Below are positions 1-50,185 of a stretch of DNA of 50,185 nucleotides, piece by piece. Numbering within the stretch: position 1 is the stretch's first letter; each line of letters begins with the position of its first letter. The position numbers and the translations under genes were made by a program. This DNA comes from Pseudorhodobacter antarcticus. Its GTDB lineage: Bacteria; Pseudomonadota; Alphaproteobacteria; Rhodobacterales; Rhodobacteraceae. The notes beneath the pieces were generated by a model that saw only the letters and a program-made list of their open reading frames with translations, was not told where the DNA came from and ran no database searches. The stretch lies in assembly GCA_945862435.1 (NCBI GenBank), contig CAMAXX010000020.1, positions 1-50,185 of the forward strand. Direction: 5' to 3'.

Positions 1-217
1 TGGCCTTACCAAAGATGATATAGGACGCGCCAGAACCGCTGCCATTCGGATCGGCGTACACTGCCCCAATGATCAGGTCATCAAACCCATCGCCATTGAT
101 ATCGCCTGCGCTGGCGACAGAATAACCAGAATAGTCACCGCCCGCCTCGCCGTTAATCTGAAACCCGTTGGTGCCATCTAGCCACGTTAGTTCAAAAACG
201 CTTCCAAAGGTACTCAT
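1..217 (-). CDS. FG-GAP repeat protein, N-terminal part (runs off the left edge)
   Basis: This is the first 72 codons of a minus-strand gene starting at ATG 217; the rest lies outside the window. The translation has no signal peptide. It contains an FG-GAP/integrin-alpha repeat with the calcium-loop pattern GDINGDGFDDLIIGA at about residues 40-54, followed by SYIIFGK, the usual repeat end. Such proteins in marine alphaproteobacteria are often long, secreted by type I export and carry RTX repeats further on, but that part is not visible. It is not contiguous with any other gene here. The family is clear; size and role cannot be judged. Confidence 0.8.
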   Translation of the reverse strand, partial: MSTFGSVFELTWLDGTNGFQINGEAGGDYSGYSVASAGDINGDGFDDLIIGAVYADPNGSGSGASYIIFGKA

Positions 218-618
218 GCCCAAGCCTCCATCAGCTTTAACGTGCTTTAGCTTTAACGTCATGTGTGCCAACATGGGGTGCGCAGTGCCTGCGATGCAAC
301 CCCAACTAAAGGATATGCCAATGGATTTTGCCCCCAGAGGATAGTCCCACATTACCCACGTAGAACCTTGATTCTGCCAAACTAGCATAGATATTTCGTC
401 GATAAATCATGGCGTTGATGGCGGGTTCAATTCCTCCACGCGATCATCTTCCGTGGCGTGGTTGTGGCAAGGCGGATTGGTTGTAGCATAACAAATACGC
501 CGCGCTGGGCAATGATTTGTGCAGGTTAGTTTGGCTTATTGCGTTGACCACCTCTTTCTGTTGACATCACCGCGCGCCACCCGTCATCATCTGCACAAAT
601 CATACCCAAGAAACCCCC
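218..618. other. Intergenic, no gene seen
   Basis: This region separates two divergent genes (FG-GAP protein leftward, cupin rightward) and must hold both promoters. A short direct repeat (agctttaacgt, twice, at about 232-259) is visible. I see no convincing coding signal or RNA gene. Confidence 0.5.
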
Positions 619-972
619 ATGCAAAGCATCACCAAACTGCCCGCCACCGCAGGTATTGCCCCCAGCACAGCCGATCTTGATGGCTGGCTGGTCACCGAAG
701 GTACGCCCTCCATGAAGACATGGGTTTTGCACACTGCGAAAGATGGCTCCATGGTGTCGGGCATTTGGGAATGCACCAAGGGCAGCTATCACGCGACCTA
801 CGCCAACTATGAATATGTGGTGCTGATCCAAGGCCGCGTCACAATCACCCCCGACGGTGGCACCCCTGTAACCGTGCAGGCAGGCGACGCCTTTGTTGTG
901 GAGAAAGATTTCAAAGGCACATGGAAAATTGAAGAGGACGTGCGCAAGCATTTTGATTTTGTGGTGGGCTAA
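619..972 (+). CDS. Small cupin-domain protein (DUF861/EutQ-like)
   Basis: A 117-residue single-domain protein. The middle reads as a cupin barrel: GSYHATYANYEYVVLIQG at about residues 55-72 is the first cupin motif, and TPVTVQAGDAFVVEKDFKGTWK at about 83-104 is the second. The ending FKGTWKIEEDVRKHF is typical of the Cupin_3 group, whose members include ureidoglycolate- and ethanolamine-related cupins as well as many uncharacterised ones. The start at 619 fits the family length. The gene stands alone with long non-coding flanks, so no pathway can be assigned. A competing minus-strand frame over the same bases has no family features and was discarded. Confidence 0.8.
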   Translation: MQSITKLPATAGIAPSTADLDGWLVTEGTPSMKTWVLHTAKDGSMVSGIWECTKGSYHATYANYEYVVLIQGRVTITPDGGTPVTVQAGDAFVVEKDFKGTWKIEEDVRKHFDFVVG

Positions 973-1632
973 GCGCGTACATTGCGCTTAAGGGCCTTGT
1001 GGCAACTGCGTGCGGCTGAAGGCTGCATACACCATTGATCCGTTGTGACGGTGATAGCGTCACGTGCGCCACGCTGTGCATCGCCCTTCGCGGCTTTACA
1101 GGCTGGGCATGACGACGGACGATGTGCGGCTTACTTGAATTGAGCATGGCGAAAGCACGCGGCTTAAGGAAAAACCAGTAGGGCCCAAGGCGGCGTAGCG
1201 GGTTGGGTAGGTGTTGCGAATATGAGTATAGGTCCAGCACAGTTCTCTAATGTGCCTCGTGAAAATGGGGGATATCTTTGCCTTATAATAGCGCTGGACG
1301 CGTATGTATTTCGGTTGAAACAGTCGCAAAAGGCCAGTCGAGAACAGCCAGCTAATGCCAGGCAAAAGATTTGGCGCGAACGGGTGGTGAAATGACCAAA
1401 CAATTGTGCGCTAAACTAGCCCTCGCATGGCTGCGCCGCGAACCTAAATTGCGCCCCGAATTTTGAGCATTCCTAACAGGGGGCAACGCGCGCACAAAGT
1501 TGGACTGACCAATTTGTTCTTTGCGCATTTTTCACCGCAACAAGCCACTTTGCCGACTTGTTAGCTGTTTGACAACTGTTCTGCGATGACCCTTGGCGAA
1601 AGACGCGTGCCGCGTCAGAAACTGAAGGGCGG
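973..1632. other. 660-base region without a recognisable gene
   Basis: Several short overlapping frames occur on both strands, but none has a family motif, good codon use or a convincing ribosome-binding site. One 24-codon frame (ATG 1392) follows a GGTGGTGA stretch. The region may hold decayed genes and the downstream ends of its two neighbours. I cannot identify anything in it. Confidence 0.4.
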
Positions 1633-2403
1633 CTAGACCGCCTCTTCAAACTCGGCCCCTGTTTTGGCCCCCGTGATATAGGCCACCACATCCTGACCAT
1701 CGGTTTCATCGCGGCGCAGGTTGGCGACAATTCGGCCGCGCCGAAACACGACGATGCGGTCGACCAAATCGAACACTTGGCGCATGTTATGGCTGATCAG
1801 AATCAAAGGCTCGCCCGCAGCCTTTAACGTGCGGATGATGTTTTCCACCTGCGCTGTTTCCTGCACCCCTAATGCCGCAGTGGGTTCATCCATGATGATC
1901 AATTTTGACGCAAAGGTCGCAGTACGGGCGATGGCCACGCATTGGCGCTGCCCGCCTGACATATTGCGGATCGTGTTAGACAGGTTCGGAATTTTCACAG
2001 CCGTTTTCACCAAAGCCTCTTCGGTGGCGCGGCGCATGGCGCGGCGATCCAGAATGGAAAATGGGCCAAGGTTGACCAAAATCTTCTCGCGGCCCAAAAA
2101 CAGATTGGACGGCACATCCAGATCATCGGCCAAGGCAAGATTTTGGAAAACGGCCTCGATCCCTGCTTCGCGCGCGTCCAAGGGGCCTGCAAAATTAACC
2201 TCGCGGCCATCAAAGATGATTTTGCCCGCTGTCGGCGCCTCCACCCCCGTAATCTGGCGCACAAAGGTTGATTTGCCTGCACCATTGTCGCCCATAATGG
2301 CCACATGTTCGCCCGCGTGCAGTGTAAAGTTCGCGTCGCTAAGCGCCTGTACCCCAGCGTAGTGTTTTGTCAGGCCTTGGGTTTGCAGAACAATCTTTTC
2401 CAT
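1633..2403 (-). CDS. Sugar/cyclitol ABC transporter ATP-binding protein (FrcA/RbsA-half type)
   Basis: The 256-residue cytoplasmic ATPase powers the importer encoded by the next two genes. It has Walker A GDNGAGKS at about residues 37-44, signature MSGGQRQ, Walker B LIIMDEPTAALG and a switch-region SHNMRQ. It is a single ABC domain, about half the length of RbsA/XylG, as in the FrcA branch. Its ATG overlaps the permease stop (TGATG at 2401-2405), so translation is probably coupled. It is the last gene of the minus-strand set LacI - TIM barrel - binding protein - permease - ATPase. The substrate cannot be read from the ATPase; context points to an inositol-like compound. Confidence 0.92.
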   Translation of the reverse strand: MEKIVLQTQGLTKHYAGVQALSDANFTLHAGEHVAIMGDNGAGKSTFVRQITGVEAPTAGKIIFDGREVNFAGPLDAREAGIEAVFQNLALADDLDVPSNLFLGREKILVNLGPFSILDRRAMRRATEEALVKTAVKIPNLSNTIRNMSGGQRQCVAIARTATFASKLIIMDEPTAALGVQETAQVENIIRTLKAAGEPLILISHNMRQVFDLVDRIVVFRRGRIVANLRRDETDGQDVVAYITGAKTGAEFEEAV

Positions 2404-3473
2404 CAGCCGCGTCCCCGCTTATTTTGGCGCCATTGATCCAGCACCACCGCGCCGACAATGATCGCGCCTTTGACCATTTCTTGATAATAGGCGTCCAGTT
2501 TCAAAAACGTGAAACCTGAAATAATCACCCCAAAGATCAGCGCCCCAATCACGGTGCCAATGATCGACCCGCGCCCGCCTTGCAACGATACGCCGCCAAT
2601 GACGGCCATCGCGATAGCGTCCAGCTCATACATCACGCCCATGCCCGCCTGCGCGGTAAGGTTCTTGGATGACAACACGACCGCTGCAAAGGCTGCAAGC
2701 ATCCCTGCGATGGTATAAACCAATACTTTGTGCCCTGTCACATTGATGCCCGCCATGCGCGCGGCCTGCTCGTTTGACCCAATGGCATAGCAATGCTTGC
2801 CGTATTTTGTGTAGGTCATGATTAAGTGGAACAGCAGCGCTAGCCCTATGAAGATGAACACAGGGATCAGGCCTTGGCCAATGCTGGCATAGCCTTCGGT
2901 GGGAAAGGAAATCGGGTTGCCTTTTGACCACCATTTGGCCATGCCCCGCGCCGTGACCATCATGCCAAGCGTTGCGATAAAGGGCGGGATACGGGTATAG
3001 GCAATCAGCGCGCCATTGACCAGCCCCGCCGCCAGCCCCATAGCCAGCCCCACCAAAACGGGCACAATCACGGGCAAATCCATGAATTCTGGCCCAAAAA
3101 TTGCTTTGGGGTTGGGGTTGCCGTTCACCATCGCCACTTGGGCAAAGCTCATCGCGACCATCGCGGTGGCCCCGACAATCGAGCCTGACGATAGGTCAAT
3201 GCCGCCTGTGATGATAACTTGCGTCACGCCCAGCGAAATGATGCCCACAATAGACACCTGCAAAATGATAATTTGCAGCCGCTGTTCATTGAACAAAGTG
3301 TCCACATTGTCGCGGGTGTTGAACAAAAAGCTGTCGCCCAAAAACACGCGGCCCAGAATTTCGAACGCGGCGACAATCAACACCAGCGCGGTAAAGACAT
3401 TCCATTCAGGAGCGCGGGTGCGCTTGGCTGGATCATATGACAATCCGCCAATCCCATGTGAAGATTTGGCCAT
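2403..3473 (-). CDS. Sugar/cyclitol ABC transporter permease (RbsC/FrcC family)
   Basis: A 356-residue inner-membrane permease of the BPD_transp_2 family. It has many hydrophobic segments and the family stretch GGIDLSSGSIVG at about residues 90-101, plus a C-terminal GGVSLQGGRGS (about 292-302) matching the conserved loop of RbsC-type permeases. Length is a little above the family norm because of a roughly 25-residue hydrophilic N-terminus. The start at 3473 follows a strong GGGGGG-rich ribosome-binding site. It forms the channel for the binding protein encoded upstream and pairs with the ATPase downstream. Confidence 0.93.
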   Translation of the reverse strand: MAKSSHGIGGLSYDPAKRTRAPEWNVFTALVLIVAAFEILGRVFLGDSFLFNTRDNVDTLFNEQRLQIIILQVSIVGIISLGVTQVIITGGIDLSSGSIVGATAMVAMSFAQVAMVNGNPNPKAIFGPEFMDLPVIVPVLVGLAMGLAAGLVNGALIAYTRIPPFIATLGMMVTARGMAKWWSKGNPISFPTEGYASIGQGLIPVFIFIGLALLFHLIMTYTKYGKHCYAIGSNEQAARMAGINVTGHKVLVYTIAGMLAAFAAVVLSSKNLTAQAGMGVMYELDAIAMAVIGGVSLQGGRGSIIGTVIGALIFGVIISGFTFLKLDAYYQEMVKGAIIVGAVVLDQWRQNKRGRG

Positions 3474-3514
3474 AGCCCCCCCTTTGCCCCTGTGGGCGAA
3501 TTAAAATGCAGTAA

Positions 3515-3538
3515 TGGTGGCGCATCGCTGCGCCACCA
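3515..3538 (-). promoter_or_regulatory. Intercistronic stem-loop after the binding-protein gene
   Basis: A perfect hairpin with 10-bp arms (TGGTGGCGCA / TGCGCCACCA) and a 4-base loop lies between the binding-protein stop (3560) and the permease start (3473). It has no T-tract. Such hairpins usually act as partial terminators or 3' stabilisers, giving more binding protein than membrane parts. That role is inferred. Confidence 0.6.
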
Positions 3539-3559
3539 CACTTATCCCATAGGGAGGGA

Positions 3560-4501
3560 TTAATTTTTGGCCAGATAGTTGGCCAGATTAGCTGGGGTCA
3601 CCAGTTCGAAGGCAACATAGACCTTTTGTTCAACCGCTTCGCCAGCCGCCAGTTTGACCGCTGCGTCCAATGCGCCGCCGCCCTGTGCTGCTGCGTTTTG
3701 GAACACGGTGATGTCCAATTCGCCCGCTTGCATCGAGGCCAGCGCGTCTTGGGTCGCATCAACGCCGCTGATGATGACCGATGCCATGTCAATGTTTGCA
3801 GCCTTCATCGCCTGAATCGCGCCCAAGGCCATTTCGTCATTGTTGGCCAGCAGGCCGTCAAAGGCCGCTCCAGTCGAAAGCCAATTGGTCATCAGGTTCT
3901 GCGCTTCGTCACGCTGCCAGTTTGCAGTTTGCTGGTCGATTACGTTCACTTTAACGGCACATTTGCCAGCGTCGATCACATCTGTATAGTTCTGGGTGCG
4001 CTGAACGGCGGCTTGGTTGGAAAGTTCGCCCTGCATAACGTATACGTTGACTTCGGTTTTGCCAGCAGCGGCCCATTGGTTGCACTGCTCGATAAATCCT
4101 TGGCTGGACGAGTCCACTTCGTTCGAAGCAACAAAGGCTTGATTGTCGGGCAGTGTGTCAACGTTGATGGGCTGACGGTTTACGTAAACCAACGGGACAT
4201 TTGCGGCAGCGGCGGCATCCGAAATCGCTTGGGTGGCCGATGTGTCAACCGCGTTAACGATAATCGCTGAAACGCCCGAAGCGATAAAGTTGTTGATCTG
4301 GTCAAGCTGCTTAGCCACATCGTTTTGTGAATCTTCAATCTGAACTGTAAGGCCAGCAGCATCGGCCTGCGCCTGAATGCCGTTGCGCAGAACAGTCAGA
4401 AAGTTGTCGTCAAAGCGTGCCATTGACACGGCAATACCATCGGCCATAGCCGTGGTTGCCATCAGGCTGGCAAAGCCTGCAATCATAAGGGTCTTTTTCA
4501 T
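3560..4501 (-). CDS. Periplasmic substrate-binding protein, rhizopine/inositol-type (RbsB fold, MocB-like)
   Basis: 313 residues from ATG 4501; a longer frame upstream is not needed. A signal peptide (MKKTLMIAGFASLMATTAMA) ends near residue 20. The mature part is a Peripla_BP_4 protein: it begins with the first-strand pattern SMARFDDNF, then has NAVDTSATQAI (about 100-110), VASNEVD and NDEMALGAIQAMKAA, the hinge-proximal signature of ribose/inositol binding proteins. The overall wording resembles rhizopine-binding MocB as I remember it, which agrees with the MocD/MocE-like genes at 6708-8117. The start has a GGGAGAAAC ribosome-binding site. It feeds the permease and ATPase genes downstream. 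Substrate assignment is inference. Confidence 0.88.
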   Translation of the reverse strand: MKKTLMIAGFASLMATTAMADGIAVSMARFDDNFLTVLRNGIQAQADAAGLTVQIEDSQNDVAKQLDQINNFIASGVSAIIVNAVDTSATQAISDAAAAANVPLVYVNRQPINVDTLPDNQAFVASNEVDSSSQGFIEQCNQWAAAGKTEVNVYVMQGELSNQAAVQRTQNYTDVIDAGKCAVKVNVIDQQTANWQRDEAQNLMTNWLSTGAAFDGLLANNDEMALGAIQAMKAANIDMASVIISGVDATQDALASMQAGELDITVFQNAAAQGGGALDAAVKLAAGEAVEQKVYVAFELVTPANLANYLAKN

Positions 4502-4584
4502 ATAGTTTCTCCCAAAGTGGATGCCGGCACATCCGTTTCTTGCCGGAGAGGCCATTCTCCCAAACGGCCTCAATTCAGCGCGCG

Positions 4585-5388
4585 TCAGGCAAGGCCCGCC
4601 GCGATGAAATCCATTGATGCCCGCAAATCTTGTGCGGGCGCGGTGCTGGCGTGGGTTTGCGGGGCAAAGGCCTCGTAACTGATTGGGCCAGTCCATCCTG
4701 CATCTTGCAGCGCCTTGATTTGGGCGATGTTGCCCAAGCGGTCGCTGCCATCCACCAAAAAGCGGTGCGCATCGGTCATCTGCGCAAGGGTAACATTCGG
4801 GTCAGTCACCCCAGAAATATGAACAATTCCAGTATGTTCTGGAAAAATCGGCCCGCCATGCGCCAAGGCGTGGTGGAAGGTGTCATGTACCAGTTTAAAG
4901 CGGCCCTTTGCGCCCAAGGTGTCTATTGCTTCGACCGCCTCGGATTTATAGCGCAGCGCGCAAATCTCGAACCCCAAAGGTTCGATCATACCCGTAAGGC
5001 CGTGATCTTCCAACATGGGTTTCAGCGCGCCAAGGGCTGTAAGTAGGGCGGCGCGGCGCTCATCCTCGCCCATAACAAGATTGTCGTTGCGCGGGATCAG
5101 CGCCACCGCTTCAGCCCCCGCAGCCTGCGCGATTTTCATCAGCGCCAGTGCTTCATTGGCCTTGGCGGGTGACCAATCGTTAAACCGCTTTACCTCGGCC
5201 AAGGCCAAAATACGCAGGCCTTTGTCGCGTGCCATTGCGCCCGCGTCGGCGGGCGTGACGCCATCAAACAACGTTTGCGGCAAATCGTTGCGCACCTCGA
5301 TGCCCACCATGCCAAGGTTTTGCGCTGTGTCCAAAAGCTGCGCATAGCTTTGCTTGGCCACCGTCATGTGATTTAGCGCGAAATTCAT
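4585..5388 (-). CDS. IolI-like TIM-barrel isomerase/epimerase
   Basis: 267 residues from ATG 5388, chosen because MNFALNHM is the usual first strand of the barrel and a GGGGAC site precedes it; the frame stays open 20 codons further. It belongs to the xylose-isomerase-like AP_endonuc_2 superfamily. The four expected metal ligands are visible: E136 (MIEPLGFE), D169 with H172 (VHDTFHH), H190 (IVHISGV) and E239 (SYEAFAP). The spacing matches B. subtilis IolI, which interconverts keto-inositols. Related families (hydroxypyruvate isomerase, sugar epimerases) cannot be excluded. It lies between the regulator gene and the transporter genes, 83 bases before the binding-protein start, so it should act on the imported compound in the cytoplasm. 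Confidence 0.8.
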   Translation of the reverse strand: MNFALNHMTVAKQSYAQLLDTAQNLGMVGIEVRNDLPQTLFDGVTPADAGAMARDKGLRILALAEVKRFNDWSPAKANEALALMKIAQAAGAEAVALIPRNDNLVMGEDERRAALLTALGALKPMLEDHGLTGMIEPLGFEICALRYKSEAVEAIDTLGAKGRFKLVHDTFHHALAHGGPIFPEHTGIVHISGVTDPNVTLAQMTDAHRFLVDGSDRLGNIAQIKALQDAGWTGPISYEAFAPQTHASTAPAQDLRASMDFIAAGLA

Positions 5389-5483
5389 TTTGTCCCCGTA
5401 CTTCTGCCTGCTCATGTTTCGAGCGGTTATCTTTAATGGAATTATCATTCTAAATTTTTTCGAGGCAATCCAAATCGGTCAAC

Positions 5484-5536
5484 TGACGAAAAATTACCTC
5501 TCTATCGCCACAAGTTTTGATGTTTTATCGTCAAAT
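5484..5536. promoter_or_regulatory. Operator-like half-sites between LacI and TIM-barrel genes
   Basis: TGACGAAAA (5484-5492) and ATCGTCAAAT (5527-5536, overlapping the 3' end of the LacI gene) repeat the half-site of the palindrome at 6593-6626. They lie just upstream of the TIM-barrel/transporter genes and could bind the same LacI regulator. Basis is sequence similarity only. Confidence 0.4.
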
Positions 5537-6571
5537 CGACTCGGCCAGATGTATGTCTGGACGGAAGAAAATTTGTCCCAAATCAGATACTTCGCCGCTG
5601 CCAGTGGCGACATCAATCATGCGGGAAAAAAGTTCGCGGCACAGTTTGTCCAGCGGGGTTTCCGTGACCAAGGTCACCAGCCCTTCGGCTAAACCTTGGC
5701 GTGTGTCGGGGGTTAAAACGGGGGCCACAAAGACCATATCGCCTGGCGCGCGCAATTCGCGCAGGGCGGCCAAGGCCCCCTCGACCCCGCCGCCCGACAC
5801 GAATATCCCGCGCAAGTTTGCGTGTTTGTTCAGCGCGTCCAACGTGGCCTCATAGGTCAGTTGGCGCGTTTCTAGATTGACGACGGTATCAAGCACTTCC
5901 AAATGGGGGGCCACTTCGCGCAGATAGCCGCGATAGCCAGCTTCGCGCAGTTCGTGCCCGTGAAAGCGGTGGCCGCCAACAAAGACCAGCAGCTTGCCAG
6001 GCTGTTTAGCGCCCAAGGCTGTAATCCAGCCTGCAGTGCGGCCAACCTTCAGATTATTCAGGCCTAAATAGCCAACGCGCACCCCTTGGGCAAAGTCGGA
6101 CAGCAGCGAAAAAACCCGAATGCCTTGCGCGCGCAAGTCTTCTGCCGCTGCCGTGACTTCGGGGTGGTTTACCCCCGTTCCCGCCACAACGTCGCAGCGC
6201 CCCGCCATGCTGCGCAGAGTTGCTGCCATATCGCTGGGCGATTGGCTGGGCGAAAACTCTAGCACCAGCTTTGCGCGCACGTTTTGTACTTGGGCGATGG
6301 CGGATTGCAATTCGTTGGCAAAGGCTTTGTAGAAATCTTGCCCTTGTTTGTGCAGCACCACCCCCAGCCGCACCTCGCGGGGTGCTGATTTTGCGGCCAA
6401 ATCATGCGCAAGACGCAGAGCGGCGGGATGGCCGATTCGCTGCGCGACAGCCAAGATGCGCGCCCGCGTGGCGGGCGAGACTGTTTCGCGCCCATTTAAG
6501 GCGCGGTCAATCGTGGCCAACGAGACGCCCGCCGCCTCGGCAAGATCAATAAGGCTAGCGCGTTTGGCCAT
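5531..6571 (-). CDS. LacI-family transcriptional regulator of the cyclitol island
   Basis: 346 residues. The N-terminal helix-turn-helix reads LIDLAEAAGVSLATIDRALN (about residues 7-26), followed by the hinge helix region ending near residue 60. The rest is a periplasmic-binding-protein-like sensor domain (for example GTGVNHPE, FVGGHRFHG, IFVSGGGVEG). It differs from classical LacI at VATVSRAL, here LATIDRAL, as in the branch linked to inositol/rhizose-type operons. It is transcribed ahead of the isomerase and transporter genes and divergently from the oxygenase genes. It therefore probably controls both and its own expression through the palindrome at 6593-6626. The inducer is unknown, presumably the imported compound or an early intermediate. 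Confidence 0.88.
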   Translation of the reverse strand: MAKRASLIDLAEAAGVSLATIDRALNGRETVSPATRARILAVAQRIGHPAALRLAHDLAAKSAPREVRLGVVLHKQGQDFYKAFANELQSAIAQVQNVRAKLVLEFSPSQSPSDMAATLRSMAGRCDVVAGTGVNHPEVTAAAEDLRAQGIRVFSLLSDFAQGVRVGYLGLNNLKVGRTAGWITALGAKQPGKLLVFVGGHRFHGHELREAGYRGYLREVAPHLEVLDTVVNLETRQLTYEATLDALNKHANLRGIFVSGGGVEGALAALRELRAPGDMVFVAPVLTPDTRQGLAEGLVTLVTETPLDKLCRELFSRMIDVATGSGEVSDLGQIFFRPDIHLAESI

Positions 6572-6592
6572 TTATGTCCCCTACTGAGGTTT

Positions 6593-6626
6593 TTTCGTCA
6601 AATAAGGCATACCATGTTTGACGAAA
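6593..6626. promoter_or_regulatory. Inverted-repeat operator in the divergent promoter region
   Basis: TTTCGTCAAA (6593-6602) and TTTGACGAAA (6617-6626) form perfect 10-bp arms around 14 bases, centred between the LacI start (6571) and the mocD-like start (6708). The placement suits a repressor site serving both directions. The same half-site recurs at 5484-5536. Confidence 0.6.
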
Positions 6627-6707
6627 TGAGGCGAGTCCCAAAATCGAGGCTTTCCGCCAAATGGAATTTGTATTCTAAAATCGCCGCAAAGCAGTCTGCG
6701 GGAGAGC

Positions 6708-7790
6708 ATGATGGGAAAGCGTGATTACAATTTGTTGGGGCCTGATGCGCAGCGTGCGGTTCAAACGGGTTTGGCTGCCGCGCAGTGGTACCATTCTGAC
6801 GTGCCGCGCCGCGAGATGAAAGAGTTGATGCAACGCAGCGATGGCCCTGCGATCCGCGATACAATTCTTCTGTTTGCGGCGATGGCAGTCTTTGCTGGCC
6901 TTGGCATTGCGCTTTGGCCCAGTTTTTGGGCGATCCCATTTTGGTTGGCATATGGGGTTTTGTACGGCAGCGCGATGGACAGTCGCTGGCACGAATGCGG
7001 TCACGGCACGGCGTTCAAGACCCCGTGGATGAATACCGCTGTTTATGAAATTGCCAGTTTCTGCATGATCCGCAATTCTGCGACATGGCGGTGGAGCCAT
7101 GCACGCCACCACACCGACACCGTGATTGTCGGGCGTGACCCTGAAATCGCGGTCATGCGCCCGCCTGTTTTCATCAAGGTGATTGCCAATTTTGTTGGCT
7201 TGATTGATGCGGCAACGGGCCTGACGCGGATGGTCTATAACGCACTTGGCAAGGTACATCCTGAAGAGGCCGTGTATATTCCCACGCAAGAGCAGTACAA
7301 AGTTGTCCGTGTTGCGCGAGTTTCGGTTGCGATTTATGGCGTGACCATTGGGTTGGCCGTTTTGACGGCTTCGATCCTGCCACTCATGGTGATTGGCCTG
7401 CCGCGTCTTTATGGCGCGTGGCATCATGTGATGACAGGCCTTTTGCAACATGGCGGCCTTGCGGACAATGTCACCGACCACCGTCTGAACAGCCGCACAG
7501 TCTATATGAACAGGGTCAGCCGCTTTATATACTGGAACATGAATTACCACGTCGAGCATCATATGTTCCCGATGGTGCCCTACCACGCGCTCCCTGCGCT
7601 GCACGCAAAGATCAAGCACGATTTGCCAGCGCCAAACCAATCGATTGCGCAGGGCTTTGGCGAAATGTGGCCCGCGCTGCGCCGCCAACTGGCGAATGAG
7701 GATTACTTTATCCAGCGCGCTTTGCCGCCTACGGCACAGCCTTACCGCAACGATTTTCATGCTGCCGCTTTGGGCAGTGCCGCAAAATAA
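6708..7790 (+). CDS. MocD-like fatty-acid-desaturase-family oxygenase
   Basis: A 360-residue integral-membrane di-iron protein. The three histidine boxes are intact: HECGH at 95-99, HARHH at 131-135 and HVEHH at 281-285. Hydrophobic segments lie at about 52-90 and about 200-235. The fold is that of fatty acid desaturases. However, the gene is followed 10 bases later by a Rieske ferredoxin, the same pairing as MocD/MocE of rhizobial rhizopine catabolism, where they are thought to remove the O-methyl group of 3-O-methyl-scyllo-inosamine. With an inositol-type importer and an IolI-like enzyme beside it, oxidative demethylation of a methylated cyclitol is more likely than lipid desaturation. No dedicated reductase (MocF) is seen in the window. 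Confidence 0.82.
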   Translation: MMGKRDYNLLGPDAQRAVQTGLAAAQWYHSDVPRREMKELMQRSDGPAIRDTILLFAAMAVFAGLGIALWPSFWAIPFWLAYGVLYGSAMDSRWHECGHGTAFKTPWMNTAVYEIASFCMIRNSATWRWSHARHHTDTVIVGRDPEIAVMRPPVFIKVIANFVGLIDAATGLTRMVYNALGKVHPEEAVYIPTQEQYKVVRVARVSVAIYGVTIGLAVLTASILPLMVIGLPRLYGAWHHVMTGLLQHGGLADNVTDHRLNSRTVYMNRVSRFIYWNMNYHVEHHMFPMVPYHALPALHAKIKHDLPAPNQSIAQGFGEMWPALRRQLANEDYFIQRALPPTAQPYRNDFHAAALGSAAK

Positions 7791-7799
7791 GAGGATACC

Positions 7800-8117
7800 A
7801 TGCCCAATTGGATAAATGCCTGCGCCGCAGGTGACATCGATGCCGAAGACTTGATCCGTTTTGACCACGGCATCCAGACCTTTGCGATTTACCACGCGCC
7901 CGAAGGCGATTTTTATGCCACCGCGGGGCATTGTACCCATGAAAATGTACATCTGTGCGATGGTTTGGTGATGGGTCATCTTATCGAATGCCCCAAACAT
8001 AACGGCCAGTTCGACTATCGCACGGGCGAGGCAAAGCGCGCGCCTGTTTGCGTGAACTTGCGCACCTTTCCTGTCAAAGTTGAAGATGGGCGCGTTTTTA
8101 TTGATGTGGATGCATGA
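7800..8117 (+). CDS. MocE-like Rieske [2Fe-2S] ferredoxin
   Basis: 105 residues, soluble. The cluster ligands are C45-T-H47 and C64-P-K-H67 (CTH and CPKH), the standard C-x-H / C-x2-H Rieske pattern with the expected spacing. It should pass electrons to the di-iron oxygenase encoded 10 bases upstream. Length matches the small stand-alone ferredoxins of NirD/MocE type. Its stop codon overlaps the next start (ATGA at 8114-8117), so the third gene belongs to the same transcript. Confidence 0.88.
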   Translation: MPNWINACAAGDIDAEDLIRFDHGIQTFAIYHAPEGDFYATAGHCTHENVHLCDGLVMGHLIECPKHNGQFDYRTGEAKRAPVCVNLRTFPVKVEDGRVFIDVDA

Positions 8118-8914
8118 TGCGAAACGCTAAGATGACAGTGGCCGATTTGCGCGCCGCGAAAGGCCACCGCGTTCTGACGATGCTGTATGTGGAAACGCCT
8201 GATGAGGCGGCGGCGGCCGCAGCGGCAGGGGTGGATGTGCTGTCTATCGTCGCGCCCGTTTGGAGCGCCCAGATGCGCGAGGCGGCGGGGGATTGCTTTG
8301 TGCAGGTTGGTCTTTTGTATGGCGAATTGGTGACCACCGAAGATTACCTGCGCGCGGCCTTTGCGGCCCGCGCCGTTGGGGGCGATGCCTATTACTGCGG
8401 GGCGGGTCTGGGCACAGTGCGCGCGCTTGCCGGCGAGGGGCTGCCGGTGGTGGGCCATGTGGGGCTGGTTCCATCCAAGGCCACTTGGACGGGTGGGTTT
8501 AAGGCCGTGGGTAAAACTGCCGTATCCGCCCTGCAAGTGGCGGCCGATATGCGCGCGCTGCAGCAGGCGGGCGCAGTGGCGGTTGAGTTAGAGGTTGTGC
8601 CAGCCCGCGTGGGGGCAGAACTGTCGCGCCGATCGCCGCTTGTCACCTTTGGTATGGGGGCGGGCAGCGGCACTGATGCGCAATATCTGTTTGCCGAAGA
8701 TGTGCTGGGCTGCACGCGCGGCCACCGCCCGCGCCATGCCAAAACCTATCGAAACTTTGCCGCAGAATATGCGCGCTTGCAGGCCGAACGGATCGCAGCC
8801 TTTGGCGAATTTGTCGCGGATGTAAAGACGTGCCGCTACCCCGCCGCTGAACATGATGTGCCCGTTGATGACGCAGAATTTTCGGCGTTCTTGGCGGGGC
8901 TTGGGGATGATTGA
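8114..8914 (+). CDS. Divergent PanB-like protein (ketopantoate hydroxymethyltransferase family)
   Basis: 266 residues. The second half is clearly PanB-like: PVVGHVGLVPSKATWTGGFK (111-130), AVELEVVP (156-163, with E160 at the catalytic Glu position), then MGAGSGTDAQYL and a TRGHRPRHAKTY stretch aligning with PanB GITGGHIPKFAKNF. In the first half the Mg2+ ligands of E. coli PanB appear to be lost: the VGDS site aligns with IVAP (A47 for D45), and ADLP aligns with VGLL (G66 for D84). The KIEG site is also changed (YYCG). It is probably not the housekeeping pantothenate enzyme. Its overlap with the ferredoxin gene suggests a role in the same pathway, perhaps an aldol or one-carbon step on a 2-keto intermediate. 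That function is inferred. Confidence 0.75.
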   Translation: MMRNAKMTVADLRAAKGHRVLTMLYVETPDEAAAAAAAGVDVLSIVAPVWSAQMREAAGDCFVQVGLLYGELVTTEDYLRAAFAARAVGGDAYYCGAGLGTVRALAGEGLPVVGHVGLVPSKATWTGGFKAVGKTAVSALQVAADMRALQQAGAVAVELEVVPARVGAELSRRSPLVTFGMGAGSGTDAQYLFAEDVLGCTRGHRPRHAKTYRNFAAEYARLQAERIAAFGEFVADVKTCRYPAAEHDVPVDDAEFSAFLAGLGDD

Positions 8915-8984
8915 AGGTCGCACTTTGCTGGGGCGGTGGGCGGCGGTTGCCACACTTCAAGAACAACAAGGCGGATGATGACGC

Positions 8985-9480
8985 TAAGGATAGATCGGAT
9001 GTTGGGGGTGCTTCTTGCTAGTGTTGGGGACTTTGTAAATGCCTGAAGCCCCATAATACCCATCAAACGGCGGACGCCCCTTACATGGTTTGCAGGGCAA
9101 ACCATGTAAGGGCAATGGATGGCGGCCTGCGTGCAAAACCGTTGCGTGGCAGATAAGCGGCAATGTGGCGGCTTCCAAAGAAAGGATACTTTGTGAACAC
9201 ACAGTCGATCTCATTCATCAAGCTCAGCGTCTCGACATTCATGCCAACTGGCGTTTAATACAGGGACGACCTGCTGATCTTCAGCAGTTGGCACTGCCGC
9301 GTCAGGCTGAAATCGGTGCTATCGGGCTTACTCATCGATTTGCGTTCAGACGGGCTCATCGCTTTAGTCCTTGTGACAAAAAATTATTTTCGATCGCCAA
9401 CTTTCCGATCTTGGCACGGAGTTCTTTGACCTCGGCCTCGTCGTGTTCAGCCCTCTTCGCATTGCCCCGCACATTAGCGA
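8985..9480 (-). pseudogene. Decayed IS3-family transposase (OrfA end plus OrfB start)
   Basis: Read on the minus strand. The end of OrfA is recognisable near 9365-9450 (KELRAKIGKLAIENNFLS). OrfB follows, with MSPSERKSM, RQCQLLKISRSSLY, then after a stop LMNEID, YPFFGSRHIAAYLPRNGF, and in another frame RRLMGIMGL and IYKVPNTSKKHPQHPIYP. This is the classic order of the IS3 OrfB N-terminus. In-frame stops and frame changes show it is dead. Similarity stops abruptly at about 8985, 70 bases after the PanB-like gene, so the DDE catalytic part has been deleted. No terminal repeats are visible. Confidence 0.75.
9078..9112. repeat. Perfect 16-bp inverted repeat inside the transposase remnant
   Basis: CCCTTACATGGTTTGC and its complement are separated by only 3 bases (AGG). 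It sits between the OrfB segments NGF and RRLMGIMGL, where an intact IS3 OrfB has only a few residues, so it looks inserted or expanded after the IS decayed. It could also serve as a terminator for the PanB-like operon ending at 8914. Confidence 0.6.
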
Positions 9481-9482
9481 AT

Positions 9483-9510
9483 TGTCCTACAGGCCCGCGC
9501 CTGTAGGACA
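9483..9510 (-). terminator. Hairpin downstream of the phytase gene
   Basis: TGTCCTACAGGC (9483-9494) and GCCTGTAGGACA (9499-9510) give 12-bp arms and a 4-base loop, 20 bases past the phytase stop at 9530. There is no T-run, so this is a terminator or 3' stabiliser by position. Confidence 0.55.
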
Positions 9511-9529
9511 GGTCACTGAAAGCTTGGCC

Positions 9530-10591
9530 CTATTTCAAGCCCAGCGCTGCCTTTATATCTGCAAAGGAGATATACTTGAAGTTGGTTTGCAGGTCTTCGT
9601 TCTGGTCGTCCATCATCACCAACATACCCCCGGGGTAATCTGGCCCGAGAGCGGTTGAAACAACGTCCAAACCATCGGTTTCCGAAACGCCGTCAATCGT
9701 GCCGCTCGACACGATTTCAGCCAAACCAACGCAAGGCTGCACCTCTTCCCCGTTCAGCGGGATAAACGCCGCGCGGTGGATGCCTTGCGCCGAAACGACC
9801 AAATACCGCGCGTCTGCCCCGTCATAGATTGCCAAACCTTCGATATCATCCTTGGGGAAACAATCCGACGGGATATCTGCGATTTGTGTCACAGCATCGC
9901 CATCTTCGGGCAGCATAGGAAAGCGCCAGATGCCAGCGTCTTCTTCGCCCACATAGATATGGCCAGCGGTATCGTCTGCAACAATGCCTTCGGGTTGGGT
10001 TGCCACTTTGAACATGCGGGTAAATTCCAGCTTTAGCTGACCATTATCATCGATGACTTCGTATTGCACGATGTGACCCGATTTATAATTGGTCAGCGTC
10101 CAGACCCGGCCCGTGGCAGGATCGCGCGCCATGGCATGGCCGTAGATATTGCGCACCCGCTCGGTTGTGTCGGGCATAGCAGGAAAGGCATGCGGCGTGG
10201 CGCGGTCGATTTTACCATCCGCTTCAATCACATAAAAAACGATGTCTTCGTTATCGCGTTCGGTCGCCGAGGCAAGCCAAACTGTGCGGCCCGCCAAAGT
10301 AAACTCGCGCAGATCAACGTTATTGACCGCGCCATCGTTGAAATAGGCCACTTCCGCGCCTTTTAGATCAAAAACATGCAGGCCGTTGTATTTGTCGGTC
10401 CCAAGAACCAAACTGCCCAACGGGTCTGTTGGATTGACCCAAATGGCTGGATCATCCGCATCGCCAATGATCGAATTGGTTTCTGCTTTTGCCGTAACCT
10501 GCACCTCTTTCACCTGCGCATTTAGCGCAGGTGAAAAAGCAAGTACGGCCCCCAAAACAAGGCCAGAGGCCAACAGGTACTTAGTCTTCAA
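9530..10591 (-). CDS. Beta-propeller phytase (3-phytase family), secreted
   Basis: 353 residues with a signal peptide ending near residue 25 (SPALNAQ). The mature protein follows the beta-propeller phytase pattern: DADDPAIWVNPTDP (44-57) is the family start motif. It is followed by LVLGTDKYNGLHVFDLKG, NNVDLREF, QPEGIVADDTAGHIYVGEEDAGIWRF and DDIEGLAIY, which carry calcium and phosphate-binding acids. These enzymes remove phosphate from phytate in a Ca2+-dependent way, leaving lower inositol phosphates. It would act in the periplasm or outside the cell. It overlaps by 11 bases the gene for a small secreted protein, its operon partner. It is divergent from a transporter operon that contains an inositol-monophosphatase-like gene. 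Confidence 0.92.
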   Translation of the reverse strand: MKTKYLLASGLVLGAVLAFSPALNAQVKEVQVTAKAETNSIIGDADDPAIWVNPTDPLGSLVLGTDKYNGLHVFDLKGAEVAYFNDGAVNNVDLREFTLAGRTVWLASATERDNEDIVFYVIEADGKIDRATPHAFPAMPDTTERVRNIYGHAMARDPATGRVWTLTNYKSGHIVQYEVIDDNGQLKLEFTRMFKVATQPEGIVADDTAGHIYVGEEDAGIWRFPMLPEDGDAVTQIADIPSDCFPKDDIEGLAIYDGADARYLVVSAQGIHRAAFIPLNGEEVQPCVGLAEIVSSGTIDGVSETDGLDVVSTALGPDYPGGMLVMMDDQNEDLQTNFKYISFADIKAALGLK

Positions 10592-11210
10592 CTTCGAACT
10601 CCGTCACAGGCAGGCTGAAGGAGATAACATAAGCGTTGTCGCCCTTTGCGGCCGAGATGTACGCGCCAACCATGCCATCGCCATTCGGCGCGGCGGCTTG
10701 AAAGCCATTATCCATGTGCAAGATAGCGGTGCCTTCGAATTCTGGGGTCTCGCCGTCAACGGTTACGCCGCCTGCTTCCCATTTGTATTCAAATTCGGTG
10801 TAGACCTTGTCGCCCTCAGGATACTCTTCGGCAGATTGCAGGGTAAGGGTCGCAGGCAAGGCCGCCAGTTTGTTAAAGTCGGCGTTCGTCAACTTGCCTT
10901 CGATGGCCTTATCAATGCCTTCATGAACAAACTCGACCGAAAAATCAATTTCGCGGTAGGGGTTGTAGTCAGAATCGCTCAGCAGATATTCGCGCTTTAG
11001 CGCAACAGTTGCAGAAGTGATGTCCATCACCTGCACGTCAAACTTTTTGCCGTCAACAGTGCCCATAATAACCAAATGGGGCTGCTCGCCCAGCCATTCG
11101 GTTGGGGCTGCGGTCAGCGTGTTGCCGGGCGTGATGGTTTCCATCATCGGATCAGCCAGTGCAATGCAAGGTGCCAAAGTTGCCATCAAGAGAGGAGCAG
11201 TTAAACGCAT
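10581..11210 (-). CDS. Secreted protein of unknown function, phytase partner
   Basis: 209 residues from ATG 11210, which has a GGAAA ribosome-binding site; the frame is open further upstream but the leader would be spoiled. MRLTAPLLMATLAPCIALA is a clear signal peptide. The mature part is acidic and beta-rich (EWLGEQPHLVIMGTVDGKKFDVQVMD, EYPEGDKVYTEFEYKWEAG, HMDNGFQAAAPNGDGMVGAYI) without cysteine pairs or known catalytic motifs. I do not recognise the family. Its 3' end overlaps the phytase start by 11 bases, so the two are co-translated. A chaperone, ligand-binding or calcium-related helper role is possible but unproven. Confidence 0.75.
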   Translation of the reverse strand: MRLTAPLLMATLAPCIALADPMMETITPGNTLTAAPTEWLGEQPHLVIMGTVDGKKFDVQVMDITSATVALKREYLLSDSDYNPYREIDFSVEFVHEGIDKAIEGKLTNADFNKLAALPATLTLQSAEEYPEGDKVYTEFEYKWEAGGVTVDGETPEFEGTAILHMDNGFQAAAPNGDGMVGAYISAAKGDNAYVISFSLPVTEFEVED

Positions 11211-11475
11211 AGTGTTTCCTTTCAACGAAATTGGTTGCGTGTAGGGTCTGGCTAAAAGCAGCCTGTAACGGTTTTGTGTCGCCAATTCGGGCCGATTGCG
11301 TTGATTTTCTGAAGTTCTAAGAAATTCATGGCCTTAGGTGCGGATATTTTTTTTCAAGTCTATTTTGTGTTTGTTTTTGTTTAACAAATACGATGCACAT
11401 ATGTGCAAAAAGTCATAATTCCGTTACGATCAACACCTAACGATTCGACCTGGATGTGGCGGATAGGGCAAGGTT
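11211..11475. promoter_or_regulatory. Divergent promoter region with a 14-bp palindrome
   Basis: This is the only non-coding space between the phytase operon and the transporter operon, and it is AT-rich (about 11340-11390). TGCACATATGTGCA (11394-11407) is a perfect palindrome, a candidate operator for the LacI regulator at 17014. I did not see a PhoB box (paired CTGTCAT). Confidence 0.5.
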
Positions 11476-13296
11476 TTGGGGCAGCGGGCAGACCACGGTG
11501 TATGCGGGCATTGGCGCGCGGCGCAACGCGGCGCGCGTGCGGTCTATCAAAACCCTGTCCTTGGGCTTGGCTTGGTATTGTTGGCCAGTTTTCTGTGGCT
11601 AATCGCCCTACCAATCGTGTTGATTTTGCTGGATGCCTTCACCTCTCAATCTGGCGACGGCGCACGCACCGGCGTGTCCGATGGGGCGCTGACGTTTTAT
11701 TATCTAGGCCGCGCCTTCGCCTCGCGCATGTCTGGCATTATCTTTTTCGCGCCGCTGTGGAACACGATCTTGGTGGCCAGCGGCGCAAGTGCCCTTGCCC
11801 TGATCTTGGGGTCAGTATTGGCTTGGCTTTTGGTGCGCAGTGACATTCCCCTGCGTGGCTGGCTGGCGGGGGCGATGATCGTGCCTTATATGTTGCCCGT
11901 TTGGACATTTGCCTTGGCATGGGTAACGCTGTTCAAGAATGCAGCGTTGGGCGGCCAGCCGGGTTGGGTGCAGGCGATGGGCGCGCAGCCGCCCGATTGG
12001 CTGGCCTATGGCGCGGTGCCGACAATCGTCATCCTTACACTGCACTACATTCCCTTTGCCATTTTGATTATCGGCGGGGCCATGCAGCGATTGGACGGGC
12101 AATTAGAAGAGGCAGCGCAAATTCAGGGCGCGAACAGAGCGACCATCTTGCGCCGGATTACGATTCCCGCACTGCGGCCTGCCGTTTTGTCGGCGGGCCT
12201 GTTGATGTTTGCCGATGCTGTGGGCGAGTTTTCTGTGCCCTATATCTTGGGCTTGCCTGTTCAATTTGAAACGTTGTCCGTGTCTTTGTTCAGGGCCATT
12301 AGCACGCAGCAAAACGGCATGGCCGCTGTTTTCGCTGGGGTTGTTTTGCTGATTGGCTGCATCACGCTGGGCATAGATGCGTGGCTGCTGCGCGAAGCGC
12401 GGCGGTTCACCACCATTGGCGGCAAAGCCGCAATCAATCGCACCAGCCCGCTGCGACGCTGGCGCTGGCCCATCTTTGCGGCGGTCTTAGCGCTGTTTAT
12501 TATCAGCGTTGTTGTGCCACTGCTGACACTTACCCTATCGACTGTGATGCATATTCCAGCGCGGTTTACATGGGCGAACTTTACGCTCGATTATTGGATT
12601 GGCACAAATCTGCCCACGGTGGCCTTTCAAACGGGAATTCTAATTGCGCCCGAATTTTGGCGTGCCGCTTGGAATTCGGTGCGCATTGCGGGCAGCGCGG
12701 CTGTTGCTGCGGGCGTACTTGGTCTTTTGGTGGGCTATGTCGTTGCGCGCAGCCCTTGGCGGTGGCTTGCAACCAGTCTGAGGACAGTGACGTTTCTGCC
12801 CTATTTGGTGCCTGGCATTGCATTTGCAGCCGCCATACTTGTGCTTTTTGCCGTGCAGCGCGGGCCAATTCCAGCGCTTTACGGAACGCCATGGATTTTG
12901 CTACTGGCCCTGATTGCCGATCAGATGCCTTTTGCCAGCCGCGTTGGTATGTCGGCCATGGCACAGCTTGGCCCCGATGTGGAAGACGCGGCGCGTGTCA
13001 TGGGGGCAGGGCTGCTGCGCAGGTTACGCAGCATCGTGTTGCCCATTTTGAACGGCGCATTGGCTACGGCGATTTTGCTTTCGTTCATATCTGGGATCAA
13101 GGGTGTCAGCCTGTTCATTCTGCTGGCCGTCCCGTCAACTGACGTATTGACCACCTTTTCGTTGCGTCTGGTGGATTATGGCTATGCCCAAGCGGCCAAT
13201 GCTGTGGTGCTAATCATCGCAATTATTGCCCTTCTCGGCAGCCTTGCGCTGCGCCGTGCGGCAGGGGCAGGGATTGGCCAGGGAATTATATCTTAA
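11476..13296 (+). CDS. Fused ABC transporter permease (FbpB/AfuB type)
   Basis: About 606 residues with two complete BPD_transp_1 permease halves in one chain, about 12 membrane segments. The coupling-helix (EAA) loops are EEAAQIQGANRATILRRITIP in the first half and EDAARVMGAGLLRRLRSIVLP in the second. The reading frame has no ATG before the first membrane helix; the most upstream usable codon is TTG 11476 behind AGGGCAAGG, so the exact start is uncertain. This transporter family was named for iron, but some members (AfuABC) import sugar phosphates. Here the downstream phosphatase genes favour a phosphorylated substrate. The stop abuts the ATPase start. Confidence 0.88.
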   Translation: MGQRADHGVCGHWRAAQRGARAVYQNPVLGLGLVLLASFLWLIALPIVLILLDAFTSQSGDGARTGVSDGALTFYYLGRAFASRMSGIIFFAPLWNTILVASGASALALILGSVLAWLLVRSDIPLRGWLAGAMIVPYMLPVWTFALAWVTLFKNAALGGQPGWVQAMGAQPPDWLAYGAVPTIVILTLHYIPFAILIIGGAMQRLDGQLEEAAQIQGANRATILRRITIPALRPAVLSAGLLMFADAVGEFSVPYILGLPVQFETLSVSLFRAISTQQNGMAAVFAGVVLLIGCITLGIDAWLLREARRFTTIGGKAAINRTSPLRRWRWPIFAAVLALFIISVVVPLLTLTLSTVMHIPARFTWANFTLDYWIGTNLPTVAFQTGILIAPEFWRAAWNSVRIAGSAAVAAGVLGLLVGYVVARSPWRWLATSLRTVTFLPYLVPGIAFAAAILVLFAVQRGPIPALYGTPWILLLALIADQMPFASRVGMSAMAQLGPDVEDAARVMGAGLLRRLRSIVLPILNGALATAILLSFISGIKGVSLFILLAVPSTDVLTTFSLRLVDYGYAQAANAVVLIIAIIALLGSLALRRAAGAGIGQGIIS

Positions 13297-14400
13297 ATGT
13301 CTGATATAGAACTGAAAAATCTTACAAAAAGCTTTGGGCAGGGAAATGCTGTTGCGGGTGTATCCCTCACAATTAAGGCGGGGTCGTTCACCTGTATTCT
13401 GGGCCCGTCGGGGTGTGGAAAGACCACGCTTTTGCGGATGATTGCGGGGCTAGAGCGGGCAAGCGCGGGCCAGATTTCCATCGGTGGGCGCACGGTGGAC
13501 GATCCCGCGCAAAACCGATTTGTGCCGCCAGACCAGCGCGGCATCGGATTGGTGTTTCAATCCTATGCGCTGTGGCCGCATATGACCGTCGCGCAGAACG
13601 TCGACTTTGGGCTACGCGTGCAGCGCCAAAGCGCGGCCCTGCGCGAGGCGCGCACTGCCGAAATGCTGGCGACCCTGCGCATCAGCGATCTGGCAGATCG
13701 CTATCCCGCGCAGTTATCGGGCGGGCAACAGCAGCGCGTGGCCCTTGCGCGGACGATGGCGCTGGCGCCTAAGGTCTTGTTGTTGGACGAGCCGCTGTCA
13801 AACCTTGATGCAACCCTGCGTTTGGCCATGCGCGCCGAATTGGCCCATTTGCACCGCAGCTTTGGCACCACGATTGTTTTTGTGACCCATGATCAATGGG
13901 AGGCGATGACACTGGCCACAGATATCATCGTGCTGGCGGACGGCGCTGTTCAACAATTGGGCAGCGCAGTTGAGGTATACGATCAACCGGCCAGCCGCTT
14001 TGTGGCCGAGTTTATCGGCAATCCACCGATCAATGTTTTTTCCGCAGGCAGCCCCGCCGCCATTGCCCTAATCCCGCCGCAGGTCTCTCAGCCCAACTCC
14101 ATCACCGCCAGTTTGCGGCCAGAGGCGATGGACGTCATCGCGCAGGATGTTGGTGCGGCTCAGATTGCAGGGGCGCTTGGCGCTAGCGTCACGGCATTGA
14201 TACCTACGGGGGGGTCTTGGATCGTTGAAATGGCGCTGAACTTGGGTGGCGCGCCTGTGCTTCACGCCACATCTGCACGCCCAAGCGTTCATGTAGGCCA
14301 ACCTGTTGCCATCATTCCGCAGGCCTCTGGGGTGCATCTGTTTGCACCAGACGGCCAAAGATTGCCTATTCTTTCCCCAGCCCAAAAGGAGAAACCATGA
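13297..14400 (+). CDS. ABC transporter ATP-binding protein (FbpC/PotA type)
   Basis: 367 residues. Walker A GPSGCGKTT is at about 33-41, Q-loop FQSYALWPHMTV at about 85-96, signature LSGGQQQRVALAR, Walker B VLLLDEPLSNLD and a switch histidine in FVTHDQWEAM. A C-terminal TOBE-type domain (about 240-367) is where related ATPases sense regulators or substrate state. It drives the fused permease encoded directly upstream (adjacent stop and start at 13296/13297). Its own stop overlaps the binding-protein start (ATGA). Substrate cannot be told from this subunit. Confidence 0.93.
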   Translation: MSDIELKNLTKSFGQGNAVAGVSLTIKAGSFTCILGPSGCGKTTLLRMIAGLERASAGQISIGGRTVDDPAQNRFVPPDQRGIGLVFQSYALWPHMTVAQNVDFGLRVQRQSAALREARTAEMLATLRISDLADRYPAQLSGGQQQRVALARTMALAPKVLLLDEPLSNLDATLRLAMRAELAHLHRSFGTTIVFVTHDQWEAMTLATDIIVLADGAVQQLGSAVEVYDQPASRFVAEFIGNPPINVFSAGSPAAIALIPPQVSQPNSITASLRPEAMDVIAQDVGAAQIAGALGASVTALIPTGGSWIVEMALNLGGAPVLHATSARPSVHVGQPVAIIPQASGVHLFAPDGQRLPILSPAQKEKP

Positions 14401-15491
14401 AACACCTGTCTCTCTTCCTTTGTACCGCACTTGCATTTCCTGCAATGGCCGAAACCTTTGACGAGGCAGCGCTGCTGGCAGCCGCGCAAAACGAGCCGCC
14501 CCTGATGGTAATTGATTCCACAGGCAAAGTGCGCGAACAGACCGCGGGTTTTTCCGCCAAATATGGCCTTGTCGCAAATGGCACAAAATCAGAAGCGCCC
14601 GGCACAATCCGCCTTGTCATGGGCGAGGCGCAGGCAGGCAATGTGCAGGCCGATGTTTTGGTGATTTCTGACACCCCTGCAGCAGTCGCGCAGTTGTTAA
14701 CACCCGGCCTTGCGATCAGCTATTTGCCCTCTGACATGACCGACGCCATTCCCGCGCCCGTGCGCAATCCTTTGGTCATCTCAAACTCGCCGGTGGTGTG
14801 GACATATAACACCGCCCTGCACGATACCTGCCCCGTCACAAATATCTGGGCGCTGACAGATCCCGAATGGGCGGGGCGCGTGGCGATGCCCGATCCCTTG
14901 GGCAAGCCCGCCTATACCGATTGGTTTAATCAGTTTGCCATGCATCATGATGCAGCTTTTGCGCAAGCTTACAGCGACCATTACGGCAAGCCATTGGCAA
15001 CCGATCGCGCCAGTGCAGCAGAGGCTTGGGTAGCCGCCCTTGCCGCAAACCAGCCCCTTTTGGTGGAGTCAGACAGTGATTCAGCCGAAGCCGTGGGCGC
15101 GCCAGATGCCACCGAAACCTTTCTCGGTATCATGTCAACTGCCAAGTACCGCGATAATGACGATGGCATGAAACTGGGCATTTGCGCGCAAATGCAGCCA
15201 TTCGTCGGCATGATGACCCCTAAATTTGCCTTAATCACGGCAGGCACCGACAGCCCCAATGCCGCGCGCCTTTTCGTGCATTACCTACTGACCGAAGAGG
15301 GTTGGGGCCCGCAAGCCATTGACGGAAAAATGCCTACCAACACAACCCATGCCTCGGTTGCAGACGAGCCTTCTGGCGTGGCGGGTGTGATGGATAAAAT
15401 GCTGCAATACAACACCGCGTCATCGACCGAAGATTGGAACTCCCGCCAAGATTGGCAAGATATCTGGTCGCTTGCGCGCGCTGGCCAATGA
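14397..15491 (+). CDS. Periplasmic substrate-binding protein of the FbpA/AfuA-like transporter
   Basis: 364 residues with a signal peptide MKHLSLFLCTALAFPAMA. The mature part is a type-2 periplasmic binding protein (SBP_bac_6/11-like): GTIRLVMGEAQAGNVQADVLVISD in the first lobe, VWTYNTALHDTCPVTNIWALTDPEWAGRVAMPDP at the crossover and a C-terminal lobe ending near ARLFVHYLLTEEGWGP. Clear paired tyrosines for ferric iron, as in FbpA, are not evident. With phosphatase genes following, an organophosphate such as an inositol or sugar phosphate is a reasonable guess. Its start overlaps the ATPase stop by 4 bases. Confidence 0.85.
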   Translation: MKHLSLFLCTALAFPAMAETFDEAALLAAAQNEPPLMVIDSTGKVREQTAGFSAKYGLVANGTKSEAPGTIRLVMGEAQAGNVQADVLVISDTPAAVAQLLTPGLAISYLPSDMTDAIPAPVRNPLVISNSPVVWTYNTALHDTCPVTNIWALTDPEWAGRVAMPDPLGKPAYTDWFNQFAMHHDAAFAQAYSDHYGKPLATDRASAAEAWVAALAANQPLLVESDSDSAEAVGAPDATETFLGIMSTAKYRDNDDGMKLGICAQMQPFVGMMTPKFALITAGTDSPNAARLFVHYLLTEEGWGPQAIDGKMPTNTTHASVADEPSGVAGVMDKMLQYNTASSTEDWNSRQDWQDIWSLARAGQ

Positions 15492-15501
15492 ATTAACCTG
15501 A

Positions 15502-15530
15502 GCGCTGCCGCCATTCATTGGGGGCAGCGC
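15502..15530 (+). promoter_or_regulatory. Intercistronic hairpin after the binding-protein gene
   Basis: GCGCTGCC (15502-15509) and GGCAGCGC (15523-15530) enclose 13 bases between the binding-protein stop (15491) and the phosphatase start (15552). It is probably a partial terminator or stabiliser, as in the other two importer operons here. Confidence 0.5.
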
Positions 15531-15551
15531 AGACTTAGGATCCTAAACGAT

Positions 15552-16370
15552 ATGTCTCTTGACCTGACCGCACGCGCCACCTTTTTGCGCGCCCTTGCCC
15601 CCAAAGCAGGCGATCTTGCCCGCGCGGGATTTGAATCGCGCGAAAAGGGCACCTTTACTCTGAAAGGGCCGCAAGATTTCTTGACCGAAACCGATACTGC
15701 GGTCGAAAATTTCATTCGCGCCGAAATTGCCGCAGCGTTTCCCAACGACGGCATTTTGGGCGAAGAGGGCGGCGGTGATCTGACTGCGCAGATGTGGATC
15801 ATCGACCCAGTGGATGGCACCGCCAACTTTGCGCGCGGCGTGCCGCATTTTTGTGTTTGCATCAGCTTTTGCGAAAATGGTTCCCCCGCATTGGGGGCCA
15901 TATTTCAACCAATGACAGGCGAGTTTTGGTTCGCACAAAACGGCCAAGGCGCAGAAAAGAATGGTGCCCCTATTCACGTGACAAGCACGCCCAGCCCGCA
16001 AACCGCCTGTGTTGAAATGGGATGGTCGCGGCGACATTCAATTGCAGGTTATCTGGCTGCACAGGGCCATATTCTAACAGGCGGGGCCAATATTCGCCGC
16101 GCAGGATCGGGGGCTCTGGGGCTGGCTTGGGTGGCCGAGGGGCGGTCTGATGGGTATCTTGAAGCTGCAATGCACAGTTGGGATTGTCTTGCGGGTATGC
16201 TGATCGTGCGCGAGGCGGGCGGCGCTGTGCTGCCCTTTGGCCCGAACGCATCAGATCTTGGATCGGTTGCAGCTTTGGCCAGCCCGCAGCCCGTGCGCGC
16301 CTGCACCCCTGCGCTGACAGCGTTGCTGGACGGTGCGCTTGCCCTTGCAACTGGAAAGGGCGCTGAATAA
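15552..16370 (+). CDS. Inositol-monophosphatase-family phosphatase
   Basis: 272 residues. All FIG/IMPase metal-site motifs are present: DFLTETDTAVE at about 39-49, GEEGG at about 74-78, WIIDPVDGTANF at about 86-97 and HSWDCLAGMLIVREAGG at about 206-222. The family hydrolyses inositol monophosphates, histidinol phosphate, PAP or fructose-1,6-bisphosphate using Mg2+. No signal peptide is seen, so it acts in the cytoplasm on imported material. Its stop overlaps the next start (TAATG at 16368-16372). In this setting, after a phosphate-ester-type importer and near a phytase, inositol phosphate is the leading substrate. A HisN-like role is the main alternative but is disfavoured by context. Confidence 0.88.
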   Translation: MSLDLTARATFLRALAPKAGDLARAGFESREKGTFTLKGPQDFLTETDTAVENFIRAEIAAAFPNDGILGEEGGGDLTAQMWIIDPVDGTANFARGVPHFCVCISFCENGSPALGAIFQPMTGEFWFAQNGQGAEKNGAPIHVTSTPSPQTACVEMGWSRRHSIAGYLAAQGHILTGGANIRRAGSGALGLAWVAEGRSDGYLEAAMHSWDCLAGMLIVREAGGAVLPFGPNASDLGSVAALASPQPVRACTPALTALLDGALALATGKGAE

Positions 16371-17017
16371 TGAACCTGCCCCCGACAACATCACTTCGTG
16401 CCCTTTTCGATGCCGCCGATGCAAATCGCGCTGCAATGCATGTGATCGCACGCGACTTTTCCGGCGTGGATTTATATGTCGGCAATCGCCAAGCGGCATC
16501 TGACCCCGCCCTTTTGGTAAAGCACGGGGTAAATGCCGTGCTGAATTGTGCCTTGAATTTGGATATCAATTTGGTGAAGTCCCCCGCAAGCGACTGTCGC
16601 AACCAGGATTTTGGCCGCGCCGGTCTGCGTTATTACAAATTGGGGCTGATCGACGGGGCGGGTAACCCTGCCGAAATGCTGCTGGCGGGGTATTTGCAAC
16701 TGTGCGGGCTAATGCGCCAACAAATGCCAAACAAGGCCACCTATCCTTGGCCCAGCGGCGGGCATGTTTTGGTGAACTGCCGCGGCGGGCGCAGCAGATC
16801 CGTCGTTTTGGTCAGCCTGTTTTTGCATTTGCAGCGCCCAGCCAGCTTTCCCACACTCGACGCGGCGATTGCCCATGTGCGCGATATGCGCCAGCTTGAT
16901 CCCGTGGAATGGCCCAGCGCACCCAAACCCGTTCTGATCGAAGCGGCGCTTTGGGCGGCATCAGCGGCAAAGCTTTTGCAAGGGCATGCGTTTTTGCAAG
17001 GTGCAGCCGCACAATGA
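16370..17017 (+). CDS. Dual-specificity-like cysteine phosphatase
   Basis: 215 residues. The P-loop VNCRGGRSRS contains Cys137 and Arg143 in the C-x5-R arrangement of tyrosine/dual-specificity phosphatases; Asp95 in LGLIDGAGN is placed to act as the general acid. The usual His before the Cys is replaced by Asn136, which is unusual. The N-terminal part YVGNRQAAS ... GVNAVLNCA is typical of bacterial DSP-like proteins. Some members of this fold dephosphorylate inositol phosphates rather than proteins. It is translationally coupled to the IMPase upstream and the LacI gene downstream (ATGA at 17014-17017), so it probably takes part in breaking down the imported phosphate ester. Confidence 0.78.
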   Translation: MNLPPTTSLRALFDAADANRAAMHVIARDFSGVDLYVGNRQAASDPALLVKHGVNAVLNCALNLDINLVKSPASDCRNQDFGRAGLRYYKLGLIDGAGNPAEMLLAGYLQLCGLMRQQMPNKATYPWPSGGHVLVNCRGGRSRSVVLVSLFLHLQRPASFPTLDAAIAHVRDMRQLDPVEWPSAPKPVLIEAALWAASAAKLLQGHAFLQGAAAQ

Positions 17018-18030
17018 AAACAAAGTTGCCTCCCCCAAACGGCACAGCCGCTTCGGCATCAGATGTTGCGCGCTTGGCTGGGGTGTCGCGTTCGGCTGTA
17101 TCGCGCACCTTTACAAATGGGGCGTCTGTGTCGGCCGACACCCGCGCCAAAGTGCTGCGCGCCGCCGAAGAGCTGCACTATCATGTCAATTTTCTGGCGC
17201 GCGGATTGTCCAAACAAGAAAGCCGCCCCGTCTGCATTTTGGTTTCAAACCTGCACAAACCTTATCATGCGCAATTGCTAGATCATATAACCACAGCGTT
17301 GCAAAAGGCGCAGCGGATCAGCATCATTATCAACGTGGGGGATGATCCTGCCGCAGCGTCTGGCGCGCTAGAGCAAACGCTAAACTACCGCGCTTCGGCG
17401 ACCATTGTGCTGTCAGGATCGCCGCCTGCGCCTATGGTGCGCCGCTGCGTAGAGGTGGGGCAAAGCGTGATTTTGGTGAACCGCGCCGATGATCTGCCCG
17501 ATGTGCGCCACATCTCGATTGATTACGAAACAGCCATGCGCAACGCCGTGCAGATGTTCATGCGCGCAGGGTGCCAGAAAATCGCCCTTGTCTCGCGCGC
17601 GGTGCGCACGCCCAGCCTTTTGGCGCGCGAAGAGTTTTTCATTGCCTTTTTGCGCGCGCAAAACATCACGCCGCAGTTGTGGCGCGGCGCTTCAACCAGC
17701 TATGAAGCGGGCCAGCAAGCCATGCGCGAATTGTTGGTGGGCCTTGATCCGCCTGATGGGGTGTTTTGCATCAACGATCTGATGGCCTGCGGCTGTATTG
17801 ATACCGCGCGCCACGAATTTAAACGCCGCCTGCCCGAAGATCTGTGTATTCTGGGATTTGACGACATCGCACAGGCTGCGTGGTCGGGGTATGACCTTAC
17901 CACGTTTGCCCAACCCTATGCCGAAATTGCGCAGGCAGTGGTGCAAAGCGTGGCCGTTCAACCCAGCGCGCATAATGCGAAAATTTTGCTGTACGCGCGC
18001 CCCGTGTGGCGCGGCACCATGCGCAACTGA
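17014..18030 (+). CDS. LacI-family transcriptional regulator of the phosphate-ester operon
   Basis: 338 residues from ATG 17014, overlapping the phosphatase stop. The helix-turn-helix SASDVARLAGVSRSAVSRTFT (about residues 14-34) and the following NGASVSADTRAKVLRAAEELHYHVN are canonical. The sensor domain contains ILVSNLHKPYHAQLLD, VFCINDLMACGCIDTA and LGFDDIAQAAWSGYDLTTF, the usual LacI/GalR landmarks. It is the last gene of the plus-strand operon and so likely autoregulates it. A candidate operator is the palindrome at 11394-11407. Inducer unknown. Confidence 0.9.
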   Translation: MKTKLPPPNGTAASASDVARLAGVSRSAVSRTFTNGASVSADTRAKVLRAAEELHYHVNFLARGLSKQESRPVCILVSNLHKPYHAQLLDHITTALQKAQRISIIINVGDDPAAASGALEQTLNYRASATIVLSGSPPAPMVRRCVEVGQSVILVNRADDLPDVRHISIDYETAMRNAVQMFMRAGCQKIALVSRAVRTPSLLAREEFFIAFLRAQNITPQLWRGASTSYEAGQQAMRELLVGLDPPDGVFCINDLMACGCIDTARHEFKRRLPEDLCILGFDDIAQAAWSGYDLTTFAQPYAEIAQAVVQSVAVQPSAHNAKILLYARPVWRGTMRN

Positions 18031-18036
18031 CCTTTT

Positions 18037-18054
18037 GCGCCAGATCACTGGCGC
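18037..18054 (+). terminator. Hairpin after the LacI gene
   Basis: GCGCCAG / CTGGCGC around ATCA, 7 bases past the stop at 18030. The stem is short and GC-rich with no T-tract. It may end the operon. Confidence 0.45.
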
Positions 18055-18254
18055 GAATGAAACTGGACGCGCACAATAAGTCTAGTCAATCCCCGCGCAT
18101 CACATACGCCGTATAGCGGGGCGCGGTTGCGCTGAGCGCATATTTCCAAAATTTGATCCGAAATCGGCAGCTCGGCTTTTGCCGAAACTTCCTGTTTTCG
18201 CACGCTCTGCCCAGTGCCGCGCCGGTCGCGGAAAAATTTATATTCGAAAGTCAC
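18045..18254 (-). CDS. Possible small protein, weak
   Basis: A 69-codon frame with a GTG start. The beginning (TFEYKFFRDRRGTG) and QILEICAQRNRAPLYGVCDARGL look protein-like, but I know no family and no good ribosome-binding site is evident. It occupies most of the space between the LacI gene and the RTX gene. It may be a remnant. The rest of the gap (18255-18435) is AT-rich and would carry the RTX promoter. Confidence 0.25.
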   Translation of the reverse strand: MTFEYKFFRDRRGTGQSVRKQEVSAKAELPISDQILEICAQRNRAPLYGVCDARGLTRLIVRVQFHSRQ

Positions 18255-18435
18255 TTAAATTATGACTAACGTCTGAAAATATAGCTTATTTGCGTTACAA
18301 ATATCCTTATGAATACTATTATCTCGAAAGATTAGTGTCGAATTTTATGTCAGTTTTGTGAATGCACCCCGCCTTGGGCGGCATCAACCCATGCCTCAAC
18401 ACCCGCACTTTTTACCATTTTGATCGGAGTTTCCC

Positions 18436-21400
18436 ATGGACGGCACCGCCCTGAACGACACGCTAAACGGCACCACAGGCGCAGAGACCATCAACGGTTT
18501 GGCTGGAAATGACAGCATCAACGGTAACGGTGGCCTTGATCGGTTGTTTGGCGGCGTGGGGAACGATACGCTGCTGGCAGGGGGCGGATACGAGCCTATC
18601 ACGCGAAATGCCATTGACCTGATTGTGAATTCAAACACTGCGGGTCCCCAGTTTGGGGCAGCGACAATTGGGTTAACGGGTGGCGGCTATGCGATTGTGT
18701 GGCAAGATGTTCAAGTTGGTTCGATATACGTTCTTCGTGGGCAATTGTTTAATGCAAATGGGGTAAAAGTTGGAAGTGAGCTGGTGCTAAGTGATAGCCA
18801 AAGCGCCCAAAACCAGTTCCTGCCTTCGCTGACAGCACTGCCAAACGGCGGCTTTGCAATAGCTTAGGAAACCAATGACAGCAGCGCAAACAGTTCTATT
18901 TTTGCGCGCAGCGTCGATGCGGCGGGCGTGTTGGGCAGCGTTATTGCTGTAACACCGAATTCTTTGTCCACCAACCAAAACAGCCCCAGTATCGCCGCGC
19001 TTTCTAACGGAAGCTATGTGGTCACCTATGTCGATAATAGTGGCGCTGGCACCGACACCAGTGGCACAACAATTCGCGGGCAGATCGTTTCTGCCACGGG
19101 TGCGCTGACGGGGGCGTCATTTCAAATCCCAACGACCACAGCGTCTGATCAGTTCGACCCGCAAGTCACCAAGCTGGGCGATGGGCGATTTGTGGTGATT
19201 TGGACGGATGCGAGCAATGCAAATGCAGCCAGTTGGGACATTCGCGGGCAAATTTTTACGGCGAATGGCCTTCCGTCTGGCAGTGAATTTCAGTTGAACA
19301 GTCATTTATTCCTTGAACAAGAATCGCCTGCCATTGCTGCCATGAAGAATGGTGGATTTGTTGCAGTTTGGACGAATAAAGGAACTATCGTTGGCGGTGA
19401 TACAGATTGGAGCATTCGTGCGCAGATTTATGATGCGCTAGGTGCGACAATTGGTGTCGAGTTCACCGTAAACTCTAGAACAGCTGACTTTCAGTTCCGC
19501 CCTTCAGTTGCGGTTTTGGCAGATGGACGTTTTGTCGTTGTCTACCAGTCCTTCGGCGTGGATGGGTCGTTTAACGGCATCGCGGCAAGGGTGTTCCTTG
19601 CCGATGGCACGCCCGTAGATAACGAGTTTATTGTCAACTCCGCATTTGAAGGTCATCAAAATTATCCGTCAGTCAGTGCTTTGCCGAATGGGGATTTTGT
19701 CATTGCTTTCACCGATGAAAGCAATGTTACAGCGACTTCGGGGGATATTCGTTATGTGCAATACTCTGCCGATTTAACGGCGCGGAACAGTACTTTGGAT
19801 GGCGGGGCGGGTAACGACAGCCTACTGGGCGATATTGGCAATAACGTGCTGTTGGGCGGCGCGGGGGACGATACGTTAACAGGCGGCGCGGGCAATGACG
19901 CGCTGACAGGTGGAACCGAGGCGGATCGGTTTGTTATTTCGGCCAGCTCGGCCTTTGGCATTGATACGGTTACCGATTATTCGGCCGCGCAAGGTGATGT
20001 GCTGGTGCGCGTTGGTGCAGCCCCATCAACCACCACCACCGATGCAATGCGCGCAGGCATGTCCCCCATTTCGGGCGCTACGGGTGCTTTGCTTTATACG
20101 GATAGCTTCGGCACGGTGCGTCTAAATGGGGCGGGCACGGCGGCTTCGGTTATCGTGGGCGTGCAAACCGCCAGCGGTGATTACATTTCGGGCGGCAGCC
20201 TGAACAACACTCTTTCGGGCGGCGCGCTGAATGATACGCTGTACGGCGACGGCGGCAATGACGTGCTGAACGGCCTGCTTGGGGCTGACACGCTGGACGG
20301 CGGCGATGGAAACGACGCGCTGGATGGCGGCGAAGGAAATGACAATCTGCATGGCCGCGCGGGCAATGACCGCCTGCTGGGCGGGGCGGGCAATGACACC
20401 ATTTACGGCGATGCGAGTGGCAACGATACGGTTGCCAATGCCGATACGATCTATGGCGGCATTGGCAATGACCGCATCTATGCGGGCAATGGCAATGACA
20501 TCATTTACGGCGATCAAAGCGACGATATCATTTTTGGCGGCACGGGCGCTGACCGCATCTATGGCGGCGATGGGGCGGATTCTATGGATGGCGGCACCCC
20601 ATCGTTCGGCGGCACGTTTGTAACGGGCCACCAAGATCATTTCTTTGGCGGCGCGGGCAATGACACCTTGCGCGGCAGCGGCGGCGTGAACACAGACCTG
20701 ATGTATGGCGGCGCAGACAGTGACTTGATCTATGGCGCTGAATGGGACGACACCCTTTATGGCGATTTTGGCCTTGATATAATTTACGGCGGCGAGGGGT
20801 CTGACATTATCGTGGGCGACGCCGGCAATGATACTGTGGCCTTTAACAGCCATGACGTGCTGTATGGCGATGCGGGCAGTGACACCCTGTTTGGCGGATC
20901 GGGTGAAGATAGGCTTTTCGGCGGCGCAGATGCTGACAGGATGTTTGGCGGCATTGGCAATGACAGCCTTTACGTCAATGGCGGCGCGGATCTGGTTTAT
21001 GGCGATGCGGGCGACGATACTGTTATTGTCTCCTCTATAACGACGAACCATGGTGCAATCACGATTTATGGCGGCGATGGCAACGATAATATCGTCAAGG
21101 ATTTCCTCTTGCAGTCCCGCACAACGCCTGCATTGATTTACGGCGGCAACGGGAACGATCTTTTGAACGGGTCAAGCACCGCCGACACGATTTATGGTGA
21201 CGCGGGCGATGATCGAATTATCAGTTTAGGGGACACCAACCGTTTGTTCGGCGGCACTGGCAACGATCGTCTGGAAGGCGCGTCGGGTGCTGACATTTTG
21301 GATGGCGGCGATGGCAATGACACGCTGGTGGGCCAAGGGGGCAGCGATACGCTGTTCGGCGGGCTGGGCGATGACATGCTGAACGGATATCATGGCAACG

Positions 21401-24400
21401 ATGTTTTAACAGGCGGCACGGGCCGCGATGTGTTCGACGTTACCAGCTTATCAGGCAACGATACGATTACCGATTTCGCCTTTGGCACCGATGCGCTGCA
21501 GCTACAATCCATCGATATCCTTGGATTTGTTGATGGTGTTGACTACACGGCGTTGGCAGTTCAAGTCGCGGCTTTCCAGGCAACGGCGCGGACAGGCAAT
21601 GACATTTTGTTGCAGCTGAATACTGACCCTGGCCAACAATCGGTACTGCTGCGCGGTGCCACCACGGCGGCTGGGCTGACTGTTCTGGTGCGTGATACAT
21701 TCAACGGGCCAATCGTGGGCTTTGGCGGCACGTTGAACGATCTTTTGCGGGGCGAGGCCAGCAACGACACCCTCTACGGCGGCGCGGGCAATGACACGCT
21801 TTATGGCGCAGACGGCGCTGACAGTTTGCAGGCCGGCATTGGGGCCGATCTGCTTGACGGCGGCATCGGCGCAGACAATTTCAACAGCGGCGACGGCAAT
21901 GACACAGTTTATGGCGGCGCTGATAACGACACGATAACCAATGAAGGTGGCGCAGATCTGCTCTACGGCGGCGACGGCGCAGATGTATTCAACGCAAGCC
22001 TCGGCACTGCCACCATTTACGGCGGCATCGGCGATGATACTCTTAACGGTCAAGCTGGCGCGCTGCGCTTTTTCGGCCAAGAAGGCAACGACAGCGCCAC
22101 TGGCAGCAGCGGCCTTGTCGGCGACCTTTTAGATGGCGGCGCGGGCAATGACACCCTTTCTGGGCTAGATGGCGCAGACACCCTGTTTGGCGGCACCGAC
22201 TGTGACAGAATTTCTGGCGGCGTCGGCAACGACGTGCTGTATGGCGGCGATGGCGATGATCGTTTCTTAGGCGGCGATGATGGCAATGACACGATCTATG
22301 CTGACAGCGGCGATGACTTTGCCAGTGGAGGTGACAACAATGACTTCGTCTTTGGCGTTATTGGAAATGACACCGTCGAGGGCAATGGCGGCAGCGATAT
22401 TCTGTACGGTCTAGACCACAACGACACCATGTACGGCGGCGATGGCGACGATCGTTTGTTCGGCGGCCTTGGCAACGATAGCCTTGACGGCGGCGTTGGC
22501 AACGATGTTTTGTATGGTGGTGACGGCAACGACACTTTTACCGCAAGTTCTAACGATGACCTGCTTTATGGCGAGGCTGGCGATGACGTTCTGAATGGCG
22601 GCACAGGCAGCGACACCCTATATGGCGGCGCGGGCAATGATACGCTGAATGGCGATGCAGCCGCAGTGGCGCTGTTCGGCGATCTGGGCAATGACCGCAT
22701 TATAGGCAGCTCACGGGCCGATACGTTGGACGGCGGCGCGGGCAGCGATTACTTCTTCAGCAACTTTGGCAACGATACCATCACAACGGGCCTTGACGCC
22801 GATGTTGTGTATTTTATCCGTGGCGATGGAAATGATCTGGTTACAGATTTTAGCACGGCTCAAGACCGAATTTTGCTTGATACGTCGCTGATGACAGCGG
22901 TGCAGTTTGATAACGAGTTTTACGATCAGTTTGCAGCGGGTATCATATTCAGTGGCGGCACGCTTGGCGCGCCATTGCAAATCATCTTTGACCATGATGG
23001 CAACAGTGCGCCCAGTGTGGGTGATGATATTCTGCGCTTGGCTGGCGTGACCTTGGCGCAGCGCGGGCAGGTTATGATGGAAATCAATGGCCGCCTGATT
23101 GGCACGACCAGCAACGCTGATACCTTCACAGGCAGCGCCAGCAACGACACGATCTATGGCTATGGCGGTGCAGACCTGTTGAATGGTGGCCTCGGCAATG
23201 ATGTCATTAACGTCGCTGGCGGCGATGGCACGGACACCGTTTATGGCGGCGGCGGCGATGATCGCGTCATTGCTGGCGAAGGTGCGGCGGTGCGGGCATT
23301 TGGCGATGCGGGCAACGATGTGCTGACGGGTCATGGTTTTGCCGACACGCTGTATGGCGGACTTGGCAATGATACGATCTATGGCGGCTTTGGGCACGAT
23401 GCGCTGTATGGCGATGATGGTAACGACCTCATTGCCGACAGTGCTGGCAATGACACGATCTATGGCGGCACGGGAAATGACACCATTCTTGCCGACTATG
23501 CCGACAGCGGCGAACGCGACACCATTTATGGCGGCGCTGGGGCCGACAGCATTATCAGCGGCGCGCGCGTGTTTGGCGAAGATGGGAACGACACGATCCA
23601 AGTGGAACTGATTAATGCTTTGGTTGATGGTGGCACGGGCGATGACCGTATTGCCAACAAAGCGGGCGCTGCCAACTCAACCCTGCTGGGCGGGGCAGGC
23701 AACGACACTTTGGTTGCCTTGCATAACGGCACCAGGTTGGAAGGCGGCGACGGTAATGATGTGCTGGATGCCAACGGGTCTGGTTTGTTTGGCGTCTTGA
23801 TCTATGGCGGCGGGCAATGACCTGCTTGAGCAGTCCGATTTCGGCGAAGGTTATGGGGGCGCGGGCAATGATACGATTGTCGGCGCGGTAGATGCATTTG
23901 CCTATGGGGACGACGGCAATGACATTATCTTCAGCGACCGCGCGTTTGGCGGCGCGGGCAATGACCGCATTACGGTACTAGACAAAGGCAGCAATTTTGG
24001 CGGCGCGGGCAACGATACCCTTTACGGCTCATCGAACGACGACGCTTTATATGGCGATGATACCACGGCAGGCGCGCTGTTTGGCAGTGATAGCCTGATC
24101 GGCGGCGGCGGCGCCGATAATCTGTTTGGCGGCGGGGGCAATGATACGCTGTATGGCGATGCAGACGATGACTATTTGTATGGCGGCGATGGCAACGATG
24201 TGCTGTATTCAGGCACATCTGGCGGCGAAGTTGACATTATTTACGGCGGCGCGGGCAACGATCGATTGTTTTCCGCAACCAGCCTTGCTTGGCTGTATGG
24301 CGACGGCGGCGCGGATCTGATTTCGGGCGGGTCGGGCACGGATTTGAACTATGGCGGCGATGGTAATGACACGCTGCTGGGCGGCGCGGGCATTGATACG

Positions 24401-25474
24401 ATCTATGGCGATGCGGGCAATGACAGCATAACCCTGACCGATGCCGAAGAGAACGCCTATGGCGGCGCGGGTAACGACACGATTACGGGCAGCGCAGGAC
24501 GGGATTCTATCGAAGGCGGCGATGGGCGCGACAGCCTGTCAGGCGCGGCTGGCAACGATTCGATCCTTGGCGGCGCAGACGCTGATACAATCATTGGCGC
24601 AGACGGTCTTGATACGCTGTACGGCAATGCTGGCAATGACCTTGTGTTTGGCGGCGCAGGCAATGATTCTGTGTACGGCGACCAACAATTCGGCGGTGCT
24701 GGCGATGGTAATGACACCGTCTTTGGTGGTGACGGCGATGACTACATCATCGGCGGATCATTCAACGATCTGCTGAATGGCGACGCAGGCAATGATTCAC
24801 TCTTTGGTGGTGAAGGGGCAGATACGCTGTATGGCGGCACAGGGAATGATTCCCTCGAAGGCAACGGCGGCATCGATGTCATCTATGGCGGCGACGGTGT
24901 TGATTACATTTTACTGGGCGATGATACTGCCACGGGTGCAGCGTTTGGCGGCAATGGCGATGATACCATCGATGGAAGTATCGGCGCAGATCGAATATTT
25001 GGCGATGCGGGCAACGATGCTTTAAGCGGACGGGAAGGCAGAGATACCCTATATGGCGGCGCGGGCAATGATGTTCTTGACGGCGGCTTTGACAGCGATC
25101 TGATGCTGGGCGGCGATGGCAACGACATCCTTTATGGCGGATCCAGCCGCGATTTGGACACGCTGACAGGCGGGCTTGGCGCAGATCAGTTCCACTTCAA
25201 CTTTGATCTTGATCGCGTCAATCTTTCGTCGGGAACTGACCGCATTACCGATTTCAATGTGGCGCAGGGTGATAAGCTGTATTTGAATTGGCGCGGGGAT
25301 GCGGATATCACTTTGGCCGAACTTCAAGCGATTGCGACCATCAATCGCACTGCCAATACGATAACACTAACTTTTGGCACTGGTGAAAATTCGATGTCCT
25401 TAACCGTTCAAGGCATTAGCAACCTTCAAACGCTGCTGGACAACACAATCGAGTTTACCAGCATACTTGGCTAA
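18436..25474 (+). pseudogene. Giant RTX (hemolysin-type calcium-binding repeat) protein, interrupted
   Basis: If repaired, a roughly 2346-residue protein. The N-terminus (from 18436) has short RTX repeats, then a region of about 300 residues with repeated beta-strand units of the type F-x-P-SVAALxDGRFVVVW. From about 19795 onward there are very many GGxGxDxx nonapeptides (GGAGNDTLYG and variants), broken by spacer domains of the kind ITDFxxGxD. The C-terminus (DRITDFNVAQGDKLYL onward) is the usual type I secretion signal region. There is no N-terminal signal peptide. Two lesions are visible: TAG at 18865-18867 in frame, where TGG (Trp) would fit, and a missing 2 bases at 23806-23815, where GGCGGCGGGCAATGAC replaces the ubiquitous GGCGGCGCGGGCAATGAC. 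The latter shifts the reading frame from 18928-23820 to 23804-25474. These are either real inactivation/phase switching or sequencing errors. No type I secretion genes are in the window. Confidence 0.88.
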
Positions 25475-25482
25475 CGAAAAAT

Positions 25483-25511
25483 CCCCCCAAAGCGTAAAGT
25501 GCCTTGGGGGG
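25483..25511. terminator. Terminator between convergent RTX and urtE genes
   Basis: CCCCCCAA (25483-25490) pairs with TTGGGGGG (25504-25511). The stem lies 9 bases after the RTX stop and 70 bases after the urtE stop on the other strand, so it can serve both directions. Confidence 0.65.
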
Positions 25512-25581
25512 GGACTGCCGATCTGAACTTAAGCCATGCAAGGCCGCCCAAAAAGCCGCAGTTTAGGTTTGCCACAAAGGT

Positions 25582-26280
25582 CTAAACAGAAACAGTCGCC
25601 TTCAGCGCGGCTTTGTCCAATTCTGCCTTGGTGCCTTGCAGGGCCACTGCCCCGCGCTTTAGCACATAGAATTGATCCGCCAGATCATAGGCGAATTCAA
25701 AATATTGCTCGACCAGAACAATGGCCATCGTCCCTTCGCCGCGCAAATAGGAAATCACGCGGCCAATTTGCCCGATGATATTGGGCTGAATGCCCTCGGT
25801 CGGCTCGTCCAAAAGCAAGACCTTGGGCTGCATCAGCATTGCGCGGGCAATGGCCAGTTGCTGCTGCTGCCCGCCCGATAAATCGCCCCCGCGCCGGTGG
25901 CCCATATCGCGCAGCACGGGGAACAGATCATAAATCAAATCAGGGATTTTATGCTGGCTTTTGGGCAAAACGGCATAAGCGGTCTGCATATTTTCCAGCA
26001 CAGTCAACAGCGGAAAAATCATTCGCCCCTGCGGGACATACCCCAACCCCGCGCGCGCAATGGTATCGGCGCGGGCGGGTGCAGGCAGCGCCGCGCCCGC
26101 AATATCCACAGTGCCTGCACTGCGCGGATGCGTGCCTGACAGCGCCTTTAGCAGCGATGTTTTGCCCACCCCATTCGTGCCCAAAATACAGGTCACCTCG
26201 CCCGCGCGGGCGGTGAAATCAATATCATACAAAATCTGCGATCCGCCGTAATGCAGGCAAAGTTTCTGTGCGTTCAGCAT
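25582..26280 (-). CDS. urtE: Urea ABC transporter ATPase UrtE
   Basis: 232 residues from ATG 26280, which lies right after the urtD stop; an upstream in-frame codon at 26304 would overlap urtD and adds nothing. Walker A GTNGVGKTS, signature LSGGQQQQLAIARA, Walker B VLLLDEPTEGIQPN and the switch region LVEQYFEFAYDLAD match the LivF/UrtE branch; the IQPNII stretch is typical of UrtE. It energises urea import together with UrtD. Last gene of urtABCDE, read leftward. No urease genes are in the window. Confidence 0.95.
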   Translation of the reverse strand: MLNAQKLCLHYGGSQILYDIDFTARAGEVTCILGTNGVGKTSLLKALSGTHPRSAGTVDIAGAALPAPARADTIARAGLGYVPQGRMIFPLLTVLENMQTAYAVLPKSQHKIPDLIYDLFPVLRDMGHRRGGDLSGGQQQQLAIARAMLMQPKVLLLDEPTEGIQPNIIGQIGRVISYLRGEGTMAIVLVEQYFEFAYDLADQFYVLKRGAVALQGTKAELDKAALKATVSV

Positions 26281-26281
26281 C

Positions 26282-27028
26282 TTATCGCCCCAAATAAACG
26301 TCAATCACAGCTTGGTTTTTGGTGACATGGGCAAGGCTGCCCTCGGCCAAAACGCTGCCCTCGTGCAGCACCGTCACCTTGCAATCTAGGCGGCGCACGA
26401 AATCCATATCGTGTTCCACCACGATGACGGCACGGGTTTTCGCCATATCCACCAGCATGGCAGTTGTCGCCTCGCGTTCGGCCAATGTCATGCCTGCGGC
26501 AGGCTCGTCCACCAGCAACAGTTTGGGTTCCTGTGCCAGCAGCATCCCCAGTTCCAGCCATTGCTTTTGCCCGTGGCTCAGCTCGCCCGCGCGCCGTTGC
26601 AGGGCATCCGTTAGCCCCACTTGCGCCGCTAAACTTTCGATACGCTCGCTGTCGGTTAAAGTGCCGCGAGAAAACAGCACCGCCCACGGCGCGCGGTTCG
26701 CCTTTAGGGCAAGGCGCAAATTTTCCTCGGTGGTCTGATCCTCGAACACAGTCGGGCGCTGAAACTTGCGGCCAATGCCGATTTGGGCGATCTGCGCTTC
26801 GGATTTCGACAGAAGGGAAACCGACCTCTCGCCAAAGGTAACGCTGCCAGAATCGGGTTTGGTCTTGCCCGTGACAATATCCATAAATGTGGTTTTGCCC
26901 GCACCATTGGGGCCAATGACGGCGCGCATTTCGGCCGTCCCAATGGAAAAGGACAGATTGTTAATCGCGCGAAACCCGTCAAAGGATACCGACACGCCAG
27001 ACACTTCTAAAAGGGCGGTCATCTTCAT
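26282..27028 (-). CDS. urtD: Urea ABC transporter ATPase UrtD
   Basis: 248 residues. Walker A GPNGAGKTTFMDIVTGKTKPD is the LivG/UrtD form. The signature is LSHGQKQWLELGMLL; LSHGQ in place of LSGGQ is characteristic of UrtD. Walker B is LLLVDEPAAGMT, and the switch region VVEHDMDFVRRL is as expected. ATG 27028 overlaps the urtC stop; a second ATG at 27022 is the alternative. It pairs with UrtE on the cytoplasmic face of the UrtBC channel. Confidence 0.96.
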   Translation of the reverse strand: MKMTALLEVSGVSVSFDGFRAINNLSFSIGTAEMRAVIGPNGAGKTTFMDIVTGKTKPDSGSVTFGERSVSLLSKSEAQIAQIGIGRKFQRPTVFEDQTTEENLRLALKANRAPWAVLFSRGTLTDSERIESLAAQVGLTDALQRRAGELSHGQKQWLELGMLLAQEPKLLLVDEPAAGMTLAEREATTAMLVDMAKTRAVIVVEHDMDFVRRLDCKVTVLHEGSVLAEGSLAHVTKNQAVIDVYLGR

Positions 27029-28281
27029 TGGCGGGCCTCCCGCTCGCGCAGACTGCCTGCATCGGGGCCAAGGTCTGCGCCGTGACGGTTTGGGGGGCGG
27101 CGGGGCGGCAGCAAATGCGCAAAGCGGTCAAACAGCCCGCCCATGCCGCGCGGGGCGTAGAGTGTGACCGCCACGAAAGATAGGCCCAGCACCACCTGCC
27201 ACCAATCCACCCACTTCAGCGTGGCAAAGCCCAAGGGCACATCGGGGGCCGTGCCGCCCGTGAAATAGCTAGAGACAAGCGAGACGAACGCCGCCCCAAT
27301 CACCGCACCATACAGCCGCCCACGCCCGCCAATCGCCACCCACACCGCCAGATAAATCGACGCAATCGGCGCAATTTCGGCTGGGTTGATGATGCCCGCC
27401 TGCGGGTAATACAGCGCCCCCGCAATGGCGGCGATAACGGCGGTTAGGGTAAAGATAAACAGCTTATACCCTTCAACCGAATAGCCAAGAAACCGCAGCC
27501 GCTGTTCATCATCGCGGATCGCGCGCAGGGCTTGGCCGAATTTGCCCGACACAACATAGGCGGCCAGAACATAGCCCAGACCCAGCGCGAACGCCGATGC
27601 CCAAAAGAACCAGATCGAGATGACATCTTGGCTGATATGGTCAAGGTAGGGAATGTTTTGCAGGCCAGACAGGCCGTTATTGCCACGCAGGCCCGACTCG
27701 TTCTGAAACAGATACAGCGACAGCGCCAGCGTCATCGCTTGGGTCAGGATCGACAGGTAAACACCCGTCACGCGGCTGCGGAACGCCAGCCAGCCAAAAA
27801 CCAGCGCAAGCAGGCCAGGCACCAATACAACCAGCGCCAATTGGATGGGCAGCGAATGGGCAAACGTCCAGACCAGCGGCAAATCAGACGCGCCCACCAC
27901 GCCAAAGATTTGGTTCACCACGCCGGCCTGCACCTCTTGCGGCGTGGGCGGCAGGGGGGATGCCGCAAGCGATGCAACAACCACGCCTTGGGTGCGCGCA
28001 TACATCAGCCACATGCCAATCATATACCCGCCAAGCCCGAAAAACGCGAAATGGCCCAGCGACAGAATACCCGCATAGCCCCAGACCAGATCCATCGCGA
28101 TGGCAATTAGGCAAAGGGTTAGGGTCTTGCCCAAGGTTTTCACAAAGGACGTGGATACCAGATCAAACCCATAGGCCGATGACATGATCGTCACCAAAAT
28201 CGTGAACAGCGACAGCGCGGCCAGAAAGATCAAAACGCTGGGGTTTTTGGCAAGAAATCCTTGGGTGATAGTGGGGCGCAT
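27025..28281 (-). CDS. urtC: Urea ABC transporter permease UrtC
   Basis: 418 residues from ATG 28281; a TTG two codons upstream (28287) would give a slightly longer form. It is an inner-membrane permease of the LivM type with about ten hydrophobic segments, including DLVWGYAGILSLGHFAFFGLGGYMIGMW (about 64-91) and the conserved cytoplasmic ALRAIRDDEQRLRFLGY loop. It has a long periplasmic insertion (about 100-135) and a hydrophilic tail, both common in UrtC. Its start lies two bases beyond the urtB stop, so it is tightly coupled. Confidence 0.95.
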   Translation of the reverse strand: MRPTITQGFLAKNPSVLIFLAALSLFTILVTIMSSAYGFDLVSTSFVKTLGKTLTLCLIAIAMDLVWGYAGILSLGHFAFFGLGGYMIGMWLMYARTQGVVVASLAASPLPPTPQEVQAGVVNQIFGVVGASDLPLVWTFAHSLPIQLALVVLVPGLLALVFGWLAFRSRVTGVYLSILTQAMTLALSLYLFQNESGLRGNNGLSGLQNIPYLDHISQDVISIWFFWASAFALGLGYVLAAYVVSGKFGQALRAIRDDEQRLRFLGYSVEGYKLFIFTLTAVIAAIAGALYYPQAGIINPAEIAPIASIYLAVWVAIGGRGRLYGAVIGAAFVSLVSSYFTGGTAPDVPLGFATLKWVDWWQVVLGLSFVAVTLYAPRGMGGLFDRFAHLLPPRRPPNRHGADLGPDAGSLREREARQ

Positions 28282-28283
28282 AT

Positions 28284-30224
28284 TCAATCTCCCGCCGCGC
28301 GGCCCTTAAGGGCGATAATGCCCCTTGGGCGAATTTGGATGAACAGGATGATGAACAAAATCATATAGGTTTGGGCAGCAAGGGTGTTGGATGGGTTGAA
28401 CCATTCGATGCCTTTTTGCAAAAATCCAATCAGCCCAGCGCCTGCCAATGTGCCCCAGATATTGCCCACGCCGCCCACGACCACAGTCATAAAACTTTGC
28501 ACGATATAATCGCTGCCCAGTTCCGATGTGACCTTTGCAAACAGGCCAATGGCAACACCTGCCACGCCCGCAATGCCAGACCCAAGGCCAAAGGTCAGCA
28601 TGTTGATGCGCGCATTGTTGATACCCATGGATGCCGCCATCGCGGGGTTTTGGGTCACGGCCCGCACATGCAGGCCTAGCGAGGTGCGCTTCATCATCAA
28701 CAGGAAAAGTCCAAGGAATATCAACGCTATAACGAAAATCGCAATGCGGATATAGCTGATCGACACCACATCATTCAGCACAAACGCCCCGTCCAGCCAT
28801 GCCGGGGATGTCAGCGGGCGGGCCTGTGTGCCAAAGATATTCTTGAACAATTGTTGCAGCGCGATGGAAATGCCAAAGGTTGCCAGCAGGGTTTCTAGCG
28901 GGCGCTTGGCCAAGTGGCGGATCACAAGCCGTTCCAGCAGCACGCCCGCGCCAAAGGTAATGGCAAAGGCCAAGGGCAGCGCGACAATCAACGAAACTGT
29001 GTAATTAGGCACGAAAAGCTGCACCACATAGCCCGTATAGGCCCCCATTGTAATAAACTCGCCATGCGCCATGTTGATGACGCGCATCACACCAAAGGTG
29101 ATGGCAAGGCCAATGGCGGCAAGGAAATAGATCGAGGCAAGGGACAGGCCATCGAGTGTTAAATCAAGGGTTTGCATGGCGGCAAGGCGGGTTTCAACGC
29201 GCCCCAAGGCGGCCTTGGCTGCACTGGTGATCTGCGCGTTCGGCTGCATATAAACATCGGCAAAGCTGTGGGCGGCAAGGGCGGCTTCTACCTCGGCCTC
29301 GGTTGCGGCGGCGGGCACTTTGCCTGCGGCCTTTAGTGCAGAATAGGCGGCATCGCGGGCGGATTGCGTGCCAAGATCGGCTACTGAAATACCGCCGACT
29401 TGGCCATTTATAATGTTATATTCCAATGACCTACGCGCATCCTCCACTGTCAGGCGGGCGGGGGCAAGGCTTGCCGTGACCAGCAAATCATAGGCTTCGG
29501 TTGCGGTGATATCGCGGCCGATTTCCAGTGCTTGGGCGATGTTTGCGCCTTTGGGTGGGGTGGCAAATGCCTGCCGCGAGGTGGCCAAAAGTGGGTTTAA
29601 TGCGGCGCGCAAATCCAGCCCGATATCGCTGCCAAAACCATCAATCGCGGCAATGCGCGCGGCTGGGTCTGGGTCGAATTGCAATGTAAGTAAACGTTCA
29701 AGCCGTTGTTTCTGCGACAAAATATCTGCGTCCCCCTCTCCCGCAATAGCTGCGCGCAGGGCGGGAAGGTGGCCTTCTTCGGGGGCGCGGGCGATGGCGG
29801 TTAGCGCCTCTAACCGCCGCGCTGGGTTGGGGTCTGACAGTTGGAATTGCACCAGGGCCCCTGCGATCAGACCGCGCACGCCTGAATTGGGCTTTAGTTG
29901 AGTGATGTCCACTTTCGCGGCACTGCCTGCGGGCGCGCCTGCAAGATCGGTCAGGGCCCAAGCATCCCCTTGTTCTGCAATGATAAAAAACCGGCCGTCC
30001 TTGCGCAGGCCAAGCCCCTTTTCTGCCCAAGCAGACAAGACGGCAGCGGCGGCAGGATCGGCTGTGGCGGTGATGGCCGCAATGACAGGGCCGATGGTTT
30101 GGCGCGAGGGTTTGGCGATGGCATCGGCGTTTTGCACCATGACTTCGAGCAGGGTTTGGGCGGCAGCAATAGTGCCAAAACAAAGACTAAGGCCAAGGGC
30201 GAGGAGGGAGAGAAACTTGCGCAT
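28284..30224 (-). CDS. urtB: Urea ABC transporter permease UrtB
   Basis: 646 residues. The signal peptide (MRKFLSLLALGLSLCFGTIAAAQ) and a long periplasmic N-terminal domain (about 25-350), with repeated helical units, set UrtB apart from LivH. The C-terminal half is the LivH-type permease with GLAITFGVMRVINMAHGEFITMGAYTGY and the cytoplasmic loop HVRAVTQNPAMAASMGI. Together with UrtC it forms the urea channel. 161 bases containing a GC hairpin separate it from urtA. Confidence 0.95.
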   Translation of the reverse strand: MRKFLSLLALGLSLCFGTIAAAQTLLEVMVQNADAIAKPSRQTIGPVIAAITATADPAAAAVLSAWAEKGLGLRKDGRFFIIAEQGDAWALTDLAGAPAGSAAKVDITQLKPNSGVRGLIAGALVQFQLSDPNPARRLEALTAIARAPEEGHLPALRAAIAGEGDADILSQKQRLERLLTLQFDPDPAARIAAIDGFGSDIGLDLRAALNPLLATSRQAFATPPKGANIAQALEIGRDITATEAYDLLVTASLAPARLTVEDARRSLEYNIINGQVGGISVADLGTQSARDAAYSALKAAGKVPAAATEAEVEAALAAHSFADVYMQPNAQITSAAKAALGRVETRLAAMQTLDLTLDGLSLASIYFLAAIGLAITFGVMRVINMAHGEFITMGAYTGYVVQLFVPNYTVSLIVALPLAFAITFGAGVLLERLVIRHLAKRPLETLLATFGISIALQQLFKNIFGTQARPLTSPAWLDGAFVLNDVVSISYIRIAIFVIALIFLGLFLLMMKRTSLGLHVRAVTQNPAMAASMGINNARINMLTFGLGSGIAGVAGVAIGLFAKVTSELGSDYIVQSFMTVVVGGVGNIWGTLAGAGLIGFLQKGIEWFNPSNTLAAQTYMILFIILFIQIRPRGIIALKGRAAGD

Positions 30225-30341
30225 CTAAAGCCTTGATTTTCTATGTTTCTTGGGGCTGGAAAACGTATTTTTTGCGTATTTTTTGCGTATTGCATCCGTC
30301 CCTACATGGCGCGAGACAGACAGCGCGCGCGCGGGCCGATG

Positions 30342-30367
30342 TGGGGGGGGCATTTCTGCCCCCCCCA
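30342..30367 (-). promoter_or_regulatory. Strong GC hairpin between urtA and urtB
   Basis: A stem of 8 G (30343-30350) against 8 C (30359-30366) with flanking T-A and inner C-G pairs and a 6-base loop. Just after urtA it would reduce read-through into urtB and protect urtA mRNA, so more binding protein is made. The rest of the spacer contains an imperfect direct repeat (gtattttttgc twice). Confidence 0.6.
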
Positions 30368-30385
30368 AGCCTTTAGGACGAGCGG

Positions 30386-31663
30386 TTAGTAATTGGACGT
30401 CAACTGAACACAGGTCTTGGTATCGTTGTTATACATACCGCACCCTAGGCCAGGCCAATCGCTTTCCAGCACGGCCGATTCTGGCAGGAAGTCTGTCCAT
30501 GCATCGCCAGCTACAGGCTCGGTCTGGCTGACGATGTCAAACTGACCATCGGCACGAATTTCGCCGATCAGCACAGGCTTGGTCAGGTGGTGGTTTGGCA
30601 GCATCTTGGCGGTGCCGCCCGTAAGGTTTGGAACCTCTAGGCCATACATCGCGGTGCGCACGGCATCGACATCGGTTGTGCCAGCGGCCTCGACGGCAGC
30701 GACCCACATTTGGAAGCCGATCACGGTTGCTTCCATTGGGTCATTGGTTACGCGGTCTGGGCCAGCAAAGGCTTTCCACTTTTCGATAAACTCGGCGTTC
30801 ACAGGAACGTCAGCCGATTGGAAATAGTTCCAAGCCGCCAAATGGCCGACAAGGTTAGAGGTATCCAGACCCGACAGTTCTTCTTCGCCAACCGAGAAGG
30901 CAACGACAGGAATATCATCTGCCGAAATTCCAGCGGCAGCGAGTTCTTTGTAAAAGCCGATGTTCGCATCGCCGTTAATGGTGGAAATCACGCCCACCTT
31001 TTTACCATCAGCGCCCAAGGCCACAACGTCAGCCACGATTTTCGACCAATCGGAATGGCCGAAGGGGGTGTAGTTTACAAAGATGTCTTCTTTTGGAATG
31101 CCCTTTGAAATCAGATAGGCTTCCAGAATGTTGTTGGTGGTGCGGGGATAGACATAGTCGGTGCCCAGCAGCGCGAATTTCTGCACGCCCAGTTCTTCAA
31201 GGAAGTAATCCGTGGCGGGGATGGCTTGTTGGTTTGGCGCAGCGCCCGTGTAGAACACGTTCTTGGACGATTCCTCGCCTTCGTACTGCACGGGGTAGAA
31301 CAGCAGGCCGTTCAATTCCTCGTACACAGGCAGAACCGATTTGCGCGAAACGGATGTCCAGCAACCAAAGGTCACGGCCACGTTGGACACGGTCAGCAAT
31401 TCGCGCGCTTTTTCGGCAAATAGGGGCCAATCGGAGGCAGGGTCAACAACCACAGCTTCAAGTTGCTTGCCCAAAAGGCCGCCTTTTTTGTTCTGATCGT
31501 CGATCATCATCAGAACGGTGTCTTTCAGCGTGGTTTCCGAAATAGCCATCGTGCCCGAAAGCGAATGCAGAACGCCGACTTTGATCGTGTCTTGCGCCAC
31601 AGCGGCGCCAGACATGCTAAGGCCCAGACCAGCCCCCAGCATCATAGTTTTAAATGTTTTCAT
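30386..31663 (-). CDS. urtA: Urea ABC transporter binding protein UrtA
   Basis: 425 residues from ATG 31663, which has an AAAGGACAGG ribosome-binding site. The signal peptide is MKTFKTMMLGAGLGLSMSGAAVA. The mature protein matches UrtA: DTIKVGVLHSLSGTMAISE at the start, VTFGCWTSVSRKSVLPVYEE and LLFYPVQYEGEESSKNVFYTGAAPNQQ (the urea/short-chain amide branch of the LivK family), then ATDYFLEELGVQKFALLGTDYVYPRTTN. First gene of the urt operon. Its promoter must lie in 31664-32170; I found no clean sigma-54 site there. Confidence 0.97.
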   Translation of the reverse strand: MKTFKTMMLGAGLGLSMSGAAVAQDTIKVGVLHSLSGTMAISETTLKDTVLMMIDDQNKKGGLLGKQLEAVVVDPASDWPLFAEKARELLTVSNVAVTFGCWTSVSRKSVLPVYEELNGLLFYPVQYEGEESSKNVFYTGAAPNQQAIPATDYFLEELGVQKFALLGTDYVYPRTTNNILEAYLISKGIPKEDIFVNYTPFGHSDWSKIVADVVALGADGKKVGVISTINGDANIGFYKELAAAGISADDIPVVAFSVGEEELSGLDTSNLVGHLAAWNYFQSADVPVNAEFIEKWKAFAGPDRVTNDPMEATVIGFQMWVAAVEAAGTTDVDAVRTAMYGLEVPNLTGGTAKMLPNHHLTKPVLIGEIRADGQFDIVSQTEPVAGDAWTDFLPESAVLESDWPGLGCGMYNNDTKTCVQLTSNY

Positions 31664-32173
31664 TCCCTGTCCTTTCATAACGTCGTCCGCTTGGGAGGTC
31701 GCGGCGCGTTTAAGTTTGACAATGAACGCCCCAAAACAGCGCCCCTAATGAAAGGCGTTAACCCTTCCATTGGCTAGACCATCACCCTTGCTGCGGCGCG
31801 GCAACAAATGTCGTATCTGCCAGATCAGGAATACTGCACATGCAGCACAGCTGCCTGAAAAGTGGGCAGCCGCGGTGCATATTTGGGCAGAATTCTGGTG
31901 ATTTGGGGTGTTTTGTGGGACGAATCGTCATCTTATGTGCGATTTACGTCAAAACAGGCCGCCCAAATCTGTCAAAAGCCGCTATCTTGTGCAGGCGGAA
32001 GTTCGGGCACCTGCCAAACGAGCCTTGCGTTTGTCTGATTTTATATTCATATACATGAATTAGTGCTGATGTGAATTGTTTAAGCCATGTGGCCAGACGC
32101 TGCAAAAGATGCGCAGGGCTTTTCAAATTTACCCAAGCAGCCAAACCGCTTAACTCGCAACACGTAAGGATAT
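31664..32173. promoter_or_regulatory. Divergent promoter region urtA / persulfide-dioxygenase-like gene, with ATTC-N8-GAAT site
   Basis: 510 non-coding bases. At 32045-32060 the sequence ATTCATATACATGAAT is an inverted repeat fitting ATTC-N8-GAAT, the motif I recall for the sulfide/persulfide-responsive repressor SqrR of Rhodobacter (BigR relative). It lies 114 bases before the gene at 32174. No other gene or RNA is apparent in the region. Confidence 0.55.
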
Positions 32174-33082
32174 ATGATGGCCGCCACATTTGCCCCTATC
32201 CCGCAGGCAGTTGATTTGTCGATCAAGCCCGACGTGGCGGCCTTTTTCGACGCGCCGACCAACACCGTAACCTATGTTGCGCGCGATCCATCCAGCACCG
32301 CCTGCGCTGTCATCGATAGCGTGATGGATTTCGACTATGCAGCAGGGCGCATTAGCTATGCTTCGGCGGACGCGGTGATTGACTATATCCAGACACATGG
32401 TCTGACGCTGGAATGGCTGATTGAAACCCATGTCCATGCCGACCATTTGTCTGGCGCGCCGTATATTCAGGGTAAGCTTGGCGGCCAGATTGGCATTGGC
32501 AAGAATATTACGATTGTGCAGGATACTTTTGGCAAAGTGTTCAATGAGGGCACAGAATTTCAGCGGGACGGCAGCCAGTTTGACCGATTGTTTACAGACG
32601 GGGATACATATCAGATTGGAGGCATGACGGTGTTTGTCATGCACACGCCGGGCCATACGCCCGCCTGCATGACCCATGTGGCGGGGGATGCGGCCTTTGT
32701 TGGCGATACGCTGTTTATGCCTGACGGCGGATCGGCGCGGGCCGATTTTCCGGGCGGTGATGCGCGCACGCTGTATCGTTCAATCCAGCGGGTTTTGTCG
32801 ATGCCCGCCGAAACGCGCCTGTTTATGTGCCATGATTACGGCCCAAATGGGCGCGAAATACGCTGGGAAACCACTGTGGCCGATCAGCGCGCCCATAATA
32901 TCCATGTGCGCAGCGGGATCAGCGAAGATCAATTTGTCGCCACCCGCGAAGCGCGCGATGCAACGTTGGCAATGCCAAAGCTGATTATCCCAAGTTTGCA
33001 GGTCAACATGCGCGCGGGCGAATTGCCCGAACCCGATGACAGCGGCAAGCGGTTCTTAAAGGTGCCGATCAACGGGCTGTAA
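32174..33082 (+). CDS. ETHE1/Blh-like metallo-beta-lactamase-fold hydrolase (probable persulfide dioxygenase)
   Basis: 302 residues, cytoplasmic. The metal motif THVHADHLSG gives H86, H88, D90 and H91; HTPGHTPACM at about 157-166 and VGDTLFMPDGGSARADFPGGDARTLY at about 175-200 complete the ETHE1 pattern. ETHE1-type enzymes use a mononuclear iron to oxidise glutathione persulfide to sulfite. Bacterial Blh proteins of this branch are controlled by BigR/SqrR repressors. The ATTC-N8-GAAT site upstream fits this well. No rhodanese or sulfide:quinone reductase gene is adjacent. Confidence 0.88.
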   Translation: MMAATFAPIPQAVDLSIKPDVAAFFDAPTNTVTYVARDPSSTACAVIDSVMDFDYAAGRISYASADAVIDYIQTHGLTLEWLIETHVHADHLSGAPYIQGKLGGQIGIGKNITIVQDTFGKVFNEGTEFQRDGSQFDRLFTDGDTYQIGGMTVFVMHTPGHTPACMTHVAGDAAFVGDTLFMPDGGSARADFPGGDARTLYRSIQRVLSMPAETRLFMCHDYGPNGREIRWETTVADQRAHNIHVRSGISEDQFVATREARDATLAMPKLIIPSLQVNMRAGELPEPDDSGKRFLKVPINGL

Positions 33083-33291
33083 GCCCGCGCTGGCGGTCAT
33101 TGATTAAAATTGCTGCCTTCGGGCACGCGGCAGATGAGGGATTTTCAGGTTCGCGGTGATTTTTTGGGCCTGCGGTCAGTTTTGGTCATGTCACACGTCC
33201 GTGCCGCCCCTAGTGCTCGTTTAGGCAATCTTGCACAAAATGGCCGCTGCGCGGTGGCCATCGGTGCCATTCAAAGCGAACATCAGCACAC

Positions 33292-33945
33292 TCAAGTGGC
33301 TAATAACGCACCAAGGGTTTGCGCCATCATGGCGGCAAAGGAATCTAGACCCTGTGCATTAAAATGCGTGCCGTCCCTGCGGAATTCGGAGCCAAGCGTA
33401 TCGGTGTTGGGGCCGGCAATGCAGCCTGGTATTTTGGTCAAAACAGCAGTTTGCGCGGCTAACATTTTGTCGCTGGTTTGATCTGCGCGGTAAGACGCGC
33501 GGCAAATGATCCAAGGCACAGGCAAAATACAGGCAACGGCGCTGTGCAATGCGGTCAGCCTTTCAGCATAGTCCGCCTGCGAGGTGCCCAGCAGCGTATC
33601 GCGCTCGCCCTGATGCCAGACAATATGCGTCACCCGTCCGCCCAATTGCGGTAGAGAGTCCAATAATGGCTGATGCAGCCGTCCATTCGGCGCCCAATCT
33701 TCGACTGATGTCCCGCCAACCGCATGCAGCGTCAAACCCAGCGTGCCGCCTTGCTTTTGGTGCAAAATCTCGGCCACGCGCGGCCAGATTGACCCTTGCT
33801 GCCCCGTGCCGCCGTAAATTGGATCGGCCATCGTCAATTGGGTATTGGCACCGCCATCGACCCAACCGTGATGCGACGCTGATTTGCCATCGCCATGATT
33901 TGCGACATTAGATTGCCCCAGCACCAAAAGGTGAAGCGCCCTCAT
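33292..33945 (-). CDS. SASA-type carbohydrate esterase (SGNH fold)
   Basis: 217 residues. LLVLGQSNVANHG at about 6-18 carries the nucleophile Ser12, VWHQGERD at about 109-116 is the block found in sialate O-acetylesterase-like proteins, and RRDGTHFNAQG near the C-terminus supplies the Asp/His pair. No signal peptide is evident, so it may act on nucleotide- or lipid-linked sugars in the cytoplasm. Its start overlaps the glycosyltransferase stop (33942-33945), and both face away from the CDP-sugar operon. It probably trims O-acetyl groups of the surface polysaccharide or its precursors. A 209-base gap to the hydrolase gene shows nothing notable. Confidence 0.75.
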   Translation of the reverse strand: MRALHLLVLGQSNVANHGDGKSASHHGWVDGGANTQLTMADPIYGGTGQQGSIWPRVAEILHQKQGGTLGLTLHAVGGTSVEDWAPNGRLHQPLLDSLPQLGGRVTHIVWHQGERDTLLGTSQADYAERLTALHSAVACILPVPWIICRASYRADQTSDKMLAAQTAVLTKIPGCIAGPNTDTLGSEFRRDGTHFNAQGLDSFAAMMAQTLGALLAT

Positions 33946-35228
33946 GCTGCAGTGCGCCTAAAGAGTTTCTTTATCTTTCTCAGAAGACCCGTTTTGCGCG
34001 CGGGCGATCGCTGCACAGGCGCCGGTTGCGCAGTGGCCGGTTGCGCAGTGGGGGGGCCCGAGACAAAAAGCAGAGTTTTGGGATTGACCGCAACGTTATT
34101 GGGTACGGGACCAGCACCCGTGCGGAAATCTTTGGCCAATCTTGCCTTGACCGTGAACATCTTGTTGTCTTGCTGTGCCACCTGACGCACCGTTTGCGCG
34201 TCAAGGCTATCTACAAAAGATTTCTCACCCGCGTTATCGTTAGAAGTGGCAACCGCCCGCAAGGCATCGGCAACAAATCTTAGCCGCGGCTCGATTTGCG
34301 CTCGTAGCGGTGTTCCAGCGGTAAACAGATCAAAAAAGGCCATGACTTGCGCCGTCATTGCGCCTTCTTTTGTCGCCGCTGCCAAAGCTTCGGCCCTTTT
34401 CGCAGGGGCACCGCCTAGGGTTTTAATGATGCACTGGCTAAGCATCACAGATGCCACGCCATGGGCCTTTTCCATGTCCAGCGCGCAATGATGGGCAACA
34501 TCGGTTTGGATTTGATCCAGCATGGTCATGAACTCAGCTGGCCGATTTATAAAGATAAACCGATCACTTGAACGCAAATAGGTGTGATTAAAATTGCGTG
34601 TGGCGATAAAGGTGATTTCCGGCACGGCGATCAAATTGCCCGCCAGAACATCATGCAAGCCAACCCCAAAGTCAAAAAATTTGGGCAAGAAAACTTCTTT
34701 GGCGCGTTGGTAGCGTTCGATCAAATGGGAACGGCGCGTTACGGCATATGTCGTAGAAAAGGAATAGGCCGCATAAGTTTGCGCGCGGATTTGGGCAGAT
34801 TTTCCGCGCAAGGTATGGTTTGCGGTCAATCCCGCAGTTAAATCTGCCTCGGCCCGCAACATCAGTTTCAAGGTGGCCCCCATGGCCGTTGTGGCGGAGG
34901 CATCGGCGCGCAGCAGATCCTCGGCGCGGCCCAACGCATCCATTAGGGGATAGTCATCATCCGATCCCATGATAAAGAACTCGTCCTCTTCGGCCTGCAA
35001 AACGGCCAATATGCGATCAAAAAACGGCAACTCGTAGGAAAATTGTCTGTAGTCAATCTGGATGCGCAGATCTTGCGACTGCGCAGCCGCCTTGTTCTGC
35101 GCGGCGAAGTCGCCAGAGCTTCCATCGGCGATGATCACACGTGCATCTGGGTGGAAGCTGTCTAAATAGGCAATAACCGAACGCAACGATTCGGGGCGAT
35201 TGCGTGTAGGGATCAAAAGTCGGGCCAA
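33942..35228 (-). CDS. TIGR00180-type glycosyltransferase
   Basis: 428 residues. MARLLIPTRNRPESLRSVIAYL opens a GT-A fold of the GT2-like TIGR00180 group; IMGSDDDYPLMDAL (about 88-101) holds the DxD-type metal site. A long helical C-terminal half follows and ends in a proline/alanine-rich tract (PTAQPATAQPAPVQ) and a basic tail LLRKIKKLFRR, which may attach the protein to the membrane. Part of the Pro/Ala tract is encoded by a duplicated 15-bp unit (34021-34050). The gene is divergent from rfbF and followed by the esterase gene. Donor and acceptor sugars are unknown. Confidence 0.8.
   Translation of the reverse strand: MARLLIPTRNRPESLRSVIAYLDSFHPDARVIIADGSSGDFAAQNKAAAQSQDLRIQIDYRQFSYELPFFDRILAVLQAEEDEFFIMGSDDDYPLMDALGRAEDLLRADASATTAMGATLKLMLRAEADLTAGLTANHTLRGKSAQIRAQTYAAYSFSTTYAVTRRSHLIERYQRAKEVFLPKFFDFGVGLHDVLAGNLIAVPEITFIATRNFNHTYLRSSDRFIFINRPAEFMTMLDQIQTDVAHHCALDMEKAHGVASVMLSQCIIKTLGGAPAKRAEALAAATKEGAMTAQVMAFFDLFTAGTPLRAQIEPRLRFVADALRAVATSNDNAGEKSFVDSLDAQTVRQVAQQDNKMFTVKARLAKDFRTGAGPVPNNVAVNPKTLLFVSGPPTAQPATAQPAPVQRSPARKTGLLRKIKKLFRRTAA
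34021..34050. repeat. 15-bp tandem duplication in the glycosyltransferase gene
   Basis: GCCGGTTGCGCAGTG occurs twice in succession and encodes part of the ATAQP-type tail. The unit is a multiple of 3, so copy change keeps the frame. Confidence 0.75.
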
Positions 35229-35453
35229 AATTGCCTCCTGAAAATTGTTTGTCGCTGCGCCAAAGGAATACTAGAAAATGCGGTCGAATCGGCGCGCGCT
35301 ATAATATTAGGCTTTTACCCCGTCAGACCAATCTTTGAAAAGTCAAATTTATTGCAAGCGTCAGCCTGTAACGCCCGCTTTGCCTTGTGTGCCTGCCCCC
35401 ATGTTCCGCTAGAAGTCTTTGCGAAATGGCCTTTTGCTACCAGTTAGGGCGCG

Positions 35454-35853
35454 GTGCGCCGCGATACGCTATTGGCGCGCTATCGGTCTTTGGGGCAGGG
35501 TTATTGCGCTGGATTTATCCACACGTCGCCTTTTAGATCTGCGCCCGTTCAAAATCAATTTGCGCAGTTTTACGATTTGTTCCGCGAGGGAACACAGATG
35601 CGTCAAGATTACAGCCAAGCATTGCGCTATGTTGGAAAGCTGCTACTTTCTGGCCAGTCGTCGGATATGCAGGAAGGCAGTCGTAATCGTGAAACTGTTT
35701 GACTTGCTCGCCAAGGCGTTTTATTTCTCCGGCGCGCCACTGCCTCCCAAGACAGAGGTTCAATTGCAAGCGCGCATTGATGGCAAAGGCAAGTTTGTAG
35801 ATATAATTATTTTAGATACCGCAACTCTTTTAGAAAAGACGAAAACGCCGTGA
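35454..35853 (+). pseudogene. Possible broken gene upstream of rfbF
   Basis: Two overlapping frames look protein-like. Frame one (35454-35702) contains FAQFYDLFREGTQMRQDYS and ALRYVGKLLLSG. Frame two (GTG at about 35688 to 35853) reads KLFDLLAKAFYFSGAPLPP then [25 protein letters not shown], and its stop overlaps the rfbF start (GTGA). Together they could be one gene with a frameshift, or a short leader ORF for rfbF. I recognise no family. The stretch 35229-35453 is AT-richer and should carry the divergent promoters. Confidence 0.3.
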
Positions 35854-36617
35854 AAGCCGTTATTCTTGCCGGGGGATATGGAACCCGTATCTCTGAAGAA
35901 AGCCATCTGCGCCCAAAACCGATGATTACGATCGGCGGGCTTCCGATTTTATGGCATATCATGAAAACCTATGGCAGCCATGGCATCACTGATTTTGTGA
36001 TTTGCTGCGGTTACAAAGGCTATATGATAAAAGAATACTTTGCCAATTACTTTTTACACATGTCCGATGTCACGTTTCACATGCAAGACAATCGCATGGA
36101 AGTGCATCGGCAAAAGGCCGAACCTTGGACGGTCACTTTGGTGGACACGGGCGAAGATACGATGACAGGCGGTCGGATCAAGCGCGTCGCTGACTACATC
36201 GATGGGACATTTTGTCTGACCTATGGCGATGGCTTGGCGGATGTGAATTTGGCCGAACTCACTGCTTTTCATGCCAAAAGTGGGCGGCTCGCAACTGTAA
36301 CAGCCGTGCGCCCTAGTGCAAGATTTGGCGCTTTAGAGATTGAAGATGATCGCGTGAGCAGTTTCATCGAAAAGCCAGAAGGCGATGGCCGCTGGATCAA
36401 TGGGGGCTTTTTTGTGTGTGAACCGCAAGTGATTGACCGTATAGAGGGCGATCATATGCCATGGGAGCGTGCGCCGCTGGAATCGCTGGCTGCTGATGGC
36501 CAGTTGTCGGTGTATAAGCACAGCGGCTTTTGGATGGCGATGGATACGCTGCGCGATCGCACGACGCTTGAATCGATTTGGGAATCGGGCGAAGCGCCTT
36601 GGCGGGTTTGGTCGTGA
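35850..36617 (+). CDS. rfbF: Glucose-1-phosphate cytidylyltransferase
   Basis: 255 residues with a GTG start. The first stretch [22 protein letters not shown] (3-24) is the signature of RfbF/DdhA, which makes CDP-glucose from CTP and glucose-1-phosphate. The later pieces [28 protein letters not shown] and [18 protein letters not shown] are also diagnostic. It is the first enzyme for all CDP-3,6-dideoxy and CDP-branched sugars. First gene of a seven-gene, mostly overlapping operon; the next start candidates lie at or just past its stop. Confidence 0.96.
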
Positions 36618-36631
36618 CCCTTGCCTTGCCA

Positions 36632-37759
36632 ATGAAGCAAGACGCAGGTTTTTGGGCGGGCAAGCGCGTCCTTGTGACGGGGCACACAGGTTTTAAGGGC
36701 GCATGGCTGGCCGCTTGGCTTTTAGCCGATGGCGCACAGCTTATGGGGCTATCCTTGGCGCCAGAGGCGGGGCCTTCGCTGTATGAGCAGACTGGCCTGC
36801 GCCACAGGATGGATGAAACAATTGGCGATATGCGCGATCCTGCGGTGCCCGCGCAGTTGGTTGATCGTTTTCGCCCCGATGTCGTGTTCCATCTTGCAGC
36901 GCAATCTTTGGTGCGCCGATCTTACCGCGATCCCTTGGGTACGTGGAACACCAATGTCATGGGAAGCGCAAACCTTTTGGCGGCGGTCTCGGCACTGGAT
37001 CACCCTTGCGCTGTGGTTTTTGTGACCACCGACAAAGTCTATGAAAATCTGGAATGGGTTCACCCTTACCGCGAAAATGACCGATTGGGCGGCAAAGATC
37101 CCTATGCCGCATCAAAAGCGGCGAATGAATTGCTGGTGTCGAGTTGGCGGACGTCTTTTCTTGGCGGCGGCGGCGGCGGCGTGCGGGTGGCCACGGCGCG
37201 GGCGGGAAATGTGATTGGCGGCGGTGATTGGGCCGAAGATCGGATCATCCCCGATCTGGTACGCGCGCGTCAGTCAAATCACCCGCTGGCAAATCACCCG
37301 CTGGCAAATCACCCGCTGGCAAATCATCCGCAGGCAAATCATCCGCTGCAAATCCGCAACCCGCATGCAACGCGTCCTTGGCAACATGTGCTGGAACCCT
37401 TGTCGGGTTATCGGCTTTTGGCGCAGCGGCTTTACTTGGAAGATGATCTGGCTCTTCAATCGGCCTTTAATTTTGGCCCTGATAGCAGCGGGCAGCGCAG
37501 TGTTCTGGCCCTTTTGACCGCCGCCGAGGCGCATTGGCCTGGCGGCTGGGAAGATGTGGGGGCCAGGGGGCAACCGCACGAGGCCAGCCTGCTTGCGCTG
37601 ACGATTGACAAAGCGCGCCACGTCTTGGGTTGGTCGCCGCGCTGGGGGTTTGAGACAGCCGTGGCGCATACCATGCAATGGTATCGCGCCGCTTTTCAAG
37701 GCGCCGACTGCGCGCGCCTTGTGGCCGATCAAATCGCGCAATACGAGGCGGCTGCATGA
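36632..37759 (+). CDS. rfbG: CDP-glucose 4,6-dehydratase
   Basis: 375 residues from ATG 36632, which gives the usual N-terminus (FWAGKRVLVTGHTGFKG). A GTG at 36614 overlapping the rfbF stop (GTGA) is an alternative. The Rossmann motif TGHTGFKG, the active-site VTTDKVYEN and the YAASKAANE (YxxxK) are intact, as is TRPWQHVLEPL for CDP-sugar binding. It makes CDP-4-keto-6-deoxyglucose. Between VRARQS and LQIRNP it carries about 20 extra residues, four copies of NHPLA/NHPQA, encoded by a 15-bp tandem array. The family normally has a short loop here. The stop overlaps the next start. Confidence 0.95.
   Translation: MKQDAGFWAGKRVLVTGHTGFKGAWLAAWLLADGAQLMGLSLAPEAGPSLYEQTGLRHRMDETIGDMRDPAVPAQLVDRFRPDVVFHLAAQSLVRRSYRDPLGTWNTNVMGSANLLAAVSALDHPCAVVFVTTDKVYENLEWVHPYRENDRLGGKDPYAASKAANELLVSSWRTSFLGGGGGGVRVATARAGNVIGGGDWAEDRIIPDLVRARQSNHPLANHPLANHPLANHPQANHPLQIRNPHATRPWQHVLEPLSGYRLLAQRLYLEDDLALQSAFNFGPDSSGQRSVLALLTAAEAHWPGGWEDVGARGQPHEASLLALTIDKARHVLGWSPRWGFETAVAHTMQWYRAAFQGADCARLVADQIAQYEAAA
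37276..37350 (+). repeat. 15-bp tandem array (5 copies) inside rfbG
   Basis: AAATCACCCGCTGGC is repeated exactly three times, then twice with small changes (AAATCATCCGCAGGC, AAATCATCCGCTGCA). It encodes NHPLA repeats at about residues 216-240 and keeps the frame. This is a likely slippage hot spot. Confidence 0.9.
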
Positions 37760-38301
37760 TATTCGAACCCCTGCCGCTAAAGGGTTGTTATCGGATTGTG
37801 CCTGAGCTGCGCGCCGACGCGCGCGGCGCATTTGCGCGGTATTTTTGTTCGCGCGAATTTGCAAGCCACGGTCTTGCGCAGGTTTGGCATCAAGGCAATT
37901 TGTCGGTGTCTACTTTGCGCGGGACGCTGCGCGGAATGCATTTCCAACGCGGAACCCCGCAAGAGGCCAAGTTGATCCGGTGCGTTTCTGGCGCGGCGTA
38001 TGACGTTCTGGTCGATCTGCGGGCTGGATCCCCAAGTTTTGGCGCGTGGTGCGGTCTTGAAATCAGCGCTGAGAACCGCACTATGGTCTATTGCGCGCCA
38101 GGCTGTGCGCATGGGTTTCAAACCTTACAGCCCAACACCGAACTGATTTATCTGCATTCTGCGGAATATGCGCCCGGGCAAGAAGGCGGGGTGCATCATG
38201 GCGACCCCCAGCTTGGCATCACGTGGCCCTTGCCCGTCACCGCCCTATCGGACCGCGATAATACCCTTCCCGCCCTTATAGATGTGGTGCCTTATTCATG
38301 A
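37756..38301 (+). CDS. dTDP-4-dehydrorhamnose 3,5-epimerase-family enzyme
   Basis: 181 residues from ATG 37756, overlapping the rfbG stop. The cupin-like RmlC fold is clear: GAFARYFCSREF, WHQGNLSVSTLRGTLRGMHFQRG (catalytic His region), KLIRCVSGAAYDVLVDLRAGSPSFG and YCAPGCAHGFQTLQPNTELIY. In an operon that makes CDP-4-keto-6-deoxyglucose, it would epimerise C3 and/or C5 of that intermediate. Its stop overlaps the methyltransferase start (38298-38301). Confidence 0.9.
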   Translation: MIFEPLPLKGCYRIVPELRADARGAFARYFCSREFASHGLAQVWHQGNLSVSTLRGTLRGMHFQRGTPQEAKLIRCVSGAAYDVLVDLRAGSPSFGAWCGLEISAENRTMVYCAPGCAHGFQTLQPNTELIYLHSAEYAPGQEGGVHHGDPQLGITWPLPVTALSDRDNTLPALIDVVPYS

Positions 38302-39530
38302 CAAAACCCACCTGCCGCCACTGCCAAACTTTGCTAACGCAACCGATTTTGGATTTGGGCTATGCGCCGCCATCGAACGCCTATTTGCGGGCCGAAGATC
38401 TGTCTGCGCCAGAAAAGCATTTTCCTTTGCGCCTACGTATTTGTCCCCAATGTCGATTGGTGCAAACCGAAGACTTCACCCGCGCTGACGAATTATTTGA
38501 CGGCGACTATGCCTATTTTTCGTCCACCTCGGCGGGCTGGATGCGCCATGCGGCCGATTACGTGGCAATGATCACCAAAAGGCTGAACCTTGGGCCGCAG
38601 TCGCATGTGATCGAGATTGCCTCGAATGACGGCTATCTTTTGCGCAATTTTTTGCCTTTAAACATCCCTTGCCTTGGCATTGAACTGACGGCCAGCACAG
38701 CGGCGGCGGCCTTGGCCCTCAGCGTGCCCACACTGCAAAACTTCTTTGGCGCGAATTTGGGCGCCGAACTGGCGGGCCAAGGAAAATCTGCGGATCTTTT
38801 GATTGGCAACAACGTCTATGCCCATGTCCCTGACATTAATGACGTCACGCGCGGTATGGCAAATGTGCTAAAATCCGAAGGTGTGATCACCCTAGAGTTT
38901 CCGCACTTGATGCAGCTTGTGCAGTGGAACCAATTTGACACGGTTTATCATGAGCATTTTTCCTATTTCTCTTTAGCTGCTGTGGCGCGGATTTTTGCCG
39001 CACACGGCTTGCGTCTGTTTGATGTGCAAGAGTTGCCGACCCATGGGGGCAGTTTGCGGATTTATGGCTGCCATCAGGGGGCAAGTCACGGCGATACAGG
39101 GGCCGTTGCGGCCATGATCGCCCAAGAGGCAGCCAATGGTTTGGACACCGTCACCCGCTATGACAGTTTGCAGCGCCGCGCCGAAGAGGCGAAAAACGGG
39201 CTGCTGCGGTTTTTGCTGGACGCCAAAGACAAAGGTGCAAGTGTGGCGGGATATGGCGCCGCTGCCAAGGGCAACACGCTGCTGAACTTTGCTGGTGTTC
39301 GTCCCGATTTGCTGACATTTGTTTGCGATGCCGCCGCCTCAAAACAGGGCAAATACTTGCCAGGTAGCCATATTCCGATCCTTCCGCCCGAAGCGCTGCG
39401 TGCCAACCGTCCAGATTATGTGTTGATTTTGCCATGGAACATTGCGCGCGAGGTTCAAACCCAACTGGCAGATCTTGCTGATTTGGGCACGCAATTTGTC
39501 ACCGCCATTCCGGAAATGCGCATTCTGTGA
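38298..39530 (+). CDS. NDP-sugar C-methyltransferase (NovU/TylC3-like)
   Basis: 410 residues. The N-terminal zinc site is built from CRHC (6-9) and CPQC (49-52). A SAM-binding domain follows, with IEIASNDGYLL (about 110-120) and the conserved FPHLMQLVQWNQFDTVYHEHFSYFS (about 199-223), whose Tyr/Glu/His residues are the proposed catalytic set. The C-terminal Rossmann-like domain includes SVAGYGAAAKGNTLL. Such enzymes put a methyl group on C3 of 4-keto-6-deoxy sugars. It points to a branched-chain sugar. It overlaps neighbours at both ends. Confidence 0.92.
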   Translation: MTKPTCRHCQTLLTQPILDLGYAPPSNAYLRAEDLSAPEKHFPLRLRICPQCRLVQTEDFTRADELFDGDYAYFSSTSAGWMRHAADYVAMITKRLNLGPQSHVIEIASNDGYLLRNFLPLNIPCLGIELTASTAAAALALSVPTLQNFFGANLGAELAGQGKSADLLIGNNVYAHVPDINDVTRGMANVLKSEGVITLEFPHLMQLVQWNQFDTVYHEHFSYFSLAAVARIFAAHGLRLFDVQELPTHGGSLRIYGCHQGASHGDTGAVAAMIAQEAANGLDTVTRYDSLQRRAEEAKNGLLRFLLDAKDKGASVAGYGAAAKGNTLLNFAGVRPDLLTFVCDAAASKQGKYLPGSHIPILPPEALRANRPDYVLILPWNIAREVQTQLADLADLGTQFVTAIPEMRIL

Positions 39531-40033
39531 CCATCGCAATCGATCCCACAGCACAGGTTAGCCCAATGGCCGAAATCGAGCCGTCGCAGCGCGGCACTCG
39601 GGTGGTCATCGGGGCGGGCTCGGTTGTGGACAGTTTTGTCAAAATCAAACCCGTCGGCGGTCTGGGAGATGTGGTTATCGGCGCGCATAGCTATATCAAC
39701 AGCGGCTGCGTTCTGTATTCGGGGCATGGAATTACGATTGGGAACAATGTGTTGGTTGCAGCAAACTGCACCTTTGCCGCAACCAATCATGCCTTTGACG
39801 ATATTGGCCGCCCGATCCGCACCCAGGGGTTTCAACCCTCTCGCGGGGGGATCGTGGTCGAGGATGATGTCTGGATCGGGGCCAACTGCGTTCTTTTGGA
39901 CGGCGCTTATGTTGAAAGCGGATGCGTGATTGCGGCGGGGTCTGTGGTGCGTGCGCGGCTGGCGGCGTTTGGGGTTTATGGCGGCGCGCCAGCGCGTCTT
40001 ATCCGCCAGCGGGGCGACAGCGATGCGCATTAG
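39527..40033 (+). CDS. Hexapeptide-repeat acyltransferase
   Basis: 168 residues, GTG start overlapping the previous stop (GTGA). Left-handed beta-helix repeats run through the protein (VVIGAGSVVDS, VVIGAHSYINSG, ITIGNNVLVAANC, VWIGANCVLLDGAYVESGCVIAAGSVV). ATNHAF provides the catalytic His typical of Maa/WbbJ acetyltransferases. It probably O-acetylates the sugar made by the operon; the opposing esterase at 33292 may reverse such groups. The 3' end overlaps the next gene by 11 bases. Confidence 0.88.
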   Translation: MTIAIDPTAQVSPMAEIEPSQRGTRVVIGAGSVVDSFVKIKPVGGLGDVVIGAHSYINSGCVLYSGHGITIGNNVLVAANCTFAATNHAFDDIGRPIRTQGFQPSRGGIVVEDDVWIGANCVLLDGAYVESGCVIAAGSVVRARLAAFGVYGGAPARLIRQRGDSDAH

Positions 40034-40874
40034 TGTCGTGGGCGGGCGTGGGTTTATCGGCCAGGCCGTGGTGCAAGCGCTGCGCGCTGGCGTGGGGGCT
40101 GGCGTGGGGGCTGGCGTGGGGCCCGAAATCCTTTTGCCCGACCGCGCCGCGCTTGCTGCTGGCGCGCCTCTTGGCGGTTGGGGAATGATGGTTTGGGCGG
40201 CAGGATTGACCGCCGATTTTCGCCAGCGCCCTTTTGATACAGTTGCCGCCCATGTGGGCGATCTGTCACGCGTGATCAGCCGCGGCGGCGTAGAGGGAAT
40301 TTTGTATTTCTCCTCCACCCGCGTTTATATGCGCGCGGCAGCGGCGAATGAAGCGGAAGCCTTGCCCACATTGCCGATGGATCCTTCGGATCTTTACAAC
40401 CTTACGAAATTGGCGGGCGAGGCTTTGTGCCTATCTGCCGGTCTTGCGCGGGTCAAAATTGCGCGGCTGTCCAACATCATTGGCCCACGCGAGGCGACGC
40501 GCCGCACCTTTTTAGGGTCGCTTTGCCGCGAGGCATTGGCTGGGCGGATCGTGCTGCAATCGGCGCCCCATTCGGTGAAGGATTATCTTTGGATCGACGA
40601 TGCGGCAGCAATATTGGCGCAGATGGCCACCGATGACAGCGAGGGGATTTTCAATGTCGCCAGCGGCCGCCAAATTGCCCATCTCACTTGGGCGCAAGCC
40701 TTGTCTCATCAAACAAAGGCCGCGTTAGAGATACCCGACCTGCTGCCCGAGACATCTTTCGCGCCCATTGATATCACGCGAATGGCCGCGCGCTATGGCC
40801 CTGCGCGGCACGATCCTTTAAACTATCTTTCACCTATGCTGTCAGTTGGGCAGCCCGCATCACATAAGGGTTAA
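40023..40874 (+). CDS. NAD(P)-dependent sugar epimerase/reductase (SDR family)
   Basis: 283 residues from ATG 40023; the frame continues upstream but MRISVVGGRGFIG is the true Rossmann start (GxxGFIG). STRVYMRA replaces the usual catalytic S/T strand, and YNLTKLAGE supplies YxxxK. SVKDYLWIDDAAAILAQM and GIFNVASG are extended-SDR landmarks. It likely reduces the 4-keto group of the CDP sugar. An in-frame 12-bp tandem array encodes AGVGAGVGAGVG at about residues 22-33, right after the nucleotide-binding helix. It overlaps the acyltransferase gene and lies 2 bases before the next gene. Confidence 0.85.
   Translation: MRISVVGGRGFIGQAVVQALRAGVGAGVGAGVGPEILLPDRAALAAGAPLGGWGMMVWAAGLTADFRQRPFDTVAAHVGDLSRVISRGGVEGILYFSSTRVYMRAAAANEAEALPTLPMDPSDLYNLTKLAGEALCLSAGLARVKIARLSNIIGPREATRRTFLGSLCREALAGRIVLQSAPHSVKDYLWIDDAAAILAQMATDDSEGIFNVASGRQIAHLTWAQALSHQTKAALEIPDLLPETSFAPIDITRMAARYGPARHDPLNYLSPMLSVGQPASHKG
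40086..40121 (+). repeat. 12-bp tandem array (3 copies) inside the SDR gene
   Basis: GCTGGCGTGGGG occurs three times in succession and encodes AGVG units in the loop after the first Rossmann helix. The unit keeps the frame, so copy number may vary. Confidence 0.85.
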
Positions 40875-40876
40875 CT

Positions 40877-41653
40877 ATGGATCAGACAAAGCAATTCCAA
40901 CAGGAACGCAAAGACGCGATTGACGGGTATGGCCGCGACGCTGCCTTTGAAACATTGTCCCAGGACTGGCTTCGCGAGTCGATGGGGCGGCGCTATGTCT
41001 ATAACTTTGACTGGCTGGGCCGCCCAATCATCCAGTACCCGCAGGATATGGTCGCCGTGCAAGAGCTGATCTGGGCGACCCGCCCCGATGTGGTGGTGGA
41101 AACAGGCATTGCGCATGGCGGCTCGCTTATTCTTTCGGCGTCGATTTTGGCGATGCTCGATTATGCCGATGCCGTGGCCGATGGCACGATGCTAGATCCC
41201 AAGCATCCGCGCCGCCGCGTCGTCGGTATCGATATTGATATCCGTGCGCACAATAAATCAGCCATTGAAGACCATCCAATGGCATCGCGCATCACGATGA
41301 TCGAGGGCAGCTCGATTGCCCAAGATACAGTGCAAAAAGTACGCGAAGCGGTGGGCGATGCCCAGCGCGTGATGGTGTGCCTTGACTCGATGCACACTCA
41401 CGACCACGTCATAGAAGAATTGCGCGCCTATGGCCCAATGGTGACATCAGGCTGCTACCTTGTGGTGTTTGACAGCTTGGTCGAAGATCTTCCGCCCGGC
41501 TTTTTTGCCGATCGCCCTTGGGATGTTGGCAACAATCCAAAAACTGCCGTTCACGCATGGCTGCCAGACAATTCAGAGTTTGAAATTGACAGCGCTATGG
41601 CGCGCAAACTGCAAGTGACGGTGGCACCAGACGGATTCTTGCGGCGCAAGTAA
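40877..41653 (+). CDS. CmcI-like SAM-dependent methyltransferase (cephalosporin hydroxylase family)
   Basis: 258 residues. PVDVVVETGIAHGGS-type text is visible as DVVVETGIAHGGSLI (about 71-85), the SAM-binding motif of the CmcI/rhamnosyl O-methyltransferase family. VVGIDIDIRAHN (about 115-126), MIEGSS and VMVCLDSMHTHDHV (about 171-184, with metal-ligand-like Asp/His residues) follow. Despite the Pfam name these are usually O-methyltransferases acting on sugars. Last gene of the operon, so it probably methylates the surface sugar. A tandem array and a hairpin lie downstream. Confidence 0.88.
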   Translation: MDQTKQFQQERKDAIDGYGRDAAFETLSQDWLRESMGRRYVYNFDWLGRPIIQYPQDMVAVQELIWATRPDVVVETGIAHGGSLILSASILAMLDYADAVADGTMLDPKHPRRRVVGIDIDIRAHNKSAIEDHPMASRITMIEGSSIAQDTVQKVREAVGDAQRVMVCLDSMHTHDHVIEELRAYGPMVTSGCYLVVFDSLVEDLPPGFFADRPWDVGNNPKTAVHAWLPDNSEFEIDSAMARKLQVTVAPDGFLRRK

Positions 41654-41657
41654 CACA

Positions 41658-41756
41658 GCTTTGGCGGTCCAAAAATTTGGTGGGCCAGACGCTTTGGTGG
41701 TCAAAAAATTTGGTGGTCCAGACGCTTTGGTGGTCAAAAAATTTGGTGGTCCAGAA
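41658..41756. repeat. 33-bp tandem array (3 copies) between convergent genes
   Basis: Units start at 41658, 41691 and 41724 with GCTTTGG and differ at only a few positions. The array begins 4 bases after the stop of the CmcI-like gene. The following AT-rich stretch repeats AATTATGGCCAAA twice. It may be a variable array or influence termination. Confidence 0.85.
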
Positions 41757-41798
41757 AATTATGGCCAAATAAATTATGGCCAAAAAATTCTGCAATAA

Positions 41799-41824
41799 TT
41801 TGCCCTAGCCTAAGCTAGGGCAAA
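41799..41824. terminator. Hairpin at the end of the fusion gene
   Basis: TTTGCCCTAGC and GCTAGGGCAAA (11-bp arms, 4-base loop). The stem includes the stop codon of the minus-strand gene, so it can terminate both convergent operons. Confidence 0.6.
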
Positions 41825-43884
41825 TCCAAAACCTTTTTCAAACCCTCGGCTGGGACCAACATTTCCTTAGGCGCATCAAATTTGCGCGGCAAATGCGGGA
41901 ATGGCAAATACAAATCATCCTTTGAAGCCGCGCCGTGCCAAACGCGATAACTGTTCACATAATCAAGCCGAACAGAAGACAGGCCCGTCGGAGTGTTAAT
42001 GCCATAAACTGGATGATTAGTCAGGCTAGCCGCCCCGCTAAGGCACAACATAGCAATCCGTTTATCGCGCACAAATGTATCGCCCAAGACACGGGTCATG
42101 CGGTCAATCATTTCACTATCGCCGCCAAAGCGCACACAATCCCAGCCGCCCAATAGACAGCGCAGAACGCGGGTCTTGCACATCAACGATATCGGACAAA
42201 GACGGGCAATTCCATCATAAGACCGTTTAGCGGACTTTGTCGGCCCATCAAATCGGCCTGCCTCGTCCAAACGCACCATATAACTGATGGTTGCCACTGC
42301 CGCCTGGTTGGCGTGCAAGGACTGTACCTGCTTTTCGATCCGTTCAGGCAGTGAAATGTCGTCGCCATCGTGGCCCGTCACATACTGGCCCTGCGCCTGT
42401 TGCAAGGCCCGATTTTTGGACACATATGGGCCTACATTCACCGCATTGTGCAGCACGCGAAGGCGGGCATCGCGCGATGCAAGCGCGTCCAAAACTGCGC
42501 CCGTATTATCGGTTGACGCATCGTTGACCGCAATGATTTCTAGATTTGTCCAAGTTTGGCCCAAAATAGATTCGACAGATTGTGCCACCACATCTTGGCA
42601 ATTAAAGCAGGGGATAATCACTGTCACCAAATCTGGCGATGGAACTGACGGCATTTTCGCAAACCTCATCCGCGAGAAACGCGTTCCGCCATCAGCCGTC
42701 AGTGAAATTTGCGGAATCTGATTGGCCGCTCCCCAACGATTGGTATGCGAAAGCCAAGATTTATCGCTGTCTGCATCCATTGCCGCAAACAAATCAACGA
42801 CACCCATCGCGCGCATCTTTTTATCACGGCGCAAGAAGTCAGTCGCGGCCTGCGTGCCCTTTTCTTTTTGCAACTCGAAAGCGTAAGATACAGAATGGAT
42901 TTTACTTTTCGCCGAAAAATAGGCAGAAATTTTTTCAATCTTTGCCGAAACATCGGGGAAAAGCTTTTTGAATGCGTAAATTGGCAGCAAGATTGGGGCC
43001 AAGACCACGATTGATGGCAACGCGAGAACCAACAAAATCTGTCTCTGCTTTTTCGCCTTCCGCTTCACTTGTACCAAAGAACTTGCCAATCGGCTTAGAT
43101 CTTTCTCTGCCGCATCTTTGATCTGTTCCTTTTCCGTTACTTTTCTTGCGATAGATTCGTTTGATGATTCTAAAAATATTTTGGCGCTTTTTAAAGCTGC
43201 AATCTCTTTACCTGCCGCCGCTTTCCTCGCCAACAGTCTCATGTTTCGCTTTTTTAAGAGGGTAATCTGTTCCATCATTTGGTATGGATGTAGGATTACA
43301 CGGGCCTTAGAACCTTGCTCTGGGACTTTGCGCTGGTTGTGGGTAACTTTGAATTCTTCAAGCGCCGCTGAAATGTCTCCTTGCGCACCAATGCGCTTCG
43401 CAAATTCATCGAATCCTTCTTGTGGCGCGTCTATATCAATCTTGATTACCTGAGATTTCGATTCAAGAAAGACGTCAATATTTGCCGTAATTGTATCAAC
43501 CATATCGAGTGCAACGCCGCGATTGAAATCGGTTTTCATCAAGATAGATCGGTTATATCCTGAAATAAGGCTAAAGCGATGATCCCAGCGCTGGTCGTAA
43601 CTTTCGGCGACTTTTTCAGGCGTGCGCTTTAAGTGTACGTAAAATGCCTCATCCCCATAGCGTTGCTCTAGCCGCCCTAAAAACCATGCCAGACGGTTGT
43701 CTGCCTCGATATGGCCGCTGGGGTAATCCAAGCGCGCGGGCCCAAGATCGCGCGACCGCGTTTCGTGACCTGCGGTGTAATTCGTAAAATGCGCGCAGGC
43801 GCGGACAAAAGTTTGCGATCCACACCGCCCTGTGCAAAGCACAAAAACGTTTCTAAACAATGGGGTACTGGCTGCTATCGTCAT
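41815..43884 (-). CDS. Fusion of sulfotransferase-like domain, membrane segment and GT2 glycosyltransferase
   Basis: 689 residues. The N-terminus (VFVLCTGRCGSQTF, 14-27) is a PAPS-binding-type loop, with HETRSRD and VHLKRTPEKVAESYDQRW following as in sulfotransferase-like proteins. Residues about 215-285 are a charged coiled coil. LLVLALPSIVVLAPILLPIYAF (about 285-306) is a membrane segment. The C-terminal part, from about 408, is a GT2 domain: VTVIIPCFNCQDVVAQSVESIL, AVNDASTDNTGAVLDAL and GHDGDD for the metal site. Two activities, sulfation and glycosyl transfer, may be joined in polysaccharide assembly. It is convergent to the CDP-sugar operon, and the start at 43884 is plausible. Confidence 0.82.
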   Translation of the reverse strand: MTIAASTPLFRNVFVLCTGRCGSQTFVRACAHFTNYTAGHETRSRDLGPARLDYPSGHIEADNRLAWFLGRLEQRYGDEAFYVHLKRTPEKVAESYDQRWDHRFSLISGYNRSILMKTDFNRGVALDMVDTITANIDVFLESKSQVIKIDIDAPQEGFDEFAKRIGAQGDISAALEEFKVTHNQRKVPEQGSKARVILHPYQMMEQITLLKKRNMRLLARKAAAGKEIAALKSAKIFLESSNESIARKVTEKEQIKDAAEKDLSRLASSLVQVKRKAKKQRQILLVLALPSIVVLAPILLPIYAFKKLFPDVSAKIEKISAYFSAKSKIHSVSYAFELQKEKGTQAATDFLRRDKKMRAMGVVDLFAAMDADSDKSWLSHTNRWGAANQIPQISLTADGGTRFSRMRFAKMPSVPSPDLVTVIIPCFNCQDVVAQSVESILGQTWTNLEIIAVNDASTDNTGAVLDALASRDARLRVLHNAVNVGPYVSKNRALQQAQGQYVTGHDGDDISLPERIEKQVQSLHANQAAVATISYMVRLDEAGRFDGPTKSAKRSYDGIARLCPISLMCKTRVLRCLLGGWDCVRFGGDSEMIDRMTRVLGDTFVRDKRIAMLCLSGAASLTNHPVYGINTPTGLSSVRLDYVNSYRVWHGAASKDDLYLPFPHLPRKFDAPKEMLVPAEGLKKVLDLP

Positions 43885-44254
43885 GATATCCCTTAGTCGT
43901 TCATAGTCGGGTCACGGTCGTGGTAAGGCCATTTTTGTTGTTGACATCGCCAGGCGATATGTCAAGCGGCGAAACGCACACCTTAGGCTTAAGTTTCCAG
44001 TTCATCGCAACGTCCTATGCCCAATGCGCCATGAGTGTTGCACTTGAAACTTGGGCCCAAGTTCTGTCACTCTGGCCATTCGTAGTAATCAATAGTGATG
44101 GTATCAACTTAAATGTATAAAGTGTATTTTCTCGCGCTGATAAAGCTTTTGGTTGCACATCTTGTGTGTGTCTTTGCCTTTGCCCGCTCAGCAAGCTCTT
44201 GACAATAGCAGCGTTAGAATTTTATATAATGATGGTAATTCTTTGGAATCTTGA
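43885..44254. promoter_or_regulatory. Non-coding region with a sigma-70-like promoter for the small secreted protein
   Basis: TTGACA (44199-44204), 17 bases, then TTATAT (44222-44227, overlapping TATAAT at 44225) lies about 25 bases before ATG 44255. The rest shows no gene I can support. Confidence 0.5.
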
Positions 44255-44599
44255 ATGATGGCTTTGCATCGAAACGTCGCAATAGGGCGGAAATCGATGC
44301 TGGCTATAATAAGTTATTGTTTTGCATTGTTTTTTTTATACTGTACACCCTCTTTTGCGGAGACTGTCATGTCGGATTCCGAAATAAGAGGGATCTTTTT
44401 AGGAATGGGCGTGGAATGTCCACAATTTTTGATTGATTCCGGCGAGCAGGTTAGCCTGATTGGCGAGAAATTAGACGATCTTACAACTGGCATCAGGTTT
44501 CGTTTAAACGGGCGAATTGCGCGCGCATCAAAATGCATGCAGGGCCAAACTTTTATTGTATCGGCTGTTAACGTCGAAGACGCTGAAACAGGACAATGA
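44255..44599 (+). CDS. Small secreted protein, unknown function
   Basis: 114 residues; an internal ATG at 44297 is a possible alternative start. SMLAIISYCFALFFLYCTPSFA is a signal sequence with cleavage before ETV. The mature part of about 80 residues has two cysteines (MGVECPQF and ASKCMQG), possibly a disulfide, and a strand-rich end (FRLNGRIARASKCMQGQTFIVSAVNVED). I do not recognise the family. The gene is unusually AT-rich for the window. It ends 48 bases before a subtilisin-like RTX protease gene; a periplasmic inhibitor or helper for that protease is possible but only inferred. Confidence 0.65.
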   Translation: MMALHRNVAIGRKSMLAIISYCFALFFLYCTPSFAETVMSDSEIRGIFLGMGVECPQFLIDSGEQVSLIGEKLDDLTTGIRFRLNGRIARASKCMQGQTFIVSAVNVEDAETGQ

Positions 44600-44646
44600 C
44601 AGATGATGGCTGATCGCCTCTCTGTTCTTCATAGGATGACGAAAAA

Positions 44647-47310
44647 ATGGCAACACCTATTGATCCACTTTTTACCTCGCAGTGGCATTTCGATCTTATT
44701 GGCAACATCCAAGCAATCTGGGATGATTATAACGGCGCTGGGGTAGATGTTGGCGTTTACGATGAAGGTGTAGATTACAATCACGAAGACCTCGCCACAA
44801 ACTATGATTCTTCGCTGCATGTGGTGGATGACAGCGGCGCGGCAGTTGATCCATTTCCAGTCGGCGACGCAGCCCACGGCACAGCCTGCGCTGGCCTTAT
44901 CGGGGCGGCGAACAATGGTGTGGGAGGTGTCGGGGTCGCTTATGGCGTCACGCTGTCTGGCGTGAACATCGATTTTGACAACACTGGCGTGTATGGATCC
45001 GTCAATGGAGACCTTGAGCCATTTTTGAATGTCATCGGTCAGGCTTCTGGAAATTTCGACGTTACATCGCACAGTTGGGGGTCTACCCCGATGTACTATT
45101 CGGGTGAAGGCCTGCTTGATGAAGGGTTCGCGGGGTCGCTGAACACCGCCTATGGCACATTGTTGGAAGAAGGGCGGAACGGGCTTGGCACTCTTGTCGT
45201 ACAAGCTGCGGGGAATGATAACCTTGATGGCAACGGCAACGGTACGAACGCCAGCCGTTATACCATTACGGTTGCTGCCACAGAATATACCGGCTTTGCC
45301 GCATGGTATTCGAATTTCGGGGCATGCATCCTTGTCACCGCACCTGCGGCGGGAGTCACCACCGATATATCAGGCGATGCGGGATATGAATCTACAGACT
45401 ACACCGATTCTTTCAATGGCACCTCTGCGGCAACGCCTGTGGTGTCGGGTGTTATTGCTTTGATGCTGCAAGCAAACGCTGATCTCGGCTGGCGCGATGT
45501 GCAAAATATCCTTGCGACTTCGGCCAGTTTGACGGGCAGTGAATTTGATGCGTCAGTGGCGGATGTGGAAGAGGATGGTTTTTGGTATAGCAACGCAAGC
45601 GGAAACTGGAATGGTGGTGGCAACCATGTTCACACCAATTATGGTTATGGCATGGTCAACGCCTTTAATGCCGTGCGCATGGCAGAAGTTTGGGATCTGT
45701 TTGGTTCGGCGCAGACAAGTTCTAATGAACAGTCTGCGACGTCCGAGGTAAACGATTTTGAAAGCGCCGTTGTGGAAGACGGCACTGGCGTGGGGTATAC
45801 CTCGACCTTTACGATTGCTTCCGATATTCAAATTGAACATTTGGCGCTGACCTTGGATTTTGAGGCAAGTTGGGTCGGCGACTTGCGCATTGTTTTGACC
45901 TCGGCCGCGGGTACCGAGTTTGTTGTGACCGAAGGGAATGAAGCGGTCGACACAGCATTTGATGGGACATGGGTCTTTGGCATCGACGCGCTGCGGGGGG
46001 AACTGTCTGCAGGCACTTGGACGATGACGATTTTTGACACGGTTGCAAACGATGTCTTAACGGTCAACTCCGCCTCGCTGGAAGTTTATGGTTCTACCCT
46101 AAGCGAGGATGATGTCTATCACTTTACCGACGAATATGCCGAGATGATTGGCTTCGAAGGCACGCGCGGGATCATTTCTGATGCGGACGGCGGTGATGAT
46201 TGGCTGAATATGGCTGCAGTAACCGCTAGCATCGTGCTTAACATGACGTCTGGCGAAACGTTTTCGTTCGGTGGAGACGAGGTTGGCGCATTGTCGGGCA
46301 GTTTCGAAAATATCGTCACAGGCGATGGAGACGACAGCATCACGGGAAGCAGTTCTGCAAATGAAATACGCGGGATGCGCGGCAACGACACGTTAGCTGG
46401 CGGCGGAGGTGCCGACACGCTTATGGGCGGCATGGGTAATGATACCTATCATGCGGGAAGTAGTTGGGTAAGAATTGTTGAGGGCAGTTCGGCAGGAACT
46501 GATACGGTTATTTCTTCGACGACCTACACCCTTGGTGCGAACCTAGAACGACTGACTTTGTCAGGAGCGTCTGCAGTTAACGGAACGGGAAATTCGTCCA
46601 ACAATACTATTACCGGGAATGATGCCAACAACAGACTGAATGGCAAGACAGGCACTGATACGCTCGTCGGCGGCTTGGGTGACGACATCTATATCACGAA
46701 TGGTGATGATATAATTACCGAAGATACAACTGGTGGCACTGATATTGTTCGGTCTTCGGCAACCTACACACTTGCGGCGAATATAGAAAATCTAACGCTT
46801 ACAGGTTCATCGGCTCTAAACGGGACTGGAAACGCTGCCGACAACTCCATTATCGGGAACACTGGCGCAAATACTTTAAATGGCGCTGCTGGGGCTGACA
46901 CATTGAACGGCGGGTCTGGGGCTGATAAATTGAATGGTGGTACGGGAAAAGACGAACTAAGTGGCGCTGGTGGTAATGATAGTTTCATTTTCAACAATGT
47001 GGTAGAATCTGCGATAACGGCCACAACGACGGATGTAATCACCGATTTCGTCAGTGGTCGCGACAAGATCAATCTAAGTTCCATCGATGCTTTTGCGGCC
47101 TCTAGTACCAATGACGCATTCGTCTGGAAAGGGACTGCTGCATTCGGTAGCAAAACCCAAGGCGAAGTCCGCTTTCAAATTTTTGACAACACTGGCACAG
47201 ATAATGATTATACCATGATCTGGATCGATAACGATGCTGACAAAGATGTGGAAATGGCAATCCGCTTGACGGGGCTTTATTCCCTTACATCGTCTGACTT
47301 TATCCTGTAA
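44647..47310 (+). CDS. Subtilisin-family protease with P-domain and RTX C-terminus
   Basis: 887 residues, without a signal peptide or propeptide. The catalytic domain is of the kexin/furin-like S8 type: Asp39 (VYDEGVDYNHED), His77 (AAHGTACAGL), oxyanion Asn190 (QAAGND) and Ser260 (NGTSAATPVVSG). A proprotein-convertase P-domain follows (about 365-485: ESAVVEDGTGVGYTS, HLALTLDFEASWVGDLRIVLTS, GTWTMTIFDT). RTX repeats (GDGDDSITG, MRGNDTLAGGGGADTLMGG) and a serralysin-type C-terminal region (TDVITDFVSGRDKINLSSID) complete it, so export should be by type I secretion. It is likely an extracellular calcium-dependent protease. No secretion genes are nearby. Confidence 0.92.
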   Translation: MATPIDPLFTSQWHFDLIGNIQAIWDDYNGAGVDVGVYDEGVDYNHEDLATNYDSSLHVVDDSGAAVDPFPVGDAAHGTACAGLIGAANNGVGGVGVAYGVTLSGVNIDFDNTGVYGSVNGDLEPFLNVIGQASGNFDVTSHSWGSTPMYYSGEGLLDEGFAGSLNTAYGTLLEEGRNGLGTLVVQAAGNDNLDGNGNGTNASRYTITVAATEYTGFAAWYSNFGACILVTAPAAGVTTDISGDAGYESTDYTDSFNGTSAATPVVSGVIALMLQANADLGWRDVQNILATSASLTGSEFDASVADVEEDGFWYSNASGNWNGGGNHVHTNYGYGMVNAFNAVRMAEVWDLFGSAQTSSNEQSATSEVNDFESAVVEDGTGVGYTSTFTIASDIQIEHLALTLDFEASWVGDLRIVLTSAAGTEFVVTEGNEAVDTAFDGTWVFGIDALRGELSAGTWTMTIFDTVANDVLTVNSASLEVYGSTLSEDDVYHFTDEYAEMIGFEGTRGIISDADGGDDWLNMAAVTASIVLNMTSGETFSFGGDEVGALSGSFENIVTGDGDDSITGSSSANEIRGMRGNDTLAGGGGADTLMGGMGNDTYHAGSSWVRIVEGSSAGTDTVISSTTYTLGANLERLTLSGASAVNGTGNSSNNTITGNDANNRLNGKTGTDTLVGGLGDDIYITNGDDIITEDTTGGTDIVRSSATYTLAANIENLTLTGSSALNGTGNAADNSIIGNTGANTLNGAAGADTLNGGSGADKLNGGTGKDELSGAGGNDSFIFNNVVESAITATTTDVITDFVSGRDKINLSSIDAFAASSTNDAFVWKGTAAFGSKTQGEVRFQIFDNTGTDNDYTMIWIDNDADKDVEMAIRLTGLYSLTSSDFIL

Positions 47311-47345
47311 CCACACCGCTCAGTCGCCAAAGCGCATAAAACGCC

Positions 47346-47374
47346 GCGGCGCAGATCATCACCATCTGCGCCGC
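47346..47374 (+). terminator. Terminator after the protease gene
   Basis: GCGGCGCAGAT and ATCTGCGCCGC (11-bp arms, 7-base loop) start 36 bases after the protease stop. The recombinase remnant ends within it on the other strand. Confidence 0.65.
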
Positions 47375-48148
47375 TTAAGTCGCCGCCAAGACAGTTTGAC
47401 GGGCTGCTTGCATAAGCTTTCGGGATGTTTCTTGGTTGGGGGTGCCAACAACAGGAACCGCGCGCCCTGCAAAAAGACCTCCGCCGCATTTCCTTCGAAT
47501 AATTCCCCCGCGCGGACATAACGGGCAAGCATGGTGTCCGAGGCGTGGCCAGTTTGGGCGCGGATTTTGAGGTTGGAGATGCCCGCTGTGGCGGCGCAGG
47601 TGGCAAAGCCCGCGCGCAGGCTGTGCCCATAGAAGCCCTCTGGCGCGATCCCTGCTGCACTTCTGGCGGAAGCGGGTCTTGGTGGCGCGCGTCTTTGCTG
47701 CCGTTTTCCAAAGACAGCAGGGCAACCAATGGGGCCAGCCCTTTACCTGTGCGCCGATAGCGTTCGCTGGCAATGGCAAGGGTGGTGGGGGCAACCCCCA
47801 GCTCATCCAGAATATCAAAGGCGATGTCCGTGCTGCCACGGCGATTTTGACGAAGTGGGGCGGGTCAAGCCGCCGATCCGCAATAATCATGCGCAGCGCC
47901 AAGGCGCGCAGGGGCAAAAGTTTGGTCGTCAGGGTAATCAGCCGCAGGCGCGACATCAGCAGCGGGGCCAGCCTTTGGCGATTGTCATTCAGGGTGGGCC
48001 AGCTATCCAGCAGACACAGCAGATCATCGGCCGCGCGGTTTTTGCGCGCTGTTACCATTGCCTGCGTGATGGCAGCCCCAACCGCCCATTCGCCGCCAAG
48101 GCTTTGGCGCACCCTTTTGCCTGCGAGGGCCGCTGTCACCATGCCCAC
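47359..48148 (-). pseudogene. Tyrosine recombinase (integrase) remnant
   Basis: On the minus strand, a frame ending at 47359 contains EGFYGHSLRAGFATCAATAG (conserved Arg box), IRAQTGHASDTMLARYVR (His and the nucleophile Tyr) and ELFEGNAAEVFL, the C-terminal catalytic part of a phage/island integrase. Upstream the coding signal moves through other frames: VALLSLENGSKDAR in one and TLNDNRQRLAPLLMSRLRL in another. The gene therefore carries at least two frameshifts, or two unrelated remnants abut. It lies about 0.5 kb from tRNA-Ser on the side of the tRNA 3' end, as expected for a tRNA-integrated element. Confidence 0.75.
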
Positions 48149-48677
48149 CGTGTTTAGGTCTGCAACCCCGCTTCTGAGATGCCTTTAGAGGCCCGAAGTA
48201 AACATCATTCGCTGCAGACTAGTGCTAGCAAATCGCTCAATCACAGTCTTTGTAATTGCTCTGAAGGCAATTCCGCGAGCGCCGCTGGGCTTCAGTGATA
48301 TCTGTAGGGGACATTTTCTTTGCAATACTATCTCGCTCCGAACAACCAAAGTAATTTGAAAGAATACACTTGATGTCATAACGCTTAAATGCTTGGACTA
48401 GGTCTTTATCGATCCCTCCTCATCCGATTTCGTACAGTTCTCGTAGCCGCGGGAAAAGCGTTTGTCATCAGCGGCCTCGGCCAAAATGCTATGGAAACTG
48501 TCCTCGCCGATCCGCCCGTTTACGCGGGCATCCCACCCGACATGCCTACCCTGCTATCGCCCCTTATCGACCAAAACCACAAAAAAACAGCGACTAAAGC
48601 ATCGTTTTTGGTATCAGGGGTATTTTAAGGGATATGATTCCGAAAACCAAAAATTATCTAATAAAATCAATGGTAAT
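48149..48677. other. Region between integrase remnant and tRNA, no gene seen
   Basis: Short frames (for example one at 48389-48628 on the plus strand) have no family features. This would be the attachment-site side of an integrated element. I did not find an obvious second copy of the tRNA 3' end here. Confidence 0.4.
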
Positions 48678-48767
48678 TGGCGGAGAGACAGGGATTCGAA
48701 CCCTGGGTCGGCGCAAACCGACATCGGTTTTCGAAACCGACGCATTCGACCACTCTGCCACCTCTCC
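48678..48767 (-). tRNA. tRNA-Ser (CGA)
   Basis: Reading the minus strand: acceptor GGAGAGG from 48767 pairs with the CTCTCC end. The D arm is GGCAGAGTGGTCGAATGC; the anticodon loop TTCGAAA gives CGA; the long variable arm is typical of type II (serine) tRNA; the T arm is CAGGGTTCGAATCCCTG. Discriminator G and an encoded CCA (48678-48680) follow. It reads UCG codons. Confidence 0.95.
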
Positions 48768-49032
48768 GCAACAGGGCCGTGGCGGGGGATTTAGCTGCTG
48801 GGGCGCGGGCTTGCAAGCCCTGTTTGGTGGGAATTTGGCGAAAACCTAGCGCGCGCGGGCTTTGCGCGAAAGCTACGCGAAAGCGCCAAGGCCGCTTGCT
48901 TTCGCGGCGATGTTGCTTGGTGATCGGCAATTTGCCAAATGCGCTGCAATGCGCAGCATTGGGCTTGTGGAATTTAAACTGATTTGCGCTATATTTCATA
49001 AACAAGGATGGATCACGAAAAGGGATGGTTTC

Positions 49033-49881
49033 ATGCGACTTCTGATTGGAGCATTTGCAATTGGGCTGATGTTTGCTGCACCCAGCCCCGTACAGGCCAG
49101 CCCTGACATGGTGCGCAATTTGGGCGATGCGCTCCAGATGGACAAAACGCTGACAATCATGTCGCGCGAAGCTGTGGCCAATGCAGCCGAGGTAGCCCCC
49201 GATCTGTTCGGCGGGGCCTCGCCCTTCGATTGGACAGCCGCAGTCGCAAAGTTATTTGACCCTGTAACGGCGCGTGCCGCCTTTGATGCTGGGCTGCTGC
49301 CTGCAATGGCCACCGCGAACCAAGGTGATTTGGAACAAGCGCTGGCCTATTTTGAAACCCCGATTGGCCAGCGCATGCTTGATCTGGAATTGTCCGCCCG
49401 CGAGGCATTGCTGGACGCCGATGTGGAAGCGGCGGCCAAGCAATCTTGGGCCGATGTGCTGGCTGATCCGCTACCTGCCAGCGCGCAGCGTGCCCAATTG
49501 ATCCGCGAGATTGTGGCGGCAACAGACCTGATCGAGTCTAATGTTTCCTCTGCCATGAACGGCAATTTCGCCTTTTTTCAGGGCCTTGCGGAATCGGGCG
49601 GATTTGCGGCTGAGATGACGCAAGACGATATGCTTGCTGAAGTGCGCGGCCAAGAGGCCGAGTTGCGCGCAGATACGGCAGATTGGCTGTATCCGTTTCT
49701 GGCGATGGCCTACGCGCCACTAAGTGATGATGATCTGCGAGATTACATCGCGTTTTCAAAATCGCCTGCCGGGCAGGCCTTGAATGGGGTTTTGTTTTTG
49801 GCATTTGATGAAATGGGCGCGGCCCAATCACGGGGCATGGGGCTGGCGGCGGGGCGGCTGATGGTGGGGCAGGATATATAG
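49033..49881 (+). CDS. Secreted DUF2059-like protein
   Basis: 282 residues from ATG 49033; the frame is open further upstream but the signal peptide MRLLIGAFAIGLMFAAPSPVQA fixes the start. The mature part is alpha-helical and acidic, with AYFETPIGQRMLDLELSAREALLD (about 112-135) and YIAFSKSPAGQALN (about 239-252). These resemble the DUF2059 repeat core (FYESPxGQK). Function unknown; it is a periplasmic protein of a family common in Rhodobacterales. It lies between tRNA-Ser and rplU, in what seems core genome. It is not obviously in an operon. Confidence 0.8.
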   Translation: MRLLIGAFAIGLMFAAPSPVQASPDMVRNLGDALQMDKTLTIMSREAVANAAEVAPDLFGGASPFDWTAAVAKLFDPVTARAAFDAGLLPAMATANQGDLEQALAYFETPIGQRMLDLELSAREALLDADVEAAAKQSWADVLADPLPASAQRAQLIREIVAATDLIESNVSSAMNGNFAFFQGLAESGGFAAEMTQDDMLAEVRGQEAELRADTADWLYPFLAMAYAPLSDDDLRDYIAFSKSPAGQALNGVLFLAFDEMGAAQSRGMGLAAGRLMVGQDI

Positions 49882-49903
49882 GGCAATCTGCACAGTAACC
49901 TGC

Positions 49904-49932
49904 TTGACAAAAGCCCGCACTTTAACGGATAA
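49904..49932 (+). promoter_or_regulatory. Possible promoter for rplU
   Basis: TTGACA (49904-49909) followed 17 bases later by GGATAA (49927-49932), about 150 bases ahead of rplU. The -10 box is weak. The leader to 50085 is the usual place for ribosomal-protein control. Confidence 0.4.
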
Positions 49933-50085
49933 GCCCGCATCTTGGGTTAGATTTGATTCTGGCCCAAGTTTTTATTCATACCGCCCCAACGGGCGCGCCG
50001 TTCGAGGCGGGTGCGATCTTTGCAGATTGCCCCACGAAACGCCGCAAGGCTGCCACAGAACGCGGAGCAAAGAAAAGGAAGACCC

Positions 50086-50185
50086 ATGTTCGCGGTCCTG
50101 AAAACAGGCGGCAAACAATACAAGGTGCAGGCGGGTGACGTGCTGCGCGTTGAAAAGTTGGACGCTATTGCTGGGCAAAAAATCC
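50086..50185 (+). CDS. rplU: Ribosomal protein L21 (5' part)
   Basis: The first 33 codons before the window ends. [20 protein letters not shown] is the highly conserved start of bacterial L21, a protein of the large ribosomal subunit. GGAAGA lies just before the ATG. rpmA (L27) usually follows, but it would be outside the window. Confidence 0.95.

Follow-up and report, generated by a model that had tools for sequence, protein, structure and literature searches.

Phytate is a major store of organic phosphorus in soil and seeds, and bacteria are usually said to remove its phosphates outside the cytosol and then to take up the inositol. Bacillus PhyC is a beta-propeller phytase, and the axial 2-phosphate is left behind by many phytases; inositol monophosphatase (IMPase) prefers Ins(1)P. 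FbpABC-type ferric binders hold iron through an adjacent pair of tyrosines, rhizopine (Moc) systems have a MocD/MocE pair, and ABC importers for inositol are known. As the available excerpts describe the periplasmic-phytase route of Mitsuokella (PMC7618129), phytate is converted to inositol with Ins(2)P as an intermediate, the inositol is catabolised and an inositol transporter is induced. In corresponding excerpts, the hexose/heptose-phosphate importer AfuABC (PMC4546632), whose binding protein AfuA coordinates its sugar through H205, D206 and E229, and the pyridoxal-phosphate importer P5PAB (PMC8427247) are both ABC systems that resemble ferric importers and carry a phosphorylated metabolite intact. 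A search of open-licence PMC papers turned up no description of an inositol-phosphate importer in bacteria.

We analysed a stretch of 50,185 nucleotides from Pseudorhodobacter antarcticus (the window), which is the entire contig C20 of a 2.74-Mb genome that is 83.7% complete. Judging from gene content and genomic neighbourhoods, we propose with a probability of roughly three in four that the right half of the locus encodes a route from phytate to inositol in which an intermediate is imported while still phosphorylated, and that the left half is a separate importer. All genes named in the original prediction for this DNA are present and intact at the positions it gave, according to Pfam profiles, translations and coordinates:

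1633..2403, minus strand: ABC ATPase, left unit (PF00005)
2403..3473, minus strand: permease, left unit (PF02653)
3560..4501, minus strand: sugar/inositol-type binding protein, left unit (PF13407, Peripla_BP_4; signal-like N-terminus; frame open to 4696)
4585..5448, minus strand: IolI/IolE-like TIM barrel, left unit (PF01261; start uncertain)
5531..6571, minus strand: LacI-family regulator, left unit (PF00356)
6708..7790, plus strand: MocD-like desaturase/oxygenase, left unit (PF00487)
7800..8117, plus strand: MocE-like Rieske ferredoxin, left unit (CTHENVHLCDG and CPKHNGQFD in translation)
8114..8914, plus strand: ketopantoate-hydroxymethyltransferase-like (PanB-like) protein, left unit (PF02548)
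about 8985..9464, no strand: IS3-family remnant (distant blastn; six frames all interrupted)
9530..10591, minus strand: predicted secreted beta-propeller phytase (PF02333, E 1e-65; PDB 1poo/3amr, E ~4e-50)
10581..11210, minus strand: phytase partner h234, 209 aa, secreted-looking, function unassigned (signal-like N-terminus)
11394..11407, no strand: palindrome TGCACATATGTGCA, predicted LacI-family operator, between the divergent transcripts
11476..13296, plus strand: fused ABC permease (two BPD_transp_1 stretches; start may be 11500 or 11542)
13297..14400, plus strand: ABC ATPase, right half (PF00005)
14397..15491, plus strand: periplasmic binding protein, predicted inositol-phosphate binder (PF13531, SBP_bac_11)
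15552..16370, plus strand: inositol-monophosphatase-family phosphatase, IMPase (PF00459, E 1.2e-59; PDB IMPases, best E 5e-40)
16370..17017, plus strand: CX5R phosphatase of predicted DUSP fold, DSP (P-loop C-R-G-G-R-S-R)
17014..18030, plus strand: LacI-family regulator, right half (PF00356/PF13377; open frame from 16909)

The right half thus comprises a phytase gene and a gene for a secreted-looking partner, divergent from genes for a permease, an ATPase, a binding protein, the IMPase, the DSP and a LacI regulator. Both the secreted beta-propeller phytase and the divergent importer operon ending in IMPase, DSP-like and LacI genes had been foreseen, and profiles and gene calls bear them out (PF02333 at E 1e-65 over nearly its full length; PF00459; PF00356/PF13377). 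The product of 9530-10591 is predicted to be a beta-propeller phytase because it holds the whole PF02333 domain and resembles solved phytases, and its hydrophobic N-terminus, ending in ALNA-Q, is signal-like by simple hydropathy. The partner gene lies upstream and overlaps the phytase start; a profile search found no Pfam domain in its product. Like the beta-propeller phytases of PDB entries 1poo and 3amr, the protein combines a nearly full-length PF02333 with a signal-like N-terminus, and to this the window adds the conserved partner and a divergent promoter common to phytase and importer. The pair is kept in G018, L045, L046, L047, L052 and G157, in the last of these without the importer.

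The importer set of binding protein, permease and ATPase is complete, and its binding protein is AfuA-like, as in AfuABC-type systems. A single-sequence search with the binding protein gave no PDB match, and a profile comparison found AfuA (4r72, E 1.4e-6). Its AlphaFold model (pLDDT 93.3) matched, in Foldseek, the metal-citrate binder MctA, ferric binders, the opine binder MotA, the G6P binder VcA0625 and AfuA. Identity is 21% to MctA, the top structural match, and 19-20% to AfuA and VcA0625, so the fold leaves the ligand unfixed. As far as the excerpts of the AfuABC and P5PAB papers (PMC4546632, PMC8427247) extend, the window importer is like AfuABC in the profile and fold of its binding protein, and differs from both systems in its low identity (about 20%), the accompanying IMPase and DSP, a LacI operator of its own and its linkage to phytase and iol genes.

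Hydropathy of the N-termini revealed no signal peptide on either the IMPase or the DSP. The DSP-like protein scores 27.9 bits, below the Pfam cut-off of 33.5, and structure prediction indicates a DUSP fold with a CX5R loop. The P-loop reads CR[GSA]GRSR in all 80 loci collected for this protein (DSP loci). It is basic one and four residues after the catalytic cysteine, the positions through which PTEN touches its substrate; in the window's protein these are R138 and R141, after C137. The excerpted description of PTEN (PMC4743836) places Lys125 and Lys128 in contact with substrate; the DSP shares basic character at these two positions but has a DUSP-like fold, arginine for lysine and a bacterial operon, which makes the likeness one of analogy, not of membership. 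In Klebsiella and Erwinia, IMPase and DSP are fused into one protein.

The original prediction named a lack of conserved linkage between phytase and importer in relatives as its refutation, and it passed this test, the linkage being kept in five Rhodobacterales contigs besides the window. The order phytase-partner / permease-ATPase-binding protein-IMPase-DSP-LacI recurs in L045, L046, L047, L049 and L052 (Donghicola). Chance adjacency of phytase and importer was rejected because the arrangement recurs in other contigs. The same operon is also joined to other phytases: a distant beta-propeller phytase in Devosia (L113), a PhyK-like HAP phytase on Klebsiella plasmids (four records hold the block; best PDB match 2wnh, a 3-phytase) and a MINPP-like HAP phytase in Vibrio (L043/L064) and Halomonas (L070). 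In the permease tree, five or six branches carry an operon joined to one of these three phytase types. The Klebsiella block was found in no E. coli genome at the megablast level. Genes for inositol catabolism likewise adjoin the operon, with iolB and iolG in five of the seven Marinomonas loci having the importer, iolBEDCG in Neorhizobium (L054), and iol genes in Devosia L113; in L189 and L123, iol genes adjoin a lone DSP that has no importer with it. In the genome of the window itself, iolBEDC is found on contig C4. The L049 record is apparently the same as G018 and L027.

Across the 80 DSP loci, homologues of the permease (73), LacI regulator (78) and IMPase (75) are nearly constant companions. 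A linked phytase was detected in only 8 of the 80 with the phytase queries used, a linked iolB in 8, and either in 15; none of 14 control importers lacking a DSP has phytase, iol or IMPase genes, and the phytase difference (8/80 versus 0/14) is not significant (p 0.26). Counting against the proposed phytate route, a whole-genome search of 25 operon carriers (L070 and 24 others chosen because their loci lack a linked phytase) found PF00328 in four (one being the linked gene), PF02333 in two and neither in 19. At the order level, 196 drawn genomes yielded beta-propeller phytase in three, DSP in four and both in two (Fisher p 0.0009; p 0.03 without the window's own genome). A phylum-wide draw of 398 genomes gave DSP in six, namely the own genome, G018, G348 and three with a variant operon lacking IMPase. 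The permease/IMPase/DSP gene set is common in rhizobia, including S. meliloti 1021, where it lies at about 165.8-179.2 kb of pSymB.

A perfect palindrome, TGCAC-N4-GTGCA, lies in the divergent phytase/permease promoter and is conserved upstream of orthologous operons. The DSP loci contain 74 such sites, distributed over 45 of the 80 (shuffles gave 0-4), and 62 of the 74 lie near starts of permease, LacI, IMPase, binding-protein, phytase or partner genes. In the window clade, Devosia and Vibrio, the site sits between divergent phytase and permease genes; the exact form is absent from 35 of the 80 loci, L052 among them. One of the 14 control importers (L033) carries an exact site some 77 bases ahead of its permease match, and the DSP operon variant without IMPase also has it, so phytase-linked operons are not alone in having this site. 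The only exact copy of the full palindrome in the own genome is that at 11394-11407, and TGCAC-N4-GTGCA occurs exactly at four places there, the copies on C4 and C15 inside open frames and that on C2 between ORFs. A two-mismatch search within the window alone was not significant (1 found, 0.38 expected), and the weight of the palindrome therefore lies in its conservation. No exact operator turned up in 18-kb stretches around the unlinked HAP genes (Rhizobium FY34, Rhizobium CSW-27, Marinomonas polaris), or in the 4-kb loci with PF02333 in genomes L050 and L053; one site with a single mismatch lies 4 kb from an unlinked HAP gene in L206.

Together, the iol neighbours, the signal-less IMPase and DSP and the common operator are consistent with an inositol entering the cell with phosphate still on it. 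The secreted phytase would trim phytate to lower inositol phosphates, outside the cell or in the periplasm, and the AfuABC-like importer would carry a lower inositol phosphate, phosphate attached, into the cytosol. There the DSP-fold phosphatase and the IMPase could strip the remaining phosphate or phosphates, and free inositol would enter the iolBEDC pathway encoded elsewhere in the genome. The LacI-family regulator, which probably pairs with TGCAC-N4-GTGCA, would control phytase and importer jointly. We infer the ligand, its number of phosphates, the division of labour between the two phosphatases and the regulator's inducer. Comparative genomics supports the original prediction of phytate trimmed outside, imported in partly phosphorylated form and dephosphorylated inside. 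As excerpted, the Mitsuokella route (PMC7618129) likewise degrades phytate to inositol that is catabolised, but an inositol transporter is induced there, whereas the window would import a phosphorylated form.

A broader version of this route, to which we would give somewhat less than even odds, is dedicated import of multiply phosphorylated inositol (InsP2-InsP3) across alpha- and gamma-proteobacteria. In this tentative scheme, an early-stopping phytase would release a polyanionic product that is imported, and the DSP with its PTEN-like loop, followed by the IMPase, would finish dephosphorylation in the cytosol, axial 2-phosphate included; in rhizobia a metallophosphoesterase would also take part, and a Na/Pi carrier could export surplus phosphate. 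It counts against the phytate route, however, that most of the 80 DSP loci have, in place of a linked phytase or iolB, a metallophosphoesterase (55) and a Na/Pi cotransporter (43). An inositol-phosphate importer, if real, would explain how both carbon ring and phosphate are captured without feeding competitors, and would provide a function for the set of 'iron ABC transporter + inositol monophosphatase + dual specificity phosphatase' genes common in rhizobia.

The same metallophosphoesterase, as a possible diesterase, suits a different substrate. The importer might instead serve the breakdown of phospholipids, carrying glycerophosphoinositol or inositol 1-phosphate set free by it, with phosphoesterases yielding Ins(1)P for the IMPase and the phytase linkage being secondary. 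The preference of IMPase for Ins(1)P, a metallo-beta-lactamase-fold protein in one variant operon and the many DSP loci without a linked phytase agree with this. The control site before the L033 importer and the weaker co-occurrence without the own genome shift the odds very slightly in the same direction. However, three phytase types have joined the operon repeatedly, and neither the window nor the 10 gamma-proteobacterial loci among the 80 have a metallophosphoesterase homologue, and we consider a phospholipid source unlikely. Resemblance of the binding protein to AfuA and VcA0625 in profile and fold would also suit an AfuABC-type hexose-phosphate (or PLP-type) importer whose phosphatases make free sugar, beside phytase and iol genes that are neighbours by chance; the repeated linkage to both, and the operator common to phytase and importer, make this quite improbable.

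A system of FbpABC/MctA type that imports ferric iron or a metal chelate, and perhaps takes up iron that phytate, a chelator of iron, binds or has given up, would account for the 'iron ABC transporter permease' label that records attach to the homologous permease, and for fold matches led by MctA and followed by ferric binders. Against it, the 46-sequence alignment of the binding-protein family has no neighbouring columns with tyrosine in at least 80%, and YY is seen in none of its 12 printed rows; an invariant glycine, then lysine, stands where MctA has the aspartate mutated in 7f6p, and the operon includes phosphatases without signal peptides. Import of iron or a chelate is thus very improbable, and the FbpABC reading proper was rejected for want of the adjacent tyrosine pair. 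Uptake of free inositol, with IMPase and DSP serving another process, would fit the iol linkage alone but is barely credible given a binding protein unlike the inositol-type one of the left half, IMPase homologues in 75 of the 80 loci, their fusion to DSP in two lineages, and DSP beside iol genes even without the importer (L189, L123).

Separately from the proposed phytate route, the left half is, by its genes, an inositol importer with MocD/E-like oxygenase genes, and its substrate is probably an O-methyl- or otherwise substituted inositol. We take the product of 6708-7790 to be MocD-like and, from its motifs, that of 7800-8117 to be a Rieske protein of MocE type. Such a pair beside an inositol-type importer, with LacI, TIM-barrel and ABC genes and iol genes close by in relatives, is as in rhizopine (Moc) and ABC inositol systems; the left unit differs in its PanB-like third gene, and no MocF-type reductase was noticed within it. 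The earlier assignment of this importer to inositol is strengthened by iol genes within 0.8 kb in all four relatives examined (L165-L168), where the PanB-like gene accompanies the rest of the unit. No phytase occurs at these four loci, and their genomes, which belong to the draw of 196, gave no phytase match.

The two clusters, initially described as one island, do adjoin in the window, but the arrangement is not conserved. The halves are linked in no relative examined, among which few stretches reach far enough, so they look like two systems joined here. A single conserved two-part island was rejected because the left unit lacks phytase in L165-L168 and the left-type genes of G018 lie on contigs other than that of its phytase. 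We propose that an IS3-associated event, or else chance, placed the left half beside the right. The dead IS element reported between the clusters is indeed an IS3-family remnant: a distant blastn search of plasmids matched it at 71.9% over 78% of the query to an unannotated plasmid stretch of Pseudorhodobacter turbinis, and its other matches are annotated 'IS3 family transposase'.

Every gene that the original prediction named in its two clusters is intact and located where it was placed, on a contig that is one entire piece of a 2.74 Mb genome (83.7% complete). Two features absent from that prediction lie in the phytase-importer half (the right half), the first of them recurring at two other loci:
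10581-11210, reverse strand: phytase partner of unknown family, 209 amino acids and secreted-looking, overlapping the start of the phytase gene; also at L030:10195-10824 and L050:5089-5442
11394-11407: perfect palindrome TGCACATATGTGCA within the divergent promoter, a single copy in this genome
The partner is retained beside a phytase without the importer in genome G157 (42% identity), and its relative at L050 (41%) adjoins the operon at a locus with no linked phytase.

The order Rhodobacterales was sampled with 196 genomes searched for homologues of the phytase and of the CX5R DSP-fold phosphatase (DSP), whose closest named relatives are on metagenome-assembled Pseudorhodobacter/Rhodobacter contigs. 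Phytase homologues occur in three genomes (the window's own, G018 at 85% and G157 at 60%), DSP homologues in four (its own, G018, G087 and G159), and both in two (Fisher p 0.0009); with the window's genome excluded, the counts are two, three and one of 195 (p 0.03). G018 carries the entire right half in the same order at 69-85% identity, and G157 the phytase and partner without the rest. G087, which has no phytase, encodes the importer with two binding proteins, the IMPase-family phosphatase (IMPase), the DSP, a metallophosphoesterase and the LacI regulator. The predicted phytase-importer linkage is conserved in other Rhodobacterales, at loci L045, L046, L047, L049 (apparently G018) and L052.

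A scan with a DSP alignment, covering 84,980 species at one genome each, yielded 189 relatives, of which the best 80 loci were retained; two of these (L073 and L111) share a contig and overlap, and several of the contigs involved are short. Among these best 80 of 189, the permease is present at 73, the binding protein at 75, the IMPase at 75, LacI at 78, a metallophosphoesterase at 55, a Na/Pi cotransporter at 43, a beta-propeller phytase at six, a histidine acid (HAP/MINPP) phytase at two, IolB at eight and IolD at five. Eight plasmid loci, one of them unannotated (L038), were examined in addition. The phytase-linked loci include:
L045, L046, L047, L049 (apparently G018), L052 (Donghicola mangrovi, 67%) and L113 (Devosia naphthalenivorans): beta-propeller phytase beside the DSP operon
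L040:5828-14582 (NZ_CP031851.1) and three more Klebsiella plasmids: phytase-importer block with a KdgM-type porin

The Devosia phytase is distant (30%; PF02333, E 9.5e-40). The Vibrio sp. HDW18 enzyme best matches PDB 6rxd, 'Histidine acid phosphatase' (E 5e-70), and next 7zgf, 'Multiple inositol-polyphosphate phosphatase' (E 9e-66), and that of Halomonas sp. S3-1-1 (PF00328) is 29% identical to it. Klebsiella plasmid pKP121-2 encodes the KdgM porin, a histidine phosphatase (best PDB match 2wnh, '3-phytase', E 8.5e-82), permease, ATPase, binding protein, an IMPase-DSP fusion and LacI, and at least 80% of this block is found in four plasmid records. Erwinia E602 also has the fusion, with no phytase in the stretch shown. 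Thus, beta-propeller phytases (Rhodobacterales, Devosia), PhyK-like phytases (Klebsiella) and MINPP-like phytases (Vibrio, Halomonas) all adjoin the same operon; together they represent two unrelated folds. In a FastTree permease tree (81 sequences, branch support uninspected), phytase-linked operons fall on five or six branches. In rhizobia (S. medicae, L039:15042-25714; S. meliloti 1021 pSymB, L038, about 165.8-179.2 kb), the operon comes with a metallophosphoesterase and with a Na/Pi cotransporter that has PhoU domains in S. medicae and might carry excess phosphate out of the cell. In genome G348, a two-component system adjoins the importer operon (L190:1112-4356).

A shared palindrome forms a second line of evidence. 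The core TGCAC-N4-GTGCA occurs 74 times at 45 of the best 80 of 189 loci, compared with zero to four copies in ten mononucleotide shuffles, and 62 of the 74 sites lie -120 to 450 bases from a permease, LacI, IMPase, binding-protein, phytase or partner gene start. In the window, L045, L046, L047, L049, Devosia (L113:2427) and Vibrio (L064:4841), it stands between the phytase and permease genes, which are divergent; in L052 that position holds only a degenerate copy. At L063, three modules (permease, IMPase/DSP group, LacI/Na-Pi pair) each have a site of their own in front, which ties them together. The predicted operator core is not exclusive to phytase-linked operons: the exact site is absent from 35 of the best 80 of 189 loci, one of 14 control importer loci carries it (L033:6047, about 77 bases before a 38% permease match, in a stretch with no DSP, IMPase or phytase), and it lies upstream of variant DSP operons. 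Unlinked phytase genes have no exact operator nearby. The variant operons (L031:8120-14715, L191, L192 and L193) combine the DSP with a metallo-beta-lactamase-fold protein, permease, ATPase and LacI, no IMPase homologue was found in these stretches, and their substrate may be a related polyol bearing a phosphate or a cyclic phosphate.

Inositol catabolism genes also recur beside the operon. In Neorhizobium SHOUNA12A (L054), iolG directly precedes IMPase/DSP, and divergent iolC, D, E and B lie farther out. Five of seven importer-bearing Marinomonas loci (L065, L090, L097, L105 and L107) have iolG and iolB starting about 0.6-1.8 kb past LacI, three of them with iolD and iolC within the available stretch; the other two (L094 and L101) have no iolG or iolB after LacI. 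Devosia L113 has iolG, iolB and a partial iolD, and a lone DSP gene stands beside iol genes, with the importer absent, in G348 (L189:10119-18185) and Marinomonas pontica (L123:9944-13063). The window's genome clusters iolB, E, D and C on contig C4. None of the 14 control loci (a related importer subfamily without DSP) has a phytase, iol gene or IMPase, but the phytase contrast with the best 80 of 189 DSP loci (8/80 versus 0/14) is not significant (p 0.26). The weight rests on recurrent linkage and the operator.

Signal-like N-termini are present on the phytase, partner and binding protein (maximum 12-residue hydropathy 2.0-2.5), and none was found on the IMPase or DSP (0.9 and 0.7). The Klebsiella and Vibrio phytases differ from their IMPase and DSP in the same way. 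Two metallophosphoesterases checked give 1.2-1.3, and their N-termini resemble metal-binding motifs. Because cytosolic phosphatases belong to the import operon, the substrate is predicted to enter phosphorylated.

In fold, the binding-protein model (pLDDT 93.3) resembles the metal-citrate binder MctA, ferric binders, the opine binder MotA, the G6P binder VcA0625 and the F6P binder AfuA. Its family showed no pair of neighbouring conserved Tyr residues, and where MctA has an Asp (mutated in 7f6p), the family instead has Gly-Lys. K64, K250, R252, K311 and R350 are invariant and K44 nearly so, making these six residues candidate anion contacts. The DSP model (pLDDT 89.5) matches DUSP phosphatases, and the loop C-R-[GSA]-G-R-S-R is present at all of the best 80 of 189 loci (74 by pattern, six by reading); one of the two scan patterns contained NCRG, and the 25 NCRSG loci must have entered via the other. 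PTEN has Lys at Cys+1 and Cys+4 of this loop, both among its substrate-contacting residues (PMC4743836), and the window's DSP likewise has basic residues at both.

As a whole, comparative genomics supports the proposed import of a phosphorylated inositol, which gives a known transporter architecture a new predicted function. Sequence does not distinguish Ins(2)P from InsP3 as ligand. Whole-genome phytase searches covered 25 operon genomes (24 chosen for having no linked phytase, plus Halomonas L070), and because PF00328 and PF02333 are both absent from 19, many operon owners must rely on lower inositol phosphates from the environment, on a phytase of another class or on a different substrate. 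The word 'inositol' appears in neither main text of the AfuABC and P5PAB papers (PMC4546632, PMC8427247). No bacterial inositol-phosphate importer is described in the available portions of these or of PMC12482443, PMC9430895, PMC12838507, PMC7618129, PMC11219571, PMC7762957 and PMC4743836, and no report of one was found in the literature, with subscription papers mostly outside coverage.

The proposal of a single two-cluster island holds in that the clusters adjoin across an IS3 remnant, but their union is seen only in the window, the halves being linked in none of the relatives examined. The left-half genes (LacI, TIM barrel, binding protein, permease, ATPase, desaturase, Rieske and PanB-like) co-occur in L165-L168, four stretches selected among the best left-half matches. 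In all four, no more than 0.8 kb separates iolG from the ATPase gene; iolD and iolB follow in L167, and L168 has iolC, D, E and B. No phytase or right-half gene lies in any of them, and their genomes (G062, G175, G106 and G132) gave no phytase match in the 196-genome search. This recurrence near iol genes without phytase or right-half genes argues that the left half is a separate inositol unit. G018 has left-type genes on contigs C32 and C34 and the phytase island on C14, and the TIM-barrel, desaturase, Rieske and PanB-like genes of the left half are all missing from the best 80 of 189 DSP loci; among close relatives, only L046 and L052 extend about 3 kb past the phytase, and the rest stop no more than about 0.5 kb beyond it.

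At L029:3761-13593, an importer with a 44-47% identical binding protein has as neighbours genes for a RuBisCO-like protein, an oxidoreductase of the GFO/IDH/MocA type and a GntR regulator, so that the wider importer subfamily probably serves another pathway too. Elsewhere in the window, positions 18436-23820 encode RTX-repeat proteins: a 1630-residue protein in which 28 stretches match hemolysin-type calcium-binding repeats, preceded by a shorter frame.
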